Source of the DNA: Myxococcales bacterium | GTDB lineage: Bacteria > Myxococcota_A > UBA9042 | Length of the DNA stretch: 64,000 nt | Assembly: GCA_009692425.1 (NCBI GenBank) | Contig: SHZF01000005.1 | Location: 62,001-126,000, forward strand | Direction: 5' to 3' | Shown here: positions 1-64,000 of the stretch, one piece after another | Position numbering within the stretch: the stretch's first letter is position 1 | Layout: each line of letters opens with the position of its first letter | The notes under the pieces: generated by a model | Told to the model about the DNA's origin: nothing | Database searches by the model: none | Seen by the model: the letters and a program-made list of their open reading frames with translations, nothing else | Position numbers and translations under genes: made by a program

Positions 1-223
1 CCCCGATCCGCCGCCTTCGGCGCAGCTCTGCGTTATCGCTGCGGAATCGGCGTTCGAAGTGCCGGGTGCATGTCTTCACGCCGATTCCTTGCTTCGCCTT
101 GTCGAGCGCAAGCGAGCCAACCGGCAACGCGCATCCGAATTCGGCGGCCGGGGATCGGAGTCGGTGGTGAATCCTGGCGGGCCAGAACCCACCCGCGCGG
201 GCGGCCGTGCGTGGTGCCGGATG
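1..223. other. Left-edge intergenic DNA
   Basis: No convincing gene is visible here. The only recognisable element is the left copy of a 23-bp inverted repeat (131-153). A GC-rich palindrome (cccgcgcggg) lies near 191-200, just downstream of the winged-helix gene that ends at 224, and could act as a weak hairpin, but no T-tract follows it. Confidence 0.5.
131..153 (+). repeat. Left arm of 23-bp inverted repeat
   Basis: The segment begins GCATCCGAATTCGGCG and matches the reverse complement of 1544-1566 at 22 of 23 positions. Similarity continues weakly inward (both arms have ATCCTG about 20 bases further in). The two arms bracket the two-gene locus at 224-1462, which suggests a small mobile or inserted unit. 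No transposase is present. It could instead be a dispersed intergenic repeat. Confidence 0.6.
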
Positions 224-793
224 TCAACGCTCCGCTTCGATCTCCCGCAGCGCCTCGCGCCCTGCCGCGGCCAATGCCACGCCCCGCTCTGCGCGCCTTT
301 CGACGAGGAGGCCGGCCGCGCGCAGCACCTTCAAGGCCCGGCTGACATGCGGCTGTGGGAGTTGGAGCGCGGCCGCTAGATCGACGGTGCGGGCGCAATG
401 TGCGTGCCTGAGCCACAGCAGCACGCGCACCGGCGTCGGCGCGAGGACCCGGCGCAACAAGGCCGCGCGCTCGGGCGCCTCGCGTTGCCGGCATCGACGG
501 GCCGCCGCCATGACTTCGCGAGCGGCCCAGTCGTGGAACTGATAGGCCAGCTTGTCGAGCATCACACGCGCCCGTTGGCCAGGGTCGGAGGGCAGCAGCG
601 GCCTGCCGAGGCAGCACACCACGCGGCCACAGGTCACCGCCTTGAAGTCGAGCGCCTCGCCATGCACGCGCACGTCAGGCCAACGCCCCGAGACGACCCG
701 GCGCACGCCCGCCGCTACGCACAGGGCATCGAAGGGCACGGTCACGCCGGTGGCGTGGGCTCGCAACGCCGGGGGCGGGTACATCAAGTCCAC
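224..793 (-). CDS. Winged-helix protein, partner of nucleotidyltransferase
   Basis: This 189-aa protein has a C-terminal winged helix-turn-helix of the ArsR/MarR kind (about residues 115-185): a helix rich in Leu, then 'TVDLAAALQLPQPHVSRALK' and a wing ending in 'AGREAL'. The N-terminal half is unrecognised; it has a conserved-looking 'KLAYQFHDWAARE' stretch but no HExxH-type metal site. The GTG start at 793 follows GGGGAAG and lies 3 bases after the stop of the upstream nucleotidyltransferase gene, so the two are almost certainly co-transcribed and probably coupled. By analogy with toxin-antitoxin pairs it may be the DNA-binding antitoxin/regulator that acts on the palindrome at 1484-1500. 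That role is inference; only the wHTH is seen. Confidence 0.6.
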   Translation of the reverse strand: MDLMYPPPALRAHATGVTVPFDALCVAAGVRRVVSGRWPDVRVHGEALDFKAVTCGRVVCCLGRPLLPSDPGQRARVMLDKLAYQFHDWAAREVMAAARRCRQREAPERAALLRRVLAPTPVRVLLWLRHAHCARTVDLAAALQLPQPHVSRALKVLRAAGLLVERRAERGVALAAAGREALREIEAER

Positions 794-796
794 GCG

Positions 797-1462
797 TCAC
801 TTCCCCAGGCCCACCGCCACGCGACGGCATTCGCTGACGCGCTCGACACCTTGGGTCGCCATCTTGCGCAGGGTCGCGGCTCGGTGCAGGTTGCCGTCGG
901 TCAGGCGCACGGCAGCGTCCCCGCGCACGATGCGGCCCAACTCGGTCTCGTGGCGGTCTTCGAGGCGCCCGCACCGGGCTGGCGTGGTGCCGCGCTCATC
1001 GAGCAGGAGCAGCAGCTTCAACACGTCTTCGGCGTCGCGGTCGCCCTTGGCAGAGCCGCGCCGGTCGTCGAGCGCGTGGAGTTTGAGTACGAGCAGGTGC
1101 TCCAGGCACGCCACCCGGATGCCGGAGCGCAGTTCTGAGTGCGCTCCCGCCTCGTCGTAGGGCACCGCAAGGTCGTGCTGCCCCTCGACATAGACGTCGA
1201 ACTCGATGCCATGCTTGAAGAACTGGCACTTGCGCAGCCGTCGGTTGGGCGTCAGTTGTTCGAGGTCCTTGAGGTCGGTGTAGTCGGCCACCGAGATCAT
1301 GAAGTCCACGTCGTGGCTGAATGCGATCAAGTCTGCGTACCTTGTGCTGGCCCGGGTGTGGGCGAAGACGGCCACGCCGCCGATGAAGACGACGCCGGGC
1401 TCGAAGCCGCTCTGGACATCCTCGACGCCGGCCCACAGTTCTGCCCATTCGCTGTCGTCCAC
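797..1462 (-). CDS. Nucleotidyltransferase-like protein (possible TA toxin)
   Basis: This 221-aa protein starts 'VDDSEWAELW'. It has a Gly-Gly turn ('VFIGGVAVFAH'), then after about 20 residues 'SHDVDFMI', and a third acidic strand 'EFDVYVEG'. This GG...DxD...D layout is that of nucleotidyltransferase-fold proteins such as AbiEii/DUF6036-type toxins. A later 'EHLLVLKLHALDDR...DRDAEDVLKLL' segment also fits that family, where a Lys and an Asp follow the core. I chose the GTG at 1462 because it is preceded by GGGGAGGAGG at good spacing and the promoter/operator lies just upstream; starting further out would put the operator inside the gene. The gene leads a two-gene unit with the winged-helix protein. 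Toxin activity and substrate are unknown. Confidence 0.6.
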   Translation of the reverse strand: MDDSEWAELWAGVEDVQSGFEPGVVFIGGVAVFAHTRASTRYADLIAFSHDVDFMISVADYTDLKDLEQLTPNRRLRKCQFFKHGIEFDVYVEGQHDLAVPYDEAGAHSELRSGIRVACLEHLLVLKLHALDDRRGSAKGDRDAEDVLKLLLLLDERGTTPARCGRLEDRHETELGRIVRGDAAVRLTDGNLHRAATLRKMATQGVERVSECRRVAVGLGK

Positions 1463-1480
1463 GGCGTGCCTCCTCCCCTG

Positions 1481-1509
1481 AGAATACCAGTTATTGGTAT
1501 GATGGGCAA
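1481..1509 (-). promoter_or_regulatory. Promoter of the nucleotidyltransferase locus
   Basis: On the minus strand TTGCCC (1509-1504), a 17-base spacer and TATTCT (1486-1481) form a plausible sigma-70-type promoter, with the -10 about 20 bases from the GTG start. The operator palindrome covers the spacer and half of the -10, a layout expected for repression. Confidence 0.5.
1484..1500. promoter_or_regulatory. Palindromic operator ATACCA-N5-TGGTAT
   Basis: A perfect inverted repeat of two 6-base arms around 5 bases (ATACCAGTTATTGGTAT on the plus strand). It is AT-rich in a GC-rich region and overlaps the -10 of the locus promoter. This suggests autoregulation by the encoded winged-helix protein. 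Confidence 0.55.
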
Positions 1510-1543
1510 CGCCCGAGTCCAATCAGGATCAACGTCCAACCTC

Positions 1544-1566
1544 CCCCGGTCGCCGAATTCGGATGC
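1544..1566 (-). repeat. Right arm of 23-bp inverted repeat
   Basis: Reverse complement of the left arm at 131-153 with one mismatch (GAC against GGC). It lies outside the promoter of the two-gene locus, so the arms enclose both genes and their control region, about 1.4 kb in all. Confidence 0.6.
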
Positions 1567-1749
1567 AGTTCTAGGTGCCTAGGAGGTTGGCGGTCAACGC
1601 GGACGCTGGGCACGTCGAACCACCAACCGACGACGGCAACGACGAAAATGCGCCGAAGGCGGCGGCTCGGGGCCGCTGGCCGTCCGCCCGATTCTCCGCC
1701 ACACTCCCGCACTGCGCCCCACGCGCGGCCGTCGCCGCCGGCGCTCGCC

Positions 1750-2247
1750 ATGCCCACGCCGTCCCTGCTCGCCTCTCGGAACCTGCTCGCCTCCCGGGCC
1801 CTGTTCACCGCCCCGCTGCTGCTCGCTGCCTGCGGTTCGCCGCTCGCCGGCGGCTGGCGCGGCACCGCCGATCTCGGCCCTGTGCTCGCGCCGGTGCTCG
1901 AGTTCCACGTCGCCGAAGACTCGCTGACCGGCCGACTTGAACTACAGGAAGTCGGCAAGCCGTACTCGCGCTTCCAACTGTGCGCGCTGCGGGTCGACCC
2001 CCAGGACGAGCGCAAGGTCGAACTCGAATACGACGCCAACCGCCCGGGCTGCGAGGCGACCCACCAGGATGTCTCGGATCGGCGCCGCCTCGTTGGCGTG
2101 GTCGGCGAAGGCGTCTGGACCGGAGACGTGTTCCGCGGCGCCGAGAAGGTCGGCTTCTTTCGCGCCTTCAAGCTCGATGCGGACGCCGGCGGCACGCATC
2201 CTCCCTCGGCTGCGCCCACTGCCGCGCCCCGCCCGACGCCGATCTGA
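1750..2247 (+). CDS. Predicted lipoprotein, unknown function
   Basis: This 165-aa protein has a short N-region with arginines, a hydrophobic stretch and the lipobox 'LLAAC' with Cys28, so it should be an outer- or inner-membrane lipoprotein. The mature part is a small beta-rich domain ('GGWRGTADLG', 'LEFHVAEDSLTGRLEL') followed by a Pro/Ala tail. The opening 'GxWxGTxDxG' and alternating polar strands recall small lipocalin-like or extracytoplasmic beta domains, but I do not recognise a family. I placed the start at the ATG at 1750 because it puts the lipobox at the usual distance; the frame is open further upstream. No clear ribosome-binding site is visible. Confidence 0.6.
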   Translation: MPTPSLLASRNLLASRALFTAPLLLAACGSPLAGGWRGTADLGPVLAPVLEFHVAEDSLTGRLELQEVGKPYSRFQLCALRVDPQDERKVELEYDANRPGCEATHQDVSDRRRLVGVVGEGVWTGDVFRGAEKVGFFRAFKLDADAGGTHPPSAAPTAAPRPTPI

Positions 2248-2301
2248 CCCGCGCCTGCGTCTGCGCCCGCACTTCCTCCTGCCCTGTTCCGGAGCCCGCA
2301 A

Positions 2302-2598
2302 ATGGCTGACATCGCGCTGACCCGTTCCCATGCCTACCCCGTTGAAGACGCCCGCGCCCGGCTCGAACGCCTGCTCGTGCGCTTCCAGGCCGCCAAGCCC
2401 GACCTCATCGAGCGCATCGATTGGGCCGCCGACCGCAATTCGGCCCAGGCCGGTGGCCGCTATTTCAAGGGCCAGTTCCGCGTCACGGAGACCGCCGTCT
2501 CGGTCGAACTCGACCTCATCGGGTTTGCCGCCAAGATGGCCAAGGGCATGGTGCGCGCCCGGCTCGAAAAGACGATCAGCGAGGAGTTCCCCGGTTGA
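2302..2598 (+). CDS. Polyhydroxyalkanoic acid system family protein
   Basis: This 98-aa protein matches the PHA granule-associated regulator family (PHA_gran_rgn, PF09650): an N-terminal 'ITLTRSHxYxxEDARxRLE'-like segment, a central 'YFKGQFRVTETAVSVELDLIGFAAKM' beta-hairpin and a C-terminal helix. Members are found next to polyhydroxyalkanoate genes and near granules; their biochemical role is poorly defined. GGAG precedes the ATG at good distance. Its stop overlaps the TTG start of the next gene (TTGA), implying translational coupling. No PHA synthase lies in the window, though a phasin-like protein is encoded at 10.2 kb. Confidence 0.75.
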   Translation: MADIALTRSHAYPVEDARARLERLLVRFQAAKPDLIERIDWAADRNSAQAGGRYFKGQFRVTETAVSVELDLIGFAAKMAKGMVRARLEKTISEEFPG

Positions 2599-3566
2599 GG
2601 CGGAACGGCGCACGCTGGGCGATCTTGGCGCTGCTGTGCACGCCCGGGGCTGCGCGAGCGGCACCACCCCGGCCGGCACGAGCGGCTCCCGCCACGCCGG
2701 GCACGGATCCCTTGGCGCAGGCACAAAACTGCTACGCGCAAGGCGACCTCGCGTGTGCAGTGACCGTGCTGCAGGCCCGCCCGCCCACTGGGAGCGCGAG
2801 CGACGCGCCTTGCCAGCGCCTGCTCGGGTTCGCCGCCGCCCGCCTCGAACAGCCCGACGTCGCCAAGGCCGCGTTTGCCGCGTGGCTGAAGTTGGACCCG
2901 GCCGCGCGCCTCGACCCGCATACGACGCCGCCGGTCGTCCACGCCGCTTTCGTCGCGGCCTTGACGGATGCGCTGCGCGGCCAACTCGACCTCAGCCTGC
3001 AGGTGGCCGGCCGCCCCGCGCTGCCGCTGCCGCCCGTGCGCTACGAGGACCTGCCGCGCATGCCGCCGCCGGCCCGTTCGGCGCACGACCAGTCGACAGA
3101 TTTCGGTTTTCGCGTCGGCGCAACTGGCGCGTGGTCGCTGCGGGTCGGCGGCCCGGGCATCGGCCTGGGCGTCGGCATCGACTTGCACCCGGCGCCGGGC
3201 TGGCGCGTGGGCCTCGACGGCGGGGCGTGGCAGTTCTCGGCCCAGGCGTTCGATGCCGCCGACACGGGCACGGCACTGGCACCATTCGCGGCGCTGTCGG
3301 GTGGCTACGAGTTGCTTGGGTCCCAAGACTCCCACACGTTGACGCTGCTCGGTCGCGCGGCCGGGCTGCTGTACAACGGCCCTGCCTCAAACGGATCGGC
3401 GTTGGGGACGGGCGTCGGCCTGCGCCAGGACTGGCGCCCCCCGACGTCGTGGCTCGGCGGGTTCGTCGATGCCGGTGTGTGGTGGTTTGCGGGCGGCGGT
3501 CCGCTGGCAACAGTCGGAGTCGGGGTGCGCATGGGGCCGGTGCCTCCGGTCGCTGCGTTGCCCTGA
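2595..3566 (+). CDS. Exported protein: TPR-like N-part, beta-barrel-like C-part
   Basis: This 323-aa protein starts at a TTG that overlaps the previous stop. A start here gives a clean signal peptide (basic 'LRRNGARW', hydrophobic 'AILALLC', 'ARA' cleavage). Residues about 40-130 hold a TPR-like helical repeat ('AQNCYAQGDLACAVTVLQ', 'LLGFAAARLEQPDVAKAAFAAWLKLDP'), as in proteins that scaffold envelope complexes. From about residue 170 on, alternating hydrophobic strands with many Gly and aromatic residues ('FGFRVGATGAWSLRVGG', 'GLGVGIDLHPAPGWRVGLDGG') look like an outer-membrane barrel. This TPR-plus-barrel architecture is common among uncharacterised myxobacterial proteins. Function unknown. 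Confidence 0.6.
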   Translation: MRRNGARWAILALLCTPGAARAAPPRPARAAPATPGTDPLAQAQNCYAQGDLACAVTVLQARPPTGSASDAPCQRLLGFAAARLEQPDVAKAAFAAWLKLDPAARLDPHTTPPVVHAAFVAALTDALRGQLDLSLQVAGRPALPLPPVRYEDLPRMPPPARSAHDQSTDFGFRVGATGAWSLRVGGPGIGLGVGIDLHPAPGWRVGLDGGAWQFSAQAFDAADTGTALAPFAALSGGYELLGSQDSHTLTLLGRAAGLLYNGPASNGSALGTGVGLRQDWRPPTSWLGGFVDAGVWWFAGGGPLATVGVGVRMGPVPPVAALP

Positions 3567-3681
3567 TGTGTCATGGGTAGCGCACACGACGCCCGCCCGC
3601 CTCACAACTTCAACACCATTTTCACCATGTCATGCGGGTTGGCGCGTTGTTCCTGCTACGATCCCCTGGAGGGGCGCCGAC

Positions 3682-4596
3682 GTGGATTCTCGCAAGCTCC
3701 AGGAGACGATTGGCACGACACGGCGCGGCGTTGTCGGCGTCGCGTTGGCGCTGACGGCACTGGCACGGCTCGGGGCTGGCTGTGCCGCGCCCACGTCTGC
3801 CGCCCCGGCCGCGACGTCCGGCGCCGCAGCGGCAGGCCGGGCGGGGCCAACCGACGCTGACGTGCCGGCGGCCGACGCGCCCGCGGACCCGGACGCGGCA
3901 ACCAAGCCGGGCGCGCTGGAAACAGGCGGCGCGGCGCCCCTTGACATGGCACCGTCGGCGGAAACGGGTGCCGCCGCCACCCAGGATGCCGGCCAGCCCG
4001 ATACCGGCAAAGGCCGTGCCGCGGCCGTGTGCGGCGACGTGTTCTGCGCCGAATCCGAGACCTGCCAGACCTGCCCCTACGACTGCGGCAAGTGCAAGAT
4101 CATCTGCGGCGACGGCAGCTGCGACGGCAACGAGTCGTGCAAGACGTGCAAGGCCGATTGCGGGGCGTGCCCGCCGCCTTGCCCGGACGGCTTCTGCGCG
4201 TCCGACGAGAGTTGCGTCCTCTGCCCGGCCGACTGCGGCGCCTGCCCCGCCGACTGCGGCAACGCGGCCTGCGAAAAGGGGGAATCGTGCGAGACGTGCG
4301 CCGCCGACTGCGGACCGTGCAGCACGACGCCGTGCGATCCGCTCACGGGCCAAGGCTGCAAGCCGACCGAGCAATGCTACGAGGGCTACGAGGTGCCCGT
4401 CTGCCTGCAGCCCGGCCCGAACGCCAAGGGCGCGCCGTGCAAGGCCTACGTCTCGTGCGCCAAGGGGCTGCTGTGCGTGAACGCGACGTGTCTCGTCGCG
4501 TGCGATCCCGCGAGCGTCGCGCCCTTGCCGAAATGCCCGGCCGGCCTGAAGTGCGGCAAGGTGACGGCGGTGGGAAAGTCGGGCGTGTGCATGTGA
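3682..4596 (+). CDS. Secreted Cys-rich repeat protein
   Basis: This 304-aa protein begins at a GTG preceded by GGAGGGG. After a hydrophobic export signal ('GVVGVALALTALARLGAGC', possibly a weak lipobox) comes an Ala/Pro/Asp-rich, disordered linker to about residue 115. From Cys117 there are four tandem repeats of about 22-24 residues with the pattern C-G-x-x-x-C-x4-E-x-C-x2-C-x2-D-C-G-x-C. A further Cys-rich tail ('CDPLTGQGC', 'CAKGLLC') follows. Each repeat probably folds around three disulphides after export. Such repeats are frequent in Myxococcota surface proteins, often near protease or adhesin domains; none is seen here. No partner gene is obvious, and it is followed by a gene-poor stretch. 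Confidence 0.7.
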   Translation: MDSRKLQETIGTTRRGVVGVALALTALARLGAGCAAPTSAAPAATSGAAAAGRAGPTDADVPAADAPADPDAATKPGALETGGAAPLDMAPSAETGAAATQDAGQPDTGKGRAAAVCGDVFCAESETCQTCPYDCGKCKIICGDGSCDGNESCKTCKADCGACPPPCPDGFCASDESCVLCPADCGACPADCGNAACEKGESCETCAADCGPCSTTPCDPLTGQGCKPTEQCYEGYEVPVCLQPGPNAKGAPCKAYVSCAKGLLCVNATCLVACDPASVAPLPKCPAGLKCGKVTAVGKSGVCM

Positions 4597-4657
4597 TGCG
4601 CCCGCAGGGGCCCGCGCAAGAATGAGTCGATGCAGGGGGATTCTGTTCGGCTGACCC

Positions 4658-4862
4658 CTACTTCGCCGCCACCTTGAAGCGCTGCTCCAGCCCAGGGCCG
4701 ACGTAGACCTCGACGGCTCGCAGCGATTGCGCCGGGCGCCACGGGGCTCAGGTCGAGCGGTTGCAGGTCCGGGCCGAGCGTGACGCTGCCTGCGTTGTCG
4801 TCGACCGCGGCACAAGTACCGGATGCAAGGATCGTGCCAATCCACAACCATCTGAAACTACA
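4658..4862 (-). pseudogene. Frameshifted small lipoprotein remnant
   Basis: On the minus strand one frame reads 'WLWIGTILASGTC' (a signal with a lipobox-like Cys), then 'AAVDDNAGSVTLGPDLQPLDLSP'. An adjacent frame continues smoothly as 'WRPAQSLRAVEVYVGPGLEQ' and 'RFKVAAK' to a stop at 4658-4660. The switch falls near 4740-4750. The two halves together look like one short exported protein broken by a one-base indel. No good start codon or ribosome-binding site survives, so this is probably decayed rather than a sequencing error, but either is possible. Confidence 0.45.
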
Positions 4863-4968
4863 TGTTCCAGCTGCGCTGTGACCCGTCTCACCTTGCGGAT
4901 CGGTATCGGTACCCGTCTCATCCCAAATTCCTTGAATTCGGCTCGGTGCTCGCTCGCTCGCCCGCGCC

Positions 4969-5010
4969 GGCTGCGGCTGCGGCTGCGGCTGCGGCTGCGG
5001 CTGCGGCTGC
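4969..5010 (+). repeat. (GGCTGC)7 microsatellite
   Basis: Seven perfect head-to-tail copies of GGCTGC, 42 bases, in non-coding DNA. Hexanucleotide tracts of this length can change copy number by slippage. It lies between the Cys-rich protein gene and the 3' end of the esterase gene, so a direct effect on expression is not obvious. Confidence 0.9.
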
Positions 5011-5276
5011 GTTGCGCAGGCTCGAAATCCTCCCACTATTCCTTCGCCTTCGCGCCTTGCCTCGCCCACCGCGTTCGTCGCGAGCCCTCGATCCGATTCG
5101 GCGGGCGATAACATCACCCACCGAGCTTGGACGCCGCTGACTTCACCGATAAATTTAAGCTGTATACCCCGTTCGCGCCAGCGCCAGGTGCCGCGCAATC
5201 TTCCTCTGCGCGGCGACCCACGCGCCGTGCGCCGTCGAGAGACGCGATCAACTTGGCGCACTGGGCGCCGAGCCGC

Positions 5277-6284
5277 TCAAGCACCGATCGGCCGCAACTC
5301 CGCGTCCACCTGCAGCCGCAAGAACGCAAACAGGTCCGCCCACGCCCGCACCGCATTGCGCCGGAACACCAGCGCATGAAAAGCGTGCATCTCGCCGGGA
5401 TAGTACCGCACATCGACCGGGACCCCGCGCCGCTCCAACGCCCGCCGCAGCCGCCGTGTGTCGTCGAGCAGCGGGTCCTTCGTGCCCACGCCGGCAAACG
5501 TCGGCGGCCACGCATGATCGGGCACGCGGTCCGATTCGAGCACCCGCAGCGGGTCGGCCAGTTCGAGTTCGGGGTCCACCGTGTCGCCGGGCAGGTAGTG
5601 TTGCGTCACCTCGCGCATGCGGTCCTTCATGAAGCGTGACAGCTGCGGTCGGCGCCGTTCGAACCGGGCCGAATCGGTGACCTGCAGCATCCCGCACATC
5701 GGCACCAGCGCCCGCGGTCGCACGCCGGTGTCGAAGGCCAACTGTGCAAACGGTTCCGCGCGCCGAAAGCAGGTCGCCACCGCCAGCGCCGTCGCGAGGT
5801 TGGCGCCCGCGGATTCGCCCGCCACAACGTAGCGCGCCAGATCCCCGCCGTGGCGCGCCGCGTGCTGGGCGACCCAGGCGTGGGCGTGGCACACATCGTC
5901 GATCGCGGCGGGGAACGGGTGCTGCGGTGCCAGGCGATAACCGATGTTGAACACGGTGCAGCCGCGCCGCGCGAATGCGAGTGCCATCAGCCAGTGGGTC
6001 TCCTTCGACAGGATGCGAAAGGCGCCGCCGTGGATGTACAGCACGGCCGGGCTCGGTCCGCGGGGCAAGATGGGGCGCCAGATGTCGAGGCGGTGGCGCG
6101 GTTCCGTGCTGCCGGGGCGGTACGGCACATCGCGCAAGACTTCGACGCCGTGGCGGGCCGGATCGGCGTGCGGGTGGAGCGCGCCGGCGCGGGCGAGTCC
6201 CTCGAGAAAGCCGCGGGCCGCCAGGCCACCGGCGCGCTGGCGCAGCGTCGCGAGGGGGCCGGCGAGGCGAGGGAGCACGGGCAT
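5277..6284 (-). CDS. Alpha/beta-hydrolase, HSL-type esterase
   Basis: This 335-aa protein belongs to the hormone-sensitive-lipase-like esterases (alpha/beta hydrolase fold 3). It has the oxyanion motif 'YIHGGAF' (about residues 102-108), the nucleophile elbow 'GESAG' with Ser as catalytic residue, the acid region 'GTKDPLLDD' and the His region 'EMHAFHAL'. The complete triad suggests an active carboxylesterase on short acyl esters; the substrate is not predictable. There is no signal peptide. I set the start at the ATG at 6284, which has AGAGGA upstream; an open frame continues further but lacks family-like residues. It stands alone, with a decayed Ntn-hydrolase fragment on the opposite strand just upstream. 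Confidence 0.85.
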   Translation of the reverse strand: MPVLPRLAGPLATLRQRAGGLAARGFLEGLARAGALHPHADPARHGVEVLRDVPYRPGSTEPRHRLDIWRPILPRGPSPAVLYIHGGAFRILSKETHWLMALAFARRGCTVFNIGYRLAPQHPFPAAIDDVCHAHAWVAQHAARHGGDLARYVVAGESAGANLATALAVATCFRRAEPFAQLAFDTGVRPRALVPMCGMLQVTDSARFERRRPQLSRFMKDRMREVTQHYLPGDTVDPELELADPLRVLESDRVPDHAWPPTFAGVGTKDPLLDDTRRLRRALERRGVPVDVRYYPGEMHAFHALVFRRNAVRAWADLFAFLRLQVDAELRPIGA

Positions 6285-6351
6285 CGGGTTCCTCTGGGTG
6301 GGCGGAAACGAACGCAGTCGCACGTCGCACGGGCCCGCCGAGGGCAGGCAA

Positions 6352-6660
6352 TAGTGTGCGCTCGCGGCGCATCCGTACAGCCCGTGGGACACCGAGGCGG
6401 CCGTCGCCTTCCACGACCCTGCCGACGGCCAACCCTACGTCTCGGTCAGCGCGGCCGGAGTGCTGCTCGGCGGCGTGACGGCGCTGAACGCGAGCGGCCT
6501 GTCGCTCGGCGCGATCGACCGGGCCGCCACCGACTATGCGGCGGCCATCCTGCAGGGAGACCCGGCCGTCCAGACCGCAGCCCGCAAGGGCGGACGCCAC
6601 GGTTGGCGGCGCCGCCGCGTCCACATCGAGTTTACTTTTGCAGACGTGTCGGCGCCGTAG
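6352..6660 (+). pseudogene. Fragment of a C45/AAT-type acyltransferase
   Basis: The plus strand reads 'HPYSPWDTEAAVAFHDPADG', then 'QPYVSVSAAGVLLGGVTALN' and 'ASGLSLGAIDRAATDYAAAI'. The strand 'PYVSVxxxGxxxGVTAxNxxGLSL' is typical of the core of peptidase C45 / acyl-CoA:6-aminopenicillanate acyltransferase-type Ntn hydrolases. The N-terminal autocleavage region is absent (an in-frame TAG sits just upstream) and the C-terminal two thirds are replaced by unrelated sequence ending at 6660. No start or ribosome-binding site is visible. I read it as a remnant of a lost gene. Confidence 0.45.
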
Positions 6661-8293
6661 GCAGCGGCACCGGAGGCGGCGGGGTCGCGCGGGGCGGCAG
6701 GGGCACGGCGGGCACCGGAACGGCGGCGGCCGGCGGCGCTGAAGGTGCTGGTGGTTTGCGCGCGACTGCCGGCACGGCCGCGGGCACAGGAGCGGGCGCA
6801 GGGGGAGCAAGCGTGCTTCCAGCCGGCGCGACCGCTGCGGGACCGGGCGCATCGCGCTTGAGCGGCGCGATGTCGGGGCAGCCGTCGTTGTCTTCGAAGC
6901 TGTTGCGGTTTTCGGGGCTGAGCGGGCAGACGTCGTCGACATCCTTGATGCCGTCGCCGTCGTTGTCGGGCTCCGGGCAGCCGTCCTTGTCTTCGAAGCC
7001 GTCGATGTCTTCGATCTCCTTCGGGCAGCGATCGATGACGTCGGGCACGCCGTCCCGGTCGTCGTCGGGCTCCGGGCAGCCGTCCTGGTCGTCGGTGCCG
7101 TCCTTGTCTTCGGCCGTGCGTGGGCAGCGGTCGGCGGCGTCGGGCACGCCGTCCTGGTCGTCGTCGAGTTCCGGGCACCCGTCGTGATCCTCGAATCCGT
7201 CCAGGTCCTCGGCTTCGGTCGGGCAGCGGTCGGCCTTGTCGTCGATGCGGTCCGCGTCCTGATCCGCGGGCAGGGCTCCAGGCTCCAAGGTCACGGCCGC
7301 AAACGCGCGCAAGCCTGCCGAGCCGGGGCCGGTGGTCGGCGCGGCGCCCAGCCCGACTTGCAGGCTCCAGGCCGGGTGCAGGCGCACGTCGGCCCCGGCC
7401 AGCAGATCGACCACCAGTTGCCCCTCGGGCACGGCCGCCACGCCGGGTGCGGCGCGCAGCAGGTGCAGTTCTGCGCGGGCACGCCACGCAGTGCCGAGGT
7501 CGTGCGCGGCGCCGAGGCCGAACTGGAACTGTGAGCCGGTGCGCAATGCCGTCAGGCCGCCCGTGCCGGTGCCGGCGCCCGCGGCCGCGTGGATCGCCGC
7601 TCCCGTCGCGGGATCGACGGCGTGCGTCGCCAGTTCCTGCGTGCTCCGCAGCCGCGCGCCCAGGTTGGCGTCGAGCCGCAACGGCCCGCGCTGCCACGTC
7701 AAGAGCCCTTCGAGTTCGAGCGCCCAGGCGCCGCCCAGCCACGAGCCCGCGTCCGCCGTCGGCAGCCCCACGCCCATGCCCGCCGCGAGGTCGAGGTTGC
7801 CGCCGCCAGCCGGCCGCTCGAGAAGGTGGCGGCGCGCCTCGACGCGCAGATCGCCCAGCGCCGGACCCATCGCTTCGGGCTGCTGCGTCAGGTTGGGTCC
7901 CCCGCCGCGCACGACGATCGCCACCGGCAGTCCGAACGCCAGCGACCAGCCGCGCGCCAGCCCGAGTCCCGCGCCCACTTCGGCGATGGCGAGGTCGCCG
8001 ACAACCGTCTGCGTCCGCTTGACTCCCTGCCACGTGTTGACGAACCGCAACAGGCCGCGCCCGTAGCGCACCCCTGCCCGCACCGACGTCTCGCCCTCCA
8101 ACAGCGGCCGCGCCGACCGCAGCGCCAGCCCGTCATCGCGCTGCAAACCGGGCTTGAACCCATCGACATCGACGGCCGGCGCCGCGATTTCATGGGCCGC
8201 GACGTCGGCTGCAACGACTCCGCCGCCGAGCCCGACGAGCCCGACGAGTCCCGCCCTCACCCCTGCCGCCCGCCGCATCGCCCACGCACCCAC
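6632..8293 (-). CDS. Outer-membrane barrel with thrombospondin type 3 repeats
   Basis: This 553-aa exported protein starts at a GTG with GGAGG four bases upstream; an in-frame ATG five codons later (8278) is the alternative. After a signal peptide, residues about 30-345 look like an outer-membrane beta-barrel rich in Gly and aromatic strands. Then come about five calcium-binding thrombospondin type 3 repeats ('DxDxDGxxDxxDxCP': 'DDDQDGVPDAADRCP', 'DDDRDGVPDVIDRCP', 'DNDGDGIKDVDDVCP'), ending in a Pro/Ala-rich tail. In many OmpA-like proteins such repeats link the barrel to a peptidoglycan-binding domain; here that domain is missing and only the Pro-rich tail follows. The gene follows the carboxyltransferase gene after 162 bases on the same strand. 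Confidence 0.75.
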   Translation of the reverse strand: MGAWAMRRAAGVRAGLVGLVGLGGGVVAADVAAHEIAAPAVDVDGFKPGLQRDDGLALRSARPLLEGETSVRAGVRYGRGLLRFVNTWQGVKRTQTVVGDLAIAEVGAGLGLARGWSLAFGLPVAIVVRGGGPNLTQQPEAMGPALGDLRVEARRHLLERPAGGGNLDLAAGMGVGLPTADAGSWLGGAWALELEGLLTWQRGPLRLDANLGARLRSTQELATHAVDPATGAAIHAAAGAGTGTGGLTALRTGSQFQFGLGAAHDLGTAWRARAELHLLRAAPGVAAVPEGQLVVDLLAGADVRLHPAWSLQVGLGAAPTTGPGSAGLRAFAAVTLEPGALPADQDADRIDDKADRCPTEAEDLDGFEDHDGCPELDDDQDGVPDAADRCPRTAEDKDGTDDQDGCPEPDDDRDGVPDVIDRCPKEIEDIDGFEDKDGCPEPDNDGDGIKDVDDVCPLSPENRNSFEDNDGCPDIAPLKRDAPGPAAVAPAGSTLAPPAPAPVPAAVPAVARKPPAPSAPPAAAVPVPAVPLPPRATPPPPVPLPTAPTRLQK

Positions 8294-8455
8294 GTCGCCT
8301 CCACCCTGACCCGCCCGTTGCCTGCCCGGCTGCCCGGCGTCTCCATGCACCTCGTCTTCTTCCCCTTCCGGCTTGCCGTCGTCCGCTTGCCTGTCCTCAG
8401 TCCGGCTGTCACCCGCAGCATCCCCGCGCCGCGACTCAACTGGCACGGCGGTGCA

Positions 8456-10012
8456 CTACAGGGGGATGTTGCCGTGTTTCTTGGGAGGATTCGAGCCTCG
8501 CTTGCCTGCCAGCGCCTTGAGCGCCGCACACAGCCGCGGCCGCGTGTCCTCGGGCAGGATCACCTCGTCGATATAACCCAATTCCGCGGCTTTGAACGGA
8601 TTCGCGAACAACTCCCGGTAGCGCTCGACCAGTTCCGCGCGCGTTGCCGTCGGGTCCACCGCCCGCTTGAGCTCGTCGCGCCACACGATGTTCACGGCGC
8701 CGTCCGGCCCCATCACGGCGATCTCGGCGGTCGGCCACGCGAAGTTCAGGTCGGCACCGATGTGCTTGCTGCTCATCACGTCGTACGCGCCACCGTAGGC
8801 CTTGCGCGTGATGATCGTCACCTTTGGCACGGTGGCCTCGGCGAACGCATACAGAAGCTTGGCGCCGTGCCGGATGATGCCGCCGTGCTCCTGCGCGGTG
8901 CCGGGCAGGAAGCCGGGCACATCGACGAACGTCACGATCGGCACGTGGAAGCAGTCGCAGAACCGCACGAAGCGCGCCGCCTTCACCGAAGCGTCGATGT
9001 CGAGGCAGCCCGCCAGCACCGCCGGTTGGTTGGCGACGATGCCGACCGGGCGGCCATCGAGGCGCGCGAAACCGCACAGCATGTTGCGTGCGTAGAGCGC
9101 GTGGACCTCGAAAAAGTCGCCGTCGTCGACGATCGCGCGCAGCACGTCGTGCATGTCGTAGGGCTTGCTCGGGTCGTCGGGTACCATGTCGTGCAGGCGC
9201 GGGTCGCGGCGGTCGGCGGGGTCCGTAGCATTGCGCCGCGGCGGGGCATCGAGGTTGTTCGACGGCAGGAACGCCAGCAGTTCGCGCACGGTCGCGATCG
9301 CCTGCTTTTCGTCGTCGCAGGCGAAGTGGGCGACGCCCGATGTGGAGGCGTGCCGCAGCGCGCCGCCGAGGTCCTCCTGCGTCACGGTCTCGTGGGTCAC
9401 CGACTTGATGACGTCGGGCCCCGTGATGAACATGAACGACGTGCCCTGCGCCATCACCACGAAGTCCGTGATCGCGGGACTGTAGACGGCGCCGCCCGCG
9501 CACGGCCCCAAGATGAGGCTGATCTGCGGCACGACGCCCGATGCCATCACGTTGCGCAGGAAGATGTCGGCATAGCCGGCCAGGCTGACGACGCCTTCCT
9601 GGATGCGCGCGCCGCCCGAGTCGTTCAGGCCGATGACGGGGCTGCCGGTCTTGACCGCGAGGTCCATGACCTTGCAGATTTTTTCGGCGAACGCCCCCGA
9701 CAGCGACCCACCGAATACCGTGAAATCCTGCGCGAACACGTACACCGTGCGGCCATCGATCTCGCCGAAGCCGGTGACCACGCCGTCGCCCGGCACGCGC
9801 TTGTCGGCCATGTCGAAGTCGGTGCAGCGGTGCACGACGAGGCGATCGAGTTCCTGGAAACTGCCGCTGTCGAGCAGGGCCTCGATGCGTTCGCGCGCTG
9901 TCAGCTTGCCGCCCTCGTGTTGGCGCCGCTGCCGCGCCGCACCGCCGCCGTCGCGGGCCTGAGCGTCGAGTTCAGCGAGGCGGGCGAGCACGCGGTCGCG
10001 GCGGGTCGGCAT
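8456..10012 (-). CDS. pccB: Acyl-CoA carboxylase carboxyltransferase (beta) subunit
   Basis: This 518-aa protein is the carboxyltransferase subunit of a biotin-dependent acyl-CoA carboxylase (propionyl-CoA carboxylase type). It would transfer CO2 from carboxybiotin to an acyl-CoA in the cytoplasm. The N-half has '[13 protein letters not shown]', '[18 protein letters not shown]' and the acyl-CoA oxyanion region '[14 protein letters not shown]'. The C-half has '[20 protein letters not shown]', '[20 protein letters not shown]' and '[10 protein letters not shown]'. Length fits the family (about 510-530). The start at 10012 is chosen by family fit; an ATG at 10051 is in frame but neither has a clear ribosome-binding site. 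No biotin carboxylase gene lies nearby. It diverges from the phasin-like gene across two palindromic operators, suggesting shared control linked to acyl-CoA or PHA metabolism. Confidence 0.85.
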
Positions 10013-10092
10013 CAGCAGGTCCGGGCTCGGCGGGCGAGCGTGCGCGTGCATACCAGCGGAACGCGGGAGGTTCAAGCGCCCACGCGCCGATT

Positions 10093-10107
10093 TGACGCGA
10101 TGCGTCA
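10093..10107. promoter_or_regulatory. Palindromic operator, copy 1
   Basis: TGACGCGATGCGTCA: two perfect 6-base arms (TGACGC/GCGTCA) around GAT. With a second copy 32 bases away it lies in the divergent gap between the carboxyltransferase and the phasin-like gene. It is the sort of site bound by dimeric TetR-family regulators of acyl-CoA metabolism. No regulator gene is adjacent. Confidence 0.65.
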
Positions 10108-10115
10108 TTTCGGGC

Positions 10116-10143
10116 TTGACAGTTTGACGCGATGCGTTATCTT
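10116..10143 (+). promoter_or_regulatory. Promoter of the phasin-like gene
   Basis: TTGACA (10116-10121), a 16-base spacer and TATCTT (10138-10143) make a good sigma-70-type promoter about 45 bases ahead of the ATG. The second operator sits in the spacer between the two hexamers. Confidence 0.6.
10125..10139. promoter_or_regulatory. Palindromic operator, copy 2
   Basis: TGACGCGATGCGTTA, identical to copy 1 except for one base in the right arm; the match extends outward as TTTGACGCGATGCGTyAT in both copies. Centre-to-centre distance is 32 bases, about three helical turns, so two dimers could bind on one face of the DNA. Confidence 0.65.
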
Positions 10144-10185
10144 GCGTGGGCCGCTGCAGAACGCGTGCGGCGAGGAGAGCGATCC

Positions 10186-10854
10186 ATGTCTACCCGTCCC
10201 GAAATCATCGATGTCGACGCCGTGCGTCACGAAAGTCCCGATCAGGCCGCCGTCAAGGCCGCCCAGCGCCTGGTGCAGCGCCTGCTCGGCGAAGCGGCCG
10301 CCAGCCGGGTCGAGGCCGCCGTGCAGCGCATCGACGCGGCGCGCGCGCAGGCCCGCACGCAGTTCGAGTCCCAGGTCCACGATGCCCGCGGGCGCATCGA
10401 CGGCCTGGAGAAGAAGGCGCAGGACTTCGTCGCCACCGTGCAGACGACAGTGCAGAGCACGGTGCACGGAGCCGCGTCGGCGGCCAAGGAGACCGTCGCC
10501 AAAGAAAAGCAGGATGTCGAGAAGCGCTGGGAGGCGGTGGTCGGTCAGTTGATCGGTCGCATCGGCGACAAGCGCGGCGTGGCCGGCTGGCTCGACCTGC
10601 CGGACGACGTGCGCCGCGATCTGCTGACCGCCGTCGGCGTTGCCAGTGCTGAACAGGTCGCGAAGTTGCAGGAAGAACTCGCGGGGCTGCGTGCTGAGAT
10701 GAATGCGCAGTTCGTCGCGCTGACGGAACTGGCCGGTGGACTGGTGGAGGCCAAGGCGAAGCAGGGGGCGACGGCGGCAGTGGCAGCGACGGCAGCCGTT
10801 GAGCCGGACAAGAAGGCGAAGAAGAAGCCGGCGGCGGCGGCGGCGGCCGCGTAG
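10186..10854 (+). CDS. Phasin-like PHA granule protein
   Basis: This 222-aa protein lacks a signal peptide. It is almost entirely helical, with heptad-like amphipathic segments (residues about 20-115 '[15 protein letters not shown]', '[20 protein letters not shown]' and 140-190 '[18 protein letters not shown]'). It ends in a Lys/Ala/Pro tail ('[14 protein letters not shown]') like that of PhaF-type phasins, whose basic tail binds DNA and helps segregate granules. It would coat polyhydroxyalkanoate inclusions. GGAGAG precedes the ATG. The strong promoter carrying operators suggests regulated expression. The long Ala/Lys tail is compositional, so a generic coiled-coil or histone-H1-like protein is the alternative. 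Confidence 0.65.
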
Positions 10855-10904
10855 AAGCCGCCGGGCTGAGGGTCGCGCCTCTGTAGCGCGCCACCTTTTC
10901 GCCA

Positions 10905-11377
10905 TCACGGGGGCATGCGCGCCCGAAACGCCGCCCGATCCCGCCCACCGGCACCGAAGTCGAGGTCGAACCCCACGCGCAGCCCGGCACGGAACGTCCA
11001 CTCGTCGGCGCGTGCCGCCGGGCCCCACCACACCTTCTCGACCGACGCGCCCCAGCCGGCCAGCGGGATTGCATTGAGCCAGCGCAGCGAGCCGACGAGC
11101 ACCCGTCCCGGAGCCGCCGCCGCCGGAGGACCATCCCGCCCGCACCCGCCGCCGCGAGCGCCTGCTCTGCCGTCTGCGGGTTTGCTGTTTCGGTGCGCTG
11201 CAGCGTCCGCAGTGCGGCGTCTGCGCTGCCTCGTGGAGTGCGGCACAGGCTCTCGAGGGCGACGGGGAGCATCTCGTCGAGTTCGAAGCGGTCGATTTCC
11301 CACCCGCGCTGCGTCTGGATGGCGACCGGCACAAGGGTGCAGGCGACGACTGCGCCGGCCCATGCTAGACTATGCAA
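10905..11377 (-). pseudogene. Frameshifted lipoprotein/outer-membrane protein gene
   Basis: Two adjacent minus-strand frames form one sensible protein. The first gives a lipoprotein-like signal ('SLAWAGAVVAC') and 'RGWEIDRFELDEMLPVALES' up to 'EQALAAAGAGG'. The second continues 'PPAAAAPGRVLVGSLRWLNA' and 'FRAGLRVGFDLDFGAGGRD' to a stop at 10905. The switch falls near 11125-11140 in a CGG-rich run and corresponds to one missing base. The best start is a weak TTG at about 11377, overlapping the 5' region of the divergent sugar transferase gene. It may be a true pseudogene or an assembly error in the GC-rich run. Confidence 0.5.
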
Positions 11378-11413
11378 CCGCGCAGGGCCGCACCCCGCCG
11401 CGGCAACGACCCC

Positions 11414-12871
11414 ATGTACATCGAACGCCAACGCTCGCTGCGCAGCCTGTACGCCTTGCTCGACGCCATGAGCATCGGCGCGGCGTTCGGCACGGCGTTG
11501 GCCTTGCGCGCCCTGCACGTGGCGCTGCCGCTGGTTGGCGACATCCCGTCCACAGACTGGGAACTCGGCATGGCCGTACGCGCCGAATACGTGCTCCTGC
11601 AACTCGTCTCGCTGACCACCTGGGTGTGGGCGCTGCGCCGGCACGACCGGTGGGCCGTGACGCACCAGGGCAGTTGGCTGTTGTTGCTCGGCCATCATGC
11701 GCGCGCGCTCGGGTGGGCCATCCTGGCGACGGGCGCGGCCGTGTTCGCGTTCAAGCTCGAGGTCGTGTCGCGTCTTTTCTTCGGCTATTACTTTGCCGCC
11801 GGCGCCGTTTTTCTCGTCGCCAAGGACGGCCTGGCGCGCGCCCTGATCGACCGCCTGCGCCGCAGCGAGCGGTGGCCGCGCGCGGCGCTCGTCATCGGCT
11901 CGGGCCAGCCCGCGTCGTGGTTCACCCAGGCCCTGCTCGCCGCCGACGTGCCGGCCTACGATTTTGTCGGCGTCGTCGTGCCCGATGGCGACGTTCCGCT
12001 CGAACTGGGCGGCGCCCAGGTGGTCGGCTCGCTCGCGGACCTCGATCGGGTGCTTGTCGAGCGGCCCGTGTCCGAGGTCTTCGTGGTCGGTTCGGCGGCC
12101 CAACTCGCCGCGTTGGCGCCGGTGGCCCAACGACTCATCGAGCGCGGTCGCGTCGTGTCGCTGGTCAGCGCGCTGCAGGGCGGCACCCATGGGGTGCGCG
12201 GGCGCATCACGGAATTCGCCGGCATTCCCATGATCGCGTTCGGCCCGATGCCCAAAGACCCGTTCGGCGCGGCCGGCAAGCGGGCGCTCGATGTCGTGGG
12301 CGGCGGCCTGCTGTTGGCGGCGGCGTTGCCTGTCATGGCCTGCGTCGCGCTGCTTCTGCGCATCGTCGACCCGGGGCCCATGCTGTTCCGCCAGTTGCGG
12401 TTGGGGCGTGGGGGCCGCACGTTTGCCATCTTCAAGTTCCGCTCGATGCGGGCCGACGCTGAAGACGTGTTGCGCCGCGACCCGGTCCTGTTCGCTCGCT
12501 ACGTCGCCGCCGGCTACAAGCTGCCCGAAGCCGAAGACCCGCGCGTGTCGGCATTGGGCCGCTTCCTGCGCAAATCGTCGCTCGACGAACTGCCACAGCT
12601 GTGGAACGTCTTGCGCGGCGACATGTCGCTCGTGGGACCGCGACCGATCGTGCCAGCGGAAATCCAGAACTACGAACCGTACGCCGAACTGTTCCTGACG
12701 GTGCGTCCGGGGCTGACCGGCTTCTGGCAGGTGAGCGGCCGCTCGAAAGTCGGCTACCCCGAGCGCGCGTTCCTTGACCTCGACTATATCGCCAACCATA
12801 CGCTCGCCATGGACCTCGCGATCCTGCTGCGCACCGTGCCCGTTGTACTGCTGCGGCGTGGCGCGTACTGA
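11414..12871 (+). CDS. Undecaprenyl-phosphate sugar phosphotransferase (WbaP/WcaJ type)
   Basis: This 485-aa membrane enzyme belongs to the polyprenyl glycosylphosphotransferases, which move a sugar-1-phosphate from a nucleotide sugar to undecaprenyl phosphate, the first step of exopolysaccharide or O-antigen repeat assembly. Four to five N-terminal membrane segments (about residues 15-150) are followed by a nucleotide-binding-like domain and the C-terminal catalytic domain (Bac_transf, PF02397). The catalytic domain has '[10 protein letters not shown]', '[20 protein letters not shown]', '[19 protein letters not shown]' and '[14 protein letters not shown]'. All family motifs are intact. An ATG at 11372 in the same frame is an alternative start; neither has a good ribosome-binding site. 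No glycosyltransferase cluster follows, so it works with genes elsewhere. Confidence 0.88.
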
Positions 12872-12875
12872 TCGG

Positions 12876-12903
12876 CGCCGGGTCCACAGTGTGGCGCCCG
12901 GCG
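12876..12903. terminator. Hairpin between convergent genes
   Basis: CGCCGGG (12876-12882) pairs with CCCGGCG (12897-12903), and the loop contains a second palindrome CCACAGTGTGG. No T-tract follows on either strand, so termination would be of a hairpin-only or bidirectional kind. It sits exactly between two convergent genes. Confidence 0.4.
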
Positions 12904-12924
12904 GCCAGGGTTGCCGTCGTTCGC

Positions 12925-14682
12925 TCACGGTGCGACGCCGGGCATCAGTTGGGGCCGAATCGAGCGGGGGTCGCGCACTGCCTCGCGCGCATAGGCGATG
13001 ACGGCCGTGGGCCCCAGGTAGCGCTGGCTGTCTTCGACGGGCTCGTAGCCGGCCGCACGCAGTCGCACGTCGAGAAAGGTGCGCAGCGCGGCGAGGTCGA
13101 TCGAAGCCGGTGGGCCGGCTGGCGTCACCACGAGCGCATCGCGGTCGCCGGCCAGCACCAGCAGCGCAGGATTCGTAGCGAGCAGGCGGTCCAGCCGGGC
13201 CGTCGCCTGCTGCGGGGCCAGTGACGTCACAGCGACGCGGCGATCGAGCCGCCAGGGGTCGAGCAGCAGCGCGATCGCCAGCCCATGCCGACCCAGCGTC
13301 AGGATCGCACCCGTGTCGCCGGCCTGTTCGCGGGCGAAGCGCGTCACCTTGCGGGCGGCCATGCGCTCCGGTGCGTTCGTGTGGGCGAGCAGGTGCGCCG
13401 CCCCAAGGGCGAACACGATGGCCGCGACCAACGCCAAGGACCACACGAACGCGCGGCGGTGGGCAGCGTCGGCAGCACCCGCCCGTCCCCAGCGTGCCGT
13501 GAAAAAACCCGCAAGGCCGACGCCGACCAGCAGTGCCGCGGCCGGCCGCGCGGCAGCGAGCGCTTCGGCCAACCCATCTGCGGGTCCGCGCCAGGCGGCC
13601 TGCGCGACGTAGGCCAAGGATCCCGCCACGACCAGCACATGCGGTACAACGTCGCGGTCGCCCAGTGTCCGGGGCTGCGCGGACACCGGCCCCACGCCGA
13701 GCGTGTGCCAGCGGTCGGCTTGACCGGCTCCGCCCGCAGTGGCGCCCAGCGGTGCATGGTCAGCTTGGGTCACGGGGCGTGGGTCGGGCCGCACGATGCC
13801 GCGCCACAGCCCCCAGGCCGCCAGCAGCGCCAGCAACGCGCCCAGCCCGATCGACCACGCCGGAACCGCCAACATGTCGAGTTGGCGCGCCAGCACGCCG
13901 AATGTCCCGCCCGGCAGCAGCGCTGCCAGCGCCCCCGCCGCTGCCGCCGCCGCCCCTGCTGCATCCCCGGCGAGCGCCACGCCCCAGCCTGATGCGTCTG
14001 CCGCCAAGGCCGGGTCGAGCAACCAGCGTGCGGCCGGCGACGCTTCGGGCGCGAGCCAGCCCACGCAGGCGACCCGTGCGGCCAGAACGGCCACGGTGGC
14101 GGCCACCCACGAGCCGATCGCGACCGCCCGCGTCGCCGGCAGGGCAACTGCGCGCCAGCCCTGCCACAGACCGGCCGGCACCACGAGCAGGGCCGGCGGC
14201 GCCAGCCAACCCACCGCCAACAGCGCGCCGGCCGAACCGAGCAGCCGCGGCCGATCGCCATCGCGCAGGCCGACCCGCTGCAACCACAGCGCGGCCAGCC
14301 CGCCCGTAGACACCCACGCCGCCAAGTCGATCCGATGGCCGGCCTCGATGCCGAAGGGGGCCATCGCCAGGACAAGCCCCGCCAACAGCCCCGCGACGCT
14401 GCCCCAGCCTGCGGCCTGCGCGTAGGCCACGGCAAGCACCGGCAAGGCGATGTCACTGAGCAGCGCGGGCAGCCGCAGCAGAAAGCCCACACCACCCACC
14501 GCGGTCAGCCAGCCAGCGAGCAGGCGTGGCACGAGTTCAGGCGTAGGCACGCCCGGCCATAGCGCAAGGCCGGCCTCGTTGGGCGTCACGTCCACGGCGA
14601 TCAACGCAACCGCACGCACCGCAAAAGTGATGAGCGTGATGCGGAGCAGCAGGGTGCGGAGGTCGCGCGGGTCGATCGTCAT
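12925..14682 (-). CDS. Multi-spanning membrane protein, glycosyltransferase-39-like
   Basis: This 585-aa protein has about a dozen hydrophobic segments separated by short loops, followed by a soluble C-terminal part (about residues 450-585). The N-terminus has 'ITLITFAVRAVALIAVDVTP' and then 'NEAG' in the first periplasmic loop. This recalls the DE-containing first loop of dolichyl-/polyprenyl-phosphate-mannose mannosyltransferases (GT39/PMT, GT83), but the second acidic residue is not clear. It could transfer a lipid-linked sugar in the periplasm; the neighbouring polyprenyl-phosphate sugar transferase makes that attractive. I start it at the ATG at 14682. It is convergent with the sugar transferase and divergent from the ATP synthase genes. 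Confidence 0.55.
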   Translation of the reverse strand: MTIDPRDLRTLLLRITLITFAVRAVALIAVDVTPNEAGLALWPGVPTPELVPRLLAGWLTAVGGVGFLLRLPALLSDIALPVLAVAYAQAAGWGSVAGLLAGLVLAMAPFGIEAGHRIDLAAWVSTGGLAALWLQRVGLRDGDRPRLLGSAGALLAVGWLAPPALLVVPAGLWQGWRAVALPATRAVAIGSWVAATVAVLAARVACVGWLAPEASPAARWLLDPALAADASGWGVALAGDAAGAAAAAAGALAALLPGGTFGVLARQLDMLAVPAWSIGLGALLALLAAWGLWRGIVRPDPRPVTQADHAPLGATAGGAGQADRWHTLGVGPVSAQPRTLGDRDVVPHVLVVAGSLAYVAQAAWRGPADGLAEALAAARPAAALLVGVGLAGFFTARWGRAGAADAAHRRAFVWSLALVAAIVFALGAAHLLAHTNAPERMAARKVTRFAREQAGDTGAILTLGRHGLAIALLLDPWRLDRRVAVTSLAPQQATARLDRLLATNPALLVLAGDRDALVVTPAGPPASIDLAALRTFLDVRLRAAGYEPVEDSQRYLGPTAVIAYAREAVRDPRSIRPQLMPGVAP

Positions 14683-14693
14683 GGCGGGTCGGC

Positions 14694-14745
14694 AGGGTAG
14701 CGGGCGTGCGGTTGCTTGACCATCCCCCGCAGTGCGTGCTAGGTA
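14694..14745. promoter_or_regulatory. Divergent promoter region, membrane protein / atp genes
   Basis: On the plus strand TTGACC (14716-14721) with TAGGTA at an 18-base spacing could drive the atp genes. On the minus strand TGGTCA (14722-14717), 17 bases and TACCCT (14699-14694) could drive the membrane protein gene with an almost leaderless transcript. The two -35 hexamers overlap, so the polymerases would compete. The -10 boxes are poor, hence low confidence. Confidence 0.3.
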
Positions 14746-14845
14746 GCGCGCCGCGTTTGCGCCGGTTCCCGCCGGCCGAATACAAAGCTGTGCATTTTCA
14801 GCAATACGATTCGAAGTCTCCCCTACGCAGCCTGACCTCACCGCG

Positions 14846-15271
14846 ATGTCGCACTACAACCCACCCCGCGCGCCCGCTTCGGTGATCGCGCGGACTGAAC
14901 GCACCCACCTTGGGCTTGCCGCAGCGGCGGTCGCGGTGGCGCTTGCGTTCGCCGCGCCGGCATTCTGGACCGGACTCCTCACAGGGGCGCTGTTGGGCGC
15001 CGCGAATTTCCGGGCACTGGCGTTCCTGACGGGCCGCATGATGGACCCCGAACACGGCTCGCGGCATGCCGCCATCGGCCTGCTGCTGGTGAAGTTCGCC
15101 GTCCTCGCCGGCGCCATCGGAGCCGTGCTGACGTGGTTCGAACCCGACGGTCTGGCGCTGCTGCTCGGGCTGACCTTGGCGCCGTTGAGCCTTGCCGTGA
15201 CCATCAGCTTGTCTTCGAAGTCCGCCACGTCTTCGCCACCTGTCAACCCGCTGGCGCCCCCCGCTGCGTGA
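14846..15271 (+). CDS. atpI: ATP synthase protein I-like membrane protein
   Basis: This 141-aa protein has four predicted membrane helices and lies directly before F0 subunit a. Size, topology and position match AtpI (ATP-synt_I, PF03899), which assists c-ring assembly and possibly ion uptake. Helix 2 has the family-like 'GLLTGALLGAANFRALAF' and a basic-acidic loop 'GRMMDPEHGSRHA' before helix 3. It ends 7 bases before the atpB start. Sequence conservation in this family is weak, so the assignment rests mainly on context. Confidence 0.7.
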   Translation: MSHYNPPRAPASVIARTERTHLGLAAAAVAVALAFAAPAFWTGLLTGALLGAANFRALAFLTGRMMDPEHGSRHAAIGLLLVKFAVLAGAIGAVLTWFEPDGLALLLGLTLAPLSLAVTISLSSKSATSSPPVNPLAPPAA

Positions 15272-15278
15272 GGAGCCG

Positions 15279-16274
15279 ATGAAGCCTGCCCGTCTCGTCG
15301 CAAGCATCGCGCTCGTCTGCGCCGTGGCCTCGGCTCCTATGTCCGTGCGGGCCGACGAGGCCGCCGCTCTGGGCGCCGCCCACGCCGGTGCGGGTGACGC
15401 GATGCCGACACACGGCACGGCCGCCGCCGGGCACGGGCATGCCGAGCACTTCACCTGGATGACCTTGGTGCTCGACGCCGTCGGAGTGGACCCACAGGTG
15501 CTCAAGCAAAGGTTCGAGCACGAGACGTTTCTCGAAAAGAAGAAGTTCTCCGAAGAAGGCCAACTGACGCACGTGTTCTTTGCGGCGTTCGCCTTTCTCG
15601 TGGTGGTCGGCTGCGCCCTGGCCGCCCGCCGCCGTCTGGAGGCGGACCCGGACGCGGGAGTGCTCCCGTCCCGCCGGTTCAACGTGCTGTTCGTATTCGA
15701 GTGGGTCGTCGGGGCGCTGTGGAACCTGATGCGGTCGACGATGTCGGTCGACGAGGCGCGCCGCCATTTCCCGATCGTAGGCACGCTCGCGCTCTACATC
15801 TTCGTGATGAACTTCATGGGTACGATCCCGCTCGGGGCGCCGGCCACGGACAACCTGAACACGAACGTCGGCATGGCGCTGACGGTGTTCTTTGCGACGC
15901 ACATTTCCGGTATCCGCGCCCAGGGAATCGTTAACTACCTGAAACACTTCATGGGTCCCATGCTCGCTCTGGCGCCGCTCATCGTTTTGATCGAGATCGC
16001 CGGCCACCTCGTGCGGCCCGTGTCGCTGTCGTTGCGTTTGCTCGGGAACATGGTGGGCGACCACAAGGTGATGGAAATCTTCCTGGGCTTCCACATCCCG
16101 CTGCTTCCGCTGCCCCTGATGGCGCTCGGACTGCTGGTCGTGTTCATCCAGACGCTGGTGTTCGTGCTGCTCACGACGATCTACATTGGCACCGCGGTCG
16201 CGCGCCATGACCATGGCGACGGCGGTCACGGCGCCGAACCCGGCAACAAGCGCGTGGCGCACAGCCAAGGTTGA
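15279..16274 (+). CDS. atpB: F0F1 ATP synthase subunit a
   Basis: This 331-aa membrane protein forms the stator half-channels that pass ions to the c-ring. The hallmark helix '[17 protein letters not shown]' carries the essential Arg253 (Arg210 in E. coli), and '[15 protein letters not shown]' in the last helix carries Gln291 (Gln252 in E. coli). The N-terminus starts with an apparent cleavable signal peptide (to about residue 25) and a His/Ala-rich stretch, longer than in enteric subunit a. A His/Asp/Gly tail ends the protein. Such extended a subunits are known in several deltaproteobacterial lineages. It is followed by atpE after 67 bases. The other F1 and F0 subunits are not in the window, so the operon is split. 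Confidence 0.95.
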
Positions 16275-16341
16275 CATTTCTCGTACCCGGGCCGCAGCCG
16301 GCCCCGCGCGGCCGATGGCCCCGCATTTTCGGAGGACTTCC

Positions 16342-16674
16342 ATGCAGTTCAAGCGTTTTATGGCATCCGCGATCGCATTCGGTGTCTCGATGCTCGCGTT
16401 CGCGGCCACAGCCTTCGCCGCGGACGGTGGCGGAGACAATGAGAACACCACCAAGTCCATGGCCGCGCTCGCGATCGGCATCGGTCTTGGCATCGCGGCG
16501 GCCGGCTGCGGGGTGGGTCAGGGCACGGCGGCGGCTGCTGCCCTCGAGGGCATTGGCCGCAACCCCGGCGCGGCCAAGGAACTGCAGGGTCCGCTGCTGC
16601 TGTCGCTCGCGTTCATCGAGTCGCTGGCGATCTACTCGCTGGTCATCTCGTTCATCCTGCTCGGCAAGCTGTAG
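16342..16674 (+). CDS. atpE: F0F1 ATP synthase subunit c
   Basis: This 110-aa proteolipid is the rotor-ring subunit. An N-terminal signal peptide ('[20 protein letters not shown]', 'AATAFA') precedes two helices joined by the polar loop 'GRNP' (Arg73-Asn74-Pro75). The ion-carrying carboxylate is Glu93 in '[11 protein letters not shown]'. Gln60 in helix 1 ('GVGQG'), Ser94 and Tyr98 line up with Gln32, Ser66 and Tyr70 of the Na+-binding c-ring of Ilyobacter tartaricus, but the Thr67 equivalent is Leu95, so the coupling ion is open. GGAGGA lies 5 bases before the ATG. A strong hairpin terminator follows, ending the I-a-c unit. Confidence 0.95.
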
Positions 16675-16683
16675 GCGCGCCCC

Positions 16684-16725
16684 GGAAATCCGCGGGGACT
16701 TGACGGGTCCCCGCATTTCCGTTTT
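16684..16725 (+). terminator. Rho-independent terminator after atpE
   Basis: GGAAAT-CC-GCGGGGAC (16684-16699) pairs with GTCCCCGCATTTCC (16707-16720), leaving only a two-base bulge and a short loop. GTTTT follows. It lies 10 bases after the atpE stop and closes the atp transcript. Confidence 0.8.
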
Positions 16726-16730
16726 CCTGC

Positions 16731-18809
16731 ATGCACGGCGCGGCAACGCTCGCCCGGGATGTGCGCGTGCAGGTAAGGCAGAACCTTCAGGTGGTCGTCG
16801 TTGCAGACGACCCAATCGAAGCCGGGATGCTGGCGCTTGATGTCGTTCAAGGCGGCATCGCCGCGCAGGCCGTGCGCGACCATGATGCGGCGCGCCAGCA
16901 GATCGAGGACATCAGCCGCACGCGTCCCGAGGCCGCCATCGTGGTGGTCGCCGCGCACCGCGATATCGAACAGTCCGAAGCACTCTGGCACGCGACGCAC
17001 GAGTTGACGCCGCGCTTCGGGTTTGTCGCCGTCGTGTTGCGCAGTCAACGTGACGCAGCCGACCGACGCTTGCAGCAGTTGGGCTGGTCCGGTGTCGCGG
17101 TGCGGCCAGTCAACGCCGAAGAGATGGCGGCGCTCGTCACGACCGCTGTACGCATCCAGCGCCCCCCGTCCGATGCCCATGTCAAGACGGGGTCTCTCGC
17201 CGACGAGTCGCTGCTCGAACTCCTGCAGTCCCTGGTCGATCGCGTGCCCCGGCCCGGTCTGGGTAAGTCTGCGATCGTCGAACTGGAGTCGCACGGTCGG
17301 CGCGCGACGGTCGCGATCGTCGATGGCGAACTGACCCACGCGGAGTGCGACGGGGAGTCCGGCCGCCATGTGCTCGAACGCATCTGCTGCTGGCGCCAGG
17401 GGGCCTATCGCATCGAGCCGGGTGGGCTGCCGCCGACGCCGACGCTCACCGGCAGTTCGCTGGGTCTCATCGCGGTGGCCCAGGAGTACGCCCGCCGCAT
17501 CGAGGAAGCCCGGCACAACCTGCCCTACACCGATTGCGTCTGCTCCGTGCGTTGGGAGCGCGTACGGCCCCTGCCGGTGGTGGCCGAGGCGATGTTTCGA
17601 CGCATCGCGTCGGGGATGGTCCTCGCGGCGGCACTGCCCGGCGAAGGTGACGACGAACTGGAGGCCTACGCCGCTCTCGAAACGCGCATCAAGCGCGGCG
17701 CCGTGCTGCCCCAGATCGAGTCCGCACCGCCCGCCGTCCCGGGGGGTGCCGCGACCGACGACGACAACGCCCACTCCGCCCGGGTGCAGTCGATTTCTGC
17801 GCCGTTCCGGCCCTCGTCCGCGTTCCCCGCCGTGCCGATGACGCTGGTCGATGCCCCGCAGATGCCGGCGCGGCGCCGCAGCCATCCGACGACGCACCTG
17901 TACCGCGTGGGCGCCGACGCCCGCATTTCCGACGTGTCGGTGGAGGGAGAGGTCCCGCGCGATCTCCCCGGCCTGCCCACCCATCCGAGCGCCGACCCGA
18001 ACCGCCCACCCGCAATGCCACGGCGCCTGAGCACCTCGGCGGCCCTGCCGGGCGACCTCCAAGGTGGCGAGCCTGGCGGCGGCCACCGGGCGATGTCGAC
18101 CGGCTGGTTCGGCATTGCGGTCGGTCAGGGGGTGGTCGATGTCGTGCCCGCTGCGGAGAACGTGCCGCTGCGTTCCGTCGGTGCACGCGCGTCGCAGGTC
18201 GTTGCTCCGGTGGGTTCGCGCACCACGCAGGGATTCCACCAGACTGGCGGCGCATCGACAGCGGCGCGCACGTCGCAAGGGCTGGCGCCGGCCGGCCAGG
18301 GTTCTGTGCGCCCCTACAGTTGGATGCCGACGGCGCGACTCGAAGCTGAGCCGATCGAAGAGCCGTCTGAGCCTTCCGTCATCACGAAGCGTCCGCTGCG
18401 CAAGCTGCCCTGGTTTGCGGCTGCGGCGCTGCTCGCGGTAGCCGCCGCCGTCGTCCTGTGGCCGGTGTCGACTCCGCACGCGGAGAATGCCGAAGTGGGT
18501 CTGAGTCCCGGGCAACGCGCCTACCGCCGGGCCGTTTCGTTGATCGACGCGGGCCAGGAGGGCGAAGCGCGCGCCACGTTGCAGTCGCTCGTCCAGTTGC
18601 AGGACTTCCAGGCCGAAGCGCTGATCCATCTCGCCGTGCTCGAGGCCCAGGCCGGCGATTTCGACGCGGCGCGCACCCACCTCGACCAGTACATCGCCCA
18701 CCCCGACGCACTGCACCGCAGCCGCGCCCGCCGCCTGCACCAGCACCTGTTTGGCCCGCCCGCCGGAGCACAGGCCGCCCAGGCGACGCCCGCGCCGGGT
18801 GGCTCGTAG
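16731..18809 (+). CDS. Receiver-like / DUF4388 / TM / TPR regulatory protein
   Basis: This 692-aa protein has four parts. Residues about 15-145 resemble a degenerate response-regulator receiver ('LQVVVVADDPIEAGMLALDV', then 'IVVVAAHRDIEQ' where the phospho-Asp should be). Residues about 160-235 are a DUF4388/PATAN-like domain ('LADESLLELLQSLVDRVPRP', 'VDGELTHAECDG', 'GAYRIEPG'). A long disordered Pro/Ala/Ser linker follows to about 560, then one membrane segment ('LPWFAAAALLAVAAAVVLWP') and a C-terminal TPR pair. This type of protein is typical of Myxococcota signalling. It probably links an intracellular sensor to a periplasmic TPR surface. The ATG start has no ribosome-binding site and lies against the atpE terminator; a GTG about ten codons later is possible. 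Confidence 0.65.
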   Translation: MHGAATLARDVRVQVRQNLQVVVVADDPIEAGMLALDVVQGGIAAQAVRDHDAARQQIEDISRTRPEAAIVVVAAHRDIEQSEALWHATHELTPRFGFVAVVLRSQRDAADRRLQQLGWSGVAVRPVNAEEMAALVTTAVRIQRPPSDAHVKTGSLADESLLELLQSLVDRVPRPGLGKSAIVELESHGRRATVAIVDGELTHAECDGESGRHVLERICCWRQGAYRIEPGGLPPTPTLTGSSLGLIAVAQEYARRIEEARHNLPYTDCVCSVRWERVRPLPVVAEAMFRRIASGMVLAAALPGEGDDELEAYAALETRIKRGAVLPQIESAPPAVPGGAATDDDNAHSARVQSISAPFRPSSAFPAVPMTLVDAPQMPARRRSHPTTHLYRVGADARISDVSVEGEVPRDLPGLPTHPSADPNRPPAMPRRLSTSAALPGDLQGGEPGGGHRAMSTGWFGIAVGQGVVDVVPAAENVPLRSVGARASQVVAPVGSRTTQGFHQTGGASTAARTSQGLAPAGQGSVRPYSWMPTARLEAEPIEEPSEPSVITKRPLRKLPWFAAAALLAVAAAVVLWPVSTPHAENAEVGLSPGQRAYRRAVSLIDAGQEGEARATLQSLVQLQDFQAEALIHLAVLEAQAGDFDAARTHLDQYIAHPDALHRSRARRLHQHLFGPPAGAQAAQATPAPGGS

Positions 18810-18825
18810 CGGTCGCTTCCTCGCC

Positions 18826-19922
<1,097 letters not shown>

Positions 19923-19926
<4 letters not shown>

Positions 19927-20843
19927 GCCACCGCTTGCCCGCCAAAAAGAGCCTCGGCCAGCACTTTCTGGTCGATACCGGTGCCGTCGCTCGGATCGCC
20001 GACGCGGCCCGCCCCACCGTCGGTTCGGGCATCGTCGAGGTCGGCCCGGGTACCGGCAACCTCACCGGCGCGTTGCTGGAGCGACTCGACGGCACGGGGC
20101 GCCTGGTCACCATCGAGCCGGATCGCCGCATGGCGCCGGTGCTGGCAGAGCGCTTCGGCGCCGGCGCGCTCGACGTCGTGGAGGCCGACGCCGCCGCGCT
20201 CGACTGGGCAGCGCTGCTGGCGCGGCCAGAACTCGGGCCGCACCCCGTCGTCGTCGGCAACCTGCCGTATTATGCGGCGCTGCCCATCCTGTTCGCGGCC
20301 CTGCAACTCGACGCCCCGCAGTGGCCAGCGCGCCGGGCCGCCCGCATCGTCGTGATGGTGCAGCAGGAGGTGGCCGACCGCCTCGTGGCAGGGCCGTCGT
20401 CGTCCGAGCGGGGCCAGGTCTCCGTCAAGCTCCAGTTCATGGCCGACGTGCGCGTACTGCTGCGCCTCAAGCCCGGCGCGTTCCAGCCGCCGCCCAACGT
20501 GCGCAGCGCCGTCATCGTGGTGACGCCGCTGGCTCAGGCGCGCCATGCCGTGCCGGACTTGCCGCGGTTTTCGCGGCTGGTCACGATGGGTTTCGCAGCC
20601 CGCCGCAAGACGCTGGTCAACGCGCTCGCGCTCGGCGGCCTCGCCACGGCCGAGTCGAGCGCGGCACTGAGCGACCTGGGTCTCGATCTGCGGATTCGCG
20701 CCGAAGCCCTCGACCTGCCGCAATGGGCGCGGCTGGCGGAACGCCTCGATGCCGCCCTGCGTGCCCAGGGCGATGCTGGCCGCTTTGGTCACGGCGAACA
20801 TCGGGAGCGGCGCCCGCGCCGCAGCCGAACGCAGGCGACCTGA
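19923..20843 (+). CDS. rsmA: 16S rRNA (adenine1518/1519-N6) dimethyltransferase
   Basis: This 306-aa SAM-dependent enzyme dimethylates two adjacent adenines at the 3' end of 16S rRNA (KsgA). It starts at a TTG overlapping the tsaD stop and reads 'LSHRLPAKKSLGQHFLVD', the classic N-terminus. The SAM motif 'VEVGPGTGNLTGALLE', the acidic 'IEPDRR' and the catalytic 'VVGNLPYYAALPIL' (NLPY) are intact, as is 'FQPPPNVRSAVI'. A basic C-terminal tail extends past the usual end. The next gene begins one base after its stop, so tsaD, rsmA and the BatA-like gene form an operon. Confidence 0.95.
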
Positions 20844-20844
20844 C

Positions 20845-23037
20845 GTGGAATTTGCCAACCCCTGGATGTTGTTCGGCCTCGTTTTCGCCGGACTGCCCGT
20901 CGCGGTGCATTTGCTTGGCCGCCGCCGCGCGCCGGTCGTGGCGTTTGCTGCGCTGGCGTTCATCCTCGCCACCAATCCAAAGCAGGCCCGCGCCTTGCGC
21001 GTGTCCGAGTGGCTGCTGGTCGCGGTGCGTACGCTTGCCGTCGCCCTCATCGTGCTGGCGCTCGCCAAGCCCATGCTGCCGATCTCTGGCTCGGCCGACG
21101 GCTCGGTTGCGGGCGATGGGCCTGTCGCGCTGGTGCTCGTGATCGACGACAGCATGTCGACCTTTGCCGAAGCGGGCGGTGAGCCGGTATTCGAGGCCGC
21201 CCGCGCCCGGGCCGTGCGGTTGGTCGAACGGCTGCCGCAGGGCTCGCAGGTGTCGGCGGTCGCATCGGGATTCCCAGCGCGCGTGTTGTTGCCCCAACTG
21301 ACGCAGGACCGCAGCGCCGTACTCGACGAACTCGCCCGCCTCGAACACCGCCCGCGCCGCGACGATGCCGACCGCGCGCTGCAGTTGGCAGACCGCCTGC
21401 TCGGCGCTGCAGGACTGGCCGACCGGCGCGTCATCGTAATGACGGACCTGCAAGACTCCGGCTGGCGCAACGTCGATGCGCCTTGGCACGCGCGTCCGGG
21501 TAGCGGCCCCAGCGTGACGCTGCGAGTCGAAAAACTGGAGCCCGGCACGCGCGAGAACACCGCGATTGTCGATGCCAGTGCGGCGCCTGCGAGCGAGCGA
21601 GGGCCAGGGCAGGCGCGCGTCGATGTCGAACTGGTTCACTACGGGCGGCGGGCGTTTCGCGACTACCTGACCATTCGCACCGGCGACCGTGAAGTGAAAA
21701 GCCTCGTCCACCTGCAGCCCGGCGAACGAGTGCGGCGGAGCTACTTTGTGCCGGCCACGGCGGGCACGGCGACGCTGCACCTGCCACCCGATGGCCTTGA
21801 CACCGACAACCGCCGCACGCTGCGGCTCGATGGCGGGTCCGCGCTGCGAGTGGCCCTAGTCAACGGGGCACCGCGGCCGAATCCTCGCGACGACGAGGTG
21901 TTCTTTGCGGCGCGCGCCCTCGAACTGGCAGCGGCGCGGCCCGGGGAGTTCGCGGTCGATGTGCTGCAACTGGCGGGACTCGGCGCCGAGGCTCTGCGCG
22001 ACTACGATGTGATCGTGCTTGCCAACCCGGGCGAATTGCCGGCGACGCTCCTGACGGCCCTGCAGGCGGCCGTCGATGCGGGCAAGGGACTGCTGGCAAC
22101 GGTCGGCGACAACCTGCCCGCCGATGCTGCCGCCTGGTTGCCGGGCCTGTTGCCCGCGCGGCTCCATGGCCAGCACGCTGCGAGTGCCGCCGAGCCGAAC
22201 CTGGCCCCGGGCGGCCGTCGGACGAACGGCGGCGTCGGCCTGCGTCACCTCGACGGCGCATTGCCGGCAGTGCCAGGGCCAGCCGCGGGACCGACCGCTC
22301 GGCTGCGGGCAACGCTGGCCGCGGTGCTGGGCGACACCCTGCATGCCGCCGCGGTGCAGCGCTATGCGCTGGTGATGCCATCGGACGCCGTGCGAGCCGC
22401 GGAAGTGCTGCGCTTTTCCGACGGTGCGCCCGCCTTACTCGTCGCGCCGCGCGGGCGGGGCCATGTCGGCGCGTGGCTCACGACGCTGGACCGCGACTGG
22501 ACGGACCTGCCGCTCCAGCCCACGTTCCTGCCGTTGTTGCACGAGACCGTGGTGGCTCTCGCGGGCGATCGCGGCCTCGAGCGGCGTGGGGCGGTCGAGG
22601 TCGGTGAACTCGCCGTACTCGCCCGCGACGCCCGCGCCGACATGCTCGAGGTGCGCTGGGAAGGCGACACCCGCGGCACCGTGCGCTTGACCCTGCCGGC
22701 GGCCAGCCAGCGCGGGCATGGATGGCAGGTGGCGGGACTCGACGAGCCGGGGCGGTACACGGTGACCGAACTGCGTGGCGGCGCGCCGTTGTCCTCGCGC
22801 ACGGTGATCGCCGTGCCGCCGTCAACCGAGAGCGACCTCGCCGCGCTCGGCCGTTCGCCGCTGCAGGACACCGCGCGCGCCCGGCCGGGGCCTCCTGCGC
22901 GGCCGCGTGCACCAGCCTGGGGTGCGGCGCTGCTGATCCTGCTGGCGCTCCTCATGTTCGAGGGCGTGCTGCTGGCGCGCGGCACGGCGCACGTGCGGAT
23001 TGGGCGCGGCGCGGGTGCGCTGGCGGACGCGGGCTGA
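20845..23037 (+). CDS. BatA-like membrane protein with vWA domain
   Basis: This 730-aa protein starts at GTG with the BatA N-terminal motif (PF07584): 'EFANPWMLFGLVFAGLPVAV', then 'HLLGRRR' and a second membrane helix ('LLVAVRTLAVALIVLALAKP'). A von Willebrand A domain follows from about residue 95, with the MIDAS-type 'LVIDDSMS'. The middle is a periplasmic beta-rich and glutamine-amidotransferase-like region ('VALVNGAPRPNPRDDEVFF', 'YDVIVLANPGELP'). A last helix near the C-terminus ('WGAALLILLALLMFEGVLLA') re-anchors it. Related proteins in Bacteroidetes and Myxococcota occur with MoxR ATPases and DUF58 proteins; neither is adjacent here. It probably takes part in envelope assembly or stress response, but no function is proven. 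Confidence 0.75.
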   Translation: MEFANPWMLFGLVFAGLPVAVHLLGRRRAPVVAFAALAFILATNPKQARALRVSEWLLVAVRTLAVALIVLALAKPMLPISGSADGSVAGDGPVALVLVIDDSMSTFAEAGGEPVFEAARARAVRLVERLPQGSQVSAVASGFPARVLLPQLTQDRSAVLDELARLEHRPRRDDADRALQLADRLLGAAGLADRRVIVMTDLQDSGWRNVDAPWHARPGSGPSVTLRVEKLEPGTRENTAIVDASAAPASERGPGQARVDVELVHYGRRAFRDYLTIRTGDREVKSLVHLQPGERVRRSYFVPATAGTATLHLPPDGLDTDNRRTLRLDGGSALRVALVNGAPRPNPRDDEVFFAARALELAAARPGEFAVDVLQLAGLGAEALRDYDVIVLANPGELPATLLTALQAAVDAGKGLLATVGDNLPADAAAWLPGLLPARLHGQHAASAAEPNLAPGGRRTNGGVGLRHLDGALPAVPGPAAGPTARLRATLAAVLGDTLHAAAVQRYALVMPSDAVRAAEVLRFSDGAPALLVAPRGRGHVGAWLTTLDRDWTDLPLQPTFLPLLHETVVALAGDRGLERRGAVEVGELAVLARDARADMLEVRWEGDTRGTVRLTLPAASQRGHGWQVAGLDEPGRYTVTELRGGAPLSSRTVIAVPPSTESDLAALGRSPLQDTARARPGPPARPRAPAWGAALLILLALLMFEGVLLARGTAHVRIGRGAGALADAG

Positions 23038-23090
23038 TCTGCCGCACCACGATACCGACGGGCATGGGCGCCTGTGCTGCGTCCCCAACG

Positions 23091-23350
23091 TCAAGGGCCG
23101 GTCAAGATGCGCAGGTGGACTCCGCCGGGGTCGGCCGCCGACTCTTGGCCTTGCGACTGCCATGCCATGGCCATGTCGCCCCCCGGCACGGCCGCAATCG
23201 ACGGCGCCATCTGTTCGCCCTAGCGCGTCCGATTGACCTGCACGCGCGGGCCCAATGCCTTGCCCGTCATGTCGAGGTAGACCGCCTGCACGCCGAGGCC
23301 TGCGCCGTCCAGGCCGCCTGTAGTCCACGCCACGGCCACCGTCCCCTTGG
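23091..23350 (-). pseudogene. Truncated, nonsense-broken beta-repeat protein fragment
   Basis: In one minus-strand frame the sequence reads 'VAVAWTTGGLDGAGLGVQAV' then 'YLDMTGKALGPRVQVNRTR', a TAG, and continues in the same frame 'GEQMAPSIAAVPGGDMAMAW' to 'GGVHLRILTGP' and a TGA at 23091. These are one and a half copies of the widespread 'VVAWxSxGxDGxGxGVxAQxxDxxGxxLGxxFQVN' beta-repeat of secreted bacterial proteins. The 5' part is missing, as the segment abuts the stop of the MAPEG gene. No start remains. It is best read as a decayed gene end. Confidence 0.5.
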
Positions 23351-23746
23351 CTACAAAAGCGCAGACGCGACGATCCCCATCCCGACAACGCCCACGGCCC
23401 ACCACAACGTGCGCAGGTAGCGCACACCAAGCACGTACGTCGGCAGGTAGGCGACGCGCCCGACGCAGAACACCTGCGTCCCCAGCAAGAGGCGGTCATC
23501 GTGCACGCCAGCGGCGTGGGCAGACAGCAGGGTCACGCCGAAAAGCAGCAGGTTTTCCAGCATGTTCTTCGCGGCCCGGTCGGCACGCGCAGCCACCGGC
23601 GATGGCTCAGGCACCGCATCGCGGTTGCCGGCGCCGACGATCCAACCTCCAGGCGTCCACAGGCGGTGGCGCAGCGTGCTCGAAAGCATCAGTGCGAGCC
23701 AGTTGAGGACGGCCATCGCGACGAGCAGGCGGATGTCGGTGGGCAT
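23351..23746 (-). CDS. MAPEG-family membrane protein
   Basis: This 131-aa protein has four membrane helices in the arrangement of the MAPEG superfamily (membrane-associated proteins in eicosanoid and glutathione metabolism). The polar loop 'AARADRAAKNMLENLLLFGV' after helix 1 holds the family's signature 'R..R...N..E.l..f'. Near the end, 'VFCVGRVAYLPTYVLGVRYL' gives the conserved 'R..Y...Y..g....R'. Bacterial members may act as glutathione transferases or peroxidases on lipid electrophiles, but many are uncharacterised. AGGAGA precedes the ATG at 23746. It stands alone on the minus strand ahead of a decayed fragment. Confidence 0.8.
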   Translation of the reverse strand: MPTDIRLLVAMAVLNWLALMLSSTLRHRLWTPGGWIVGAGNRDAVPEPSPVAARADRAAKNMLENLLLFGVTLLSAHAAGVHDDRLLLGTQVFCVGRVAYLPTYVLGVRYLRTLWWAVGVVGMGIVASALL

Positions 23747-24042
23747 GGGCGTCTCCTGGTACCTGTTCACTGAAGTTTGCCACACAGGTTTCTTCGGCCG
23801 TTTTCGTCCATGGCGGCGTTTCTCCGCCTCGCCGTAGAACTGCTACAGCTGGGTCGTCGTGCCTTGCCGTGGACGAAACCGTCTCCCGAATTCCCGGATC
23901 GAACTTCGGGTCGCAGGGGCCAGGGCAAGAGCACGCCGGGCGCGCAACGCCGTGGCGCATCCTGACGCAGCCGGGCCGGCATGGCTAGCCTGGCGCTCCG
24001 GCGGACCCTGAAGGCCAGTTCGATGGCAGGCCGCGGACACCC
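23747..24042. other. Intergenic region between MAPEG and pbpC genes
   Basis: About 300 bases lie between the MAPEG start and the pbpC stop, so the region is upstream of the former and downstream of the latter. I see no gene, hairpin with T-tract or clear promoter. A weak TGTGGC-N17-TACCAG sits just before the MAPEG ribosome-binding site on the minus strand. Confidence 0.4.
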
Positions 24043-26328
24043 TCATTCGGTGACCTGTGCCGGCCCGACGCCTTCGACGTCGATCCGTACCGCCGCCGAT
24101 TGTGTGCCGTCGGTGACTTCGATCCGGTGGGCGCCCGGGCGCAGGCTCCAGAACGCCCGTTCGTGCCCTGTCACGTCGGCGATGTCGGCGGCATCCACGC
24201 GCCAGCGCAGCCGCACTCCAGGTTGGCCGCCGTCCGCGCGCAGGGCGAGCATCTGGTCGCCGGCGGGCCGCACCGAGTCGAGCCAGTAGACGGCGCCGTC
24301 CCACGGTTCGGCGATGCGCAGCGGGCCGCGGGCGACCCCCGTCACGGGCCCATGCTGGGAGCATGGCGGCAAGGAAGCGCCCCGCGGCAGCCATTCGTCG
24401 AGCGCGTGCGGGCACTGCGGTGTCGCCGCACCTCCGGAGAGCGCGCACACCCGCCCACGCACGAGGCCGTCGGGCACCGCAAACGCGGGCGTGGGTTGAC
24501 CGCGCACCAGTCGGAGCAGCGCATCGTGGGCCAGCGGCGCCGCGCCCGTCACGCCCGACACGTCGCGCATCGGTGAACCATCGAAGTTGCCGGCCCAGGC
24601 CGCGACCGTCCACGTCGGTGTCCAGAGTACGGCCCAGTTGTCTCGAAAGCCCTTCGACGTCCCGGTCTTGCCTGCGGCGGGGAAGGGCAATTCGAGCGGC
24701 CCGCCGCGGCCGAATGCGGGCGCCCGTGCGTCCGGGTCGGCCAGCACGTCCGTCGCGAGGTATGCTGCGACGGCGGAGAACACGCGCCGGGGTGGATCTC
24801 GCGGCAGCGGGACGGACTCGCCATCGGCCAGGTCGACGGCCTCGATCCAGCGCGGCATCGCGAAGGTGCCCCCACGCGCTAGGGTTGCCGCCGCGCCCGC
24901 CAGTTCGAGCAGCGTCACCTCGCCGTCACCGAGTACGAGGCCCAGCCCGTAGTGGGCACTCGACTGCGCCAGCGAACGCAATCCGAGCGCGGCGAGCGTC
25001 GTGCGCAGCGCCTCGATGCCGATGGAATCGACCAGGTGGACCGCCGGCACGTTGAGCGAGCATGCCAACGCCTCGCGCGCGCGCACCCGGCCGCGCCATT
25101 TGTCGCTGTAGTTGCGCGGCAGCCAGTCGCCTTGCGGCGTCGGAAAATGCGCGGGCGCATCGTCGAGCAGGCTTGCCGGCGTCCAGCCGCGGTCGAACGC
25201 CGCCGCATACGCGAACGGCTTCAGTGCGGAGCCCGGTTGGCGCCGCGCGAGCGCTCCATTGACGGCGGCGTGCTGCCAGCCCGTCGAGCCGAGCATCGCG
25301 CGCACCGCACCTGACGCGTTCTCGACCACCACGAGCGCTGCCTGCGACACGCCGCTGGCGCCCAGTCGCTCGACATGGCGCCGCAGCAAGGGTTCAAGGT
25401 CCTGTTGCAGCGCCGCGTCGAGCGTCGTGTGCACGGCGACAACGCCCGTGGCCGGCAGGGCGTCGAGGCGGTTGCGGGCGAGATCGGCGACGTGGCCGGG
25501 CAGCGGACGCGGGGCCGTCTGCGCGAGCGCCAGCGATTGGGCGCGGGCCCTGGCGACCTCGGCCGCCGTCGCCCAGCCCAGCGCCTCCATGCGGTCGAGC
25601 AGACGGCGCTGGTCCGCCTGCGCTCGCTCCAGATGGCGCGCCGGGTCCAGTCGCGAGGGTGCCCGTGGCAGCACGGCAAGCAAGGCGGCCTCGGCGAGCG
25701 TCAGGTCGGCGACGGGCTTGGCGAAATAGGCGCGCGCCGCCGCGTCGGCACCGCGCAGCAGCGGGCCATACGGCGCGTACGCGAAGTACAGGTCCAGCAC
25801 GGCGGCCTTGCCGAGCCGGCGGTCGAGGTCGAGGGCCTGCAGCGCCTCCTTCGCCTTGGCCGCGACCGACCGATCGCGCGGGGCCATCAGCTTGACGACC
25901 TGCTGAGTCAGCGTCGATGCGCCCGACACGATGCGCCCTGCGGCGACATTCTGGCGACAGGCGCGCAGCAATGCCCACGCATCGACGCCGGGGTGGTCGA
26001 AATAGCGCCGGTCTTCGGCCGCCAGCGTGGCGCGCACCAGCCACGCTGCAACCGCGCCGCCGGGCCCGGCGCGTGTCTGGGTATGCAGCGCGCCCGTCAG
26101 CACGGACAGCGCCCGTCCGTGGCGATCGAGCAGGCGTGTCGAACCGTAGAGCGTGCGCAGGACCGTGGCCGGGTCGGGCGGGGCTCGCCACAGGCCCGAC
26201 ACCCACAACCCGACGAGCGCCGCCAGCGCCAGCGCTCCTGCCCCGGCCGCCGCCGTTCTGATGCCGCGCCAATGGCCTACCCCCGTGTTGCCGGCGATCG
26301 GCCCAGCGGTCGGCGCGTGCGGGCCCAC
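24043..26328 (-). CDS. pbpC: Penicillin-binding protein 1C
   Basis: This 761-aa bifunctional class A PBP is anchored by one N-terminal helix (about residues 25-47). The GT51 glycosyltransferase domain has the catalytic Glu105 in 'AAEDRRYFDHPGVD' and 'GASTLTQQVVK'. The transpeptidase domain has Ser368-x-x-Lys371 ('PGSALKPF'), Ser425-Leu-Asn427 and Lys555-Thr-Gly-Thr. The C-terminal region (about 640-761) is the BiPBP_C domain typical of PBP1C. It starts at GTG with a G-rich ribosome-binding site 8 bases after the alpha-2-macroglobulin stop. This pairing is conserved: PBP1C is thought to repair peptidoglycan where the macroglobulin has trapped an invading protease. Confidence 0.95.
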   Translation of the reverse strand: MGPHAPTAGPIAGNTGVGHWRGIRTAAAGAGALALAALVGLWVSGLWRAPPDPATVLRTLYGSTRLLDRHGRALSVLTGALHTQTRAGPGGAVAAWLVRATLAAEDRRYFDHPGVDAWALLRACRQNVAAGRIVSGASTLTQQVVKLMAPRDRSVAAKAKEALQALDLDRRLGKAAVLDLYFAYAPYGPLLRGADAAARAYFAKPVADLTLAEAALLAVLPRAPSRLDPARHLERAQADQRRLLDRMEALGWATAAEVARARAQSLALAQTAPRPLPGHVADLARNRLDALPATGVVAVHTTLDAALQQDLEPLLRRHVERLGASGVSQAALVVVENASGAVRAMLGSTGWQHAAVNGALARRQPGSALKPFAYAAAFDRGWTPASLLDDAPAHFPTPQGDWLPRNYSDKWRGRVRAREALACSLNVPAVHLVDSIGIEALRTTLAALGLRSLAQSSAHYGLGLVLGDGEVTLLELAGAAATLARGGTFAMPRWIEAVDLADGESVPLPRDPPRRVFSAVAAYLATDVLADPDARAPAFGRGGPLELPFPAAGKTGTSKGFRDNWAVLWTPTWTVAAWAGNFDGSPMRDVSGVTGAAPLAHDALLRLVRGQPTPAFAVPDGLVRGRVCALSGGAATPQCPHALDEWLPRGASLPPCSQHGPVTGVARGPLRIAEPWDGAVYWLDSVRPAGDQMLALRADGGQPGVRLRWRVDAADIADVTGHERAFWSLRPGAHRIEVTDGTQSAAVRIDVEGVGPAQVTE

Positions 26329-26336
26329 GGTCCCCC

Positions 26337-29300
26337 CTACTGCACCGTCGCGCGAACGCCGCCGGCCGAGCCGAACACCTCGGGGCGGTACATCGCCTCG
26401 GCCCGCGCCCCCGCAGCCGCAAACGTGCCGCGCACCGCTGCACGCGCGACGTAGCTGTAGGTGTGCACACCGGGGCCGAGATCATCGACGAAGAAGCGGA
26501 CCTCGCGCCCGGCCAGTTCCTGGTGGTCGGCGCTGTCCGCACTGCCGCTGGCGCGCTCGTCGTTGTCCGTGCCGGCCCAGCCAAACCGGCCGTCGCGCAA
26601 GGAGGCCATCTGCGCCTGCAGCGCGGGGCTCGCAGTGGCGAGCGCGAAATCGACCGGTTCGAAGCCCGCGGGCAGGCGATCGACGACCGCGACGTTCCAG
26701 CGCCGCGCATCGGCCAGAACTGACACTGCGACCAGCACGTGCTCGCCACGCTGGAATTCGGTGCGCCCTGCCACCCCGCGGCTGTCGAGCACCGTGCGCC
26801 GCACGAGAAACCCGGCATTGCGCGCCGGCCGCGACGCGACATCGGCCAGGGCATAGCGGTAGCGCACGGAGTGGTGGAACGCACCCACCCCCGCCGCTTC
26901 GAGCCGCAACGGCACGGTTCCAGCGGGCAGTTGCCCTTGGGCGACCTCGACCACCAGCGGCTCGGCCGTGCGGCCCTGCAATGCGCCGGCACCGATGGGC
27001 GCGCCGCCCAGCAGCACGCGGACTTGCAGGCTGGGCACTTCCCGTTCCGCGGTCGCGTACCACGCTTGGAGCGCGCGCAAGGCCCAAGCGTTGTCCTGGG
27101 TCGATGGCCAGTGCTGGGCGCCGCGCGCATCGGCCAGCCAACGTGCCAGCCGGGGAGCCAGCGCGTGGTCGGGCTCGGTGCGCAGGACCAGATCGAGCAA
27201 CAGCGCGTTCGTGCGGACGTCCGACGGCCACAACCACCCGGCCTGCTCCCCCTGCGGCGCGGGAAGGTGGGCGCGGTCCCCTTCGACGACCAGCCCCGCC
27301 AGCAGGTCGTTGGCGACGACTTTGGCCTTTCCCGATGCCGGATCGCCAGCTGCGAGCGCCAGGCCGAGCAGGGCCTGGGCGTCGTGGGGCAGGCTGGCAC
27401 GCCGCGCGAGCAGGTCGTCGGCGTACCCTGCCGCCGGGGAGCCGAGCGCCGCCAGCGCCGCCAGCACGAGCGCGCGCCCGGCATCGAAATCGATCGGGCT
27501 GGTACCCGCGGGCCGCTGGTCCGATCCCAACTGGGCACGCAGCCACGTGGCGCCGTCGCGCAACACGGCGGCCTCGACGGCGTGCCCGTGCTGGCTCGCC
27601 TCCTGCAGCACGATGAGGACCCACGCCGTCGCCGCCAGGTTGGCGTCGCCGCCCGGCCACAGGGCGAACGCCCCGGAACCTCCACCGTGGCGCTGGGCGA
27701 GAATCCGCACGATGGCTGCGTCGGCCAACGGCCCCGCCTGTTTCGCGTGGTCGGGCAGCAGCCCGTGCTCCTTGCCGAGCCGCTCCAACTGGAGCAGTGC
27801 GTACAGTTGCGAAGCGAGTTGCTCCGTGCAGCCATAAGGATACGTGAGCAGGTACTCGAGCCCGCCACCGAGGCCGCGCACTCCGGAAGCCGCTACTTCG
27901 ACCTGCAGGCCGCCGAGCGCAGGGTCGGCGCCGGCCGCCCTGGCCACCGCGACATCGACGGTGCCGCGGCCGAAGCCGTGGGTGGCCACCGTTTCCAGCG
28001 CACGGGGTGCGTCGACCTGCAGCACTGTCTCCACGGCATCGTCGATCGCTATGGCGGCGGCGCGTCCTGTCGCGCGCAGGGTCACGCTCGCCGCACCCGC
28101 CGACGCCGCCACCATGGCGACCGCGATTTCGCGCGCCTCGCCGGGCTCCAATGTCAGGGAGAGGCTCGCCTCGCCTGCCAGCTTCAGCCCGCCCGTCACG
28201 GCGACAGTGCAGGCGGCCGAGACGCGGACCAGGCCGGGATTTCGCGCCGTCCACACCGCCTCGAACCGATCGCCCTGCTCGACGGCCTTGGGTAGCGCTG
28301 GCAGCAGCATCAGCGGCTTTTTGACCATCACCTTTGCCGCGCCAGAGCCGAACGCAGCGGAGCCCGCAACCGCCGTCGCCATGAGCCGGAACGTGCCGAG
28401 GTTGTCAGGCAGTCGGAACCGCGCCGTCGCCTTGCCGTCTGCGCCAACTGCCAGCGCCGGCAGCCACAACGGCACGTCCTCGAAGCGCGACCGCACGCTC
28501 GCCGCTCCGTCGCCGCCGCCGCCTGCCTCGTCGCCCTTGGCCTCCTCGACGCGCTCGCGCACGAGGTCGCCGATCAGTGCATGGTTGCGCACGCCGAGGG
28601 CGACTGGGGCGTACATCGCGGCGTGCGGGTCGGGCGTCGCCATCGCAGACAGCGCCAGCACCCCCTCGTCGGCGGCCCACAGCGTCACTTCGCCGGCGCG
28701 CGGCTGCCCGGCGGCGTCGCGCAACTCCACGGCGACTTCGACCTCGGCGCGCGGCGCAAACGTGGTCCCCTTGGGCACCAGCGTCACCTGGAGTTTCTCG
28801 CTATCGGCCGACACGGGCAGGTGCACGTACCCCAATTGAAGCAGCGGTGCACCCAGGTCGGCGGCGGCCGGCGCGCCCGGCGTGTGGCGCCCGGCAAACG
28901 CGACCACGCTGACGAACACGTTCGGTCGGTGGCGCGCTTCGATGGGTACCAGGATGGTCTCGGCCGTCGTGTCGAGCATCACGCGGCGCGTGCGCAGGAT
29001 GCCCTGCTGCTCCTCGGTGACGATCGCCACCATCCCCGCCACGGGCGTGCGCACCAGCACCTTGGCGACGTCGCCGACTTCGTAGCGGGCCCGGTCGGCC
29101 ACCAGCATCCCGCGCTCGGCGTCATCCGGCGAGAACGCGACGTGACCGGGACCGAGCGCGTGGAACCCCACCACGCTGCGCGCCAGCCTGTGCTTGCTGT
29201 CGCGTGCTTGGGCCACGACGAGGTGGTAGCCGGCCTGGACGGGCGTCAGCACGCACGGCGCGGCCTCCGCCGTCGAACGCACGGCGCACGAGCCCACACG

Positions 29301-32204
29301 CGTGTCGATGCGTTGGGTCTGCCAGGTCCACGCGCCGCCGATCGTCTTCTGGCGCACGGACTTCCACTCTCGCTGCTGCAACTCCACCTCGACCGCCACG
29401 GCCGGCAGCGGGGTGCCGATCGCATCGACCACTACGATCGAAGCCATCACCGGCAGGCCCACCGGCGCGAGCGACGAGGCTAGGCCGATGCCGACGTGCA
29501 GCGCGGCCGGGTGCAGCCAGAAGCTCGCGTCCGCCGACACCGGATTGCCGTTGGGGTCTTCGGTGTGCAGGTCGAGGGCGACGCGCTGCGATTCCTGGGC
29601 GGGCGCCGTGGTCGGGACCTGGAATGCCCACACCCCCTTGGCGTCGGTGCGGCCGTGCGCCGTGTGCTGGAGCGGGGCGCTGTTGCTGTCGTCCCACACC
29701 GTGCGGCCGAACGCGAAGCTGGGCCACCCCGCGGGCTGGAACGAGGTGGATTCGCCCCACGCCGACAGGTGCGCGGGGGCGTCGTGCAGCGGGCCTCCTG
29801 TGTACCACGCCGCTTCGAGCCGGCCGCTCACCACGTCGCCGCGCACGGCGTGCAGGCCATCGATGCGGGCCTCGACCTTGAAACGAGGTGCACGGTACAC
29901 CAGCGCACGCACGTCGATGGCGAAGCTCTCGCCGCCGACCTTGGCCTGCAGCGTGTACGCGCCGTAGCTGCCGCCGACCGGAATCACGGCGTCGACCGCG
30001 AACGTGCCGAGTGCAGACAGTTGCGTGCGTTTCGTCGCGACCGGCCGACCGAGCGGATCGGTCAGGTCCACGTCGACCACCGTACCGGCCGCGAGCATTT
30101 CGAGGCCTTTGCCTGCCAACTGGCGCACGATGCCTTTGCAGTGGACCGTCTCGCCGAGCCGGAACACCTCCTTGTCCGTGTGCAGGTGCGCGCGCAGCCG
30201 ACTGGAGTTGCCCGAGGCATCGCGTTCGACGCCGTCGGTCCAGCCCACGCCCCAATCGTTGCGGGTGGCATCGTCGAGGCGCAGGAACACGGCGTCAGCC
30301 CCGTGACGCACGACGAGCAGCGGGGTGACGGCGTCTGCCGGGGTCGCCGGCCGCGTGTCGGGCTCTGCGCCGAGCCCACCCGGTCCGAGCGCGAGGCCGT
30401 CCGGATTCGTCGTACTGCTCCACGTCACCTGCCCGTCGCCCGCCTGCAATTCGACCCGGGCGCCGGCGACCGGCTGCCCAGACCGGAACGAAGTCACCCA
30501 CACGACCGACTCCGCCGCACCGACCTTGGCTGCCACGTGCAGGTCGGTGATCTGGTAAAGTCCGCGCTGGTGTTCGACCTTGCCCTGGGAGCTTGTGAGA
30601 GAGGGACTCGACACGTCGAGCGCCACGACGCCCGGCTTGCCGGCGAGCACCGCCGCGAGATCGACCACGCGCCGTTCGATGAGTTCAGGCTTGTGCGTAC
30701 CGGTCACCTCGAGTGTGCGGTCCAGCGGCAGTCCGGCCGGCCCGTCGCTGTCGGCGCCCAGCCACGCGGCCACGCGGTCGGCGAGCCCTTGGGCACCCAA
30801 GACCACCGCCTTGGCCTCGACCTGGCTGACATTGCGCAAGTGGATGGCGAGCCGGTGCGGCGCTTCGGCCAGTTCGAGCACGCTGCCCTCGCTGCGCAGT
30901 TCGACCAACGGCCGGCGGTGCCCCATCTGGACGGAAAACTTGAACGGCGCGCCCAGCGACTGCCCGAACACGTCCTGGGTCGCGGCCGGCACGGTGACAG
31001 TGTAGGCGCGGTCCGGTTCGAACTCCCCGTGCACCGAACAGTGGTCGTGCCAACACGAGGTGCGCGCGTTCTTGACCGCCGGCTCGACCTTCATCGGCAC
31101 ATCGAGTGTGCCGGAGCCCCACGCAGCCGGGTCCGCTGCGGTCTGCAGGGGATTCGTGAATTCGACGCGCATCGGCGCCCAGTCGCCCGGATCGCACGCG
31201 CCGTCGCAGCCCGCCTTGGCGACCGCGAACGGGCCGTGGGTCTCGAACGTCATCGAGCCCAGCGCCTGTGCGGGCAGCGGGCCTTCGCGGCTCAGGATGC
31301 CGGGCCCCAACGTCAGGGTCACACTCGCGCGCTCGGGCAGGACCTGCGCCAGTCGCACGAGCACGACGCGCCCGGCGAGGTGCCCGGCCTGCTTGATCAA
31401 GGTGCGCGGTTCGCGTTCGCGGGCCCCCAGCGGATTCGCCGGACCCGGCGCTCCGGCCAACGCGGAAGCAAGCTGGACGGCATCGGGCACCTCGATCCGG
31501 TAGCCCTGGAACGGCAGGCCGCCGACGGCTATCCGCAGCGCCGCGCGCACGCTGACGGCATCGACGCGCTGGCTGAATTCGAGCAGCACGACGGGCTGCC
31601 GCGCCACCTGCTTGGCGGCGTCGCTGGGCTCGGTGCGCACGAGCGCGACGGGCGCGGTGCGGAACCCGAAGGAGAAGGGCCGCTCCAGCACGTGGCCCGA
31701 CAGCGCACGCACGCCGGCAGCGACGGTCACCTCGAACGCCGACGCGCCCGGCAGCGCTGCCACCGGATAGAACGCCAGCGTGTCGACGCCGATCCACTGC
31801 CAGCGCAAATCGATGGCCGGCACCACGACGACGCCCGTGATTTCGGCCGGCGCATCGAGCGCGTGGAGAGCGACCATCGGCTCGGAGAAACCGACTGCGC
31901 CCATCGTCGGCCGTTCGACGTCGCCGCGCGGCACGGCAAAAGTCACGGCAAGGCTCTGGGGCAAGCCGAGCGCGTGCAGGGGCTTGGCGTCGGGGGCGGC
32001 CGGCGCCGGCGTCGACGCACTGCCCGGCTGCCCGGTCGAGGCGGACGGCTGCGGCGTCTTGGCAGCATCGCCACACCCCGGCGCGCTCGCCAGCACCACG
32101 ATCCACGGCGCCAGCCAACCAGCCCAGAGACGCGGCACGAACGGGTCAGGCGACGGCCGCCCCTCGTTTCGGCAAGGTGCTTGCGGACAGACGGTGAGTG
32201 GCAT
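26337..32204 (-). CDS. yfhM: Bacterial alpha-2-macroglobulin lipoprotein
   Basis: This 1955-aa protein is a type-I bacterial alpha-2-macroglobulin, a periplasmic protease trap. A long N-terminal signal ends in 'ASAPGC', a lipobox-like site, so it should be membrane-anchored. Successive macroglobulin beta-domains fill residues about 70-1250, including the MG2-like and 'bait' regions. The thioester motif 'PYGCTEQ' is intact (Cys1459, Gln1462) and lies in an alpha/alpha-toroid 'TED' domain. A C-terminal receptor-binding-like domain follows. I use the ATG at 32204, which has GAGG upstream, rather than one 11 codons earlier. It is 54 bases downstream of ffh and directly upstream of pbpC on the same strand. 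An internal Cys pair near 'CDGACDPGDW' is unusual. Confidence 0.93.
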   Translation of the reverse strand: MPLTVCPQAPCRNEGRPSPDPFVPRLWAGWLAPWIVVLASAPGCGDAAKTPQPSASTGQPGSASTPAPAAPDAKPLHALGLPQSLAVTFAVPRGDVERPTMGAVGFSEPMVALHALDAPAEITGVVVVPAIDLRWQWIGVDTLAFYPVAALPGASAFEVTVAAGVRALSGHVLERPFSFGFRTAPVALVRTEPSDAAKQVARQPVVLLEFSQRVDAVSVRAALRIAVGGLPFQGYRIEVPDAVQLASALAGAPGPANPLGAREREPRTLIKQAGHLAGRVVLVRLAQVLPERASVTLTLGPGILSREGPLPAQALGSMTFETHGPFAVAKAGCDGACDPGDWAPMRVEFTNPLQTAADPAAWGSGTLDVPMKVEPAVKNARTSCWHDHCSVHGEFEPDRAYTVTVPAATQDVFGQSLGAPFKFSVQMGHRRPLVELRSEGSVLELAEAPHRLAIHLRNVSQVEAKAVVLGAQGLADRVAAWLGADSDGPAGLPLDRTLEVTGTHKPELIERRVVDLAAVLAGKPGVVALDVSSPSLTSSQGKVEHQRGLYQITDLHVAAKVGAAESVVWVTSFRSGQPVAGARVELQAGDGQVTWSSTTNPDGLALGPGGLGAEPDTRPATPADAVTPLLVVRHGADAVFLRLDDATRNDWGVGWTDGVERDASGNSSRLRAHLHTDKEVFRLGETVHCKGIVRQLAGKGLEMLAAGTVVDVDLTDPLGRPVATKRTQLSALGTFAVDAVIPVGGSYGAYTLQAKVGGESFAIDVRALVYRAPRFKVEARIDGLHAVRGDVVSGRLEAAWYTGGPLHDAPAHLSAWGESTSFQPAGWPSFAFGRTVWDDSNSAPLQHTAHGRTDAKGVWAFQVPTTAPAQESQRVALDLHTEDPNGNPVSADASFWLHPAALHVGIGLASSLAPVGLPVMASIVVVDAIGTPLPAVAVEVELQQREWKSVRQKTIGGAWTWQTQRIDTRVGSCAVRSTAEAAPCVLTPVQAGYHLVVAQARDSKHRLARSVVGFHALGPGHVAFSPDDAERGMLVADRARYEVGDVAKVLVRTPVAGMVAIVTEEQQGILRTRRVMLDTTAETILVPIEARHRPNVFVSVVAFAGRHTPGAPAAADLGAPLLQLGYVHLPVSADSEKLQVTLVPKGTTFAPRAEVEVAVELRDAAGQPRAGEVTLWAADEGVLALSAMATPDPHAAMYAPVALGVRNHALIGDLVRERVEEAKGDEAGGGGDGAASVRSRFEDVPLWLPALAVGADGKATARFRLPDNLGTFRLMATAVAGSAAFGSGAAKVMVKKPLMLLPALPKAVEQGDRFEAVWTARNPGLVRVSAACTVAVTGGLKLAGEASLSLTLEPGEAREIAVAMVAASAGAASVTLRATGRAAAIAIDDAVETVLQVDAPRALETVATHGFGRGTVDVAVARAAGADPALGGLQVEVAASGVRGLGGGLEYLLTYPYGCTEQLASQLYALLQLERLGKEHGLLPDHAKQAGPLADAAIVRILAQRHGGGSGAFALWPGGDANLAATAWVLIVLQEASQHGHAVEAAVLRDGATWLRAQLGSDQRPAGTSPIDFDAGRALVLAALAALGSPAAGYADDLLARRASLPHDAQALLGLALAAGDPASGKAKVVANDLLAGLVVEGDRAHLPAPQGEQAGWLWPSDVRTNALLLDLVLRTEPDHALAPRLARWLADARGAQHWPSTQDNAWALRALQAWYATAEREVPSLQVRVLLGGAPIGAGALQGRTAEPLVVEVAQGQLPAGTVPLRLEAAGVGAFHHSVRYRYALADVASRPARNAGFLVRRTVLDSRGVAGRTEFQRGEHVLVAVSVLADARRWNVAVVDRLPAGFEPVDFALATASPALQAQMASLRDGRFGWAGTDNDERASGSADSADHQELAGREVRFFVDDLGPGVHTYSYVARAAVRGTFAAAGARAEAMYRPEVFGSAGGVRATVQ

Positions 32205-32258
32205 GGGAACCTCGCGGCGGCGACAGAACGCGGGCACCCCGGCAACGATTCACCCGGC

Positions 32259-33887
32259 CTATTTGCGGCGGTTTTTCTTGCGCGCGTGGGCCGCCATCTT
32301 GTTCTTCGTCTTGCGGTGGTCGCGGTCGACCTTGCGCGGCGGTGGGGTCACCGGCTTGCGCTGGCCGAGGGCCGCGAGCATGCGCGGGTCCATGCCGCCC
32401 GCACCCGGCATGCCCGGCATCGGCACGCGCCCGCCGCCCAGCCCGTGTTCGGCGCGCGCCTCGGCCGCCAGTTCCTCGATGCCGCCGAAGAAGTCTTCGA
32501 GGCCCATCCCCTTCATTTTCGAGAGGTTGCCCATCTGGGCGAAGCCGGGCATCTGGGCCAGCATCCCGGGTGCCTGGCCGATGCGCGCCATCATCTGCTT
32601 CATCACGTTGTAGCGTTGCAGCAGGTCTTGAACGTCGGTCGCCTTGTGGCCGGAGCCGCGCGCGATCCGAGCCAGCCGGCGCGCCTGGATGATCTCGGGC
32701 TTCTTGCGCTCGGCCGGTGTCATCGACTGGATCATCGCCTCGATGCGCCCGAGCTGCTTGTCGTCGAACTTGACCCCGTCGGCCATCGCGTCCCCGAAAA
32801 AGGGCAGCTTCTCCATCACGTCCTTCAAGCTCCCCATCTTCTTGAGGATCTTGATCTGCTCCAGGAAGTCCACCAGCGTGAACTTGCCCATCAGCATGCG
32901 TTTGGCGTCTTCTTCGGCCTTCTTCTCGTCGACGACCTTCTCGAAATCGGTCATCAGGCCGACGATGTCGCCCATGCCGAGGATGCGGCTCGCCATGCCG
33001 TCCGGCCGGAACGTCTCGAGCTTGTCGAGCCCTTCGCCCATGCCGGCGAACAGGATCGGCGCGCCGGTGACGACCTTGACCGACAGGGCCGCCCCGCCGC
33101 GCGCGTCGCCGTCCAGCTTGGTCAGCGCGACGCCGCCGATTCCCACCTTTTCGTGGAAGGCGCGCGCGGTCTGCACGGCGTCCTGGCCGATCATCGCGTC
33201 GATGACGAGGATCGTGTCGTCGGGCGGCACGCGGCGGCGGATTTCGGCGAGTTCGTCCATCAACGCCTGGTCGATGGTGAGCCGACCGGCGGTGTCGAAG
33301 ATGACGACGTCGCGTCCGGTCCTCTGGGCCTCGCGAAAGCCGAGTTCGCACAGTTCGGGCGGCGTCTTGCCGGCCTCGTGGAACACCGGCACACCGATCT
33401 TGGCACCCAGCACCTGTAACTGTTCGACGGCGGCCGGGCGGTACACGTCGGCGGCCACCAGCAGCGGGCGATGCCCCTGCTTGAGCAGCAGGTTCGCGAG
33501 CTTGGCGGCAGTCGTCGTCTTGCCGGAGCCCTGCAGGCCGACCATCATGAGCGCCGACACGCCCTTCTTCTGCAGCTTGAGCTCAGCCCCGCCCGGGTCC
33601 ATCAGGCCCACGAGTTCGTCGTGGCAGATCTTGATGAAGTGGTCCTGCGGGGACGCCTTGAGCGTCTTGCCGTCCTTGCCGGTGATGGCGGTCTGCACGA
33701 CCTCGCCGAGGGCCGTGCTCTTCACACGCTCGAGGAACTGCCGCACGACGCCGATCTCGACGTCGGCTTCGAGCAAGCTCTGGCGGATGTCGGCGAGCAC
33801 CTCGTCGAGCGTCTCCTCGTCGAGTTCGCGGTAGCCCTGCAGGCGGTGGCGCGCGTTGCGGAAGCCGCGGGTGATGGTTTCGAGCAT
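32259..33887 (-). CDS. ffh: Signal recognition particle GTPase Ffh
   Basis: This 542-aa protein binds the 4.5S RNA and targets nascent membrane proteins to FtsY and SecYEG. The N domain (residues 1-100) precedes the G domain with P-loop 'GLQGSGKTTT' (117-126), 'DTAGR' and 'TKLDGDARGG'. The M domain from about residue 330 has 'LGMGDIVGLM' and the Met-rich RNA/signal-binding helices 'YNVMKQMMARIGQAPGMLAQ'. A basic C-terminal tail with 'RKTKNKMAAHARKKNRRK' extends it beyond the usual 450 residues. AGGAG lies 9 bases before the ATG. It leads the ffh, alpha-2-macroglobulin, pbpC run. Confidence 0.97.
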   Translation of the reverse strand: MLETITRGFRNARHRLQGYRELDEETLDEVLADIRQSLLEADVEIGVVRQFLERVKSTALGEVVQTAITGKDGKTLKASPQDHFIKICHDELVGLMDPGGAELKLQKKGVSALMMVGLQGSGKTTTAAKLANLLLKQGHRPLLVAADVYRPAAVEQLQVLGAKIGVPVFHEAGKTPPELCELGFREAQRTGRDVVIFDTAGRLTIDQALMDELAEIRRRVPPDDTILVIDAMIGQDAVQTARAFHEKVGIGGVALTKLDGDARGGAALSVKVVTGAPILFAGMGEGLDKLETFRPDGMASRILGMGDIVGLMTDFEKVVDEKKAEEDAKRMLMGKFTLVDFLEQIKILKKMGSLKDVMEKLPFFGDAMADGVKFDDKQLGRIEAMIQSMTPAERKKPEIIQARRLARIARGSGHKATDVQDLLQRYNVMKQMMARIGQAPGMLAQMPGFAQMGNLSKMKGMGLEDFFGGIEELAAEARAEHGLGGGRVPMPGMPGAGGMDPRMLAALGQRKPVTPPPRKVDRDHRKTKNKMAAHARKKNRRK

Positions 33888-33939
33888 GGCGGCAGGCTCC
33901 TAGACGGCCGCGGCAAGGCGCAGGCGCGATGGGGTCGGT

Positions 33940-33968
33940 AGGGTAGTGCGGGGCGGCGGCGGGGGCAA
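33940..33968 (-). promoter_or_regulatory. Candidate ffh promoter
   Basis: On the minus strand TTGCCC (33968-33963), a 17-base spacer and TACCCT (33945-33940) lie about 53 bases before the ffh ATG. The hexamers resemble those ahead of ettA (TTGTCC...TACCCT) and of the locus at 1.5 kb (TTGCCC). Confidence 0.4.
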
Positions 33969-34032
33969 GCGCGCGCCTACCAAGGCGAGTTCGAGTCCAC
34001 GACCAAGAGACCACCGGTTTTCCACGAGCATG

Positions 34033-34250
34033 GGGCTGGGCGATCGCCGACAGCTGGGCGCTGCCCGAGGCGTAGCCAAAGCCGACCGGGTACGTCTGGA
34101 TATTCCACTGGTCGCGCAGCTTTGCCGCCGACTGGCCGAGTACGCCGGGCAACAGCTTCGGCGCCTGCGGGGCGTAGCAGGTGTCCTCGCCGTCCGAGAT
34201 GAGGATCACGTAGCGCGACATCCCACCCGCGCCAGTCGTCACGGCTCCGG
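34033..34250 (-). pseudogene. Fragment of a vWA-domain protein
   Basis: The minus strand reads 'SRYVILISDGEDTCYAPQ', 'LPGVLGQSAAKLRDQWNIQT' and 'YPVGFGYASGSAQLSAIAQ'. This is the middle of a von Willebrand A domain, with the typical 'ILISDGEDTC' strand and 'VGFG...QLxxIA' region. The N-terminal MIDAS half and everything after the 'AIA' helix are missing. It overlaps the last codons of the aminopropyltransferase-like gene. The remainder of the 34.0-34.2 kb gap is otherwise empty. It looks like a decayed gene piece, distantly similar to the vWA lipoprotein at 52.3 kb. Confidence 0.55.
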
Positions 34251-35816
34251 CATCAGGCGCCAGTCGCGGCCGAACTCCGTCACCATGTTGTCGTCGGTGA
34301 TGAACGGCAGCTCGAGCGTCCGCGCAACAATGCTCGGGCAGTATTCCGTCAACTGGCCCGCCCCACCGGGCTGGCTGAACAGGTCCTGCAACTCCGCGAT
34401 GCGCGCGGCCACGTCGCCGTGGCTCGGGTCGGCCGCCGGCTGCCCGTCGATCGCCATGCGCACCACATGGGCGCCGAAGCGCTGCGGGTCCACGCGCACG
34501 GGCGAGTCGGACACGGCCAGGAAGTTGAAGTAGCGCATGCCATGGCGAAACACCGCGCAGCCAGTCTTCTGGGCGTGATCGGATTCCGTGGTGTTGTAGT
34601 AGAAGACGCCGCCGGGGTTCAGGTGCCGCTTGATGACGTGGAAGTACTCGTCGCTCAAGAGGTTCGTGATCATGCCGCGCCAGTGCCACGTCGTGTTCTG
34701 CACGATCAGGTCGAACTTCGCCGCGGGGTGGGCCTGGAGCCAGCGCCGGCCGTCGTCGATGACGATCTCGATCTTCGGGTTCGCCAGCACCGAAGCCACC
34801 TGGGCAAAGCGCGGAATCACGCGCAGGTAGCCGTGGCTGATCTCGATCACCGTCAGCTTTTCGACCCCGGGCAGCGCGGCGACGACCTGGGCCCACGAGC
34901 CCGACGACAGGCCGACCATCAGCACCTGCTTGGGCCCGGGGTGCATGCCGGCGAGCGCATAGGCCCGGCTGATCAGGTTCGAGTTGTCGAGAAACCGCGT
35001 GTTGAAGCGGCCATCGTACATGCCGCCGCCGAAGATGCCCTCGTCGCGCGTTACCGTGACGACGCCGTGGCGCGATTCGTCCGTGTGGAGGAAGGGGGCG
35101 CCGGGCTTGTAGCTGCCCTTGAACATCAGCCGCTCGTACGATTCCGCATACAGGGGACCGCGCCCCCACGCCATGACGACGGTGGCCACGACCAACAGCG
35201 CCAGGCTGAGCACGCGGCGCGGCGCACGCGAGGCCCACACGAGGATCGCCGCCAACGCCATTCCGACCGCGCCGAGCACGAGCGACGCGGCGCCCAGGCT
35301 CAGTTGATCGAGCAAGACGAAGCCCGTCACGATCGAACCCAGCGTCGAGCCGGCGATGTTGGCGAGGTAGAGGTGGCTCAAGCGGCGGCCGGCGTGGGCG
35401 TCGGGAGCGATGCCGAAGTGGGCAACGAGCGGCAAGGTGGCGCCGAGCAGTCCGGCGACCAGCGCCACGAGTGGCAGCGTCCACGCGAAGTTGGCCTGCA
35501 CCACGGTGTGGGCGACGGCGGGCACGAGCAGGAAGCCGAGCACGGACGACACCGCCACCAACAACGCCGGCACACCGAGCCGACGCGGGTCGGGCCCGGC
35601 GGCGCCGTCACCTGCCGTGGCGCCGGCGCTGTCGCAGAAGCGCCGGCTCCACAAGGAACCGAACGCGATCCCGGCGAGGTAGGCGCCCAGCAGGACGCCG
35701 AACGAGGGCGCCGAACCGCCCGTCAGGAACGAGTAGACACGAAACCACACGATTTCGTACGACAACGCCACGAACCCGCCGGCAAAAACCACAGCGAGGG
35801 CGAACGGGAACGACAT
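34239..35816 (-). CDS. Membrane protein with spermidine synthase-like domain
   Basis: This 525-aa protein has about seven membrane helices (residues 1-230) fused to a Rossmann-type aminopropyltransferase-like domain. The N-terminus 'GGFVALSYEIVWFRVYSFLT' and the tandem 'LLGAYLAGIAFGSLWSRR' are typical of the membrane-fused spermidine synthase family. The soluble part keeps the nucleotide-binding 'LMVGLSSGSWAQVVAALPGV', 'LTVIEIS' and 'IEIVIDDGRRWL'. Where active spermidine synthases have the catalytic Asp (D-[ST]-x-D-P), this protein has 'VQNTTWHWRG', so the enzyme is probably not a standard spermidine synthase. AGGAGT precedes the ATG at 35816. It diverges from ettA. Confidence 0.75.
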   Translation of the reverse strand: MSFPFALAVVFAGGFVALSYEIVWFRVYSFLTGGSAPSFGVLLGAYLAGIAFGSLWSRRFCDSAGATAGDGAAGPDPRRLGVPALLVAVSSVLGFLLVPAVAHTVVQANFAWTLPLVALVAGLLGATLPLVAHFGIAPDAHAGRRLSHLYLANIAGSTLGSIVTGFVLLDQLSLGAASLVLGAVGMALAAILVWASRAPRRVLSLALLVVATVVMAWGRGPLYAESYERLMFKGSYKPGAPFLHTDESRHGVVTVTRDEGIFGGGMYDGRFNTRFLDNSNLISRAYALAGMHPGPKQVLMVGLSSGSWAQVVAALPGVEKLTVIEISHGYLRVIPRFAQVASVLANPKIEIVIDDGRRWLQAHPAAKFDLIVQNTTWHWRGMITNLLSDEYFHVIKRHLNPGGVFYYNTTESDHAQKTGCAVFRHGMRYFNFLAVSDSPVRVDPQRFGAHVVRMAIDGQPAADPSHGDVAARIAELQDLFSQPGGAGQLTEYCPSIVARTLELPFITDDNMVTEFGRDWRLMPEP

Positions 35817-35917
35817 CGGCGGGACTCCTGCGCGGCAAGCCTGCGCGGCAGCGATGGTGGCAGGGACCTCGGGCACGGGCAACACGGAGCCGCAGGCGCA
35901 CCCGGCCCGGCCGCCCC

Positions 35918-35947
35918 TTGTCCCCACCGCCCCAACCCGCCTACCCT
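35918..35947 (+). promoter_or_regulatory. Candidate ettA promoter
   Basis: TTGTCC (35918-35923), an 18-base spacer and TACCCT (35942-35947) lie 43 bases ahead of the ettA ATG in the divergent gap. The -10 sequence and its CTACCCTGCCG surroundings recur before the membrane protein gene at 14.69 kb and, as CTACCCTACCG, before ffh. Confidence 0.4.
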
Positions 35948-35989
35948 GCCGCGCCCGGCCCCGACTCGCCCCGCCGGACAAGGACTCAC

Positions 35990-37678
<1,689 letters not shown>

Positions 37679-38536
37679 CGCGGGCTGCGGGTCGGCTCGC
37701 CGCCATGTGCGAGATCAGGTTCTTGTAATCCAACCCTTGGCGCGCGCCGGGCGGCCCATAGAACACCTCGTCGAGGGTGAGCCCGTGTGCCGGTGCCGTC
37801 TGCCCGGCTCGTGCGCGCTCCTTGGCGGCCAGCATCGCGTCGATGCCGTCCGGCGCAAACCGGCCGCGCCCGACATCGACCAGCGTGCCGGCGAGGATGC
37901 GCACCATGTTGTGCAGGAACGCGTTGCCGTCCACCGTGATCGCGACACCCGGCTCGACGGCGTCCACCCGCACCTCGCGCAGATGCCGCAGCGTCGACTT
38001 TGCCTCGCACGCCACCGAGCGGAACGTCGCGAAATCGTGTACGCCTTCGAGCCTGGCGGCGGCGGCCTGCATGGCGGCCACGTCGAGCGGGCCGCGGACG
38101 TGCCAGGCGCTGCGGCGCCACAGCGGCTGGCGGGCGTCGCCGACCATGACGCGGTACACGTAGCGCTTGCCCGTCGCATCACCGCGCACGTCGAAGGCGG
38201 GCTCTGCGTCGGCAGCGTCGGTCACGGCGAGGTCGGCCGGCAGCATCGAGTTGAGGCCGAGCATCACACCGCGCGCCGGCACGTGGGTCTGCGTGCAGAC
38301 GAGCACCGGCATGCGGCGCGCGTGGACTCCCGCATCCGTACGCGACGACGATCGGACGTCCACCGCCTCGGCCAGCAGCGCCTGCCACGCGGTGTGGAGT
38401 TCGCCGGCCACCGTGCGCACGCCGGCCGCCTGCTTCTGGAAGCCCGCGAAGTCCGTGCCGTCGAATTGGACCCACAACAGCAGGCGCCGCGCTGCCGACT
38501 CGCCGTGCGCGGTCACCGCGACCGTGTCGTGCGCGG

Positions 38537-40348
38537 TCACAGGTCGAAGGCGAAGCCGAAGTGGATCAGGTCATCGGACAAGTCGATGCTCTTCGCGCTG
38601 CCGAAGTCGGTCAGCGACAGCCGCTGCCACTGCAGGAACAGGTAGCTGTGGTTCACGCCCATCTCGATGTCGAAGCCGCGTGCCGCCTGGGGCTCGAACA
38701 CGTCGAGCAGCAGGCGCAGCCCGGCCGTGGCGTGCAGACCGCCCGTCATCCCTTCGGCGCGGCGCGAGGTGCCATCGGGGCGTGCAAAAGTCGCGACGTT
38801 GCCTAGGCCGTTCTCGACCCACCACACCGCCGCGCCGACCCCGAGGCGCGCGTACGGGATGAGGAACAATCGGTACCTTTCCGCCAACGTATCGAAGCGC
38901 CACACGAGATCGAGGGTGACGGGCACCACGTGCAGCGAAGTCTTGTCGTCGGTCGTGCCGCCCGCGAGCGCGCGCGCCTTGCCTTCCTGGTCCCACAATC
39001 CCGCCGCAACGCCCAGGCCCAGTTCGCCCAGCACCCCGTGCGCGACCCGCCAGTCGAGTGCCAGCGACACCTGCCAGTCCGACGACTTCAGCACATCGGC
39101 AAAGGGCGTCTTGCCGGTGCCGTTGCCGCCCGCAGTCTTGCCGAATTCCCGGTCGATCTGTGGCAGGTACTTGGCCACGCGCAGGTCGAGGCTCATCGTC
39201 TGCGGTGATGCCGCACGGGCCGTGCTGGGCGCACCCACGCTGCCCACGCCGAGAACGGCGCAGGCGACCAAAGACACGCCTGCGCGCAGCCCCCATGCCG
39301 GACGCCGCCTGCGCACCAGCAGCGCGAGCGCCACGGCGACCAGCAGCGCCACCAGCACGCTCGCGGGCCCCGGCGTCCGCCCGGCGGAACAGATCGCGTA
39401 GCCGCCCTCCTCGCTGCCGCCACTGGCTTGGTAGTACTGCCAGAAGTCCTGCGTTGCACGCGGTTCGGCCGTCTTCAGCGGGGCGCCGGCCGATTCGTTC
39501 TCGTCGTCGTCGACCGCCGTCACGCTGACGAAGTAGGTCTGGCCGTTCTTGAGGCCCGTGATCTGGTACGACGTCGTCGTCAGCGTCGCCGACCGGCCGG
39601 GCACGGCGCCGAGATCGTTCGGTGAGAAGACCTTGGCGGACCAGTAGACCCGCGCGCCCTTGATTTTCGTCTTGTCGGCGAACGACCACGTGACGTGCAA
39701 GTTGCTCTCGCCGCCCGCGAGCGTCGCCAGGGTCGGCGTGGCCGGCACGCTGAGTTGGATCGCGACGTCAAGCGTGACGCCGTTGACCTGGCTGGCGGCG
39801 CCGCTCGATGCCCGGTCGTCGCTGACCACGAAGTAGATTTTCGCGGTCGCCGACGCGCCCGACCGGCAGTCGGTCCCCGTGATCAGGTCGGCCAGGTCGA
39901 CCGTGGTCGAGACCGGCGGGCTTGCGTACGTCACCTTCTCAGCGACGAGCTTGCATGCGCCGTCTTTCGAACTCTCCGACAGGTTGCCCGTCTCGCAAGT
40001 CTTGCCCGCCGGCGCGACTTTGACGCTGTACTGCGGCGTCGCCACGGTGAGGTCCCGATCCGTCCAGGTCCATGACACTGCGACCTTGGCGGGCGGGTTC
40101 TTGCGATACAGTTCGCAGTCGGCCACGTTGATCACGTGCTTGACGGCCGGGCTGACGAGGCCCACGCCCAGCCCGAGTCGCTCGTTCGGCTTGACGGCGC
40201 TGCCCGTCGCCGCCTGAATGCTGTTGACCTGCACCACCAGTGCTGCCCCCGGCGTGGGCACGGCAAGGACTGCGAGCGCCGCGAACGGTGTCACCCGCCA
40301 GTTGGTGCGCGGGGTCCGCCCGGGTCGCTGAGTTGCCGTTGCCGTCAT
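38537..40348 (-). CDS. Fn3 protein with MYXO-CTERM-like anchor fused to a barrel
   Basis: This 603-aa protein has a signal peptide, a beta-rich N-part and a fibronectin type III domain (about residues 210-300; 'LHVTWSFADKTKIKGARVYW', 'TSYQITGLKNGQTYFVSVTA'). Around Cys320 comes 'CSAGRTPGP', a hydrophobic helix 'ASVLVALLVAVALALLV' and 'RRRR'. This looks like a MYXO-CTERM-type C-terminal sorting signal. Yet the frame continues into a second signal-peptide-like stretch ('RAGVSLVACAVLGVGSVGAP', 'ARA') and an outer-membrane barrel (about 380-603) ending in Leu. Such a sorting signal is normally terminal, so this may be a fusion of two genes. GGAGAGGA precedes the ATG. truA overlaps its stop. Confidence 0.7.
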   Translation of the reverse strand: MTATATQRPGRTPRTNWRVTPFAALAVLAVPTPGAALVVQVNSIQAATGSAVKPNERLGLGVGLVSPAVKHVINVADCELYRKNPPAKVAVSWTWTDRDLTVATPQYSVKVAPAGKTCETGNLSESSKDGACKLVAEKVTYASPPVSTTVDLADLITGTDCRSGASATAKIYFVVSDDRASSGAASQVNGVTLDVAIQLSVPATPTLATLAGGESNLHVTWSFADKTKIKGARVYWSAKVFSPNDLGAVPGRSATLTTTSYQITGLKNGQTYFVSVTAVDDDENESAGAPLKTAEPRATQDFWQYYQASGGSEEGGYAICSAGRTPGPASVLVALLVAVALALLVRRRRPAWGLRAGVSLVACAVLGVGSVGAPSTARAASPQTMSLDLRVAKYLPQIDREFGKTAGGNGTGKTPFADVLKSSDWQVSLALDWRVAHGVLGELGLGVAAGLWDQEGKARALAGGTTDDKTSLHVVPVTLDLVWRFDTLAERYRLFLIPYARLGVGAAVWWVENGLGNVATFARPDGTSRRAEGMTGGLHATAGLRLLLDVFEPQAARGFDIEMGVNHSYLFLQWQRLSLTDFGSAKSIDLSDDLIHFGFAFDL

Positions 40349-40534
40349 CGTGTCCTCTCCTGGCGGGTCGCAGGTCCTCGCCGTCAACCCGCGCTCACCC
40401 CCAGCCATTTCCATGCACGCGGCGTGCCAAGCGGAGCGCGCGACAACTCGTTCAGAGTACATCACAACGACGTCACGGCGCTGCGGCGTGCGTGTCGGCG
40501 CGGCACGCGATTCTGGCCACCACCGTACACCGCG

Positions 40535-40547
40535 TGCCATTTTGGCA
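40535..40547. promoter_or_regulatory. Palindrome TGCCATTTTGGCA upstream of Fn3/barrel gene
   Basis: TGCCA and TGGCA flank TTT as a perfect inverted repeat in the gap between asd and the Fn3/barrel gene. It is about 190 bases ahead of the Fn3/barrel ATG and 16 bases past the end of asd. It could be an operator or part of a small hairpin; nothing else supports a role. Confidence 0.25.
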
Positions 40548-40562
40548 AGGCGGCGGTTCCCG

Positions 40563-41633
40563 TCACGCTTGGATAGGGGTTGCCGCCATGGCGGTCGCGC
40601 CGCCTGCGCCGTGGACCAGGCCGCGATCGACGGCGAGTTGGGCGATCTGGACGGCATTCGTCGCCGCGCCTTTGCGCAGGTTGTCCGCCACGATCCACAG
40701 GCACAGGCCGTGCGGCACGCTCGGGTCGCGGCGGATGCGGCCGACGTACACCGGGTCCTGCTCGGCGGCGTCGATCGGCATCGGGTAGCGCTTCTTGGCG
40801 GGCTCGTCGATCACCACGAGGCCTGGCGCGGCGGCGAGCAGATCGCGCGCCTGGTCGGCCGTCAACGCCCGCTCGAATTCGATGGCGACGGACTCGCTGT
40901 GCGCGGCAAAAACCGGGACCCGTACCGCGGTCGGCGCCACACGCAGTTCGGGCAGGCCGAGAATCTTGCGGCTCTCATGCACCAGCTTCCACTCTTCTTC
41001 GGTGTAGCCCAGTTCCGCGAATTCGCCGATGTGCGGAATACAGTTGAATGCAATTCGCGCGTTGTGGACGTGCACGTCGAAGGGCTTGCCGTTGAACAGT
41101 GCGATGGTCTGGTTCGACAGTTCGTCCATCCCCTTCTTGCCGGCGCCGGAAACCGACTGGTAGGTGGAAACCACCACGCGCACCAGACTGGCCGCGTCGT
41201 GGAGCGGCTTGAGCACGACGACCAACTGGATCGTGGAGCAATTCGGGTTCGCCACGATGCCCGAGTGGGCGTCGAGAGCGTCGGGATTGACTTCGGGCAC
41301 CACCAGCGGCACGCCCGCCTTCATCCGGAAGGCCGACGAGTTGTCGATGCACAGGCAGCCGCGCCGCGCCGCTTCGGGCAGCAGTTCGCGCGACACCTTG
41401 GCGCCCGCCGACGCGAGCACGATGTCGATGCCATCGAAGGCGGCGGGCTCCGCGGCGCGCACCTTGAGCAGCCGCTTGCCCCACTCCACTTCCTCGCCAA
41501 CCGAGCGTGGCGAAGCCAAGGCGACGACCTCGGATGCGGGGAAACGCCGCTCGTCCATCACCTTGAGCATCTCGCGCCCCACGGCGCCCGTTGCACCGAG
41601 GACGGCGACGCGGTAGGAGCGGGGATTCGACAT
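40563..41633 (-). CDS. asd: Aspartate-semialdehyde dehydrogenase
   Basis: This 356-aa enzyme reduces aspartyl phosphate to aspartate semialdehyde with NADPH, the branch point to lysine/diaminopimelate, threonine and methionine. The Rossmann motif is 'VAVLGATGAVGREML'; the catalytic Cys132 lies in 'ANPNCSTIQL' and the general-base His in 'VRVPVFAAHSESVAIEFE'. Substrate-binding 'YQSVSGAGKKGMDEL' is also present. Length fits the family. A small PP2C gene lies upstream after 81 bases that contain a short repeated GC-rich segment (cgcggcc...gggggcct). It is probably expressed with it or from its own promoter. Confidence 0.95.
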   Translation of the reverse strand: MSNPRSYRVAVLGATGAVGREMLKVMDERRFPASEVVALASPRSVGEEVEWGKRLLKVRAAEPAAFDGIDIVLASAGAKVSRELLPEAARRGCLCIDNSSAFRMKAGVPLVVPEVNPDALDAHSGIVANPNCSTIQLVVVLKPLHDAASLVRVVVSTYQSVSGAGKKGMDELSNQTIALFNGKPFDVHVHNARIAFNCIPHIGEFAELGYTEEEWKLVHESRKILGLPELRVAPTAVRVPVFAAHSESVAIEFERALTADQARDLLAAAPGLVVIDEPAKKRYPMPIDAAEQDPVYVGRIRRDPSVPHGLCLWIVADNLRKGAATNAVQIAQLAVDRGLVHGAGGATAMAATPIQA

Positions 41634-41714
41634 CAGGCTTTGGTCCGCGGCCTCGGGGGCCTCAGGTCTTGAGCCGCGGCCCGGGGGCCTTCACTGGCGA
41701 GCCGGGGCCTTCCA

Positions 41715-42821
41715 TCAGCGCGGGACGCCGACCAGGGGCGGGCGGCCGGGCGCGGGCCCAGGAGGTGGCGGCGGAATCGACACGGGCGCCGGTCCCGGAG
41801 GAGGACCCGCTGGCGGTGGGCCGGCCGGCCCAGCCATGACGGGCCGCGGCACTGGTTTGCACGGATCGTGCGTTCGCACCACAAGTGTCGTGATGTTGTC
41901 ATGCCCGCCGCGGGCCTTGGCCAGATCGGCCAAGCGGTAGCACGCCGATTCGGCCGACGGGCTCTCCGCCATGACGACGCGGATCTCCTCGTCGCGCACG
42001 AGGTCGGTGAGCCCGTCCGAACACAGCAGGACCTGATCGCCGAAGCGCATCGTGGCCGTCGTGATGTCGACCGTGACCTGATCCTGCAAGCCGAGGGCGC
42101 GCACGATCACGTTCTTGTACGGGAACGACTCGACCTCATCGGGCTGCAGCAAGTTCATCTTGAGGTACTCGTTCAAGAGCGAGTGGTCCTCAGTCAGGCG
42201 AATCAGCTTGCCGCCACGCACCATGTAGACGCGACTGTCGCCCACGTTCGCGACGAAGACCTTGCCACCTACGAACGCGACGGCCACGCACGTCGTGCCC
42301 ATGTCGCGCAGCTGTTCATGCTGCTGGGCGAGCCGGTAGACGGACATGTTGGCGCTCTCGACCGCCTTGCGCAGCCGCAGGGAATGAAAGCTCGCATCCG
42401 GAGCAGTCCCCAGGCCGCCGGCGTCGCGCCACGCCTTGACCGAGCGCCGGTGCGCGGCACGGACCTTTTTCGTGATGTCGGCCGAGAGGTAGAAGGCACG
42501 CAGCGCTTCGATCGTAAATGCCGAAGCCACTTCGCCCGCCGAGTGGCCCCCCATGCCGTCGGCGACGACATACAAGCTCTCGTCGTCGAGCACCATCAGG
42601 GCGTCTTCGTTGCCCTCGCGCACGAGTCCGACGTCCGTGAGGCCATGGACCTCCAGGCGGAACCGGTGGCGGGTCGACGCACGCTTGGGTGGCGGAGGGG
42701 GAGGAGTGGAGTTGGCCCTGGCAGCCGGACTGGCTTTGGCAGCCGGACTGGCTTTGGCAGCCGGACTGGCTTTGGCAGCCAGACTGGCTTTCGGAGCCGG
42801 GTTTGCGGAGGGTCGAGGCAT
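41715..42821 (-). CDS. PP2C-family protein phosphatase with AKASPA repeats
   Basis: This 368-aa protein is a PPM/PP2C Ser/Thr phosphatase, which reverses eukaryotic-type Ser/Thr kinase phosphorylation. The catalytic domain (about residues 60-310) has all metal-binding motifs: 'VREGNEDAL', 'VVADGMGGHSAGEVAS', 'GTTCVAVAF', 'VANVGDSRVY', 'LCSDGLTDLV' and 'GGHDNITTLV'. An N-terminal extension carries tandem AKASPA hexapeptides (18-bp DNA repeats), and a Pro/Gly-rich tail follows the domain. Both look disordered, and the Ser/Pro repeat could be a phosphorylation or docking tail. I start at the ATG at 42821; no ribosome-binding site is clear. A very good promoter lies 45-70 bases upstream. No kinase gene is adjacent. 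Confidence 0.9.
   Translation of the reverse strand: MPRPSANPAPKASLAAKASPAAKASPAAKASPAARANSTPPPPPPKRASTRHRFRLEVHGLTDVGLVREGNEDALMVLDDESLYVVADGMGGHSAGEVASAFTIEALRAFYLSADITKKVRAAHRRSVKAWRDAGGLGTAPDASFHSLRLRKAVESANMSVYRLAQQHEQLRDMGTTCVAVAFVGGKVFVANVGDSRVYMVRGGKLIRLTEDHSLLNEYLKMNLLQPDEVESFPYKNVIVRALGLQDQVTVDITTATMRFGDQVLLCSDGLTDLVRDEEIRVVMAESPSAESACYRLADLAKARGGHDNITTLVVRTHDPCKPVPRPVMAGPAGPPPAGPPPGPAPVSIPPPPPGPAPGRPPLVGVPR
42721..42792. repeat. 18-bp tandem repeat inside PP2C gene
   Basis: Four head-to-tail 18-base units (GCAGCCGGACTGGCTTTG on the plus strand): three identical and a fourth with two changes. They encode the repeated hexapeptide A-K-A-S-P-A in the N-terminal extension of the phosphatase. 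As 18 is a multiple of three, gain or loss would not break the frame. Confidence 0.9.
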
Positions 42822-42864
42822 GAGGAAAAAGCCCGGCGCGGGGACGCTCCGTAGAGTCCGAGCG

Positions 42865-42893
42865 ACCCTACAGTGGGCCTCGCGTGCTGTCAA
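42865..42893 (-). promoter_or_regulatory. Promoter of the PP2C phosphatase gene
   Basis: On the minus strand TTGACA (42893-42888), exactly 17 bases and TAGGGT (42870-42865) lie 44 bases before the ATG. The -35 box is perfect. It would direct transcription of the phosphatase and perhaps asd. Confidence 0.6.
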
Positions 42894-42928
42894 ACGAACG
42901 CGCCTCACGGCCCCGCGGCCCGCGGCGA

Positions 42929-44296
42929 TCAGGGGCGCAGGCGATCCATCAAGCGCGGGAAAGCTGCGGTCTCGCGCACATGCGGCAGGCCGCACACCCA
43001 CGCGACCGTCCGCTCGAGGCCGAGCCCGAAGCCCGCGTGCGGCACCGACCCGTACTTGCGCAGGTCGAGGTACCAGTCAAACGCCGATTCGGGCAGGCCG
43101 TGGTGGCGGATCGCGTTCTGCAGCGTGTCGTGGTCGTCTTCGCGTTGGCCCCCGCCGACGATTTCACCGTAGCCTTCGGGCGCCAGCACATCGACGCTCA
43201 AGCTCCGCTCGGCGTCGCCCGGGTCCCGCTTCATGTAGAACGCCTTGACGGCGGCGGGGTAGTGATGCACCAGAATCGGCGTCTCTTGGCGCTGTGTCAG
43301 CACGGTCTCGTCGTCGCCGCCCAGATCGTCGCCCGCCCCGATGTCGGAGCCGAGCGCCTGCAGTTGGGCGATTGCGTCGCGGTGGTGCATGCGCGGAAAC
43401 GGCTTGCGTACCGCGGCCAACGCCTCGCGCCGTGGCCGCAACTGCCGGTGCTCTTCGGCTTCGGAGCGGATGGAGTCGATCGTATCGAGTGCCGCGCCAC
43501 AGTCGTGCAGCACGTCCGCACAGATCGCGCACAAGAGGTCTTCGGCCAGTTCCATCGTGCCGTCGAGGTCGAGGTAGGCCTGCTCCGGCTCCACCATCCA
43601 GAACTCGGTCAGGTGGCGGCGCGTCTTCGACTTCTCGGCGCGGAACGTCGGCCCGAACGTGTACACACGGCCAAACGCCATGGCCGTCGCTTCGCTGTAG
43701 AGTTGGCCGGACTGGCTCAGGTACGCCTTCTGGCCGTGGTAGTCGGTCTCGAATAGCGTGGACGTGCCCTCGCACGCGTTCGGTGTGAAGATCGGCGTGT
43801 CGAGCAGCAGAAAGCCGCGGCCATCGAAGAAGTCCCGAATCGCCTTCACGATGCGGGCGCGCACCGTCAGGATCGCGTGCTGGCGGCGCGACCGCAGCCA
43901 CAGGTGGCGATGGTCCATCAAAAACGCGGTGCCGTGCTCTTTCGGCGCGATGGGATAGTCGGGCTGGGCCGCCGCCACCACGACCAAGGTGTCGCAAGCG
44001 AGTTCGAAGCCGCTGGGCGCGCGCGCGTCGGCCTTCACGGTGCCGCCCACCAGCACGCTCGATTCCTGCGGCAGGGTTTCTGCGGCCGCAAAGGTCGCGT
44101 CGTCGACGTCGCCTTTGAACATCACCGCCTGGATCAGACCAGAGCCGTCGCGTACCTGCAGGAAATGCAGCTTTCCCTTCGAGCGCTTGCCGTACAGCCA
44201 GCCGCGAATCTGCACGCGCTGGCCGTCGAACGCGGCGATCTCAACGATGCGCGCCACCGGCAGACCCGGCAGAGCGAGAGGCAACACAGGTGACAT
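42929..44296 (-). CDS. asnS: Asparaginyl-tRNA synthetase
   Basis: This 455-aa class IIb synthetase charges tRNA-Asn. The N-terminal OB-fold ('[20 protein letters not shown]') binds the anticodon. The catalytic domain has motif 1 around '[20 protein letters not shown]', motif 2 '[20 protein letters not shown]' and motif 3 '[20 protein letters not shown]'. The Asn-type 'EGTSTLFE' loop, lacking the GAD insert of bacterial AspRS, favours AsnRS. The ATG at 44296 gives a family-like N-terminus; upstream frame is open but unrelated. Having asnS means Asn-tRNA can be made directly rather than only by the GatCAB transamidation route. Confidence 0.93.
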
Positions 44297-44490
44297 GCGC
44301 ACTCCGGCAGGCGCCCGCTCGGGGCAGCCCTCCCACCGCGAAGCTGCGGCAAGGACCACACCGCAAAGCGACGGGAGAGTCCTCACCGCGAAGCCGACGG
44401 AGAGTCCTCACCGCGAAGCCGACGGAGAGTCCTCACCGCGAAGCCCGCGCGAGGCCGTCCGTTGCGCGAAGAAGCTCGCCTCGGCAGAAG
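44297..44490. other. Gap between asnS and HU/IHF gene
   Basis: This gap is upstream of asnS and downstream of the HU/IHF gene. It is dominated by three tandem copies of a 25-base unit (44370-44445), with a degenerate half-copy before them (ccaccgcgaagctgcgg, about 44335). No promoter or terminator is obvious. Confidence 0.5.
44370..44445. repeat. 25-bp tandem repeat, three copies
   Basis: Three head-to-tail units containing AGAGTCCTCACCGCGAAGCC preceded by GACGG; the first has one extra G. They lie in the leader region ahead of asnS. Copy number is likely variable between strains, and the unit contains no obvious palindrome. Confidence 0.9.
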
Positions 44491-44772
44491 CTACTTCTTG
44501 CCGTCGACGCGGTTCTTCAACTCAAGGCCGACCTTGAAGAACGGCATCTTCTTCGGACCCACGGCGACCGCGTCGCCCGTCTTCGGGTTGCGCCCCGTGT
44601 AGGCCGGGTACTTGCGCACGGTGAAGTTGCCGAAGTTGCGGATTTCGATGCGATCTCCCTTCTTCATGGCGTCAACCATCTGCTCGAAGATCTGGTTGAC
44701 CACAGACGCGGCCTTGTCCTTGGTCAAGTTGGACTTCTGGGCCACCGCTTCAATCAGGTCGGACTTCGTCAT
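44491..44772 (-). CDS. HU/IHF-family DNA-binding protein
   Basis: This 93-aa basic protein is a nucleoid-associated HU/IHF subunit that bends DNA as a dimer. It reads 'MTKSDLIEAVAQKSNLTKDK' at the N-terminal helices and carries the arm signature 'RIEIRNFGNFTVRKYPAYTG' with 'RNPKTGD' at the DNA-intercalating tip. The C-terminus 'FFKVGLELKNRVDGKK' is slightly longer than HU and favours an IHF-beta-like subunit. GAGG precedes the ATG. It has its own candidate promoter at 44858-44887. Confidence 0.92.
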   Translation of the reverse strand: MTKSDLIEAVAQKSNLTKDKAASVVNQIFEQMVDAMKKGDRIEIRNFGNFTVRKYPAYTGRNPKTGDAVAVGPKKMPFFKVGLELKNRVDGKK

Positions 44773-44857
44773 GACAAGGTACCTCGGGGATGGACGGGCG
44801 CTGCGCCCGGGCTGCGGATTCGGTACCAAGGGCGCACAAGCCATTGGAACGCGGCGG

Positions 44858-44887
44858 TTGGTACACCGGAACGACCCGTGGCGTCAA
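44858..44887 (-). promoter_or_regulatory. Candidate promoter of the HU/IHF gene
   Basis: On the minus strand TTGACG (44887-44882), an 18-base spacer and TACCAA (44863-44858) lie about 86 bases ahead of the ATG. The leader between contains a GGTACC palindrome repeated near the ribosome-binding site. Confidence 0.4.
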
Positions 44888-44936
44888 TAGGCAAGTCAGC
44901 GTGGGAGCGCAACATTAAGCGACGGACCCGCCGGGC

Positions 44937-47132
44937 CTATTTGCAGAGCTTCGGCACCTGGGGGTACGCCGGGGTCACCAGGTTGCCCTTGGCATCTGCG
45001 CCCTTGCATGGCGTGATCTTGTTCGGATTCCAAGAGATGCGCGCGACGCACCACAGGTCGCCCGTCTTCATCGCCGGTCCGGTCTTGTCGAGATCGGCGA
45101 CGGACTTGTGATCGAGGTACACGCGCACCCGCGGCGTCGACAATCCGTACTGGTTGTCCGAGGCGTAGTAGACGCCGACGAAGTACGCGAGCCCGGGCTC
45201 GGGTGCCTTGATGTTCAGGTTCTCTGGCCCCCAGCCGTCGTAGTCGTCGAGATCGAGGCGCGGATCGTCTTCTGGGTCGCTCAGGTCGCCCCACTTGGGC
45301 AGTTTGTTGAACCAGTAGGCGTCGTCGCACGGCGCGAACCACGGGTCGGGCTCGCCGTTCTTGTCAAAATCCGGTTGGCCGGCTGCCTTGATCGCGTTGG
45401 GGTGCGCGAGGTGCAGATCGACATCGGACCCGGCCCAGGCGCCCGTCTTGTCCTTGCCGGTATCCGTCTTATTGGGGTCGGTGGGCGTGTCCCACGTCAG
45501 TTCGACGTGGATGAGATCGTCAGCGATCACGTTCAGTTCGAAGACGGCCGGCTTGCACGCCGAGACCTTCGAATCGTCGGTCACGTCGAGCGAGAACGTG
45601 TACTTTCCCGAAATATTCGGCTGGAACTTCACGACCTTCGCCTGCGCCGACGGCGCAAACGTCGAAAACGATCCCTGCGGCTGCGCGACCGACCACTTCC
45701 ACGTGTCGATGACATGCCCCTGCGGCGCGCTCGAACAGGCGGCGTCGAGCGTCAGCGGGGTCTGCGGCACCACGTCCTTGCCCGCCAGTACCTTCTGGCC
45801 GTTCGCGTCGTTCTTCAGCGTCAGGCATGCGACCGGGCACGCGGCCTGCACGCCCTCGCCCGACAGCGCGATGTCCGTGGTGACCCCGGCATTCCACGGT
45901 ACGACGATCTTGCCGGTCGCCTTGGTCCCCACCTGGCTCGGCGAGAACGTCACGTAGAACGTACACTTGGCTGTCGGTGGCAGCACCAGCGGCTTCTGCA
46001 CGGTCGGCGCCGCGCCGCCGTCGGTGACGCAGCCGAACGGCTCCACCTGAAAGCCCGCGGTCGAGCCAGGCTCAAGGCCCAGCCCGGTCAGCGCGACGTC
46101 TTCGGTGCCGCACGACTCCAGCGAGGCCTGCAACTTCGCCTGGGATCCGACGGGCACGGCACCGAACTCGACCGACAGCGCCGAGGCCTTCAGGCACGGG
46201 CCCGTCGCGTTCGCCTTCAACGGAACCTGCAGCGTGCCGATGCCGGCGTCGTTCGTCGTGATCCGCAAGGTTGCCACCAGCTTTTCCTGCTCCGCGATCG
46301 GCAACAGGCGCACGGTCATCTCCAGCGTTTCGTTGGCGGCCAGGGCGAGCTTCGGCGTACCGGCAAACGGCTTCGTCGGCGTCACGGTCGGGCCGCCCGC
46401 GACCTGGACCTCGACCGGCATCGACGGCGCGACGATCTCGAGGGAATCGAACACGAGTTGGCCAGTGCCGGCGTTCGTACACTTGAACGGCGCCTCGGCT
46501 CCCTGGTTCTTGGCGACCTTGCCGAAGTCGACCGAGGCCGGGACGCACACAAGCTTCGGGCTGCCGATCTGAACCTTGAATTCCAGCGTGCGCGGCGCGT
46601 CCTTCCACAGCGGATCGCCCTCGACCGTCACGTCGAGGCGTGCCTTGCGGGGGGTCGCCGCCGTGCCGCGCGTGTACGTCACGGTCAGGGCCGTAGACGC
46701 CACGGAATCCTTGGGCTTGCACGCCGCGTCGAGGCCTGCCGGCACCAGCACCGGCCACGTCGCTTCGGCGCACGGCTTGCCGCCGGGCCCCTTGCAGGTG
46801 AACTGCGGACCCGTGCTCACGACCTTGCCGTCGGCGTCGGTTTCGACCAGCGCCACCGACTTTACCGTGAGTGGCCTGGCCGAGATCGGCGGCGCCGTAT
46901 TCGACAGGACCAAAACGAATTCCCGCACACTGCCCGTCGCCATCGGCGCGCCGTCGATGACCACGCTCGCGCTGGCCGCCGCCCCAGCCGGGTCGCGCAC
47001 TTCGAGCTTTGCCGCCGTCTCGATGCGCGTCTTGCCGCTCGGGCAACCGGCGACGCTGCCGGTGCCGGGCTCTTCGGTCGTGCATGCGCTGGCGAACGCC
47101 ACCGCAACGAGACAGCTACTGATCGCGTTCAC
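44937..47132 (-). CDS. Paralogous envelope lipoprotein, copy 3
   Basis: This 731-aa lipoprotein is the last of three tandem relatives. The GTG start overlaps the stop of copy 2 (GTGA). A short signal ends in 'FASAC' with Cys17. The body has Hydin/ASPM-like immunoglobulin domains of the 'choice-of-anchor' kind (about residues 170-480; 'VDFGKVAKNQGAEAPFKCTN', 'VEFGAVPVGSQAKLQASLES') and a PKD-like domain. The C-terminal 220 residues are a conserved unit with 'IHVELTWDTPTD', 'GSDVDLHLAHP', 'FAPCDDAYWFN', 'LDLDDYDGWGPENLN' and 'YFVGVYYASDNQYG'. The acidic motifs suggest a calcium-binding, DUF2135-like beta domain. Cell-surface or periplasmic scaffold is likely; function unknown. Confidence 0.75.
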   Translation of the reverse strand: MNAISSCLVAVAFASACTTEEPGTGSVAGCPSGKTRIETAAKLEVRDPAGAAASASVVIDGAPMATGSVREFVLVLSNTAPPISARPLTVKSVALVETDADGKVVSTGPQFTCKGPGGKPCAEATWPVLVPAGLDAACKPKDSVASTALTVTYTRGTAATPRKARLDVTVEGDPLWKDAPRTLEFKVQIGSPKLVCVPASVDFGKVAKNQGAEAPFKCTNAGTGQLVFDSLEIVAPSMPVEVQVAGGPTVTPTKPFAGTPKLALAANETLEMTVRLLPIAEQEKLVATLRITTNDAGIGTLQVPLKANATGPCLKASALSVEFGAVPVGSQAKLQASLESCGTEDVALTGLGLEPGSTAGFQVEPFGCVTDGGAAPTVQKPLVLPPTAKCTFYVTFSPSQVGTKATGKIVVPWNAGVTTDIALSGEGVQAACPVACLTLKNDANGQKVLAGKDVVPQTPLTLDAACSSAPQGHVIDTWKWSVAQPQGSFSTFAPSAQAKVVKFQPNISGKYTFSLDVTDDSKVSACKPAVFELNVIADDLIHVELTWDTPTDPNKTDTGKDKTGAWAGSDVDLHLAHPNAIKAAGQPDFDKNGEPDPWFAPCDDAYWFNKLPKWGDLSDPEDDPRLDLDDYDGWGPENLNIKAPEPGLAYFVGVYYASDNQYGLSTPRVRVYLDHKSVADLDKTGPAMKTGDLWCVARISWNPNKITPCKGADAKGNLVTPAYPQVPKLCK

Positions 47133-49534
47133 TTGCACTTGCCACCCAGCACGGCCGAGAACTTCGCCTTGTAGTCGGGGGTCACCTTGCCGTTCGTGGC
47201 GGGCGAGCCGTCCCACTCCACCAGCGTACCGGCCGGCCACTCGATGCGCTTGGTCCACCACAGGTCGCACTGGTTCATCTTGGCTTGCAGCGTCGCCTTG
47301 AGCGCGCCGAGGATGTAGATGCGCACGGTCGCGGTCGAAAACCCAAACGTTTCCGAATCCCAGTAGTGGACGCCGACGCCGTACGTCTGCCCGGCCTCGG
47401 GCGTCTTGAGGTTCAGGTTCTCCGGGCCCCAGCCGTCGGTGTCGTCGAGGTCGAGGCCCGGGTTCGTGTCCGGGTCGACCGCACTGCCCCACGTCGGCAG
47501 CGCGTTGTACCAGAACGTGTCGTACTGCGGATGGAACCACGGGTCCGGCTTGCCGTCCTTGTCCAGGTCCTGCTGGCAGGCGCACGGCTTCCCTGCGCAC
47601 ATTTCCGCAGGATCCTTGCAGAGTTTCGCCAGCGCCGCCTTCGGGTGGACGAAATGCAGGTCGAGGTCGGCCCCCTTGTGCGGCCCCGTGTCGGTCTTGT
47701 CCGCGTCTCCCGGCGTGTCCCACAGCAACTCGACGTGGATGCCGCCGTCGGGCACTACCAGCAACTCCTGCTGCGCGACCTGGCACGCAGACTTGTCCGC
47801 GTCGTCGACGACGTCGAGTTGGAAGCGGTAGACGCCCGCCACGTTGACTTGGACCTGTTCCTTGGCCGGCTTGCCCGGCGACGTCACCATCGTCTTGGCG
47901 CCGAATTCCACATTGGCGACGCCGGCATTGGGGAAGAAGCCCAACCCCTCGGCCCCCTCGGGCGACTTCAGCAGCGACCACTTGTACGCCTTGATCTGGT
48001 GGCCGGCGGCGGCAAAGGATTGGTCGGCCTTCAGGTGGATCACCGTCTGCGGCACGACCTCCTCGCCTTCGATGAGCGTGATGATGGCCGTCGGACACGC
48101 CGTCGCCGTGCCCCACACACGCAGCTTGACCTGCTTGTCGGGCGCCACCGAGTTGTCCGCGATCTTGAGAGCGCCGGTGTACGGCTGCGCCTTGCCGTCC
48201 TGGCCCTTGTTCTCCGACTCCGGCGTCGCCACGAGCTTGACGATCTCCGAGCCGTTGACCTTGATGCGGATCGGATTGCTGGCCGTCACACCCTTGCCGC
48301 CGAGTGCCGCGATGCCGTCGGTGGCCACCGCAAACACGCCGGCTGCGTCGTCGGCGATCTGCAGGGCGCTGACCTCGACTTCAGCCGAGCCGCAATTCTT
48401 GAGCGTGACGTCGCGGGCCGCGGGCTTGCCGACCGCCTGAAAACCGAAGTTCAGCTCAGGCGACGGCGTCACCTTCAGGCACGCGGCATTCTGGTTCGCT
48501 TTCAGCGTGATCGTCTTCTTCTGCTGATCGGCGCTGAACACGTCGAGCGTCGTCAGGTGCGGGCTCGGGTCGATCGCCGCGAACGACACCTTGCCACTGA
48601 CCGCCTTGTCCTTCGCGATCGTGATCTTGGGGTCCAGATCGAGCGCGGCGCCGCCCTTGTAGGTCTTGCCCTCGAGTTCGAGCGACCACGGTTTCTGGTC
48701 GTTCTTGGCCAGTTCGATGCGCGTCACCACGAGGTCCGCGTCGCCTTGGTTCTGGATCTTGAACGGCTCATCGCGCACGCCGTTGACCTTGACGGTGCCG
48801 AAATCAAGTTCGGCGGGCAGCACCGCGAGTTTCGGGTTGCCCGTGGCTGTCACAAAGCGCAGGCGGTAGGGCGTCGGCGTCGGATTCTGCCCGCCCGTCG
48901 TGTAGGCCTTGTCGCCAGTGGTGTGCAGCACGAGCGTCACCGTGCGCGGCGCGGCATCCGCCGGCTTCTTGAAGCGGACCTTGAGTTGCTGCTGGGCGGC
49001 CTTTTTCGTCCCCGTCGCGCAATCCGGGTCGAAGCCGGGCGGGATCAGCGTCGGCCACGCCACCTTGTCGCACGGGACCTCGGCGCCGTCCTGCTGTGCG
49101 ATGCACGTGAACGGGTTGCCGGCGTCTGCCGTGTTGGCCGGCGGTGTGAACGCGAGTTCGAGCCCCGTGATCACCAATTCCTTGGCAGCCGCGGCGTTGG
49201 CGACGTTGAGGATGTCGACCGTGACGTCGAGCGTCTGGCCCGCGGTCAGCGAGCCCCCTGTCATCTCGACGCTGCCGTCATGGGCGCGCACCTTGTCTGC
49301 GGCGCGCACTTCGAGCTTCGCGTTGCGATCGATGCCGGGGCCCGCCGCACCGCTACCGCACTTGGCCGGCAGGGCCGTTCCGCCGTCCGCCAGGGCGCCC
49401 GCGTCCGCGCCGCCCGAACCCTCGCCGCATCCGAGCGCCAGCATGGCTACCAGCACGGCGACCAGCACAGCCACCAGTACGCCCGGCGACCGTGCGGGTC
49501 GAGCCGCGCAGCAGCGTCCTCGTCGTTCGTTCAT
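47129..49534 (-). CDS. Paralogous envelope lipoprotein, copy 2
   Basis: This 801-aa lipoprotein has a strongly hydrophobic signal ending in 'MLALGC' (Cys36). An N-terminal beta domain ('NAKLEVRAADKVRAHDG') and two Hydin-type domains ('AELDFGTVKVNGVRDEPFKI', 'LNFGFQAVGKPAARDVTLKN') come next, then a PKD-like region and the shared C-terminal unit. That unit reads 'IHVELLWDTPGDADKTDTGP', 'GADLDLHFVHP', 'LDLDDTDGWGPENLN' and 'YGVGVHYWDSETFGFS'. A Cys-rich insertion ('CKDPAEMCAGKPCACQQ') sits inside the C-terminal unit, absent from the other copies. AGGAAA precedes the ATG at 49534. It lies 50 bases after copy 1 and overlaps copy 3, so all three form one operon. Confidence 0.75.
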   Translation of the reverse strand: MNERRGRCCAARPARSPGVLVAVLVAVLVAMLALGCGEGSGGADAGALADGGTALPAKCGSGAAGPGIDRNAKLEVRAADKVRAHDGSVEMTGGSLTAGQTLDVTVDILNVANAAAAKELVITGLELAFTPPANTADAGNPFTCIAQQDGAEVPCDKVAWPTLIPPGFDPDCATGTKKAAQQQLKVRFKKPADAAPRTVTLVLHTTGDKAYTTGGQNPTPTPYRLRFVTATGNPKLAVLPAELDFGTVKVNGVRDEPFKIQNQGDADLVVTRIELAKNDQKPWSLELEGKTYKGGAALDLDPKITIAKDKAVSGKVSFAAIDPSPHLTTLDVFSADQQKKTITLKANQNAACLKVTPSPELNFGFQAVGKPAARDVTLKNCGSAEVEVSALQIADDAAGVFAVATDGIAALGGKGVTASNPIRIKVNGSEIVKLVATPESENKGQDGKAQPYTGALKIADNSVAPDKQVKLRVWGTATACPTAIITLIEGEEVVPQTVIHLKADQSFAAAGHQIKAYKWSLLKSPEGAEGLGFFPNAGVANVEFGAKTMVTSPGKPAKEQVQVNVAGVYRFQLDVVDDADKSACQVAQQELLVVPDGGIHVELLWDTPGDADKTDTGPHKGADLDLHFVHPKAALAKLCKDPAEMCAGKPCACQQDLDKDGKPDPWFHPQYDTFWYNALPTWGSAVDPDTNPGLDLDDTDGWGPENLNLKTPEAGQTYGVGVHYWDSETFGFSTATVRIYILGALKATLQAKMNQCDLWWTKRIEWPAGTLVEWDGSPATNGKVTPDYKAKFSAVLGGKCK

Positions 49535-49583
49535 GTGCGTTTCCTGGCCGGTTGCTCGATCCTGCCGAGGGCTTGATCGTGCA

Positions 49584-52001
49584 CTAGGGCTTGACCTTGC
49601 ACTGGGCCGGCTTGGCGCCCGCCGCCTGGGCTGCGAACGCCTTGTTCTCGTAGCACTTCGTGATGCAGAAGTCGCCCGACGGCTTCCACATCTGGCCGCA
49701 ACCGGCCTTGCCCGCACAGTACTTCGGATCGTTCGCGACGTTGCCCGCGCACACTGCCCCCTTGGTCTGGTAGCACTGCGTGAAGACCGGCAACTTCGAG
49801 CCCTTCAGCTCATTGGGCCAGTTGATCTTGCCGACGTACCACATGTCGAGAAGGTCCATCGGCACCTTCGTGATCTGCAGGGCGAGCGTGCCTTCGAGGT
49901 AGATCGACACCGTCGCGTACGACAGGCCGTAGCCGTGGTCGTGCCAGTAATGTACGCCGACCGGGTACGCGATCGGGCTTGCCACGTCGCCTTCGGGCGA
50001 CTCGAGGTTCAGGTTCTCCGGGCCGGCGCCGTCGGTATCGTCGAGGTCGAGGCTGGGGTCGTCCGGCGTGGCCGGGTTGGAACTGCCCCAGTTCGGGTTC
50101 GGATTGAACCAGAACGTGTCGAACGGATTGTTGAACCACGGGTCCGGCGTGCTGTCGCAGTCGATGTCGGGGCCGGACGCCAGCGGGTGTGAGAAGTGCA
50201 AGTCCATGTCCGCGCCGGCGGCCGGGCCGGAGTCGGTCTCGTCCGGGTCCGAAGGCGTCGCCCACAGCAGTTCAACGTGGATCGCGTTGTTCGGCACCAC
50301 CAGAACATCGATGCAGGCCGGCTGGCACGACTTCGCGTCGTTCTGGTCCCACACCTCGAGGCAGAACTTGTAGTCGCCCGACGCGTTCGCCAGAAAGGTC
50401 GGGTTCGCAAACGTCGCATTCGGGATGAACGGCTGGTTCGAGCCTGCCGGCTGCTTCGCCGTCCACTTGTACTTCTTGATGGTCCCGCCACCGGGCGCGA
50501 CCGACTGGTCGCCCTTGAGGTGGAGTTGCGTCTGCGGGATGACCTCCTCGCCTTCCTTGACCGACACCTTGGCGAGCGGGCAGGTCGATTTCACGCCCGC
50601 GCCCTTGGCCTGCACCTTGCGCACTTCAAAAGCGTTCGAGGTGACGCCGATCATCGCGATGTCGAATTCGCCGTCCTTCGAGATGTCTTCAGGCACGTAC
50701 TTCACGGTGAAGGTGGCGTCCTTGCCGATGCCGATCTTGATCGGCTTGTCTTTCGACGGCCCCTTGATGTCGACGTCGGGATAGCCCTTCTTCGTCTCGA
50801 CGTAATCTAAGGCGAACTCGTTCGAGGTCGAGCCCTCCTTGAGGAATTCGATCTTGTCGACGATCAGATCGACCGAGCCGCAGTTCTTGATCTGCACGTT
50901 GCGCACTTCGGAGTTCTGCAGCAGCACGCCGCCGAACGACACCTCCTTGTCCGGCTTGAGCAGGATGCACGGCACCGCCGTGTTCGCGCGCATGCTGACC
51001 GTCGTGCCCGTCTGGGCCGCCGGGTCGTTCGAATACAGCACGATCTGGCCTTCCTTCTTCTTGTCGTCTTCCGGCTTGAACCCGACAGAGAACGTGCGCT
51101 GCTTGCCCGGTTCGATGTCAAGCGGCGGGTCGAACGTGACGGCCGCGTCGGGCTTGTACACGGTGCCGCCGCCTGCACCGTCGAGCGTCACCGAGAACGT
51201 CGGTGCCGCCGACACCCACTTGAATCCCGCAATCGACAACAGCGCGTCGCCGAGATTGCGCACCGCGAACACTTCTTTGCCATCGGACTTCGGCGGCACG
51301 TACGGGAAATCGACGGTGTCCGGCGCGACTGCGATCTTCGGCTTGCCCTGTACGGTCTTGAACGTCACCTTGAACTCGCCGTTCGTGCTGACCAGCGCCG
51401 GTACGTTGTTGGCGACCCGGATCCGCAGCACGGCTTCGCGGTCCTTGTCGTCGAATCGCGTGAAACGCAACAGGAACGTCTCCTTGGCCGCGCGCCCCGA
51501 CGCCTCGTTGGCGTACTGGCCTGGCACCACCTTCTTCCACTTGCCGTCCATGTCTTCGCACTTCACGGTGGCGTCTGCATTCCAGCACTCCAGCGCGTGG
51601 GCGGTGTCTTCCTTGGGCGACTTTGCCGTGTAGTCGAGCCGCACGCTGAGCAGCACGAGGTCGGCCGCCGACAGGGCCGAGATCGTGTTCAGGATTGTGA
51701 ACGCGGTGTCCTTCGCCGTCTTGACGGAGCCGACCTCGACCGCGATGACCGAATCCTTCTTGAGGACCTTCTCGGTGCCCGGATCGCGCACTTCGAGCGC
51801 GGCGCTGCACTCGATCAGGGTCGAACCGCTGATGCAGGTTTTCACGCTTCCCGTTGCGCCGCCCACCGTGCCGCCACCAGTCACTCCGCCGGAGCCCGTG
51901 CTGCCGCCTGCGCTGATCGCGCCGGGCGTTTCTGCCGCGCAGGCCGAGAGGTGGGCGGCGGAGGCGCAGAGCAGCAGGGTGTAGAGGGGGCGGCGGAGCA
52001 T
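49584..52001 (-). CDS. Paralogous envelope lipoprotein, copy 1
   Basis: This 805-aa lipoprotein is first in the leftward operon. The signal ends in 'AHLSAC' (Cys21), followed by a Gly/Thr/Ser-rich linker. It has the same plan as copies 2 and 3: N-terminal beta domain, Hydin-type domains ('VDFPYVPPKSDGKEVFAVRN', 'VSFGGVLLQNSEVRNVQIKN'), a PKD-like domain ('IKKYKWTAKQPAGSNQPF') and the conserved C-terminal unit ('IHVELLWATPSDPDETDSGP', 'LDLDDTDGAGPENLN', 'YPVGVHYWHDHGYG'). It carries an extra Cys-rich C-terminal tail with about eight Cys. GAGG precedes the ATG. A good promoter lies 120-148 bases upstream, divergent from the vWA/barrel/TPR operon, so the two sets may be made together. Confidence 0.75.
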   Translation of the reverse strand: MLRRPLYTLLLCASAAHLSACAAETPGAISAGGSTGSGGVTGGGTVGGATGSVKTCISGSTLIECSAALEVRDPGTEKVLKKDSVIAVEVGSVKTAKDTAFTILNTISALSAADLVLLSVRLDYTAKSPKEDTAHALECWNADATVKCEDMDGKWKKVVPGQYANEASGRAAKETFLLRFTRFDDKDREAVLRIRVANNVPALVSTNGEFKVTFKTVQGKPKIAVAPDTVDFPYVPPKSDGKEVFAVRNLGDALLSIAGFKWVSAAPTFSVTLDGAGGGTVYKPDAAVTFDPPLDIEPGKQRTFSVGFKPEDDKKKEGQIVLYSNDPAAQTGTTVSMRANTAVPCILLKPDKEVSFGGVLLQNSEVRNVQIKNCGSVDLIVDKIEFLKEGSTSNEFALDYVETKKGYPDVDIKGPSKDKPIKIGIGKDATFTVKYVPEDISKDGEFDIAMIGVTSNAFEVRKVQAKGAGVKSTCPLAKVSVKEGEEVIPQTQLHLKGDQSVAPGGGTIKKYKWTAKQPAGSNQPFIPNATFANPTFLANASGDYKFCLEVWDQNDAKSCQPACIDVLVVPNNAIHVELLWATPSDPDETDSGPAAGADMDLHFSHPLASGPDIDCDSTPDPWFNNPFDTFWFNPNPNWGSSNPATPDDPSLDLDDTDGAGPENLNLESPEGDVASPIAYPVGVHYWHDHGYGLSYATVSIYLEGTLALQITKVPMDLLDMWYVGKINWPNELKGSKLPVFTQCYQTKGAVCAGNVANDPKYCAGKAGCGQMWKPSGDFCITKCYENKAFAAQAAGAKPAQCKVKP

Positions 52002-52120
52002 GGCGACCTCACGTTCAGATTCAGGGGCGGGCCCTCGGATTACGGGAACGGACACTTAGCTTTTCAGCGACGCTCACTCAGTTCAGGGTCGGGTCCGGTC
52101 ACGCGAGCCCCAAACAGATC

Positions 52121-52149
52121 ACTGTAGTAGCGAGGGCAGGACGCGTCAA
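52121..52149 (-). promoter_or_regulatory. Promoter of the lipoprotein triplet
   Basis: On the minus strand TTGACG (52149-52144), exactly 17 bases and TACAGT (52126-52121) form a strong sigma-70-type promoter. The leader to the ATG at 52001 is about 110 bases. Confidence 0.65.
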
Positions 52150-52213
52150 CCAATAGCACCGCGAACCGACAGCGGCGAGGGGCCCGCAGCCCTCGCCAGC
52201 GCAAGGGTTCTGC

Positions 52214-52243
52214 TTGACTTGGCGACGACGGCGAAGGAAGAAT
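52214..52243 (+). promoter_or_regulatory. Candidate promoter of the vWA/barrel/TPR operon
   Basis: TTGACT (52214-52219) with AAGAAT at an 18-base spacing lies about 84 bases before the ATG of the vWA gene. The -35 is good and the -10 poor. The hairpin at 52174-52197 lies just upstream. Confidence 0.3.
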
Positions 52244-52326
52244 CGCCCCCTCGCGCGGACGGTCGACTTCCGGCCGATCGGCGCGGAACCCCGGGTTTTC
52301 CGATGTGCCCGCAGGGGGTTGTGCTC

Positions 52327-54411
52327 ATGCAAGTGCCTTCGATCGCGTCTCGTCCGCCCGCGCTGCCGGCCCCGGTTGGCCGGCGCCGCGCACTGTGGCT
52401 GACCAGATCGCTACTGTGGCTGACCAGATCGCTACTGTGGCTGCCCAACTCGCGGCTCTGGCTGCCCAACTCGCGGCTCTGGCTGCCCAGCTCGCTGCTG
52501 CTGGCCCTGGCGCTCGGGGTCTGGACGATCTCCGGTGGCCTCGCGTCGTGCGATTCGACCGCGAAGTTCACGGTGCCGGACCGCCAGTTTGCGAGCATCC
52601 AAGTGGTGTCGGGATTCCTGGCGCACTATGACTCCCAGACGCGCAAGACGACGCGGGTGTGCGGCCTGCCGCGCGAGGGAGAGGCCGACGTTGCGCCCAA
52701 TGCGATCGAGCTCACCGTCAACTTCTTGTCGAGCGAACTGACCGGGCGCATGAACCTATGCAAAGAAGCCGGGGAAAACGATTTCGATCGCTCCATCAAG
52801 GAGGGTGAACTCGTCGACCTCAAGCGCGTCAAGGCGACGGTGCCGGGCCAGAGCGTCTCGGCAAAGATGTTCACGTTGGAAGCAAAGTGCCTGTCACCGC
52901 GCGTGTCCCAAGAACAAGACTGCGCGTCCGCCTTTGCCAAGCAGGCGCTCGTCGGCTCCGAGATCCGCTACGTGAAGCACGCCGATCGCTGCGACCCGAT
53001 CCGGCCCGACACCGCGATTGACGTCGCCCTCGTAGTCGACAACAGCGGGTCGATCTCGGGCCTCGTCGATGCAAACACGAAACTGGAAGAGCAGGAGTCG
53101 GTGCTCGGTGCCAACATCCCCAACGACCGCACCGAAGTGATGTCGGACCCGTTCCGCACGCGCATCAAGGCCGCGACGAACTTCCTCGATCTGCTGAATC
53201 CGCGCGACAAGGTGATCACGTATTTCTTCGACGAGACGGGCTGGAACATCGCCTGCAGCGACGCCTTCGTGTGCTGCCCGACTTCCCTGCCGGACGGCCA
53301 GGCGTGCGACGGCAAGAAGTGCGCCGGGCCCCACGACAAGTCGACGTGCGCGGCCGGCGAGTCGTGCCGGTCGGACGTGCGCTGCACCAGCAAGGATGCT
53401 TGCCAGACCGACGATTTCGTGACGCTGCCAAACAAGGCTGAAGGTTCGCTCGACAGCCAGTCGAAGCGCTGCTTCGGCAAGGTCGGCGAGAAGGGCCACT
53501 GGCACAAGAATGGTCTGGAATTGAAGGTCAAGAATGCCGCAACCGGGCGCGCCAGCGTGTGGCAGACGATGCACGAGGCCTACACGTTCCTGACCGGCAC
53601 GGCCGCCGACGGCAACGCAGGCGAACCGGCCAGCCGCGCCAAGCACATCGTGCTGCTCGCGGACGGCCCCGACACGTGCCTGGAATCCGACGACTTCAAC
53701 TGGACCGACCTGGCAGGCAAGAACGGCAAGTGCCGACTCCAGTGCAACCTGCCCGACCTCGACAAGGCGCGCTACGAGAAGCTGCTGGAGCGCATCCAGA
53801 CCGACAAGGCCAACGTGGTGGTGCACGTCGTGCAGTTCCAGTCGGTCGGCTACATGAATCCCGACCCGCGCATGCAGGAGATCGCCTGCCGCACCGGGGG
53901 CACGTACCAGTTCGTCAACACGCGCGAGTCCCCGACGCAGCAGGCGTCGTCTTTCGAGCCGATCGTGACGGCGATGAACCGGGTGCGCTTCACTTTGTCG
54001 GGCAGTTGGCGCATCACCTTCACGGCCGACGTCTTAGGCCAAGCCAAGGTGGGCGCGCCCGACAACCAGTTGCCAGTCACGCTCGGCGCGATGGTCGCGC
54101 TCGATGGGTCGTTGCGCTTCAAGAACGCCGAGTTCGCGAGCCTGCAGAGCGTCTACGAGACGCAGCAACGCGACTGGGAGTTCAGCTTTTCGGGCAAGGA
54201 AGACCGCCGCATGTTGATGCGCCGGGCGTGCCTCGACGAGAAGGACTGCGGCGGCGGCGACGGCGAGTGCGGCAAGAACCGCTGCACGAAGGCCGGCTTG
54301 TGCGAGGCGAAAGTGGCGCCGAACCAACTCGTGTGCTCGAAGGGCGCCAGCACCAAGTGCTGCAAGGGCGAGTGCAAGACCGGCGCGTGCACCGACGCCT
54401 GCAAGAAATGA
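52327..54411 (+). CDS. vWA-domain lipoprotein with repeat-containing signal
   Basis: This 694-aa protein begins at an ATG with a G-rich ribosome-binding site; further upstream ATGs are in frame. The N-terminal 75 residues carry five tandem heptapeptides LWL-[TP]-x-S-x and a hydrophobic signal ending in the lipobox 'GGLASC' (Cys75). A von Willebrand A domain (about residues 230-540) has the MIDAS 'DVALVVDNSGSIS', 'KHIVLLADGPDTC' and is interrupted by a Cys-rich insertion ('CCPTSLPDGQACDGKKC'). A Cys-rich tail 'CGGGDGECGKNRC' ends it. The stop overlaps an ATG (ATGA) but the better start of the next gene is 33 bases on. It heads the barrel/TPR operon and may be a metal-dependent adhesion or docking lipoprotein. 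Confidence 0.75.
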   Translation: MQVPSIASRPPALPAPVGRRRALWLTRSLLWLTRSLLWLPNSRLWLPNSRLWLPSSLLLALALGVWTISGGLASCDSTAKFTVPDRQFASIQVVSGFLAHYDSQTRKTTRVCGLPREGEADVAPNAIELTVNFLSSELTGRMNLCKEAGENDFDRSIKEGELVDLKRVKATVPGQSVSAKMFTLEAKCLSPRVSQEQDCASAFAKQALVGSEIRYVKHADRCDPIRPDTAIDVALVVDNSGSISGLVDANTKLEEQESVLGANIPNDRTEVMSDPFRTRIKAATNFLDLLNPRDKVITYFFDETGWNIACSDAFVCCPTSLPDGQACDGKKCAGPHDKSTCAAGESCRSDVRCTSKDACQTDDFVTLPNKAEGSLDSQSKRCFGKVGEKGHWHKNGLELKVKNAATGRASVWQTMHEAYTFLTGTAADGNAGEPASRAKHIVLLADGPDTCLESDDFNWTDLAGKNGKCRLQCNLPDLDKARYEKLLERIQTDKANVVVHVVQFQSVGYMNPDPRMQEIACRTGGTYQFVNTRESPTQQASSFEPIVTAMNRVRFTLSGSWRITFTADVLGQAKVGAPDNQLPVTLGAMVALDGSLRFKNAEFASLQSVYETQQRDWEFSFSGKEDRRMLMRRACLDEKDCGGGDGECGKNRCTKAGLCEAKVAPNQLVCSKGASTKCCKGECKTGACTDACKK
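52393..52497 (+). repeat. 21-bp tandem repeat in a signal peptide
   Basis: Five 21-base units: two identical (ctgtggctgaccagatcgct, then a), then three with ctgcccaactcg or a close variant. They encode LWLTRSL, LWLTRSL, LWLPNSR, LWLPNSR and LWLPSSL just before the hydrophobic core of the vWA lipoprotein signal. Copy changes would keep the frame but alter the length of the signal. Confidence 0.9.
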
Positions 54412-54443
54412 TGGGCACCGGCGTGCGGCCAGGGAGACTCGGA

Positions 54444-55253
54444 ATGCGAACAGTGCGACAGACAGGGGCGGTTGGGACGGCGCTGGTAGCCATGGTCGGC
54501 CTGGCGCCCAGCGCGTGGGCGGCGGACGGCAGCGTGACACCCATCGACAAGGAACTGGAGAAGTACTGGAACGTCGAGCAGGCCGTGCCCTCGCTGCAGA
54601 ATCCGCTGTACGAACGCAAGGGCGGCGTCGAAGCGACGCTGTATGGTGGAATGCTTCCCAACGATTCGTATTTCGTGCCGATCTCGGCCGGCGGTCGCGT
54701 CGGATACTTCTTGACGGACACGCTGGCGCTCGAAGGCGGATTCTCCTACCTGATCAACGCCCGCGCCGACAAGGATGGCAGCGAACTGCGCGATTTTCTG
54801 GTGTGCGCGAACAAGCAGTCGGCCGCCCAGACCGTCAAGTGCGTCGACCTCGCCAAGGGCGCCAAGCAGCCGCCGCACCTGAAGTGGCTGGCGTCGGTCA
54901 ACGCGCACTGGACGCCGGTGCACGGCAAGATCGGCATCTTTGCCGCAAAGGTCGCGAGCTTCGATCTCGGCTTCAACCTGGGGCTCGGCATCGTCAACGG
55001 TGACTTCGATCCTTCGGACATCGACGCGACCAACCTGCCGGGGGAAAAGACGGTGCAGCCGGCGCTGCGCTATGGTGCCCACTGGGGCGCAGGTTTCCGC
55101 TTCTTCCTGACACGCTGGGCCAACGTGCGGCTGGACTACCGCCAGACCGGCTACCGCGCGGGCAACACCTACGCGGACGACGGCCGGCTGGGCGATTCGT
55201 TGTGGTCCTTCCCGGCGGAAATCACGCTGGGTGTCGCGTTCCTGTCGAAGTAG
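54444..55253 (+). CDS. Outer-membrane beta-barrel protein, GltB/GltA-like
   Basis: This 269-aa protein has a signal peptide ('AVGTALVAMVGLAPSAWA') and a barrel of alternating strands ('GGVEATLYGGMLPNDSYFVP', 'GYFLTDTLALEGGFSYLIN', 'NVRLDYRQTGYR'), ending in a short strand with Phe-Leu-Ser-Lys. It fits the myxobacterial 'OMP_myx' outer-membrane barrel family. Size, type and pairing with the next barrel match GltB/GltA of the Myxococcus xanthus gliding machinery; that link is from memory and by context. I take the ATG at 54444, preceded by AGGGAG, rather than the overlapping ATGA at 54408. Confidence 0.7.
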   Translation: MRTVRQTGAVGTALVAMVGLAPSAWAADGSVTPIDKELEKYWNVEQAVPSLQNPLYERKGGVEATLYGGMLPNDSYFVPISAGGRVGYFLTDTLALEGGFSYLINARADKDGSELRDFLVCANKQSAAQTVKCVDLAKGAKQPPHLKWLASVNAHWTPVHGKIGIFAAKVASFDLGFNLGLGIVNGDFDPSDIDATNLPGEKTVQPALRYGAHWGAGFRFFLTRWANVRLDYRQTGYRAGNTYADDGRLGDSLWSFPAEITLGVAFLSK

Positions 55254-55278
55254 CGGCCCGGCCCGGAGGAGACCCGAG

Positions 55279-56265
55279 ATGCTGAACACGAACCGCCAAC
55301 TCACCGCGCGCACGGACCGGCGCGTCAGGGGCCGCTGCTGGCTGGCCGCGTTGGCCATGGCGGCGCTCGGGTTTGCGCCCGCCGCGTGGGCCCGCGAGGC
55401 CGCCGTGGGTGACCGCGCGCCGAACGCTGCTGCCAGCGACCCGCCAAAGGATGACGCCGCCGCGCCAGCCGATGCGCCACCCGCGGCCGACCCGGCACCC
55501 GCGGCCGACCCGGCACCCGCCGACGCGGGCACGCGCGATGCTGCCAAGACGACCGAACCGACGGCAGGCGCGGCGCCCGACGTTGCGGCGCCCGGCATGG
55601 ACCTGTACGGCGTCGCCGACGAGGGTGTACCGCTCGGCAGCCGCATCGAGTGGGCTCAGCGGCGCGAAATCCGCATCATCCAGAAGCGCGCCGTGCTGAA
55701 AGAAGGGCGCTTCGGCGTGTCTGTGCTGGCCGGCGTCGTGCCCAACGACGACTTCTGGACCTACGTGACGCCCGGTCTCGGTGTGCAGTACTACTTTTCC
55801 GAAGACCTCGCGCTGTCCGTCCACGGGGCCTACACGTTGGACCTGCCGACCACGCTCAAGGCAGGCCTGGAAGACCCGCGCCCCTACGGCCCCGGCCTCA
55901 TCGTCCGCCTGCCGCAGACCCTGAATGCGTGGGGGTCGGCGGGCCTGGACTGGAACCTCGTCCACGGCAAGGTCGGCTTCTTCGGCACGGGGCTCATCGA
56001 GTTCGACGGCGCACTGACCTTCGGCGTCGGCGCGGTCCGCACGAAGATACAGGACCTCGCCAAGCCGTTGGTGTCGCAGATCGACCCGGCCGGCAACGTC
56101 GGCGTCCAGGTGCAGTTCTACCTGACCGATGCGTTCTCGCTGCGCCTCGACTTCCACCAGTTCTTCTATGCCAAGTTGGCCGGCAAGCACCCCGGCTCAG
56201 GCGGCGTGTCGCACCCGCTCGCGGTTGGCCTGTCGTTCACCTACATGACGGCCGGCCAGAAGTAG
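55279..56265 (+). CDS. Outer-membrane beta-barrel protein, paralogue of upstream gene
   Basis: This 328-aa protein has a signal peptide, a long Ala/Pro/Asp-rich linker (about residues 40-105, with a repeated 18-base unit encoding P-A-A-D-P-A) and a barrel related to that of the preceding gene. Shared landmarks are 'GRFGVSVLAGVVPNDDFWTY', 'YYFSEDLALSVHGAYTLDL', 'WNLVHGKVGFFGTGLIEFDG' and a closing 'FSLRLDFHQFFY'. The corresponding positions upstream are 'PNDSYFVP', 'WTPVHGKIGIFAAKVASFDL' and 'NVRLDYRQTGYR'. GGAGGA lies 8 bases before the ATG. Two adjacent related barrels followed by a TPR protein is the GltB-GltA-GltC arrangement. Confidence 0.7.
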   Translation: MLNTNRQLTARTDRRVRGRCWLAALAMAALGFAPAAWAREAAVGDRAPNAAASDPPKDDAAAPADAPPAADPAPAADPAPADAGTRDAAKTTEPTAGAAPDVAAPGMDLYGVADEGVPLGSRIEWAQRREIRIIQKRAVLKEGRFGVSVLAGVVPNDDFWTYVTPGLGVQYYFSEDLALSVHGAYTLDLPTTLKAGLEDPRPYGPGLIVRLPQTLNAWGSAGLDWNLVHGKVGFFGTGLIEFDGALTFGVGAVRTKIQDLAKPLVSQIDPAGNVGVQVQFYLTDAFSLRLDFHQFFYAKLAGKHPGSGGVSHPLAVGLSFTYMTAGQK

Positions 56266-56300
56266 CCCCCAGTCGCCCCTGTCCCCTGCCCGGAGGACCG

Positions 56301-58271
56301 ATGTTCCGTCTCCATCTGAACCGCCCCCCGCGAGGCTTGCTTGCGGTCGGCATGTTGGCCGTGCTGGCCTTGGCGGGTCCCGCTGCAGCGCTCACCAAGG
56401 AGGAGATCATCACGCTCGTCGGTCTCGAAATCCCGGACGACCAGATCATCAAGAAAATCCAGAAAGACAGCTCTGTCTATGACCTGCAGCCCGCCGACGT
56501 GCTCGACCTGAAGAAGAAGGGGGTGTCGGAGAAGATCATCCGCTACATGGTCCAGACCAAGAAGGCGGGCGTGGTGGCGGCGGCGGCGACGTCGGGGGCC
56601 AAGAAAGAGGAGAAGAAGCGCGAACTTTCGGCAGCGGAGCAGGCGGCCGAAGAGGCCAAGCTCAAGGAGGAGTCGGCCAAGCTGCTGCGCGATCAACAGG
56701 AACGCGAGGAGCGCCAGCGCAACGCCTTTGCCGACCGCGTCTTGCAAGCGGGCCAGAAGCTCGCGGCGGACGGCGAGTGGGTCAAGGCGATTCAGGTGTT
56801 CACGAAATTCGTCCAAGAGGGCGTCGGCGGCATTCCGTATGCGCCTGACAGCGATCAGGCCTACACGGCGAAGTACGGCATGGCGAACGCCTTGGCACGC
56901 GCGGGGCTGCACCAGTCGGCGGCGAACCTGCTGCGCGAGGTCGTCAGCGCCGGGCCGGAAAAAGTGTTTTTCGTTCCGGCATTCAACCAGTTGCGCGACC
57001 TGCGCCGCAAGATCAACTACCGCCCGCCTGAGTTGGAAGACCTGACACGGTTCTCGGTTGTGAACACGGACGCGGCGTTCCAGTCGGGCTTCTACTACTT
57101 CGTCGGCGAGTTCTTGCACGACTTCGGCCTGTCCACCGACGCCAAGCCGTACCTCGAGAAGGTGACGGGCGATTCGGCCGACTTTCCGCGCGCGCAGTAC
57201 CTGTTGGGCCTGATCGCGTTTCAGGACGACACGCTGTCGACCCAGCAGAAGGTGGCGGATTCGTCGATCGCATTCCAGAAGGCGGTCGTCAGCGGCGAAA
57301 AGCTGCCCGATGGCGCGCCGATCGTCGATCTCGGCTACCTGAGCCTGGCGCGACTGGCCTACGAGTACCAGCAATATGACGCGGCGATCTATTACTACCG
57401 CAAGATTTCCAAGACCTCTCCCAAGCTCGCCAACGCGTTCTACGAGGCGGGCTGGACCTATTTCTTGAAGGGCGACATCAGTCGCTCGCTCGGCACCTTT
57501 CACGCACTGCACAGCCCGTACTTCGCCCACCATTTCTACCCTGAACTGTGGATTCTCGAAGCGGCGCTGTACGTAAACACCTGTCGGGTCGACCAAGCCG
57601 AACTTGCGCTCAAGATGTTCGACGACCATGTGCTGGTACTGGCGCCGCCGCTGCGCGACTTCTTGAAGCGCAACAAGCGGCCCGAGGACTTCTACGCAGC
57701 GCTGCTCGAAACCGTGAACAACAAGAGTGCCGCGAGCCTGCCCCGCAAACTGGTGAGTCCGGTGCTGGAGAATGTCGAATTCTACAACCTGCACCAGACC
57801 ATCAAGCAGATCGAGCGCGAAGAGGTCCAGGTCAAGGCGAACCTGCAGGCGCTCGGCGCATTTGGCCAGGACCTGTTGGGCCGTCTGGGCCAGTTGCGCG
57901 TCGAACGGATCAGCGAGGCTGGCGTCGTCGTGCAGAAGACGCTGCGGGCCCTGCAGAAGGAACTCGACAACCTCATGGACAAGGAAGCGGAATTGCGTAT
58001 CGACCTGCAGGAGGCCGTGCTGCAGCGACTCGACAAGGAGATGCTCGACACGCAGGCCCAAAAGAAGCAGGACGCCCAGGCGGCGGCCGCGCGCCAGGGC
58101 ACCATCGCCATCGCCGGTTCGGACGCGATGGTGTGGCCGTTCGAGGGCGAGTTCTGGAAGGACGAGATCGGCGCATACCGTTCGTATCTGACAAGCCAAT
58201 GCAAGGAAGAGGAAGCGGAGGGTCAGGGCAGCGTCGTTACGCAGCCCTCAGCCAGCGAGGATGGCAAATAG
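56301..58271 (+). CDS. Periplasmic TPR protein, GltC-like
   Basis: This 656-aa protein has a signal peptide ('LLAVGMLAVLALAGPAAA') directly followed by a small helical motif ('LTKEEIITLVGLEIPDDQII') repeated in many uncharacterised envelope proteins. A charged coiled-coil (about residues 100-145) and TPR repeats (about 145-430; 'VFTKFVQEGVGGIPYAPDSD', 'SLARLAYEYQQYDAAIYYYR', 'AFYEAGWTYFLKGDISRSLG') come next. A second coiled-coil region (about 500-600) ends in 'VWPFEGEFWKDEIGAYR'. Length and position after two barrels match M. xanthus GltC (about 670 aa). GGAGGA precedes the ATG. It probably bridges the barrels to periplasmic partners. Confidence 0.7.
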   Translation: MFRLHLNRPPRGLLAVGMLAVLALAGPAAALTKEEIITLVGLEIPDDQIIKKIQKDSSVYDLQPADVLDLKKKGVSEKIIRYMVQTKKAGVVAAAATSGAKKEEKKRELSAAEQAAEEAKLKEESAKLLRDQQEREERQRNAFADRVLQAGQKLAADGEWVKAIQVFTKFVQEGVGGIPYAPDSDQAYTAKYGMANALARAGLHQSAANLLREVVSAGPEKVFFVPAFNQLRDLRRKINYRPPELEDLTRFSVVNTDAAFQSGFYYFVGEFLHDFGLSTDAKPYLEKVTGDSADFPRAQYLLGLIAFQDDTLSTQQKVADSSIAFQKAVVSGEKLPDGAPIVDLGYLSLARLAYEYQQYDAAIYYYRKISKTSPKLANAFYEAGWTYFLKGDISRSLGTFHALHSPYFAHHFYPELWILEAALYVNTCRVDQAELALKMFDDHVLVLAPPLRDFLKRNKRPEDFYAALLETVNNKSAASLPRKLVSPVLENVEFYNLHQTIKQIEREEVQVKANLQALGAFGQDLLGRLGQLRVERISEAGVVVQKTLRALQKELDNLMDKEAELRIDLQEAVLQRLDKEMLDTQAQKKQDAQAAAARQGTIAIAGSDAMVWPFEGEFWKDEIGAYRSYLTSQCKEEEAEGQGSVVTQPSASEDGK

Positions 58272-58364
58272 GGCGAGTCCCGCTGGCCGCCCCGCTCTGC
58301 ACCGCCGACCCGGGCCCACAAGCGCCGCTCGCACGAGCGCACGCCCGGACGAAGGACACTGAAG

Positions 58365-61300
58365 ATGAATCACAATCTCCTGCGCATCCGGTTGGGCGCG
58401 CGCCTGCTCTGTGGCGGTGTGGTCGCGCTGGCGTGGCCGACGTGGGCCGTGGCCCAGAGCCTGGACGACGTCGAAGCGGGCGCCGCCACGAAGAAGGTCG
58501 AGAAGAAGGCTTCGCTCATCGCAGAGGAGAAGCCGGCCGAGGTGCGCAAGAAGAAAGAGGACGACGACGCGCTCAAGAAGGGCGAATTCAACTACGAGCG
58601 CCTTGAAGAACTGGGCTTCTCGAAAGACCAGCAGCGCATCCAGTTCGACAAGTCGAAGACGCGCCGGTCGATGATCAAGACGATGGCGGACCTGATCGAG
58701 CGCAAGCCGCCCGACAATGCCGCCGACATCTACTTTCGTCTGGCGGAGACGTGGTGGGACGAGACGCATTACGTTTATCTGCTCGACCGTGCCGAATACA
58801 ACAAGAAGATGACCGAGTTCGACAAGGGCGTGCTGAAGGAAAAGCCCGTCGAGCCCGTCGAGAACTACCAGCGCTCGATCACCTACTACGAGAAGGTGCT
58901 CCAGCAGTACCCGAACTACGGGCGCATCGACGAAGTGCTGTTCCGGCTCGGCAAGGCGGCGCTCCAGCAGGGCAAGGCGCTCGGCGACAAGGTGTTGAGC
59001 GTCAAGGGCGTGCAATACCTCAACCAACTCGTGCAGAAGCACCAGAACTCCAAGTACATCCCGCAAACCCACCTGGCGCTCGCCGAGCATTTCTTCGAGG
59101 CGAACAACCTGACGCTCGCCAAGATGAACTACGAGCGCATCACGCAGAACTTCAAGACCGCGCCGATGTTCAACTACGCGCTCTACAAGCTTGGCTGGGT
59201 CTACTACAACCTGCGGGAATTCCGACGTACGATCGAGACCTTCCAGGAGGTCGTGAAAGTCATCGGCAAGGAGCGCATGGCTGGCAAGATCGAGTTCCGC
59301 GACCAGGCGCTCAAGGACCTCGTCCAAGCGTTCGGCGAACTCGATCGCGGCTGGCCCGAGGCTGAGGAGTACTTCGTCAAAGAAGAGGGCGCCGGTCCCG
59401 CGTTCGACCGCATGCTCAAGCTGGCCGACATCTACATGTCGACGGACAAGGACGACAACGCGATCGAACTGTACACGCACTTCATCGACGGCAAGCCGAC
59501 CGACAAGCGCTGCATCGACTGGCACGACCAGATCATCACGGTGCGTAAGAAGATCGCGAGCTTCGCGGACCTCGAAGGCGCCGTGCGCAAGTTCCTGGCA
59601 TTCACCGACGAGCGCACGAGTCCGTGGGTGGCATCCAATCGCAACAATGCGGAGTACATGGACAAACAGCAGAAGATGGGCGAGACGTTGCTGCTGTTCG
59701 TCGCGAACAAGTACCACCAGGACGCGCAGAAGTCCGAGGAGGAGAACAAGGACGCCAACGCCACGCGTGACGCCTACGCCAAGGCTGCGGCCGACTATCG
59801 CGAGTTCGTGCGGCGCTACCCGCGCTCGGGCAAGGCCTACATCGTGCAGTTCTACTTCGCCGAAATCCTGTTCGACCAGTTGAAGGATTTCGCCGGAGCC
59901 AACTCCGCCTACAAGAAGGTGATCGAACTCGACAAGGGCGGCGATTACGTCGAAGACGCGGCGTTGGGCGTCATCTACTCGGTCGAAGAACTCATGCGCA
60001 AGACGCGGGCCTCTTACAAAGACGCCAAGTGGGTCGATGACCCGACGGCGGCGACGCTGCTGCCCGAGATGGTGAGCGAGAAGACCGAGTTCAAGAAGTT
60101 CCGGGTCAAGGAGAAGGTCGAACTGACCGAAGAGGAGATCAAGGCCGCACAAGTGCCCAAGAAAGCGCAAGAACTGCACCCGCTGGAGCAGGACTACGTG
60201 ATGGCCGCCGACAAGTACGTCGAGTTGATGTTCGAGGCCCAGAAGCGCTGCAGGGAGAAGAAGAAGGACTGCGACAAGGGCAAGAAAGTTCCCGAAATCA
60301 TGTATCTGGCATCGACGACCTACTACGACCGCGGCCAGTATCCCAAGGCGATCGAGCGGCTCGAAAAGACCTTCCAGTACGACGAGAAGAACAAGGTCGC
60401 CGAGATCTCAGTCAAGACCATGATCGACATCTACGCTCGCCACAAGGACTGGGTGAACATCGAGACGTGGGCGCGCAAGATGCTGGCGCGGCCGAAGCTC
60501 GAAGTGTTCGATTCCAAGGACCTGCGCAAGTACGTCGCGGTTTCCGTGGCCGAGCAGGCGGTCGAACTGGCCGAGCGCAAGGACTTCGACGGCGCGCACA
60601 AGAAGTACGACACCATCTTGACCGAGTTCCGCAAGGACGAGCCCGAATTGGCAGCGACCGCGCTGTACAACAAGGCGGCCATCTACGAGTTGCAGAAGGA
60701 AGACGTCAAGGCGATCACGACGTACGAGCGCGTCGTCAAAGACTTCCCCAAGGCGAAGATCGCTCCCGAGGCGTCGTTCAACATCGGCATGATCTACGAG
60801 TCGATGACGCAGTTCAAAGAGGCGGCCGACGCGTTCCTGACCATGACGAAGTTCCGCGACAATGCCGACGCGGCGCAAGCGCTCATCAACGCGGGCCAGA
60901 TTCTCGGCGCGCTGCAGCAGCACAAGGAGGCCGCCGCCGCGTATGACAAGTTCATCACGGTGGCCGGCAACCTGAAGGGCGATGACGAGGGGACCAAGCG
61001 CTTGAAGGCGTTGATCCCAGACGCGGAGATGGAAAAGGGCCACATCTTGGAGCGCATGGGTTCGGCCGACGGCGCCAAGCTGGCAGCAGGCGTCTACGGC
61101 AGCGTGCTGACGAAGTACCCGGCGCGACCGGACCTCGCCGTCGAAGCGCTCGGGCGCCGCGCCGAGCAACTGCGGATGGCCGACCCGGCGAAGAACCGCG
61201 CCGAGGTCGTCAAGGCGGCGACGGCAGCGCTCAAGGCTTTTGACACCGAAAAGGGCAAGGCAGGGCGCGCGGCCTACTTCGCGGCGCAGGCGTCGTTTCA

Positions 61301-61946
61301 CCGCGCGGAGTACGACTTCGACGATTTCGACAAGCTGACGCTGAAGGACGTCAAGAAGATGACCGGCCTGCTGGCGATGCTGCAGAAGAAGGCGGAGTCG
61401 CTCAAGAAGGCGGAGCTGGGCTACTTCACGGTCATCGACGCCGCGTCCGCCGGCAACGGACGGGCCTACGCCGCGGCAGCCGCGTTCAAGATCGGCCTGC
61501 TCTACTTCAAGTTCAAGGAAGACCTGTTCAACGCCCCGACCCCGCCCCAGATCGCCGGCAACCAGGAGCTGGAAGAAGCCTACCACCGCGAGATCGAAAA
61601 AATCGCCGTGCCGATCGAGGAGCAGTCGCTGTCGGCGCTCGGCAACGCGATCAACATGGCGCACAACCTCGGTGTCTACAACAAGTGGTCGAAGGAGGCG
61701 GGCGAGTATGCGGCGAAGGTCAATCCGAACCAGTATCCGACCGTCGAGACGACGACCGAGCGGCGCGAACTGCCCAAGGCGGTGACTGCGGTGTCGGCGA
61801 CGAAGCTGACCGATGCCGCGACGTCCGCCGCCTTCATCACGCAGGTGCGGCGCGGCAAGTTCACCGTGTCGTACAAGCCGAAGTCGATCGAGTCGAAGCC
61901 GAAAGAAGCGCCGAAGACTGCGCCCAAGGCCCCAACCTCCCTGTGA
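58365..61946 (+). CDS. Large periplasmic TPR protein, GltD/AgmU-like
   Basis: This 1193-aa protein has a signal peptide ('LCGGVVALAWPTWAVAQ'), a Lys/Glu-rich coiled stretch (about residues 45-75) and a very long TPR array ('IDEVLFRLGKAALQQGKALG', 'PMFNYALYKLGWVYYNLREF', 'ATALYNKAAIYELQKEDVKA', 'APEASFNIGMIYESMTQFKE'). Its C-terminal 60 residues are Lys/Pro-rich. M. xanthus AgmU/GltD is a periplasmic protein of about 1200 residues made of TPRs, so size and architecture agree. In this operon it follows the GltC-like gene after 93 bases. The role by analogy is a scaffold between inner- and outer-membrane parts of a motility or transport machine. The homology assignment is inference. Confidence 0.65.
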   Translation: MNHNLLRIRLGARLLCGGVVALAWPTWAVAQSLDDVEAGAATKKVEKKASLIAEEKPAEVRKKKEDDDALKKGEFNYERLEELGFSKDQQRIQFDKSKTRRSMIKTMADLIERKPPDNAADIYFRLAETWWDETHYVYLLDRAEYNKKMTEFDKGVLKEKPVEPVENYQRSITYYEKVLQQYPNYGRIDEVLFRLGKAALQQGKALGDKVLSVKGVQYLNQLVQKHQNSKYIPQTHLALAEHFFEANNLTLAKMNYERITQNFKTAPMFNYALYKLGWVYYNLREFRRTIETFQEVVKVIGKERMAGKIEFRDQALKDLVQAFGELDRGWPEAEEYFVKEEGAGPAFDRMLKLADIYMSTDKDDNAIELYTHFIDGKPTDKRCIDWHDQIITVRKKIASFADLEGAVRKFLAFTDERTSPWVASNRNNAEYMDKQQKMGETLLLFVANKYHQDAQKSEEENKDANATRDAYAKAAADYREFVRRYPRSGKAYIVQFYFAEILFDQLKDFAGANSAYKKVIELDKGGDYVEDAALGVIYSVEELMRKTRASYKDAKWVDDPTAATLLPEMVSEKTEFKKFRVKEKVELTEEEIKAAQVPKKAQELHPLEQDYVMAADKYVELMFEAQKRCREKKKDCDKGKKVPEIMYLASTTYYDRGQYPKAIERLEKTFQYDEKNKVAEISVKTMIDIYARHKDWVNIETWARKMLARPKLEVFDSKDLRKYVAVSVAEQAVELAERKDFDGAHKKYDTILTEFRKDEPELAATALYNKAAIYELQKEDVKAITTYERVVKDFPKAKIAPEASFNIGMIYESMTQFKEAADAFLTMTKFRDNADAAQALINAGQILGALQQHKEAAAAYDKFITVAGNLKGDDEGTKRLKALIPDAEMEKGHILERMGSADGAKLAAGVYGSVLTKYPARPDLAVEALGRRAEQLRMADPAKNRAEVVKAATAALKAFDTEKGKAGRAAYFAAQASFHRAEYDFDDFDKLTLKDVKKMTGLLAMLQKKAESLKKAELGYFTVIDAASAGNGRAYAAAAAFKIGLLYFKFKEDLFNAPTPPQIAGNQELEEAYHREIEKIAVPIEEQSLSALGNAINMAHNLGVYNKWSKEAGEYAAKVNPNQYPTVETTTERRELPKAVTAVSATKLTDAATSAAFITQVRRGKFTVSYKPKSIESKPKEAPKTAPKAPTSL

Positions 61947-61960
61947 TCGGAGCGTCCCCC

Positions 61961-63994
61961 ATGATTCGCAACGAACCCGCCGCGCCCGCACGCTCGATGC
62001 TGCGCGGGCTCGCCTCTGCGGCCAGCGTGCTCGCCGTGTCAGTGTCGGCCCAGCCGGTGTGCGCCCAAGAAGCCGAGTACCTGCAAGGCATCGCCGACAA
62101 GGCCCAGGATGCGTTCCGCCAGGGCCTCGAAGCCGCCCTGCGCAAACTGCCGAAGTGCAGCCCACAGCGCCTGCTCGAGAACGGCGAGTGCTGCAACCTC
62201 GGCGAGGCCTCGCTCGGCAAGACCTGCGTCACGATCGCGCCGCAGCAGTGCGCGGCCGCCGTGTACGATGCGCCCGAAACCTGCAACCTGAACCGGTGCG
62301 CGAAGTTCGTGAAGGAAATCCATGAGGACGAAAAGGACAAGGACGGCAAGCCCGTGCCCGAACTCGACGACGCCGGCCAGCCCACGGGCAAGAACCGCGT
62401 CAAGACCGTGGCCGTGCCGTGCAACCCGTGGCCCGATGGCAAGCGCGACCTCACTTGCGAACTCGACACGTACGAGTGCAAGCCCGACGAACTCGGCGGC
62501 CGCACCGATCGCTGGTGCGCCGACTGGGTCAAGGAAATCCCGCTGCCCCCGCAGGTCGATGCCGCCGGCAAGCCCGTCGTCGGCGGGCCCGTGTCGGTGA
62601 TCGTGCGCTGCAAGCCCGGCTCGGATGACTGCTTGCTCGACATGCGCGAGTGCACGGGCGAGGAACTCAAAAGCGGCCGTTCCGATGGGGCCGGGCCGTG
62701 CAAGATTGGAGAATACATCGACGCCGCGAGCGGCAAATGCACGACATCGAAGTGCCCGACGCACTGCATGACGGCTGACGGACGCTGCGCGAAGTGCGGG
62801 CCCGACTACCAGGGCGCGGCAGAAGCATTCCGCGCGGCGGTCAAGGAAGACGACCGCTTCTATGAAGGCTATTTCAACCTCGGCATGTCGTACGAGCGGC
62901 TGGGTAAATACGCCGACGCGATCGCCGCCTACGAGGAGGCCAAGGGCATCGAACCGAAGGACGACCGCGAGCGCAACCTGCAACTGTCGGCGCAGGCCTA
63001 CATCGCGCGCGGCTGGCTGGCCGAGGCGCGCCGTCTGGTCGAAGCCGGCGAGAAGGGCAAGGCGAAGGAATTGCGCGAGCGGGCCCGCAGCGTGTGCGAG
63101 TCGATCCGCGGCCAGGACCCGGACAACTCGATGGCGAACGTGGCCCTTGCGCTGTACTGGGTCGATGAGTCCGAACAGCCGAATCACTTGGAACTGGCCG
63201 AGACGTTCGTGCGCCAGGCGCTGCGCAACAACCGGGAGGACACGATCGCGCTGAACATCCGCGGCCTGTTGAACCTGAAAACGAACAAGAACGAGATCGC
63301 GCGCTGGATCCTGGAAGAGAAGGTGCTCGCCATCGATCCGGCCAACCCCGAGGCGCTCGCCAACCTGGGCCTGGCCTACGTGCGGCTCGGCGACCTGCCC
63401 AAGGCGGTGGCGGCGTTCGAGCGCGGCGTGCGGCTGAACCCGAATGCCACGTCGGCGCGCCTGAACCTCGGCGCCATCTACCTGGAGTACCTGAACTACC
63501 GCGGCGCGGAGCAGCAGTACAAGGTGGCGCTCCAACTGGAACCGCAGAACCTCGAAGCACTGACGGGCTACGCGCTCTCGCTCGAGGGGCGCCGCGAACC
63601 GAAGAAGGCTGCGGAACTGTACGAGAAGGTGCTGGCCAAGGCGCCGGAGCGCCACGCGATTCTGTGCCGGCTGGCGATCATCTACGGCAACAAGCCGTTC
63701 AACGACGACGACAAGGCGCTGACGTTGTGGAAGCGCTACCTCAAGGAATCGGGCCTGCCGCCCGCCGACGCCGCCAAGGCCGAACTCGACAACCTGCGCG
63801 TAGAACTGAAGAAGATGGAGAAGCCACCGAAGAAGGCTCCGCCCGGCTGGGCGCAGCAGAAGTTGGACCTCACGGCGAAGGAGGTGGCGCAGACGACGCT
63901 GTGGAAGTCCGTCCTCGCGATCCAGAGCCGCATCGACGCGATCGAAAAGGGCCGCGAACTGCAGCAGCAGGCGAACCAGCCGGCGCCGAAGTAG
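61961..63994 (+). CDS. Exported TPR protein with Cys-rich N-part, GltE/AglT-like
   Basis: This 677-aa protein has a signal peptide ('LASAASVLAVSVSAQPVCAQ'). A Cys-rich region (about residues 50-285) has some 20 Cys ('NGECCNLGEASLGKTC', 'TSKCPTHCMTADGRCAKC'). Eight or so TPRs fill about 285-600 ('YEGYFNLGMSYERLGKYADA', 'PEALANLGLAYVRLGDLPKA', 'TSARLNLGAIYLEYLNYRGA'). GGAGCG precedes the ATG, 14 bases after the previous stop, so it is in the same operon. In M. xanthus AgmU/GltD is followed by the TPR protein AglT/GltE; this gene takes that place. The large Cys-rich insert is not something I know from AglT. The gene is complete and ends six bases from the window edge. Confidence 0.65.
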   Translation: MIRNEPAAPARSMLRGLASAASVLAVSVSAQPVCAQEAEYLQGIADKAQDAFRQGLEAALRKLPKCSPQRLLENGECCNLGEASLGKTCVTIAPQQCAAAVYDAPETCNLNRCAKFVKEIHEDEKDKDGKPVPELDDAGQPTGKNRVKTVAVPCNPWPDGKRDLTCELDTYECKPDELGGRTDRWCADWVKEIPLPPQVDAAGKPVVGGPVSVIVRCKPGSDDCLLDMRECTGEELKSGRSDGAGPCKIGEYIDAASGKCTTSKCPTHCMTADGRCAKCGPDYQGAAEAFRAAVKEDDRFYEGYFNLGMSYERLGKYADAIAAYEEAKGIEPKDDRERNLQLSAQAYIARGWLAEARRLVEAGEKGKAKELRERARSVCESIRGQDPDNSMANVALALYWVDESEQPNHLELAETFVRQALRNNREDTIALNIRGLLNLKTNKNEIARWILEEKVLAIDPANPEALANLGLAYVRLGDLPKAVAAFERGVRLNPNATSARLNLGAIYLEYLNYRGAEQQYKVALQLEPQNLEALTGYALSLEGRREPKKAAELYEKVLAKAPERHAILCRLAIIYGNKPFNDDDKALTLWKRYLKESGLPPADAAKAELDNLRVELKKMEKPPKKAPPGWAQQKLDLTAKEVAQTTLWKSVLAIQSRIDAIEKGRELQQQANQPAPK

Positions 63995-64000
63995 GCAACC

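Follow-up and report, generated by a model that had tools for sequence, protein, structure and literature searches.

Comparison with the Myxococcus xanthus gliding machinery

In Myxococcus xanthus, the outer-membrane part of the gliding machinery is made up of GltA, GltB and GltC (PMC4488436, PMC12288465, PMC13104615), and the vWA-containing lipoprotein CglB, a surface adhesin loaded at the outer membrane in Glt assembly, is kept there by the Glt complex and provides the grip on the substrate (PMC12288465, PMC13104615). CglC, the product of a gene adjoining gltBAC, is an outer-membrane lipoprotein that faces the periplasm and is needed for barrel insertion (PMC4488436). The surface grip of gliding-type machines is known mainly from CglB of this organism. 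The stretch analysed here, referred to as the window, comprises 64,000 nucleotides (C38:62001-126000) of a 4.9 Mb genome, and contains an operon of three lipoprotein genes (A, B and C) divergent from a series of Glt-like genes. The latter resembles the Agl/Glt system (GltA/GltB/GltC with CglB, CglC and CglD) in that two OMP_myx_plus barrels, a GltC-like protein, TPR proteins and vWA proteins are encoded, and the association of outer-membrane lipoproteins with the machine is a further point of likeness. However, neither the GltC-like nor the CglD-like protein reaches its NCBIfam equivalog cut-off (197 bits against 450 for NF033756, and 36 bits against 400 for NF033765, respectively), and no described Glt or Cgl protein with an ASH-ASH-PKD-DUF2135 architecture was found. 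Because of these two scores we do not count the locus as proven to belong to the Glt gliding machinery. Rather, A, B and C, together with a fourth paralog D, are well supported as conserved members of a Glt-like outer-membrane module.

The lipoprotein operon and the neighbouring Glt-like operon

The initial annotation described three paralogous lipoprotein genes at 44937-52001 with close or overlapping junctions, and this description holds. A, B and C are complete open frames on the minus strand, each with a signal peptide and a lipobox (LSAC, ALGC and ASAC), in agreement with the claimed location in the cell envelope. The spacer between A and B measures 49 bp, and C, which has a GTG start, shares its first 4 bp with the end of B. 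Pairwise identities are 31-33% over 670-780 aa (E 1e-72 to 1e-109), and the three are thus true paralogs. The family is nevertheless larger than the three members first noticed, as D is found 12.6 kb from A, shortly after the window ends, and a fifth member stands alone on another contig of the same genome (C105). Near this solitary gene, the ORF list (the only source for this observation) contains a Cys-rich repeat protein of about 1,680 residues (L036 10905-15956; G000 contig C105). Downstream of the operon in the window, and on the same strand, lies a gene for an HU-type DNA-binding protein (44491-44844, minus strand), followed by one for a class II (D/K/N-type) aminoacyl-tRNA synthetase (42929-44386, minus strand).

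Table 1. Features of the lipoprotein operon and of the divergent Glt-like operon (positions are those of the window)
Feature	Position	Strand	Remarks
CTD of C	45024..45545	-	
Lipoprotein C	44937..47132	-	731 aa; GTG start; lipobox ASA-C at residue 16
CTD of B	47231..47773	-	
Lipoprotein B	47129..49534	-	801 aa; lipobox ALG-C at residue 36; A-type architecture
CTD of A	49812..50315	-	residues 563-730 of A; divergent DUF2135, TerD-like predicted fold
Lipoprotein A	49584..52001	-	805 aa; lipobox LSA-C at residue 21; same strand as B and C
Intergenic region, two promoter-like sites facing apart	52121..52243	.	consensus match only
Promoter-like site towards A	52149-52121	-	consensus match only
Promoter-like site towards vWA gene	52214-52243	+	consensus match only
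vWA protein (vWA1), 31 Cys, MIDAS-type motif DNSGS, lipoprotein-like N-terminus	52327..54411	+	start approximate
OMP1, outer-membrane beta-barrel (OMP_myx_plus, GltA/GltB type)	54408..55253	+	TIGR04565 E 1e-21, over cut-off
OMP2, outer-membrane beta-barrel (OMP_myx_plus)	55279..56265	+	TIGR04565 E 7e-19, over cut-off
GltC-like TPR protein	56301..58271	+	NF033756 E 6e-58
TPR1, TPR protein, 1193 aa	58365..61946	+	position conserved
TPR2, TPR protein, partly GltE-like	61961..63994	+	
Lipoprotein D, fourth paralog	about 64555-66888, beyond window	+	follows TPR2
CglD-like vWA protein	about 66929-70327, beyond window	+	follows D

Approximately 325 bp separate A from the divergent vWA gene at which the plus-strand series starts (Table 1), and the two promoter-like sites between them were the ones found in 8 kb, against 0.4 expected. 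The vWA1 protein matches Pfam VWA_3 weakly (E 0.16) and none of the NCBIfam models at E 1. Two barrels of the GltA/GltB type adjoin the lipoproteins, both scoring over the cut-off of TIGR04565, a model that is broader than GltA/GltB. The CglD-like protein matches the CglD model with E 1.6e-9 and a MIDAS adhesin model with E 1.8e-14, and its gene is followed, past the window end, by that of a further ASH-like protein (ASH2). An arginine deiminase-like gene (L035 14422-15795) comes after ASH2 on the same strand and may be co-transcribed with the Glt-like series. In the genome, GltJ gave only partial matches (E about 1e-10) with a model that also matches control genomes; TolQR-type proteins are likewise not specific for the AglRQS motor. 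A second GltC-like gene (G000 contig C77:19392-20810) is closer to the M. xanthus GltC model, with 251 bits. This locus was considered as the true home of the system and rejected, as it holds only GltC and a TPR protein, with no barrels or lipoproteins nearby.

Domain architecture of the lipoproteins

The Hydin-type and PKD-like domains originally ascribed to all three proteins were recovered with Pfam and NCBIfam, in the form of HYDIN/ASH-type Ig domains, choice-of-anchor D and a PKD domain of K319L-like type. In A, the lipobox is followed by a Gly-rich linker, an N-terminal beta domain, two ASH/Hydin Ig domains, the PKD domain, the C-terminal domain (CTD) and a small C-terminal tail. An AlphaFold2 model of mature A, built with 48 relatives (mean pLDDT 88.6, pTM 0.63), shows a 31-residue low-confidence Gly-rich linker and then what appear to be five successive beta domains (N-terminal, ASH1, ASH2, PKD and CTD) ahead of the tail, and thus contains two ASH-like domains. 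The N-terminal beta domain has no Pfam match. Long Gly/Ser/Thr linkers after the lipid-bearing Cys are found in the lipoproteins, which are multi-Ig proteins of 75-84 kDa. Among orthologs of A, identity amounts to 74% in the CTD and 68% in the PKD domain, compared with 34-39% in the N-terminal and ASH domains, and the orthologs of B, C and D follow the same trend. The far end of the chain is therefore the most constrained.

Choice-of-anchor D and HYDIN-ASH Ig proteins (NF012200, PF22544, PF15780) resemble the stalk domains of the lipoproteins. However, the choice-of-anchor D model spans the stalk only and does not include the CTD that defines these proteins; B and C score above the cut-off of NF012200, and A and D below it. 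The main Foldseek matches of the whole A model were ciliary central-apparatus proteins, a resemblance that was set aside because it probably stems from the ASH/HYDIN stalk rather than from function. Nothing significant was matched in the viral structure library, nor did the searches turn up a solved structure closely related to A. Each domain type is already known or related to a known family. No earlier description was found of their combination or of its phylum-wide tie to a Glt-like module, and a literature search on choice-of-anchor D lipoproteins in myxobacteria returned no paper.

The C-terminal domain is a divergent DUF2135 domain

The C-terminal approximately 170 residues of A, B and C are matched by no Pfam or NCBIfam model. 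All three carry D-x-D-L-H and LDLDD-x-DG-x-GPENLN motifs, and the C-terminal domain that had been delimited from DxDLHxxHP and LDLDDxDGxGPENLN is confirmed by an alignment of 35 diverse members, in which D36, D38, H40, D50, D52, D58, D66, D92, D93, G96, G98, P99 and E100, including the acidic residues of these motifs, are invariant. The Pfam model of DUF2135 fails to match 34 of the 35 members, with a best E of 0.22 and none over the gathering score. However, profile comparison by hhalign of the CTD with DUF2135 sequences from other Myxococcota gave 94.6% (E 6.7e-8) over 91 columns, pairing D-x-DLH with D-x-DLH and DD-x-DG-x-GPEN with D-x-x-x-G-x-GPE, whereas four other domains of the same lipoproteins, run as controls, all stayed below 1%. 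By this profile evidence the CTD is a divergent DUF2135 domain (Pfam PF09906, YfaP), with which it shares a hydrophobic-x-W strand, D-x-DLH, L-x-x-D-x-x-x-G-x-GPE and Y-x-V-x-x-x-Y; it differs in that identity is only 24-26% and an acidic stretch of about 40 residues (D-x-D-x-D-G-x-x-DPWF...W) is inserted. No earlier description of this relation was found, nor any paper on the function of DUF2135/YfaP. The finding gives DUF2135 a context.

Modelled alone, the CTD is predicted with a pLDDT of 84 and a pTM of 0.83. Its structural matches include 3ibz (Z 9.9), 2qng (8.5), 2qz7 (8.2) and 2kxt (7.3), TerD-type chains taking ranks 1, 2, 4 and 5, i.e. four of the best five (Z 7.3-9.9), and the record title of 2kxt names "calcium-binding properties". 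Z values of 7-8 often arise for models that lack a clear relative, and the TerD values of 7-10 are modest, lending support and not proof. Foldseek with the CTD model gave no match with E <0.001, the best being 2qng at E 0.017. The calcium-binding TerD family (PF02342) thus provides the nearest solved folds to the predicted CTD fold, with the difference that TerD is a stand-alone protein and the CTD a lipoprotein domain. TerD was rejected as a sequence relative, hhalign giving 0.5% (0.54%, 4 columns), and the likeness is one of predicted fold only. Neocarzinostatin matches in a PDB sequence search (E 0.57-0.71) were taken as chance, and a search for a solved DUF2135 structure found none, the best match being a weak one to subtilisin-like proteases (E 0.08). 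Judging from the acidic motifs and the fold resemblance, the CTD probably binds calcium via D-x-D-x-H and LDLDD-x-DG-x-GPEN. A calcium-type character of the domain is supported, namely that of a divergent DUF2135 domain with a TerD-like predicted fold, and calcium dependence becomes directly testable.

Conservation within the order

The organisms of the order are known here as metagenome-assembled genomes. The CTD family is present in all 22 of them and a GltC match in 21, the exception being a genome that is 58% complete. When 73 full-length members were placed in a tree, the order's A proteins formed a single clade, as did its B, C and D proteins, with SH-aLRT values of 93-100 for A, B and C. 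On every long enough contig, read as far as the contig or fetched stretch extends, A-B-C lies divergent from vWA1-OMP1-OMP2-GltC-TPR1-TPR2-D-CglD-like-ASH2, and of the 18 genomes that allowed a judgement, 17 have the three genes side by side. In the remaining one (G008), A and B lie divergent from that series and C is absent, the pair running directly into the HU and tRNA synthetase genes, whose order is retained. The trio is thereby supported as a long-standing unit of three orthologous groups. It had also been proposed that the close junctions imply fixed stoichiometry, with A, B and C perhaps forming a hetero-trimer on the cell surface. The tight operon and the contiguity of three old orthologous groups fit an obligate 1:1:1 complex, but G008 dispenses with C, other families have two tandem members and not three, D adds a fourth paralog to the cluster, and some members stand singly in unrelated contexts. 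We therefore retain the old contiguous unit and regard an obligate 1:1:1 trimer as very unlikely.

Distribution across the Myxococcota and co-inheritance

Outside the class, four genomes of two families (f29 and f42) have a Glt-like module divergent from paired CTD lipoproteins. In three of them (G117, G071 and G135; L278, L279 and L282) the pattern is [TPR1-GltC-OMP-vWA1] divergent from [CTD lipoprotein, CTD lipoprotein, CglD-like, ASH], and in the fourth (G054; L280) the vWA1 and lipoprotein side is seen before the contig ends. In other families of the own class, a lipoprotein lies beside vWA1 and a barrel at two loci (L091 and L098), and beside CglD-like and ASH2 genes at seven (L089, L090, L093, L095, L096, L105 and L106). 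These seven, at which the linkage occurs with neither GltC nor a barrel in the fetched stretch, and the many CTD genes elsewhere in the genome would be in line with the lipoproteins and the CglD-like vWA protein forming a free-standing module for calcium-dependent adhesion or prey recognition, to which the Glt-like genes are mere neighbours. However, the genomes concerned carry the window-type GltC elsewhere (e.g. G030, G056, G077 and G090), and the divergent pairing with Glt-like genes recurs in distant families, so that we consider a free-standing module rather unlikely.

At the level of families, window-type GltC (E <1e-60) and a strong CTD occur together in 15, the CTD only in 4, GltC only in 0 and neither in about 41. 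The corresponding Fisher p of 7e-11 over all families, and 6e-7 outside the own class, is rough, since the thresholds were set after seeing the data, the family table was read by hand and the families are not independent. The CTD as such is found in 210 of 377 Myxococcota genomes, often in several copies, many of which are solitary or in tandem arrays away from Glt-like genes (e.g. in family f18, and the solitary copy on C105); the CTD is thus not specific to the machine. One such array (L284; G027, 4071-12723; family f18) has four CTD proteins in tandem, the stretch containing no Glt-like gene. A large multi-copy family with solitary members and tandem arrays could also consist of unspecific envelope or coat proteins in a coincidental position, but the synteny repeated across families and the family-level association make this explanation hardly credible. 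Most genomes of family f17, which we take to be Myxococcaceae, are without the CTD, and the domain is therefore probably not needed for Myxococcus-type gliding. The initial statement that no function is described has to be amended, since synteny and phyletic pattern link the trio to a Glt-like outer-membrane module.

Proposed role

We propose, with a probability of about 0.5, that the lipoproteins belong to a Glt-like envelope machine as outer-membrane components stabilised by calcium, and act as adhesins or as partners of adhesins. A, B, C and D would be sorted to the outer membrane and anchored there as rods consisting of the lipid anchor, a flexible Gly-rich linker, four Ig-like beta domains and the CTD, and would form part of the outer-membrane and surface portion of the adjoining envelope-spanning machine, together with the vWA lipoprotein, the two GltA/B-type barrels, the GltC-like, TPR and CglD-like vWA proteins. 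The role is suggested by a lipid-anchored rod whose conserved tip is of calcium type and which is encoded alongside barrels and vWA adhesins: by analogy with CglB, the lipoproteins would be exposed on the surface and most likely act as adhesins themselves or position the vWA adhesins of a force-transmitting envelope complex, with the CTD as the binding end of the rod.

Alternatively, the lipoproteins could face the periplasm and serve as assembly factors or stator-like scaffolds, as CglC does for GltA/GltB, CglC being encoded beside gltBAC, periplasm-facing and needed for barrel insertion (PMC4488436). However, CglC comprises about 170 aa and is quite unlike the large multi-Ig lipoproteins, and the Gly/Ser/Thr linkers and the probable calcium domain fit the outside better, albeit in a suggestive manner only. 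We regard a periplasmic orientation as unlikely. Homology of the lipoproteins to GltK/CglC was also considered and dropped in view of the 170 aa of gltK/cglC.

A conserved family of sizeable lipoproteins that accompanies a GltA/B/C-like module in other families of the phylum provides concrete candidates for the missing surface parts of such machines. More tentatively, much of the Myxococcota may carry a second, undescribed Glt-type trans-envelope machine, the outer-membrane head of which would consist of calcium-dependent Ig-rod lipoproteins (two to four paralogs) and two vWA adhesins. Such a machine, if it drives motility, would represent a focal-adhesion system of bacteria, in lineages in which gliding has never been studied.

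Other genes in the window

Two further minus-strand frames of the window have unusual domain contents. A 1,970-residue frame at 26340-32249, adjoining SRP54, contains bacterial alpha-2-macroglobulin domains (bMG10 with E 1e-23, bait region and TED). At 38537-40657, parts of the MXAN_2561 type (MYXO-CTERM anchored) and of the MXAN_2562 type (outer-membrane barrel), each with a family model of its own, are fused in one frame.

Follow-up and report, generated by a model that had tools for sequence, protein, structure and literature searches.

The window, a stretch of 64,000 nucleotides (C38:62001-126000 of a 4.94-Mb draft genome with a completeness of 96%), carries a cassette of envelope genes that on balance probably belongs to a motor-driven surface-transport machine of the Agl-Glt/Nfs family, of a separate lineage, independent of MglA and furnished with adhesins of its own. 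Glt and Nfs are two specialised forms of a single transporter driven by Agl, serving gliding and the spore coat, respectively (PMC3858216).

Gene content of the locus

All nine genes of the original prediction, namely a vWA lipoprotein, two barrels, three TPR proteins and a divergent lipoprotein triplet, were confirmed in place and size with a strong coding signal, the lengths given for the TPR proteins being exact (Table 1). Since neighbouring genes on the + strand are separated by just 14-93 bp, the stretch from the vWA gene to the GltE-like gene is likely an operon; on the opposite arm, the genes of lipoproteins A and B overlap by 4 bp, and the intergenic region from which the two arms diverge is presumed to be the promoter region. 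The DNA to the right of 64 kb, where further Glt and motor genes had been anticipated, was inspected on the same contig (L007; window coordinate = L007 + 63000). The cassette continues there over 64115-72418 (extended coordinates) with GltF, lipoprotein D, a CglD-like protein and lipoprotein F; the motor genes lie instead on contig C132. GltI, GltH and GltK were not recognised beside the locus.

Table 1. Features of the cassette in window coordinates, extended on the same contig beyond the window
Feature	Position	Strand	Evidence
Lipoprotein A, 731 aa	44937..47132	-	NF012200 E=7e-15, PF22352 E=1e-7
Lipoprotein B, 801 aa	47129..49534	-	NF012200 E=2e-16; 34% identity to lipoprotein C
Lipoprotein C, 805 aa, lipobox LSAC	49584..52001	-	NF012200 and PF22352 matches
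Divergent intergenic region, 325 bp	52002..52326	.	Gene coordinates
vWA lipoprotein, 694 aa, 31 Cys	52327..54411	+	Lipobox LASC, Asp at +2, MIDAS D238xSGS
Barrel 1, GltA-like, 269 aa	54444..55253	+	TIGR04565 E=1.4e-21; M. xanthus GltA E=1e-12
Barrel 2, GltB-like, 328 aa	55279..56265	+	TIGR04565 E=6.6e-19; M. xanthus GltB E=4e-16
GltC-like TPR protein, 656 aa	56301..58271	+	NF033756 E=2.6e-58, residues 87-636
GltD-like TPR protein, 1193 aa	58365..61946	+	Profile A3; own clade in tree
GltE-like TPR protein, 677 aa	61961..63994	+	NF033758 E=1.4e-19; sits between GltD and GltF
GltF-like exported protein, 89 aa	64115-64384 (extended)		NF033764 (CglF/GltF) E=7e-10
Lipoprotein D, triplet type	64555-66888 (extended)		
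CglD-like vWA protein, 1123 aa	66956-70327 (extended)		NF052240 1.7e-14, NF033765 1.6e-9
Lipoprotein F	70388-72418 (extended)		

Two further genes follow the cassette. Directly after lipoprotein F lies a divergent arginine deiminase gene (L007:9422-10795), which is there in six genomes of the family, and downstream of the cassette a protein with three DsbA-like domains is encoded (L007:12169-14040; 75169-77040 extended), found near the cassette in four other family genomes. The latter might assist the Cys-rich vWA, GltE and CglD-like proteins.

Barrels and the GltC-D-E-F core

The two barrels hit the family of myxobacterial barrels (TIGR04565), and in BLASTP searches their best M. xanthus matches are GltA for barrel 1 and GltB for barrel 2, NfsA/B matching them at an E value of about 0.01. 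The barrel order had been predicted as GltB-GltA; it is instead A-like then B-like, so that the whole order A-B-C-D-E-F is the same as in nfs. The GltC-like protein scores 198 bits over the whole length of its model and does not reach the equivalog cut-off of 450 bits, which just one GltC surpassed in a search of the phylum; it matches M. xanthus GltC at 3e-37 and NfsC at 2.5e-32. The GltD profile A3 scores 624 bits on M. xanthus GltD, 544 on the G4-type protein and 543 on NfsD, and the window protein is two residues longer than the 1191 aa of M. xanthus GltD. For the GltE-like protein, which has a Cys-rich N-terminal extension with 23 Cys, generic TPR models score about as well as NF033758. 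The GltF-like match stays under the equivalog cut-off of 90 bits; its length is also that of M. xanthus GltF (PMC3169522). Kinship with Glt proteins, as originally claimed, is borne out by the GltC, GltE, GltF/CglF and barrel matches, and the Glt homology of the cassette is, judged by sequence, real.

In M. xanthus AM003, whose clusters were assigned from gene order and the sizes in PMC3169522, the corresponding loci are gltK-B-A-C (L163), gltD-E (L238) and nfsA-H (L240/L241), while a further cluster beside mglBA (L239) was taken as G4 and another (L242) as G5 by elimination. The window cassette resembles the Agl-Glt system in its GltA/B barrels, GltC, GltD, GltE and GltF by sequence and size, but its genes stand in one block and its GltD lineage is separate. 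With nfsA-H it has the single cluster and gene order in common, although its barrels are nearer GltA/B and G and H are absent, lipoproteins following GltF instead. The GltC-D-E core is shared with G4 (MXAN_1922 region) and G5 (MXAN_1327 region), from which the cassette differs as another lineage with barrels, GltF and adhesins; the genome's own G4-type homologue is found on C132. As originally noted, these genes are joined here, but this is not unusual, since joined clusters were already known in nfsA-H, in Anaeromyxobacter (homologues of G1 and G2) and in Bdellovibrio (Bd0828-0838) (PMC3169522, PMC3858216).

GltD and GltC trees

In the GltD tree, the window sequence, its family, the other families of the class and three genomes of a group denoted f19, tentatively taken to be Bradymonadia, are united in one clade (support 100/100). 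M. xanthus GltD is placed elsewhere, together with joined clusters of other Myxococcota and of a MAG labelled Bdellovibrio. The AU test rejected a union of the window clade and the clade of gliding GltD proteins (p=0.0033) but not one of the window clade and NfsD, a long branch (p=0.08). The GltC tree agrees with the GltD tree; because it suffers from long branches (NfsC, the G5-type sequence and the genome's own sequence on C77), the GltD tree is preferred. Since the GltD clade is separate and its union with the gliding clade is rejected, the cassette is, going by these trees, of a descent different from that of the Glt machine of M. xanthus. Of the proposal of an ancestral or variant Glt machine, the ancestral part is not supported: both trees are unrooted and speak for neither 'ancestral' nor 'derived'.

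The joined A-B-C-D-E-F order and a grouping with NfsD, which the test did not reject, would also fit a machine of the Nfs kind that lays a coat of polymer or protein over the surface, such as a spore or cyst coat or a sheath, rather than serving motility. This is improbable in our judgement, as the NfsA/B barrels match so poorly, the recovered nfs operon has neither the vWA nor the Ig lipoproteins of the window cassette, no polymer export genes were recognised beside the locus, and NfsC shares with NfsD the problem of a long branch.

The vWA lipoprotein at the head of the operon

Searches of NCBIfam and Pfam give the window vWA protein no name: some of its relatives match Pfam VWA models with E values between 1e-4 and 1e-5, against 0.16 for the window protein itself. 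Of the MIDAS motif D-x-S-G-S, the Asp and the first Ser are invariant in 18 relatives, as is a set of Cys. Where the +2 residue of these relatives can be read, Asp predominates (14 by our own count), three having Asn and one Gln. The lipoproteins encoded beside the vWA protein carry Ser, Gly, Ala or Thr at this position, with CglD of G022 as the sole exception, so that its sorting may differ from theirs. Asp at +2 causes inner-membrane retention of lipoproteins in E. coli and serves a separate export route in Klebsiella PulA, and Lys at +2 marks inner-membrane lipoproteins in M. xanthus (PMC3222651). A structure predicted from the single sequence reached a pLDDT of 37 and was left unused.

vWA lipoproteins are already known in gliding, namely CglB and CglD (PMC13104615, PMC4488436), both of which M. 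xanthus encodes away from the glt clusters (for CglB: PMC13104615, PMC4488436). The involvement of vWA lipoproteins is thus a likeness to Agl-Glt, but homology of the window protein to CglB was not detectable: against M. xanthus, the vWA profile A2 gave matches to the MIDAS stretch only (best E=0.013, none full-length), with CglB absent as a control.

Extra copies of the window-type vWA protein occur in family genomes off the contig that carries the GltD match (G016:C100, G020:C68, G013:C131, G004:C155, two on G019:C559, and G006:C595). In addition, a protein of about 470 aa adjoining gltK and divergent from gltB-A-C weakly resembles the window vWA protein in Archangium violaceum (L169:5751-7151, E=4e-4) and Myxococcus eversor (L174:5707-7128, E=6e-3).

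Ig/PKD lipoproteins and the CglD-like protein

In profile searches, lipoproteins A, B, C and D each showed a PKD domain alongside Ig domains of the choice-of-anchor-D/HYDIN kind. All four are paralogues, A, B and D having 32-38% identity to C, and the family profile A4 matched HYDIN in the PDB at E=6e-23. Lipoprotein A, which has syntenic orthologues in the family, combines HYDIN/ASH-type Ig domains and the PKD domain with a conserved DLDLH...GPENLN C-terminal domain; a structure of the lipoprotein C-terminus, predicted from the three window paralogues, had usable confidence for the PKD domain only. The triplet proteins, which the original prediction had called new, hence turn out to have a known fold. 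Outside the cassette, a further triplet-type lipoprotein with 42% identity to lipoprotein C is encoded at L009:5879-8032 (G000:C105).

In the CglD-like protein, five choice-of-anchor-D/HYDIN-type Ig repeats are accompanied by a C-terminal vWA domain, and this domain matches both the model of the MIDAS adhesins of the Bdellovibrio Bd0875 type (NF052240) and that of CglD (NF033765). It differs from both in its HYDIN-type Ig domains and in its position inside a Glt-type cassette. The Ig/PKD lipoproteins are additions that set the cassette apart from Agl-Glt, and lipoproteins of adhesive appearance are what is distinctive about it.

Two vWA proteins and five other lipoproteins make up most of the cassette, and in Bdellovibrio the MIDAS lipoprotein Bd0875 has a part in the interaction of predator and prey (PMC11003981). 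Both observations, as well as the lack of linkage to motor genes described below, could be taken to indicate a static adhesion or outer-membrane-tethering complex without a motor, in which the Ig and vWA lipoproteins would attach the cell to prey, sediment or sister cells. We regard this as very unlikely, given that the GltC, D, E and F proteins stay with the barrels as in the motor-driven Glt and Nfs machines and that the genome retains an AglRQS-like motor and GltG-like genes.

Conservation of the cassette

About ten further family genomes show the same gene order and orientation, in some of them broken by contig ends, with the lipoproteins on one arm and vWA-A-B-C-D-E-F-lipoprotein D-CglD-lipoprotein F on the other; co-occurrence of the triplet with the locus, suggested as a check, is seen in that the cassette including its lipoproteins is syntenic across the family. 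Other families of the class keep vWA-barrel-C-D-E-F, G022 and G036 having a lipoprotein and CglD on the divergent side. In 35 of 45 class genomes, no more than 4.4 kb separates the vWA gene from the GltD-like gene; in most of the others GltD lies near a contig end. This proximity and the recurrence of the order in the family argue that the arrangement is not due to chance. A weak vWA match is also found just upstream of the cluster in the f19 genomes G063, G071 and G079, and in the named loci L145, L147 and L149 a vWA protein likewise stands ahead of the barrel; a vWA gene at the head is therefore a recurrent feature and not a local accident. The joined vWA-barrel-C-D-E-F clusters of L147 and L149 are nearly alike and come from MAGs labelled Deltaproteobacteria and Bdellovibrio sp., respectively, so one of the two labels may be wrong.

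Motor genes and absence of MglA

TolQ-TolR-TolR motor genes are located at C132:116493-118925 (L049:8494-10926). The TolQ protein shares 48% identity with the M. xanthus AglR candidate (E=4e-57), ahead of 38% for the next best match. The operon of this candidate has the sizes 245/158/194 as compared with 245/162/194 reported for AglR/Q/S (PMC3169522). The TolR pair follows the order Q and S and retains the membrane Asp; proton conduction depends on D28 of AglQ (PMC3858216). Two GltG-like genes in tandem (C132:84538-88544; L097:4539-8545) match NF033760 at E=3e-25 and 9e-22, and the search for GltJ returned partial matches only, on several contigs (best E=2e-10). The window genome thus resembles M. 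xanthus in having AglRQS-like and GltG-like genes and is unlike it in having no secure GltJ. Both Glt matches and motor genes, on which the original prediction had been made to depend, were found in this genome. The GltG-like proteins have 591 and 592 aa and an AgmX/PglI tail, their N-terminal part being unaligned with the FHA region of the GltG model.

Two other Glt-like sets are present in the genome. One is a second GltC-D-E-like set on C132 (L050:10965-19617, about 151-159.6 kb), whose GltD groups with the M. xanthus cluster beside mglBA (G4-type) in a genome that has no MglA match. The other is a GltC/GltD-like pair of the barrel-less 'core' type (G000:C77:19251-24982), which adjoins a gene resembling UDP-glucose dehydrogenase and whose GltC outscores the window GltC on NF033756.

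The polarity GTPase MglA has been described as central to the regulation of gliding in M. xanthus (PMC9481161). Queried with the M. xanthus protein, the window genome gave no match, and among 90 relatives searched, none of the 52 class genomes had a match of at least 40% identity. Canonical MglA (67-83% identity) was found in 27 of 38 relatives outside the class, six f19 genomes among them, and these positive genomes of the same search serve as its control. The class, in contrast to M. xanthus, thus keeps the module, and the window genome also the motor, without the M. xanthus polarity switch. Nfs operates without an MreB track (PMC3858216), and such a mode of working would suit the MglA-less context of the class, which is a further point for the Nfs-like reading.

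Gliding by this machine is possible. A true gliding machine as in M. xanthus, in which the vWA protein would be a CglB-like focal adhesin and another regulator would replace MglA, accords with barrels nearer GltA/B than NfsA/B, with two MIDAS vWA lipoproteins in the cassette, with the AglRQS-like motor and with the f19 genomes, which have the same barrel-C-D-E-F set and do possess MglA. Canonical MglA, however, is absent from the 52 class genomes searched, the AU test rejects joining the separate GltD clade to that of Glt (p=0.003), GltJ is not secure, and no CglB homologue emerged from the profile search, which makes this reading a rather unlikely one.

A surface-transport machine with its own adhesins

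The reading we favour, a surface-transport machine of a separate lineage, draws on the matches to the GltC, GltF/CglF, CglD and MIDAS adhesin models, on the similarity of the barrels and GltD to their M. xanthus counterparts, on the C132 motor with its AglR-Q-S order and the two GltG-like genes, and on the conservation of the cassette as a unit, Glt and Nfs both being Agl-driven transporters. The cassette would constitute that half of a proton-driven Agl-Glt/Nfs-type machine which lies in the outer membrane and periplasm. Its two small GltA/B-like barrels would form the outer-membrane platform and the GltC-, GltD-, GltE- and GltF-like proteins would bridge the periplasm, the complex being pushed along by the AglRQS-like motor and GltG-like proteins encoded elsewhere. 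The vWA and Ig/PKD lipoproteins would be the cargo, presumably exposed adhesive surface parts dragged around the cell, and the outcome could be attachment, surface movement or the spreading of a coat, without an MglA polarity switch. It must be taken into account, however, that the motor and GltG-like genes are unlinked to the cassette, so that their partnership with it is inferred, that the motor could have another Glt-like set (on C132 or C77) as its partner and that the vWA protein, with Asp or Asn at +2, may not reach the surface. We tentatively entertain a further functional class, neither gliding nor sporulation: an MglA-independent transporter with operon-borne adhesins, in which the Cys-rich vWA protein, kept in the inner membrane by Asp at +2, might serve in the periplasm as a clutch or sensor of force between the motor and the outer-membrane barrels.

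In the literature examined, no description was found of this lineage, its class-wide coupling to a vWA lipoprotein, its Ig/PKD lipoprotein set or its MglA-less context. The locus ties vWA lipoproteins genetically to the GltA/B-C-D-E-F core, and a class that has the outer-membrane module packaged with adhesins but lacks MglA offers a natural test of the Glt parts, separating those for force-driven surface transport from those for directed gliding.
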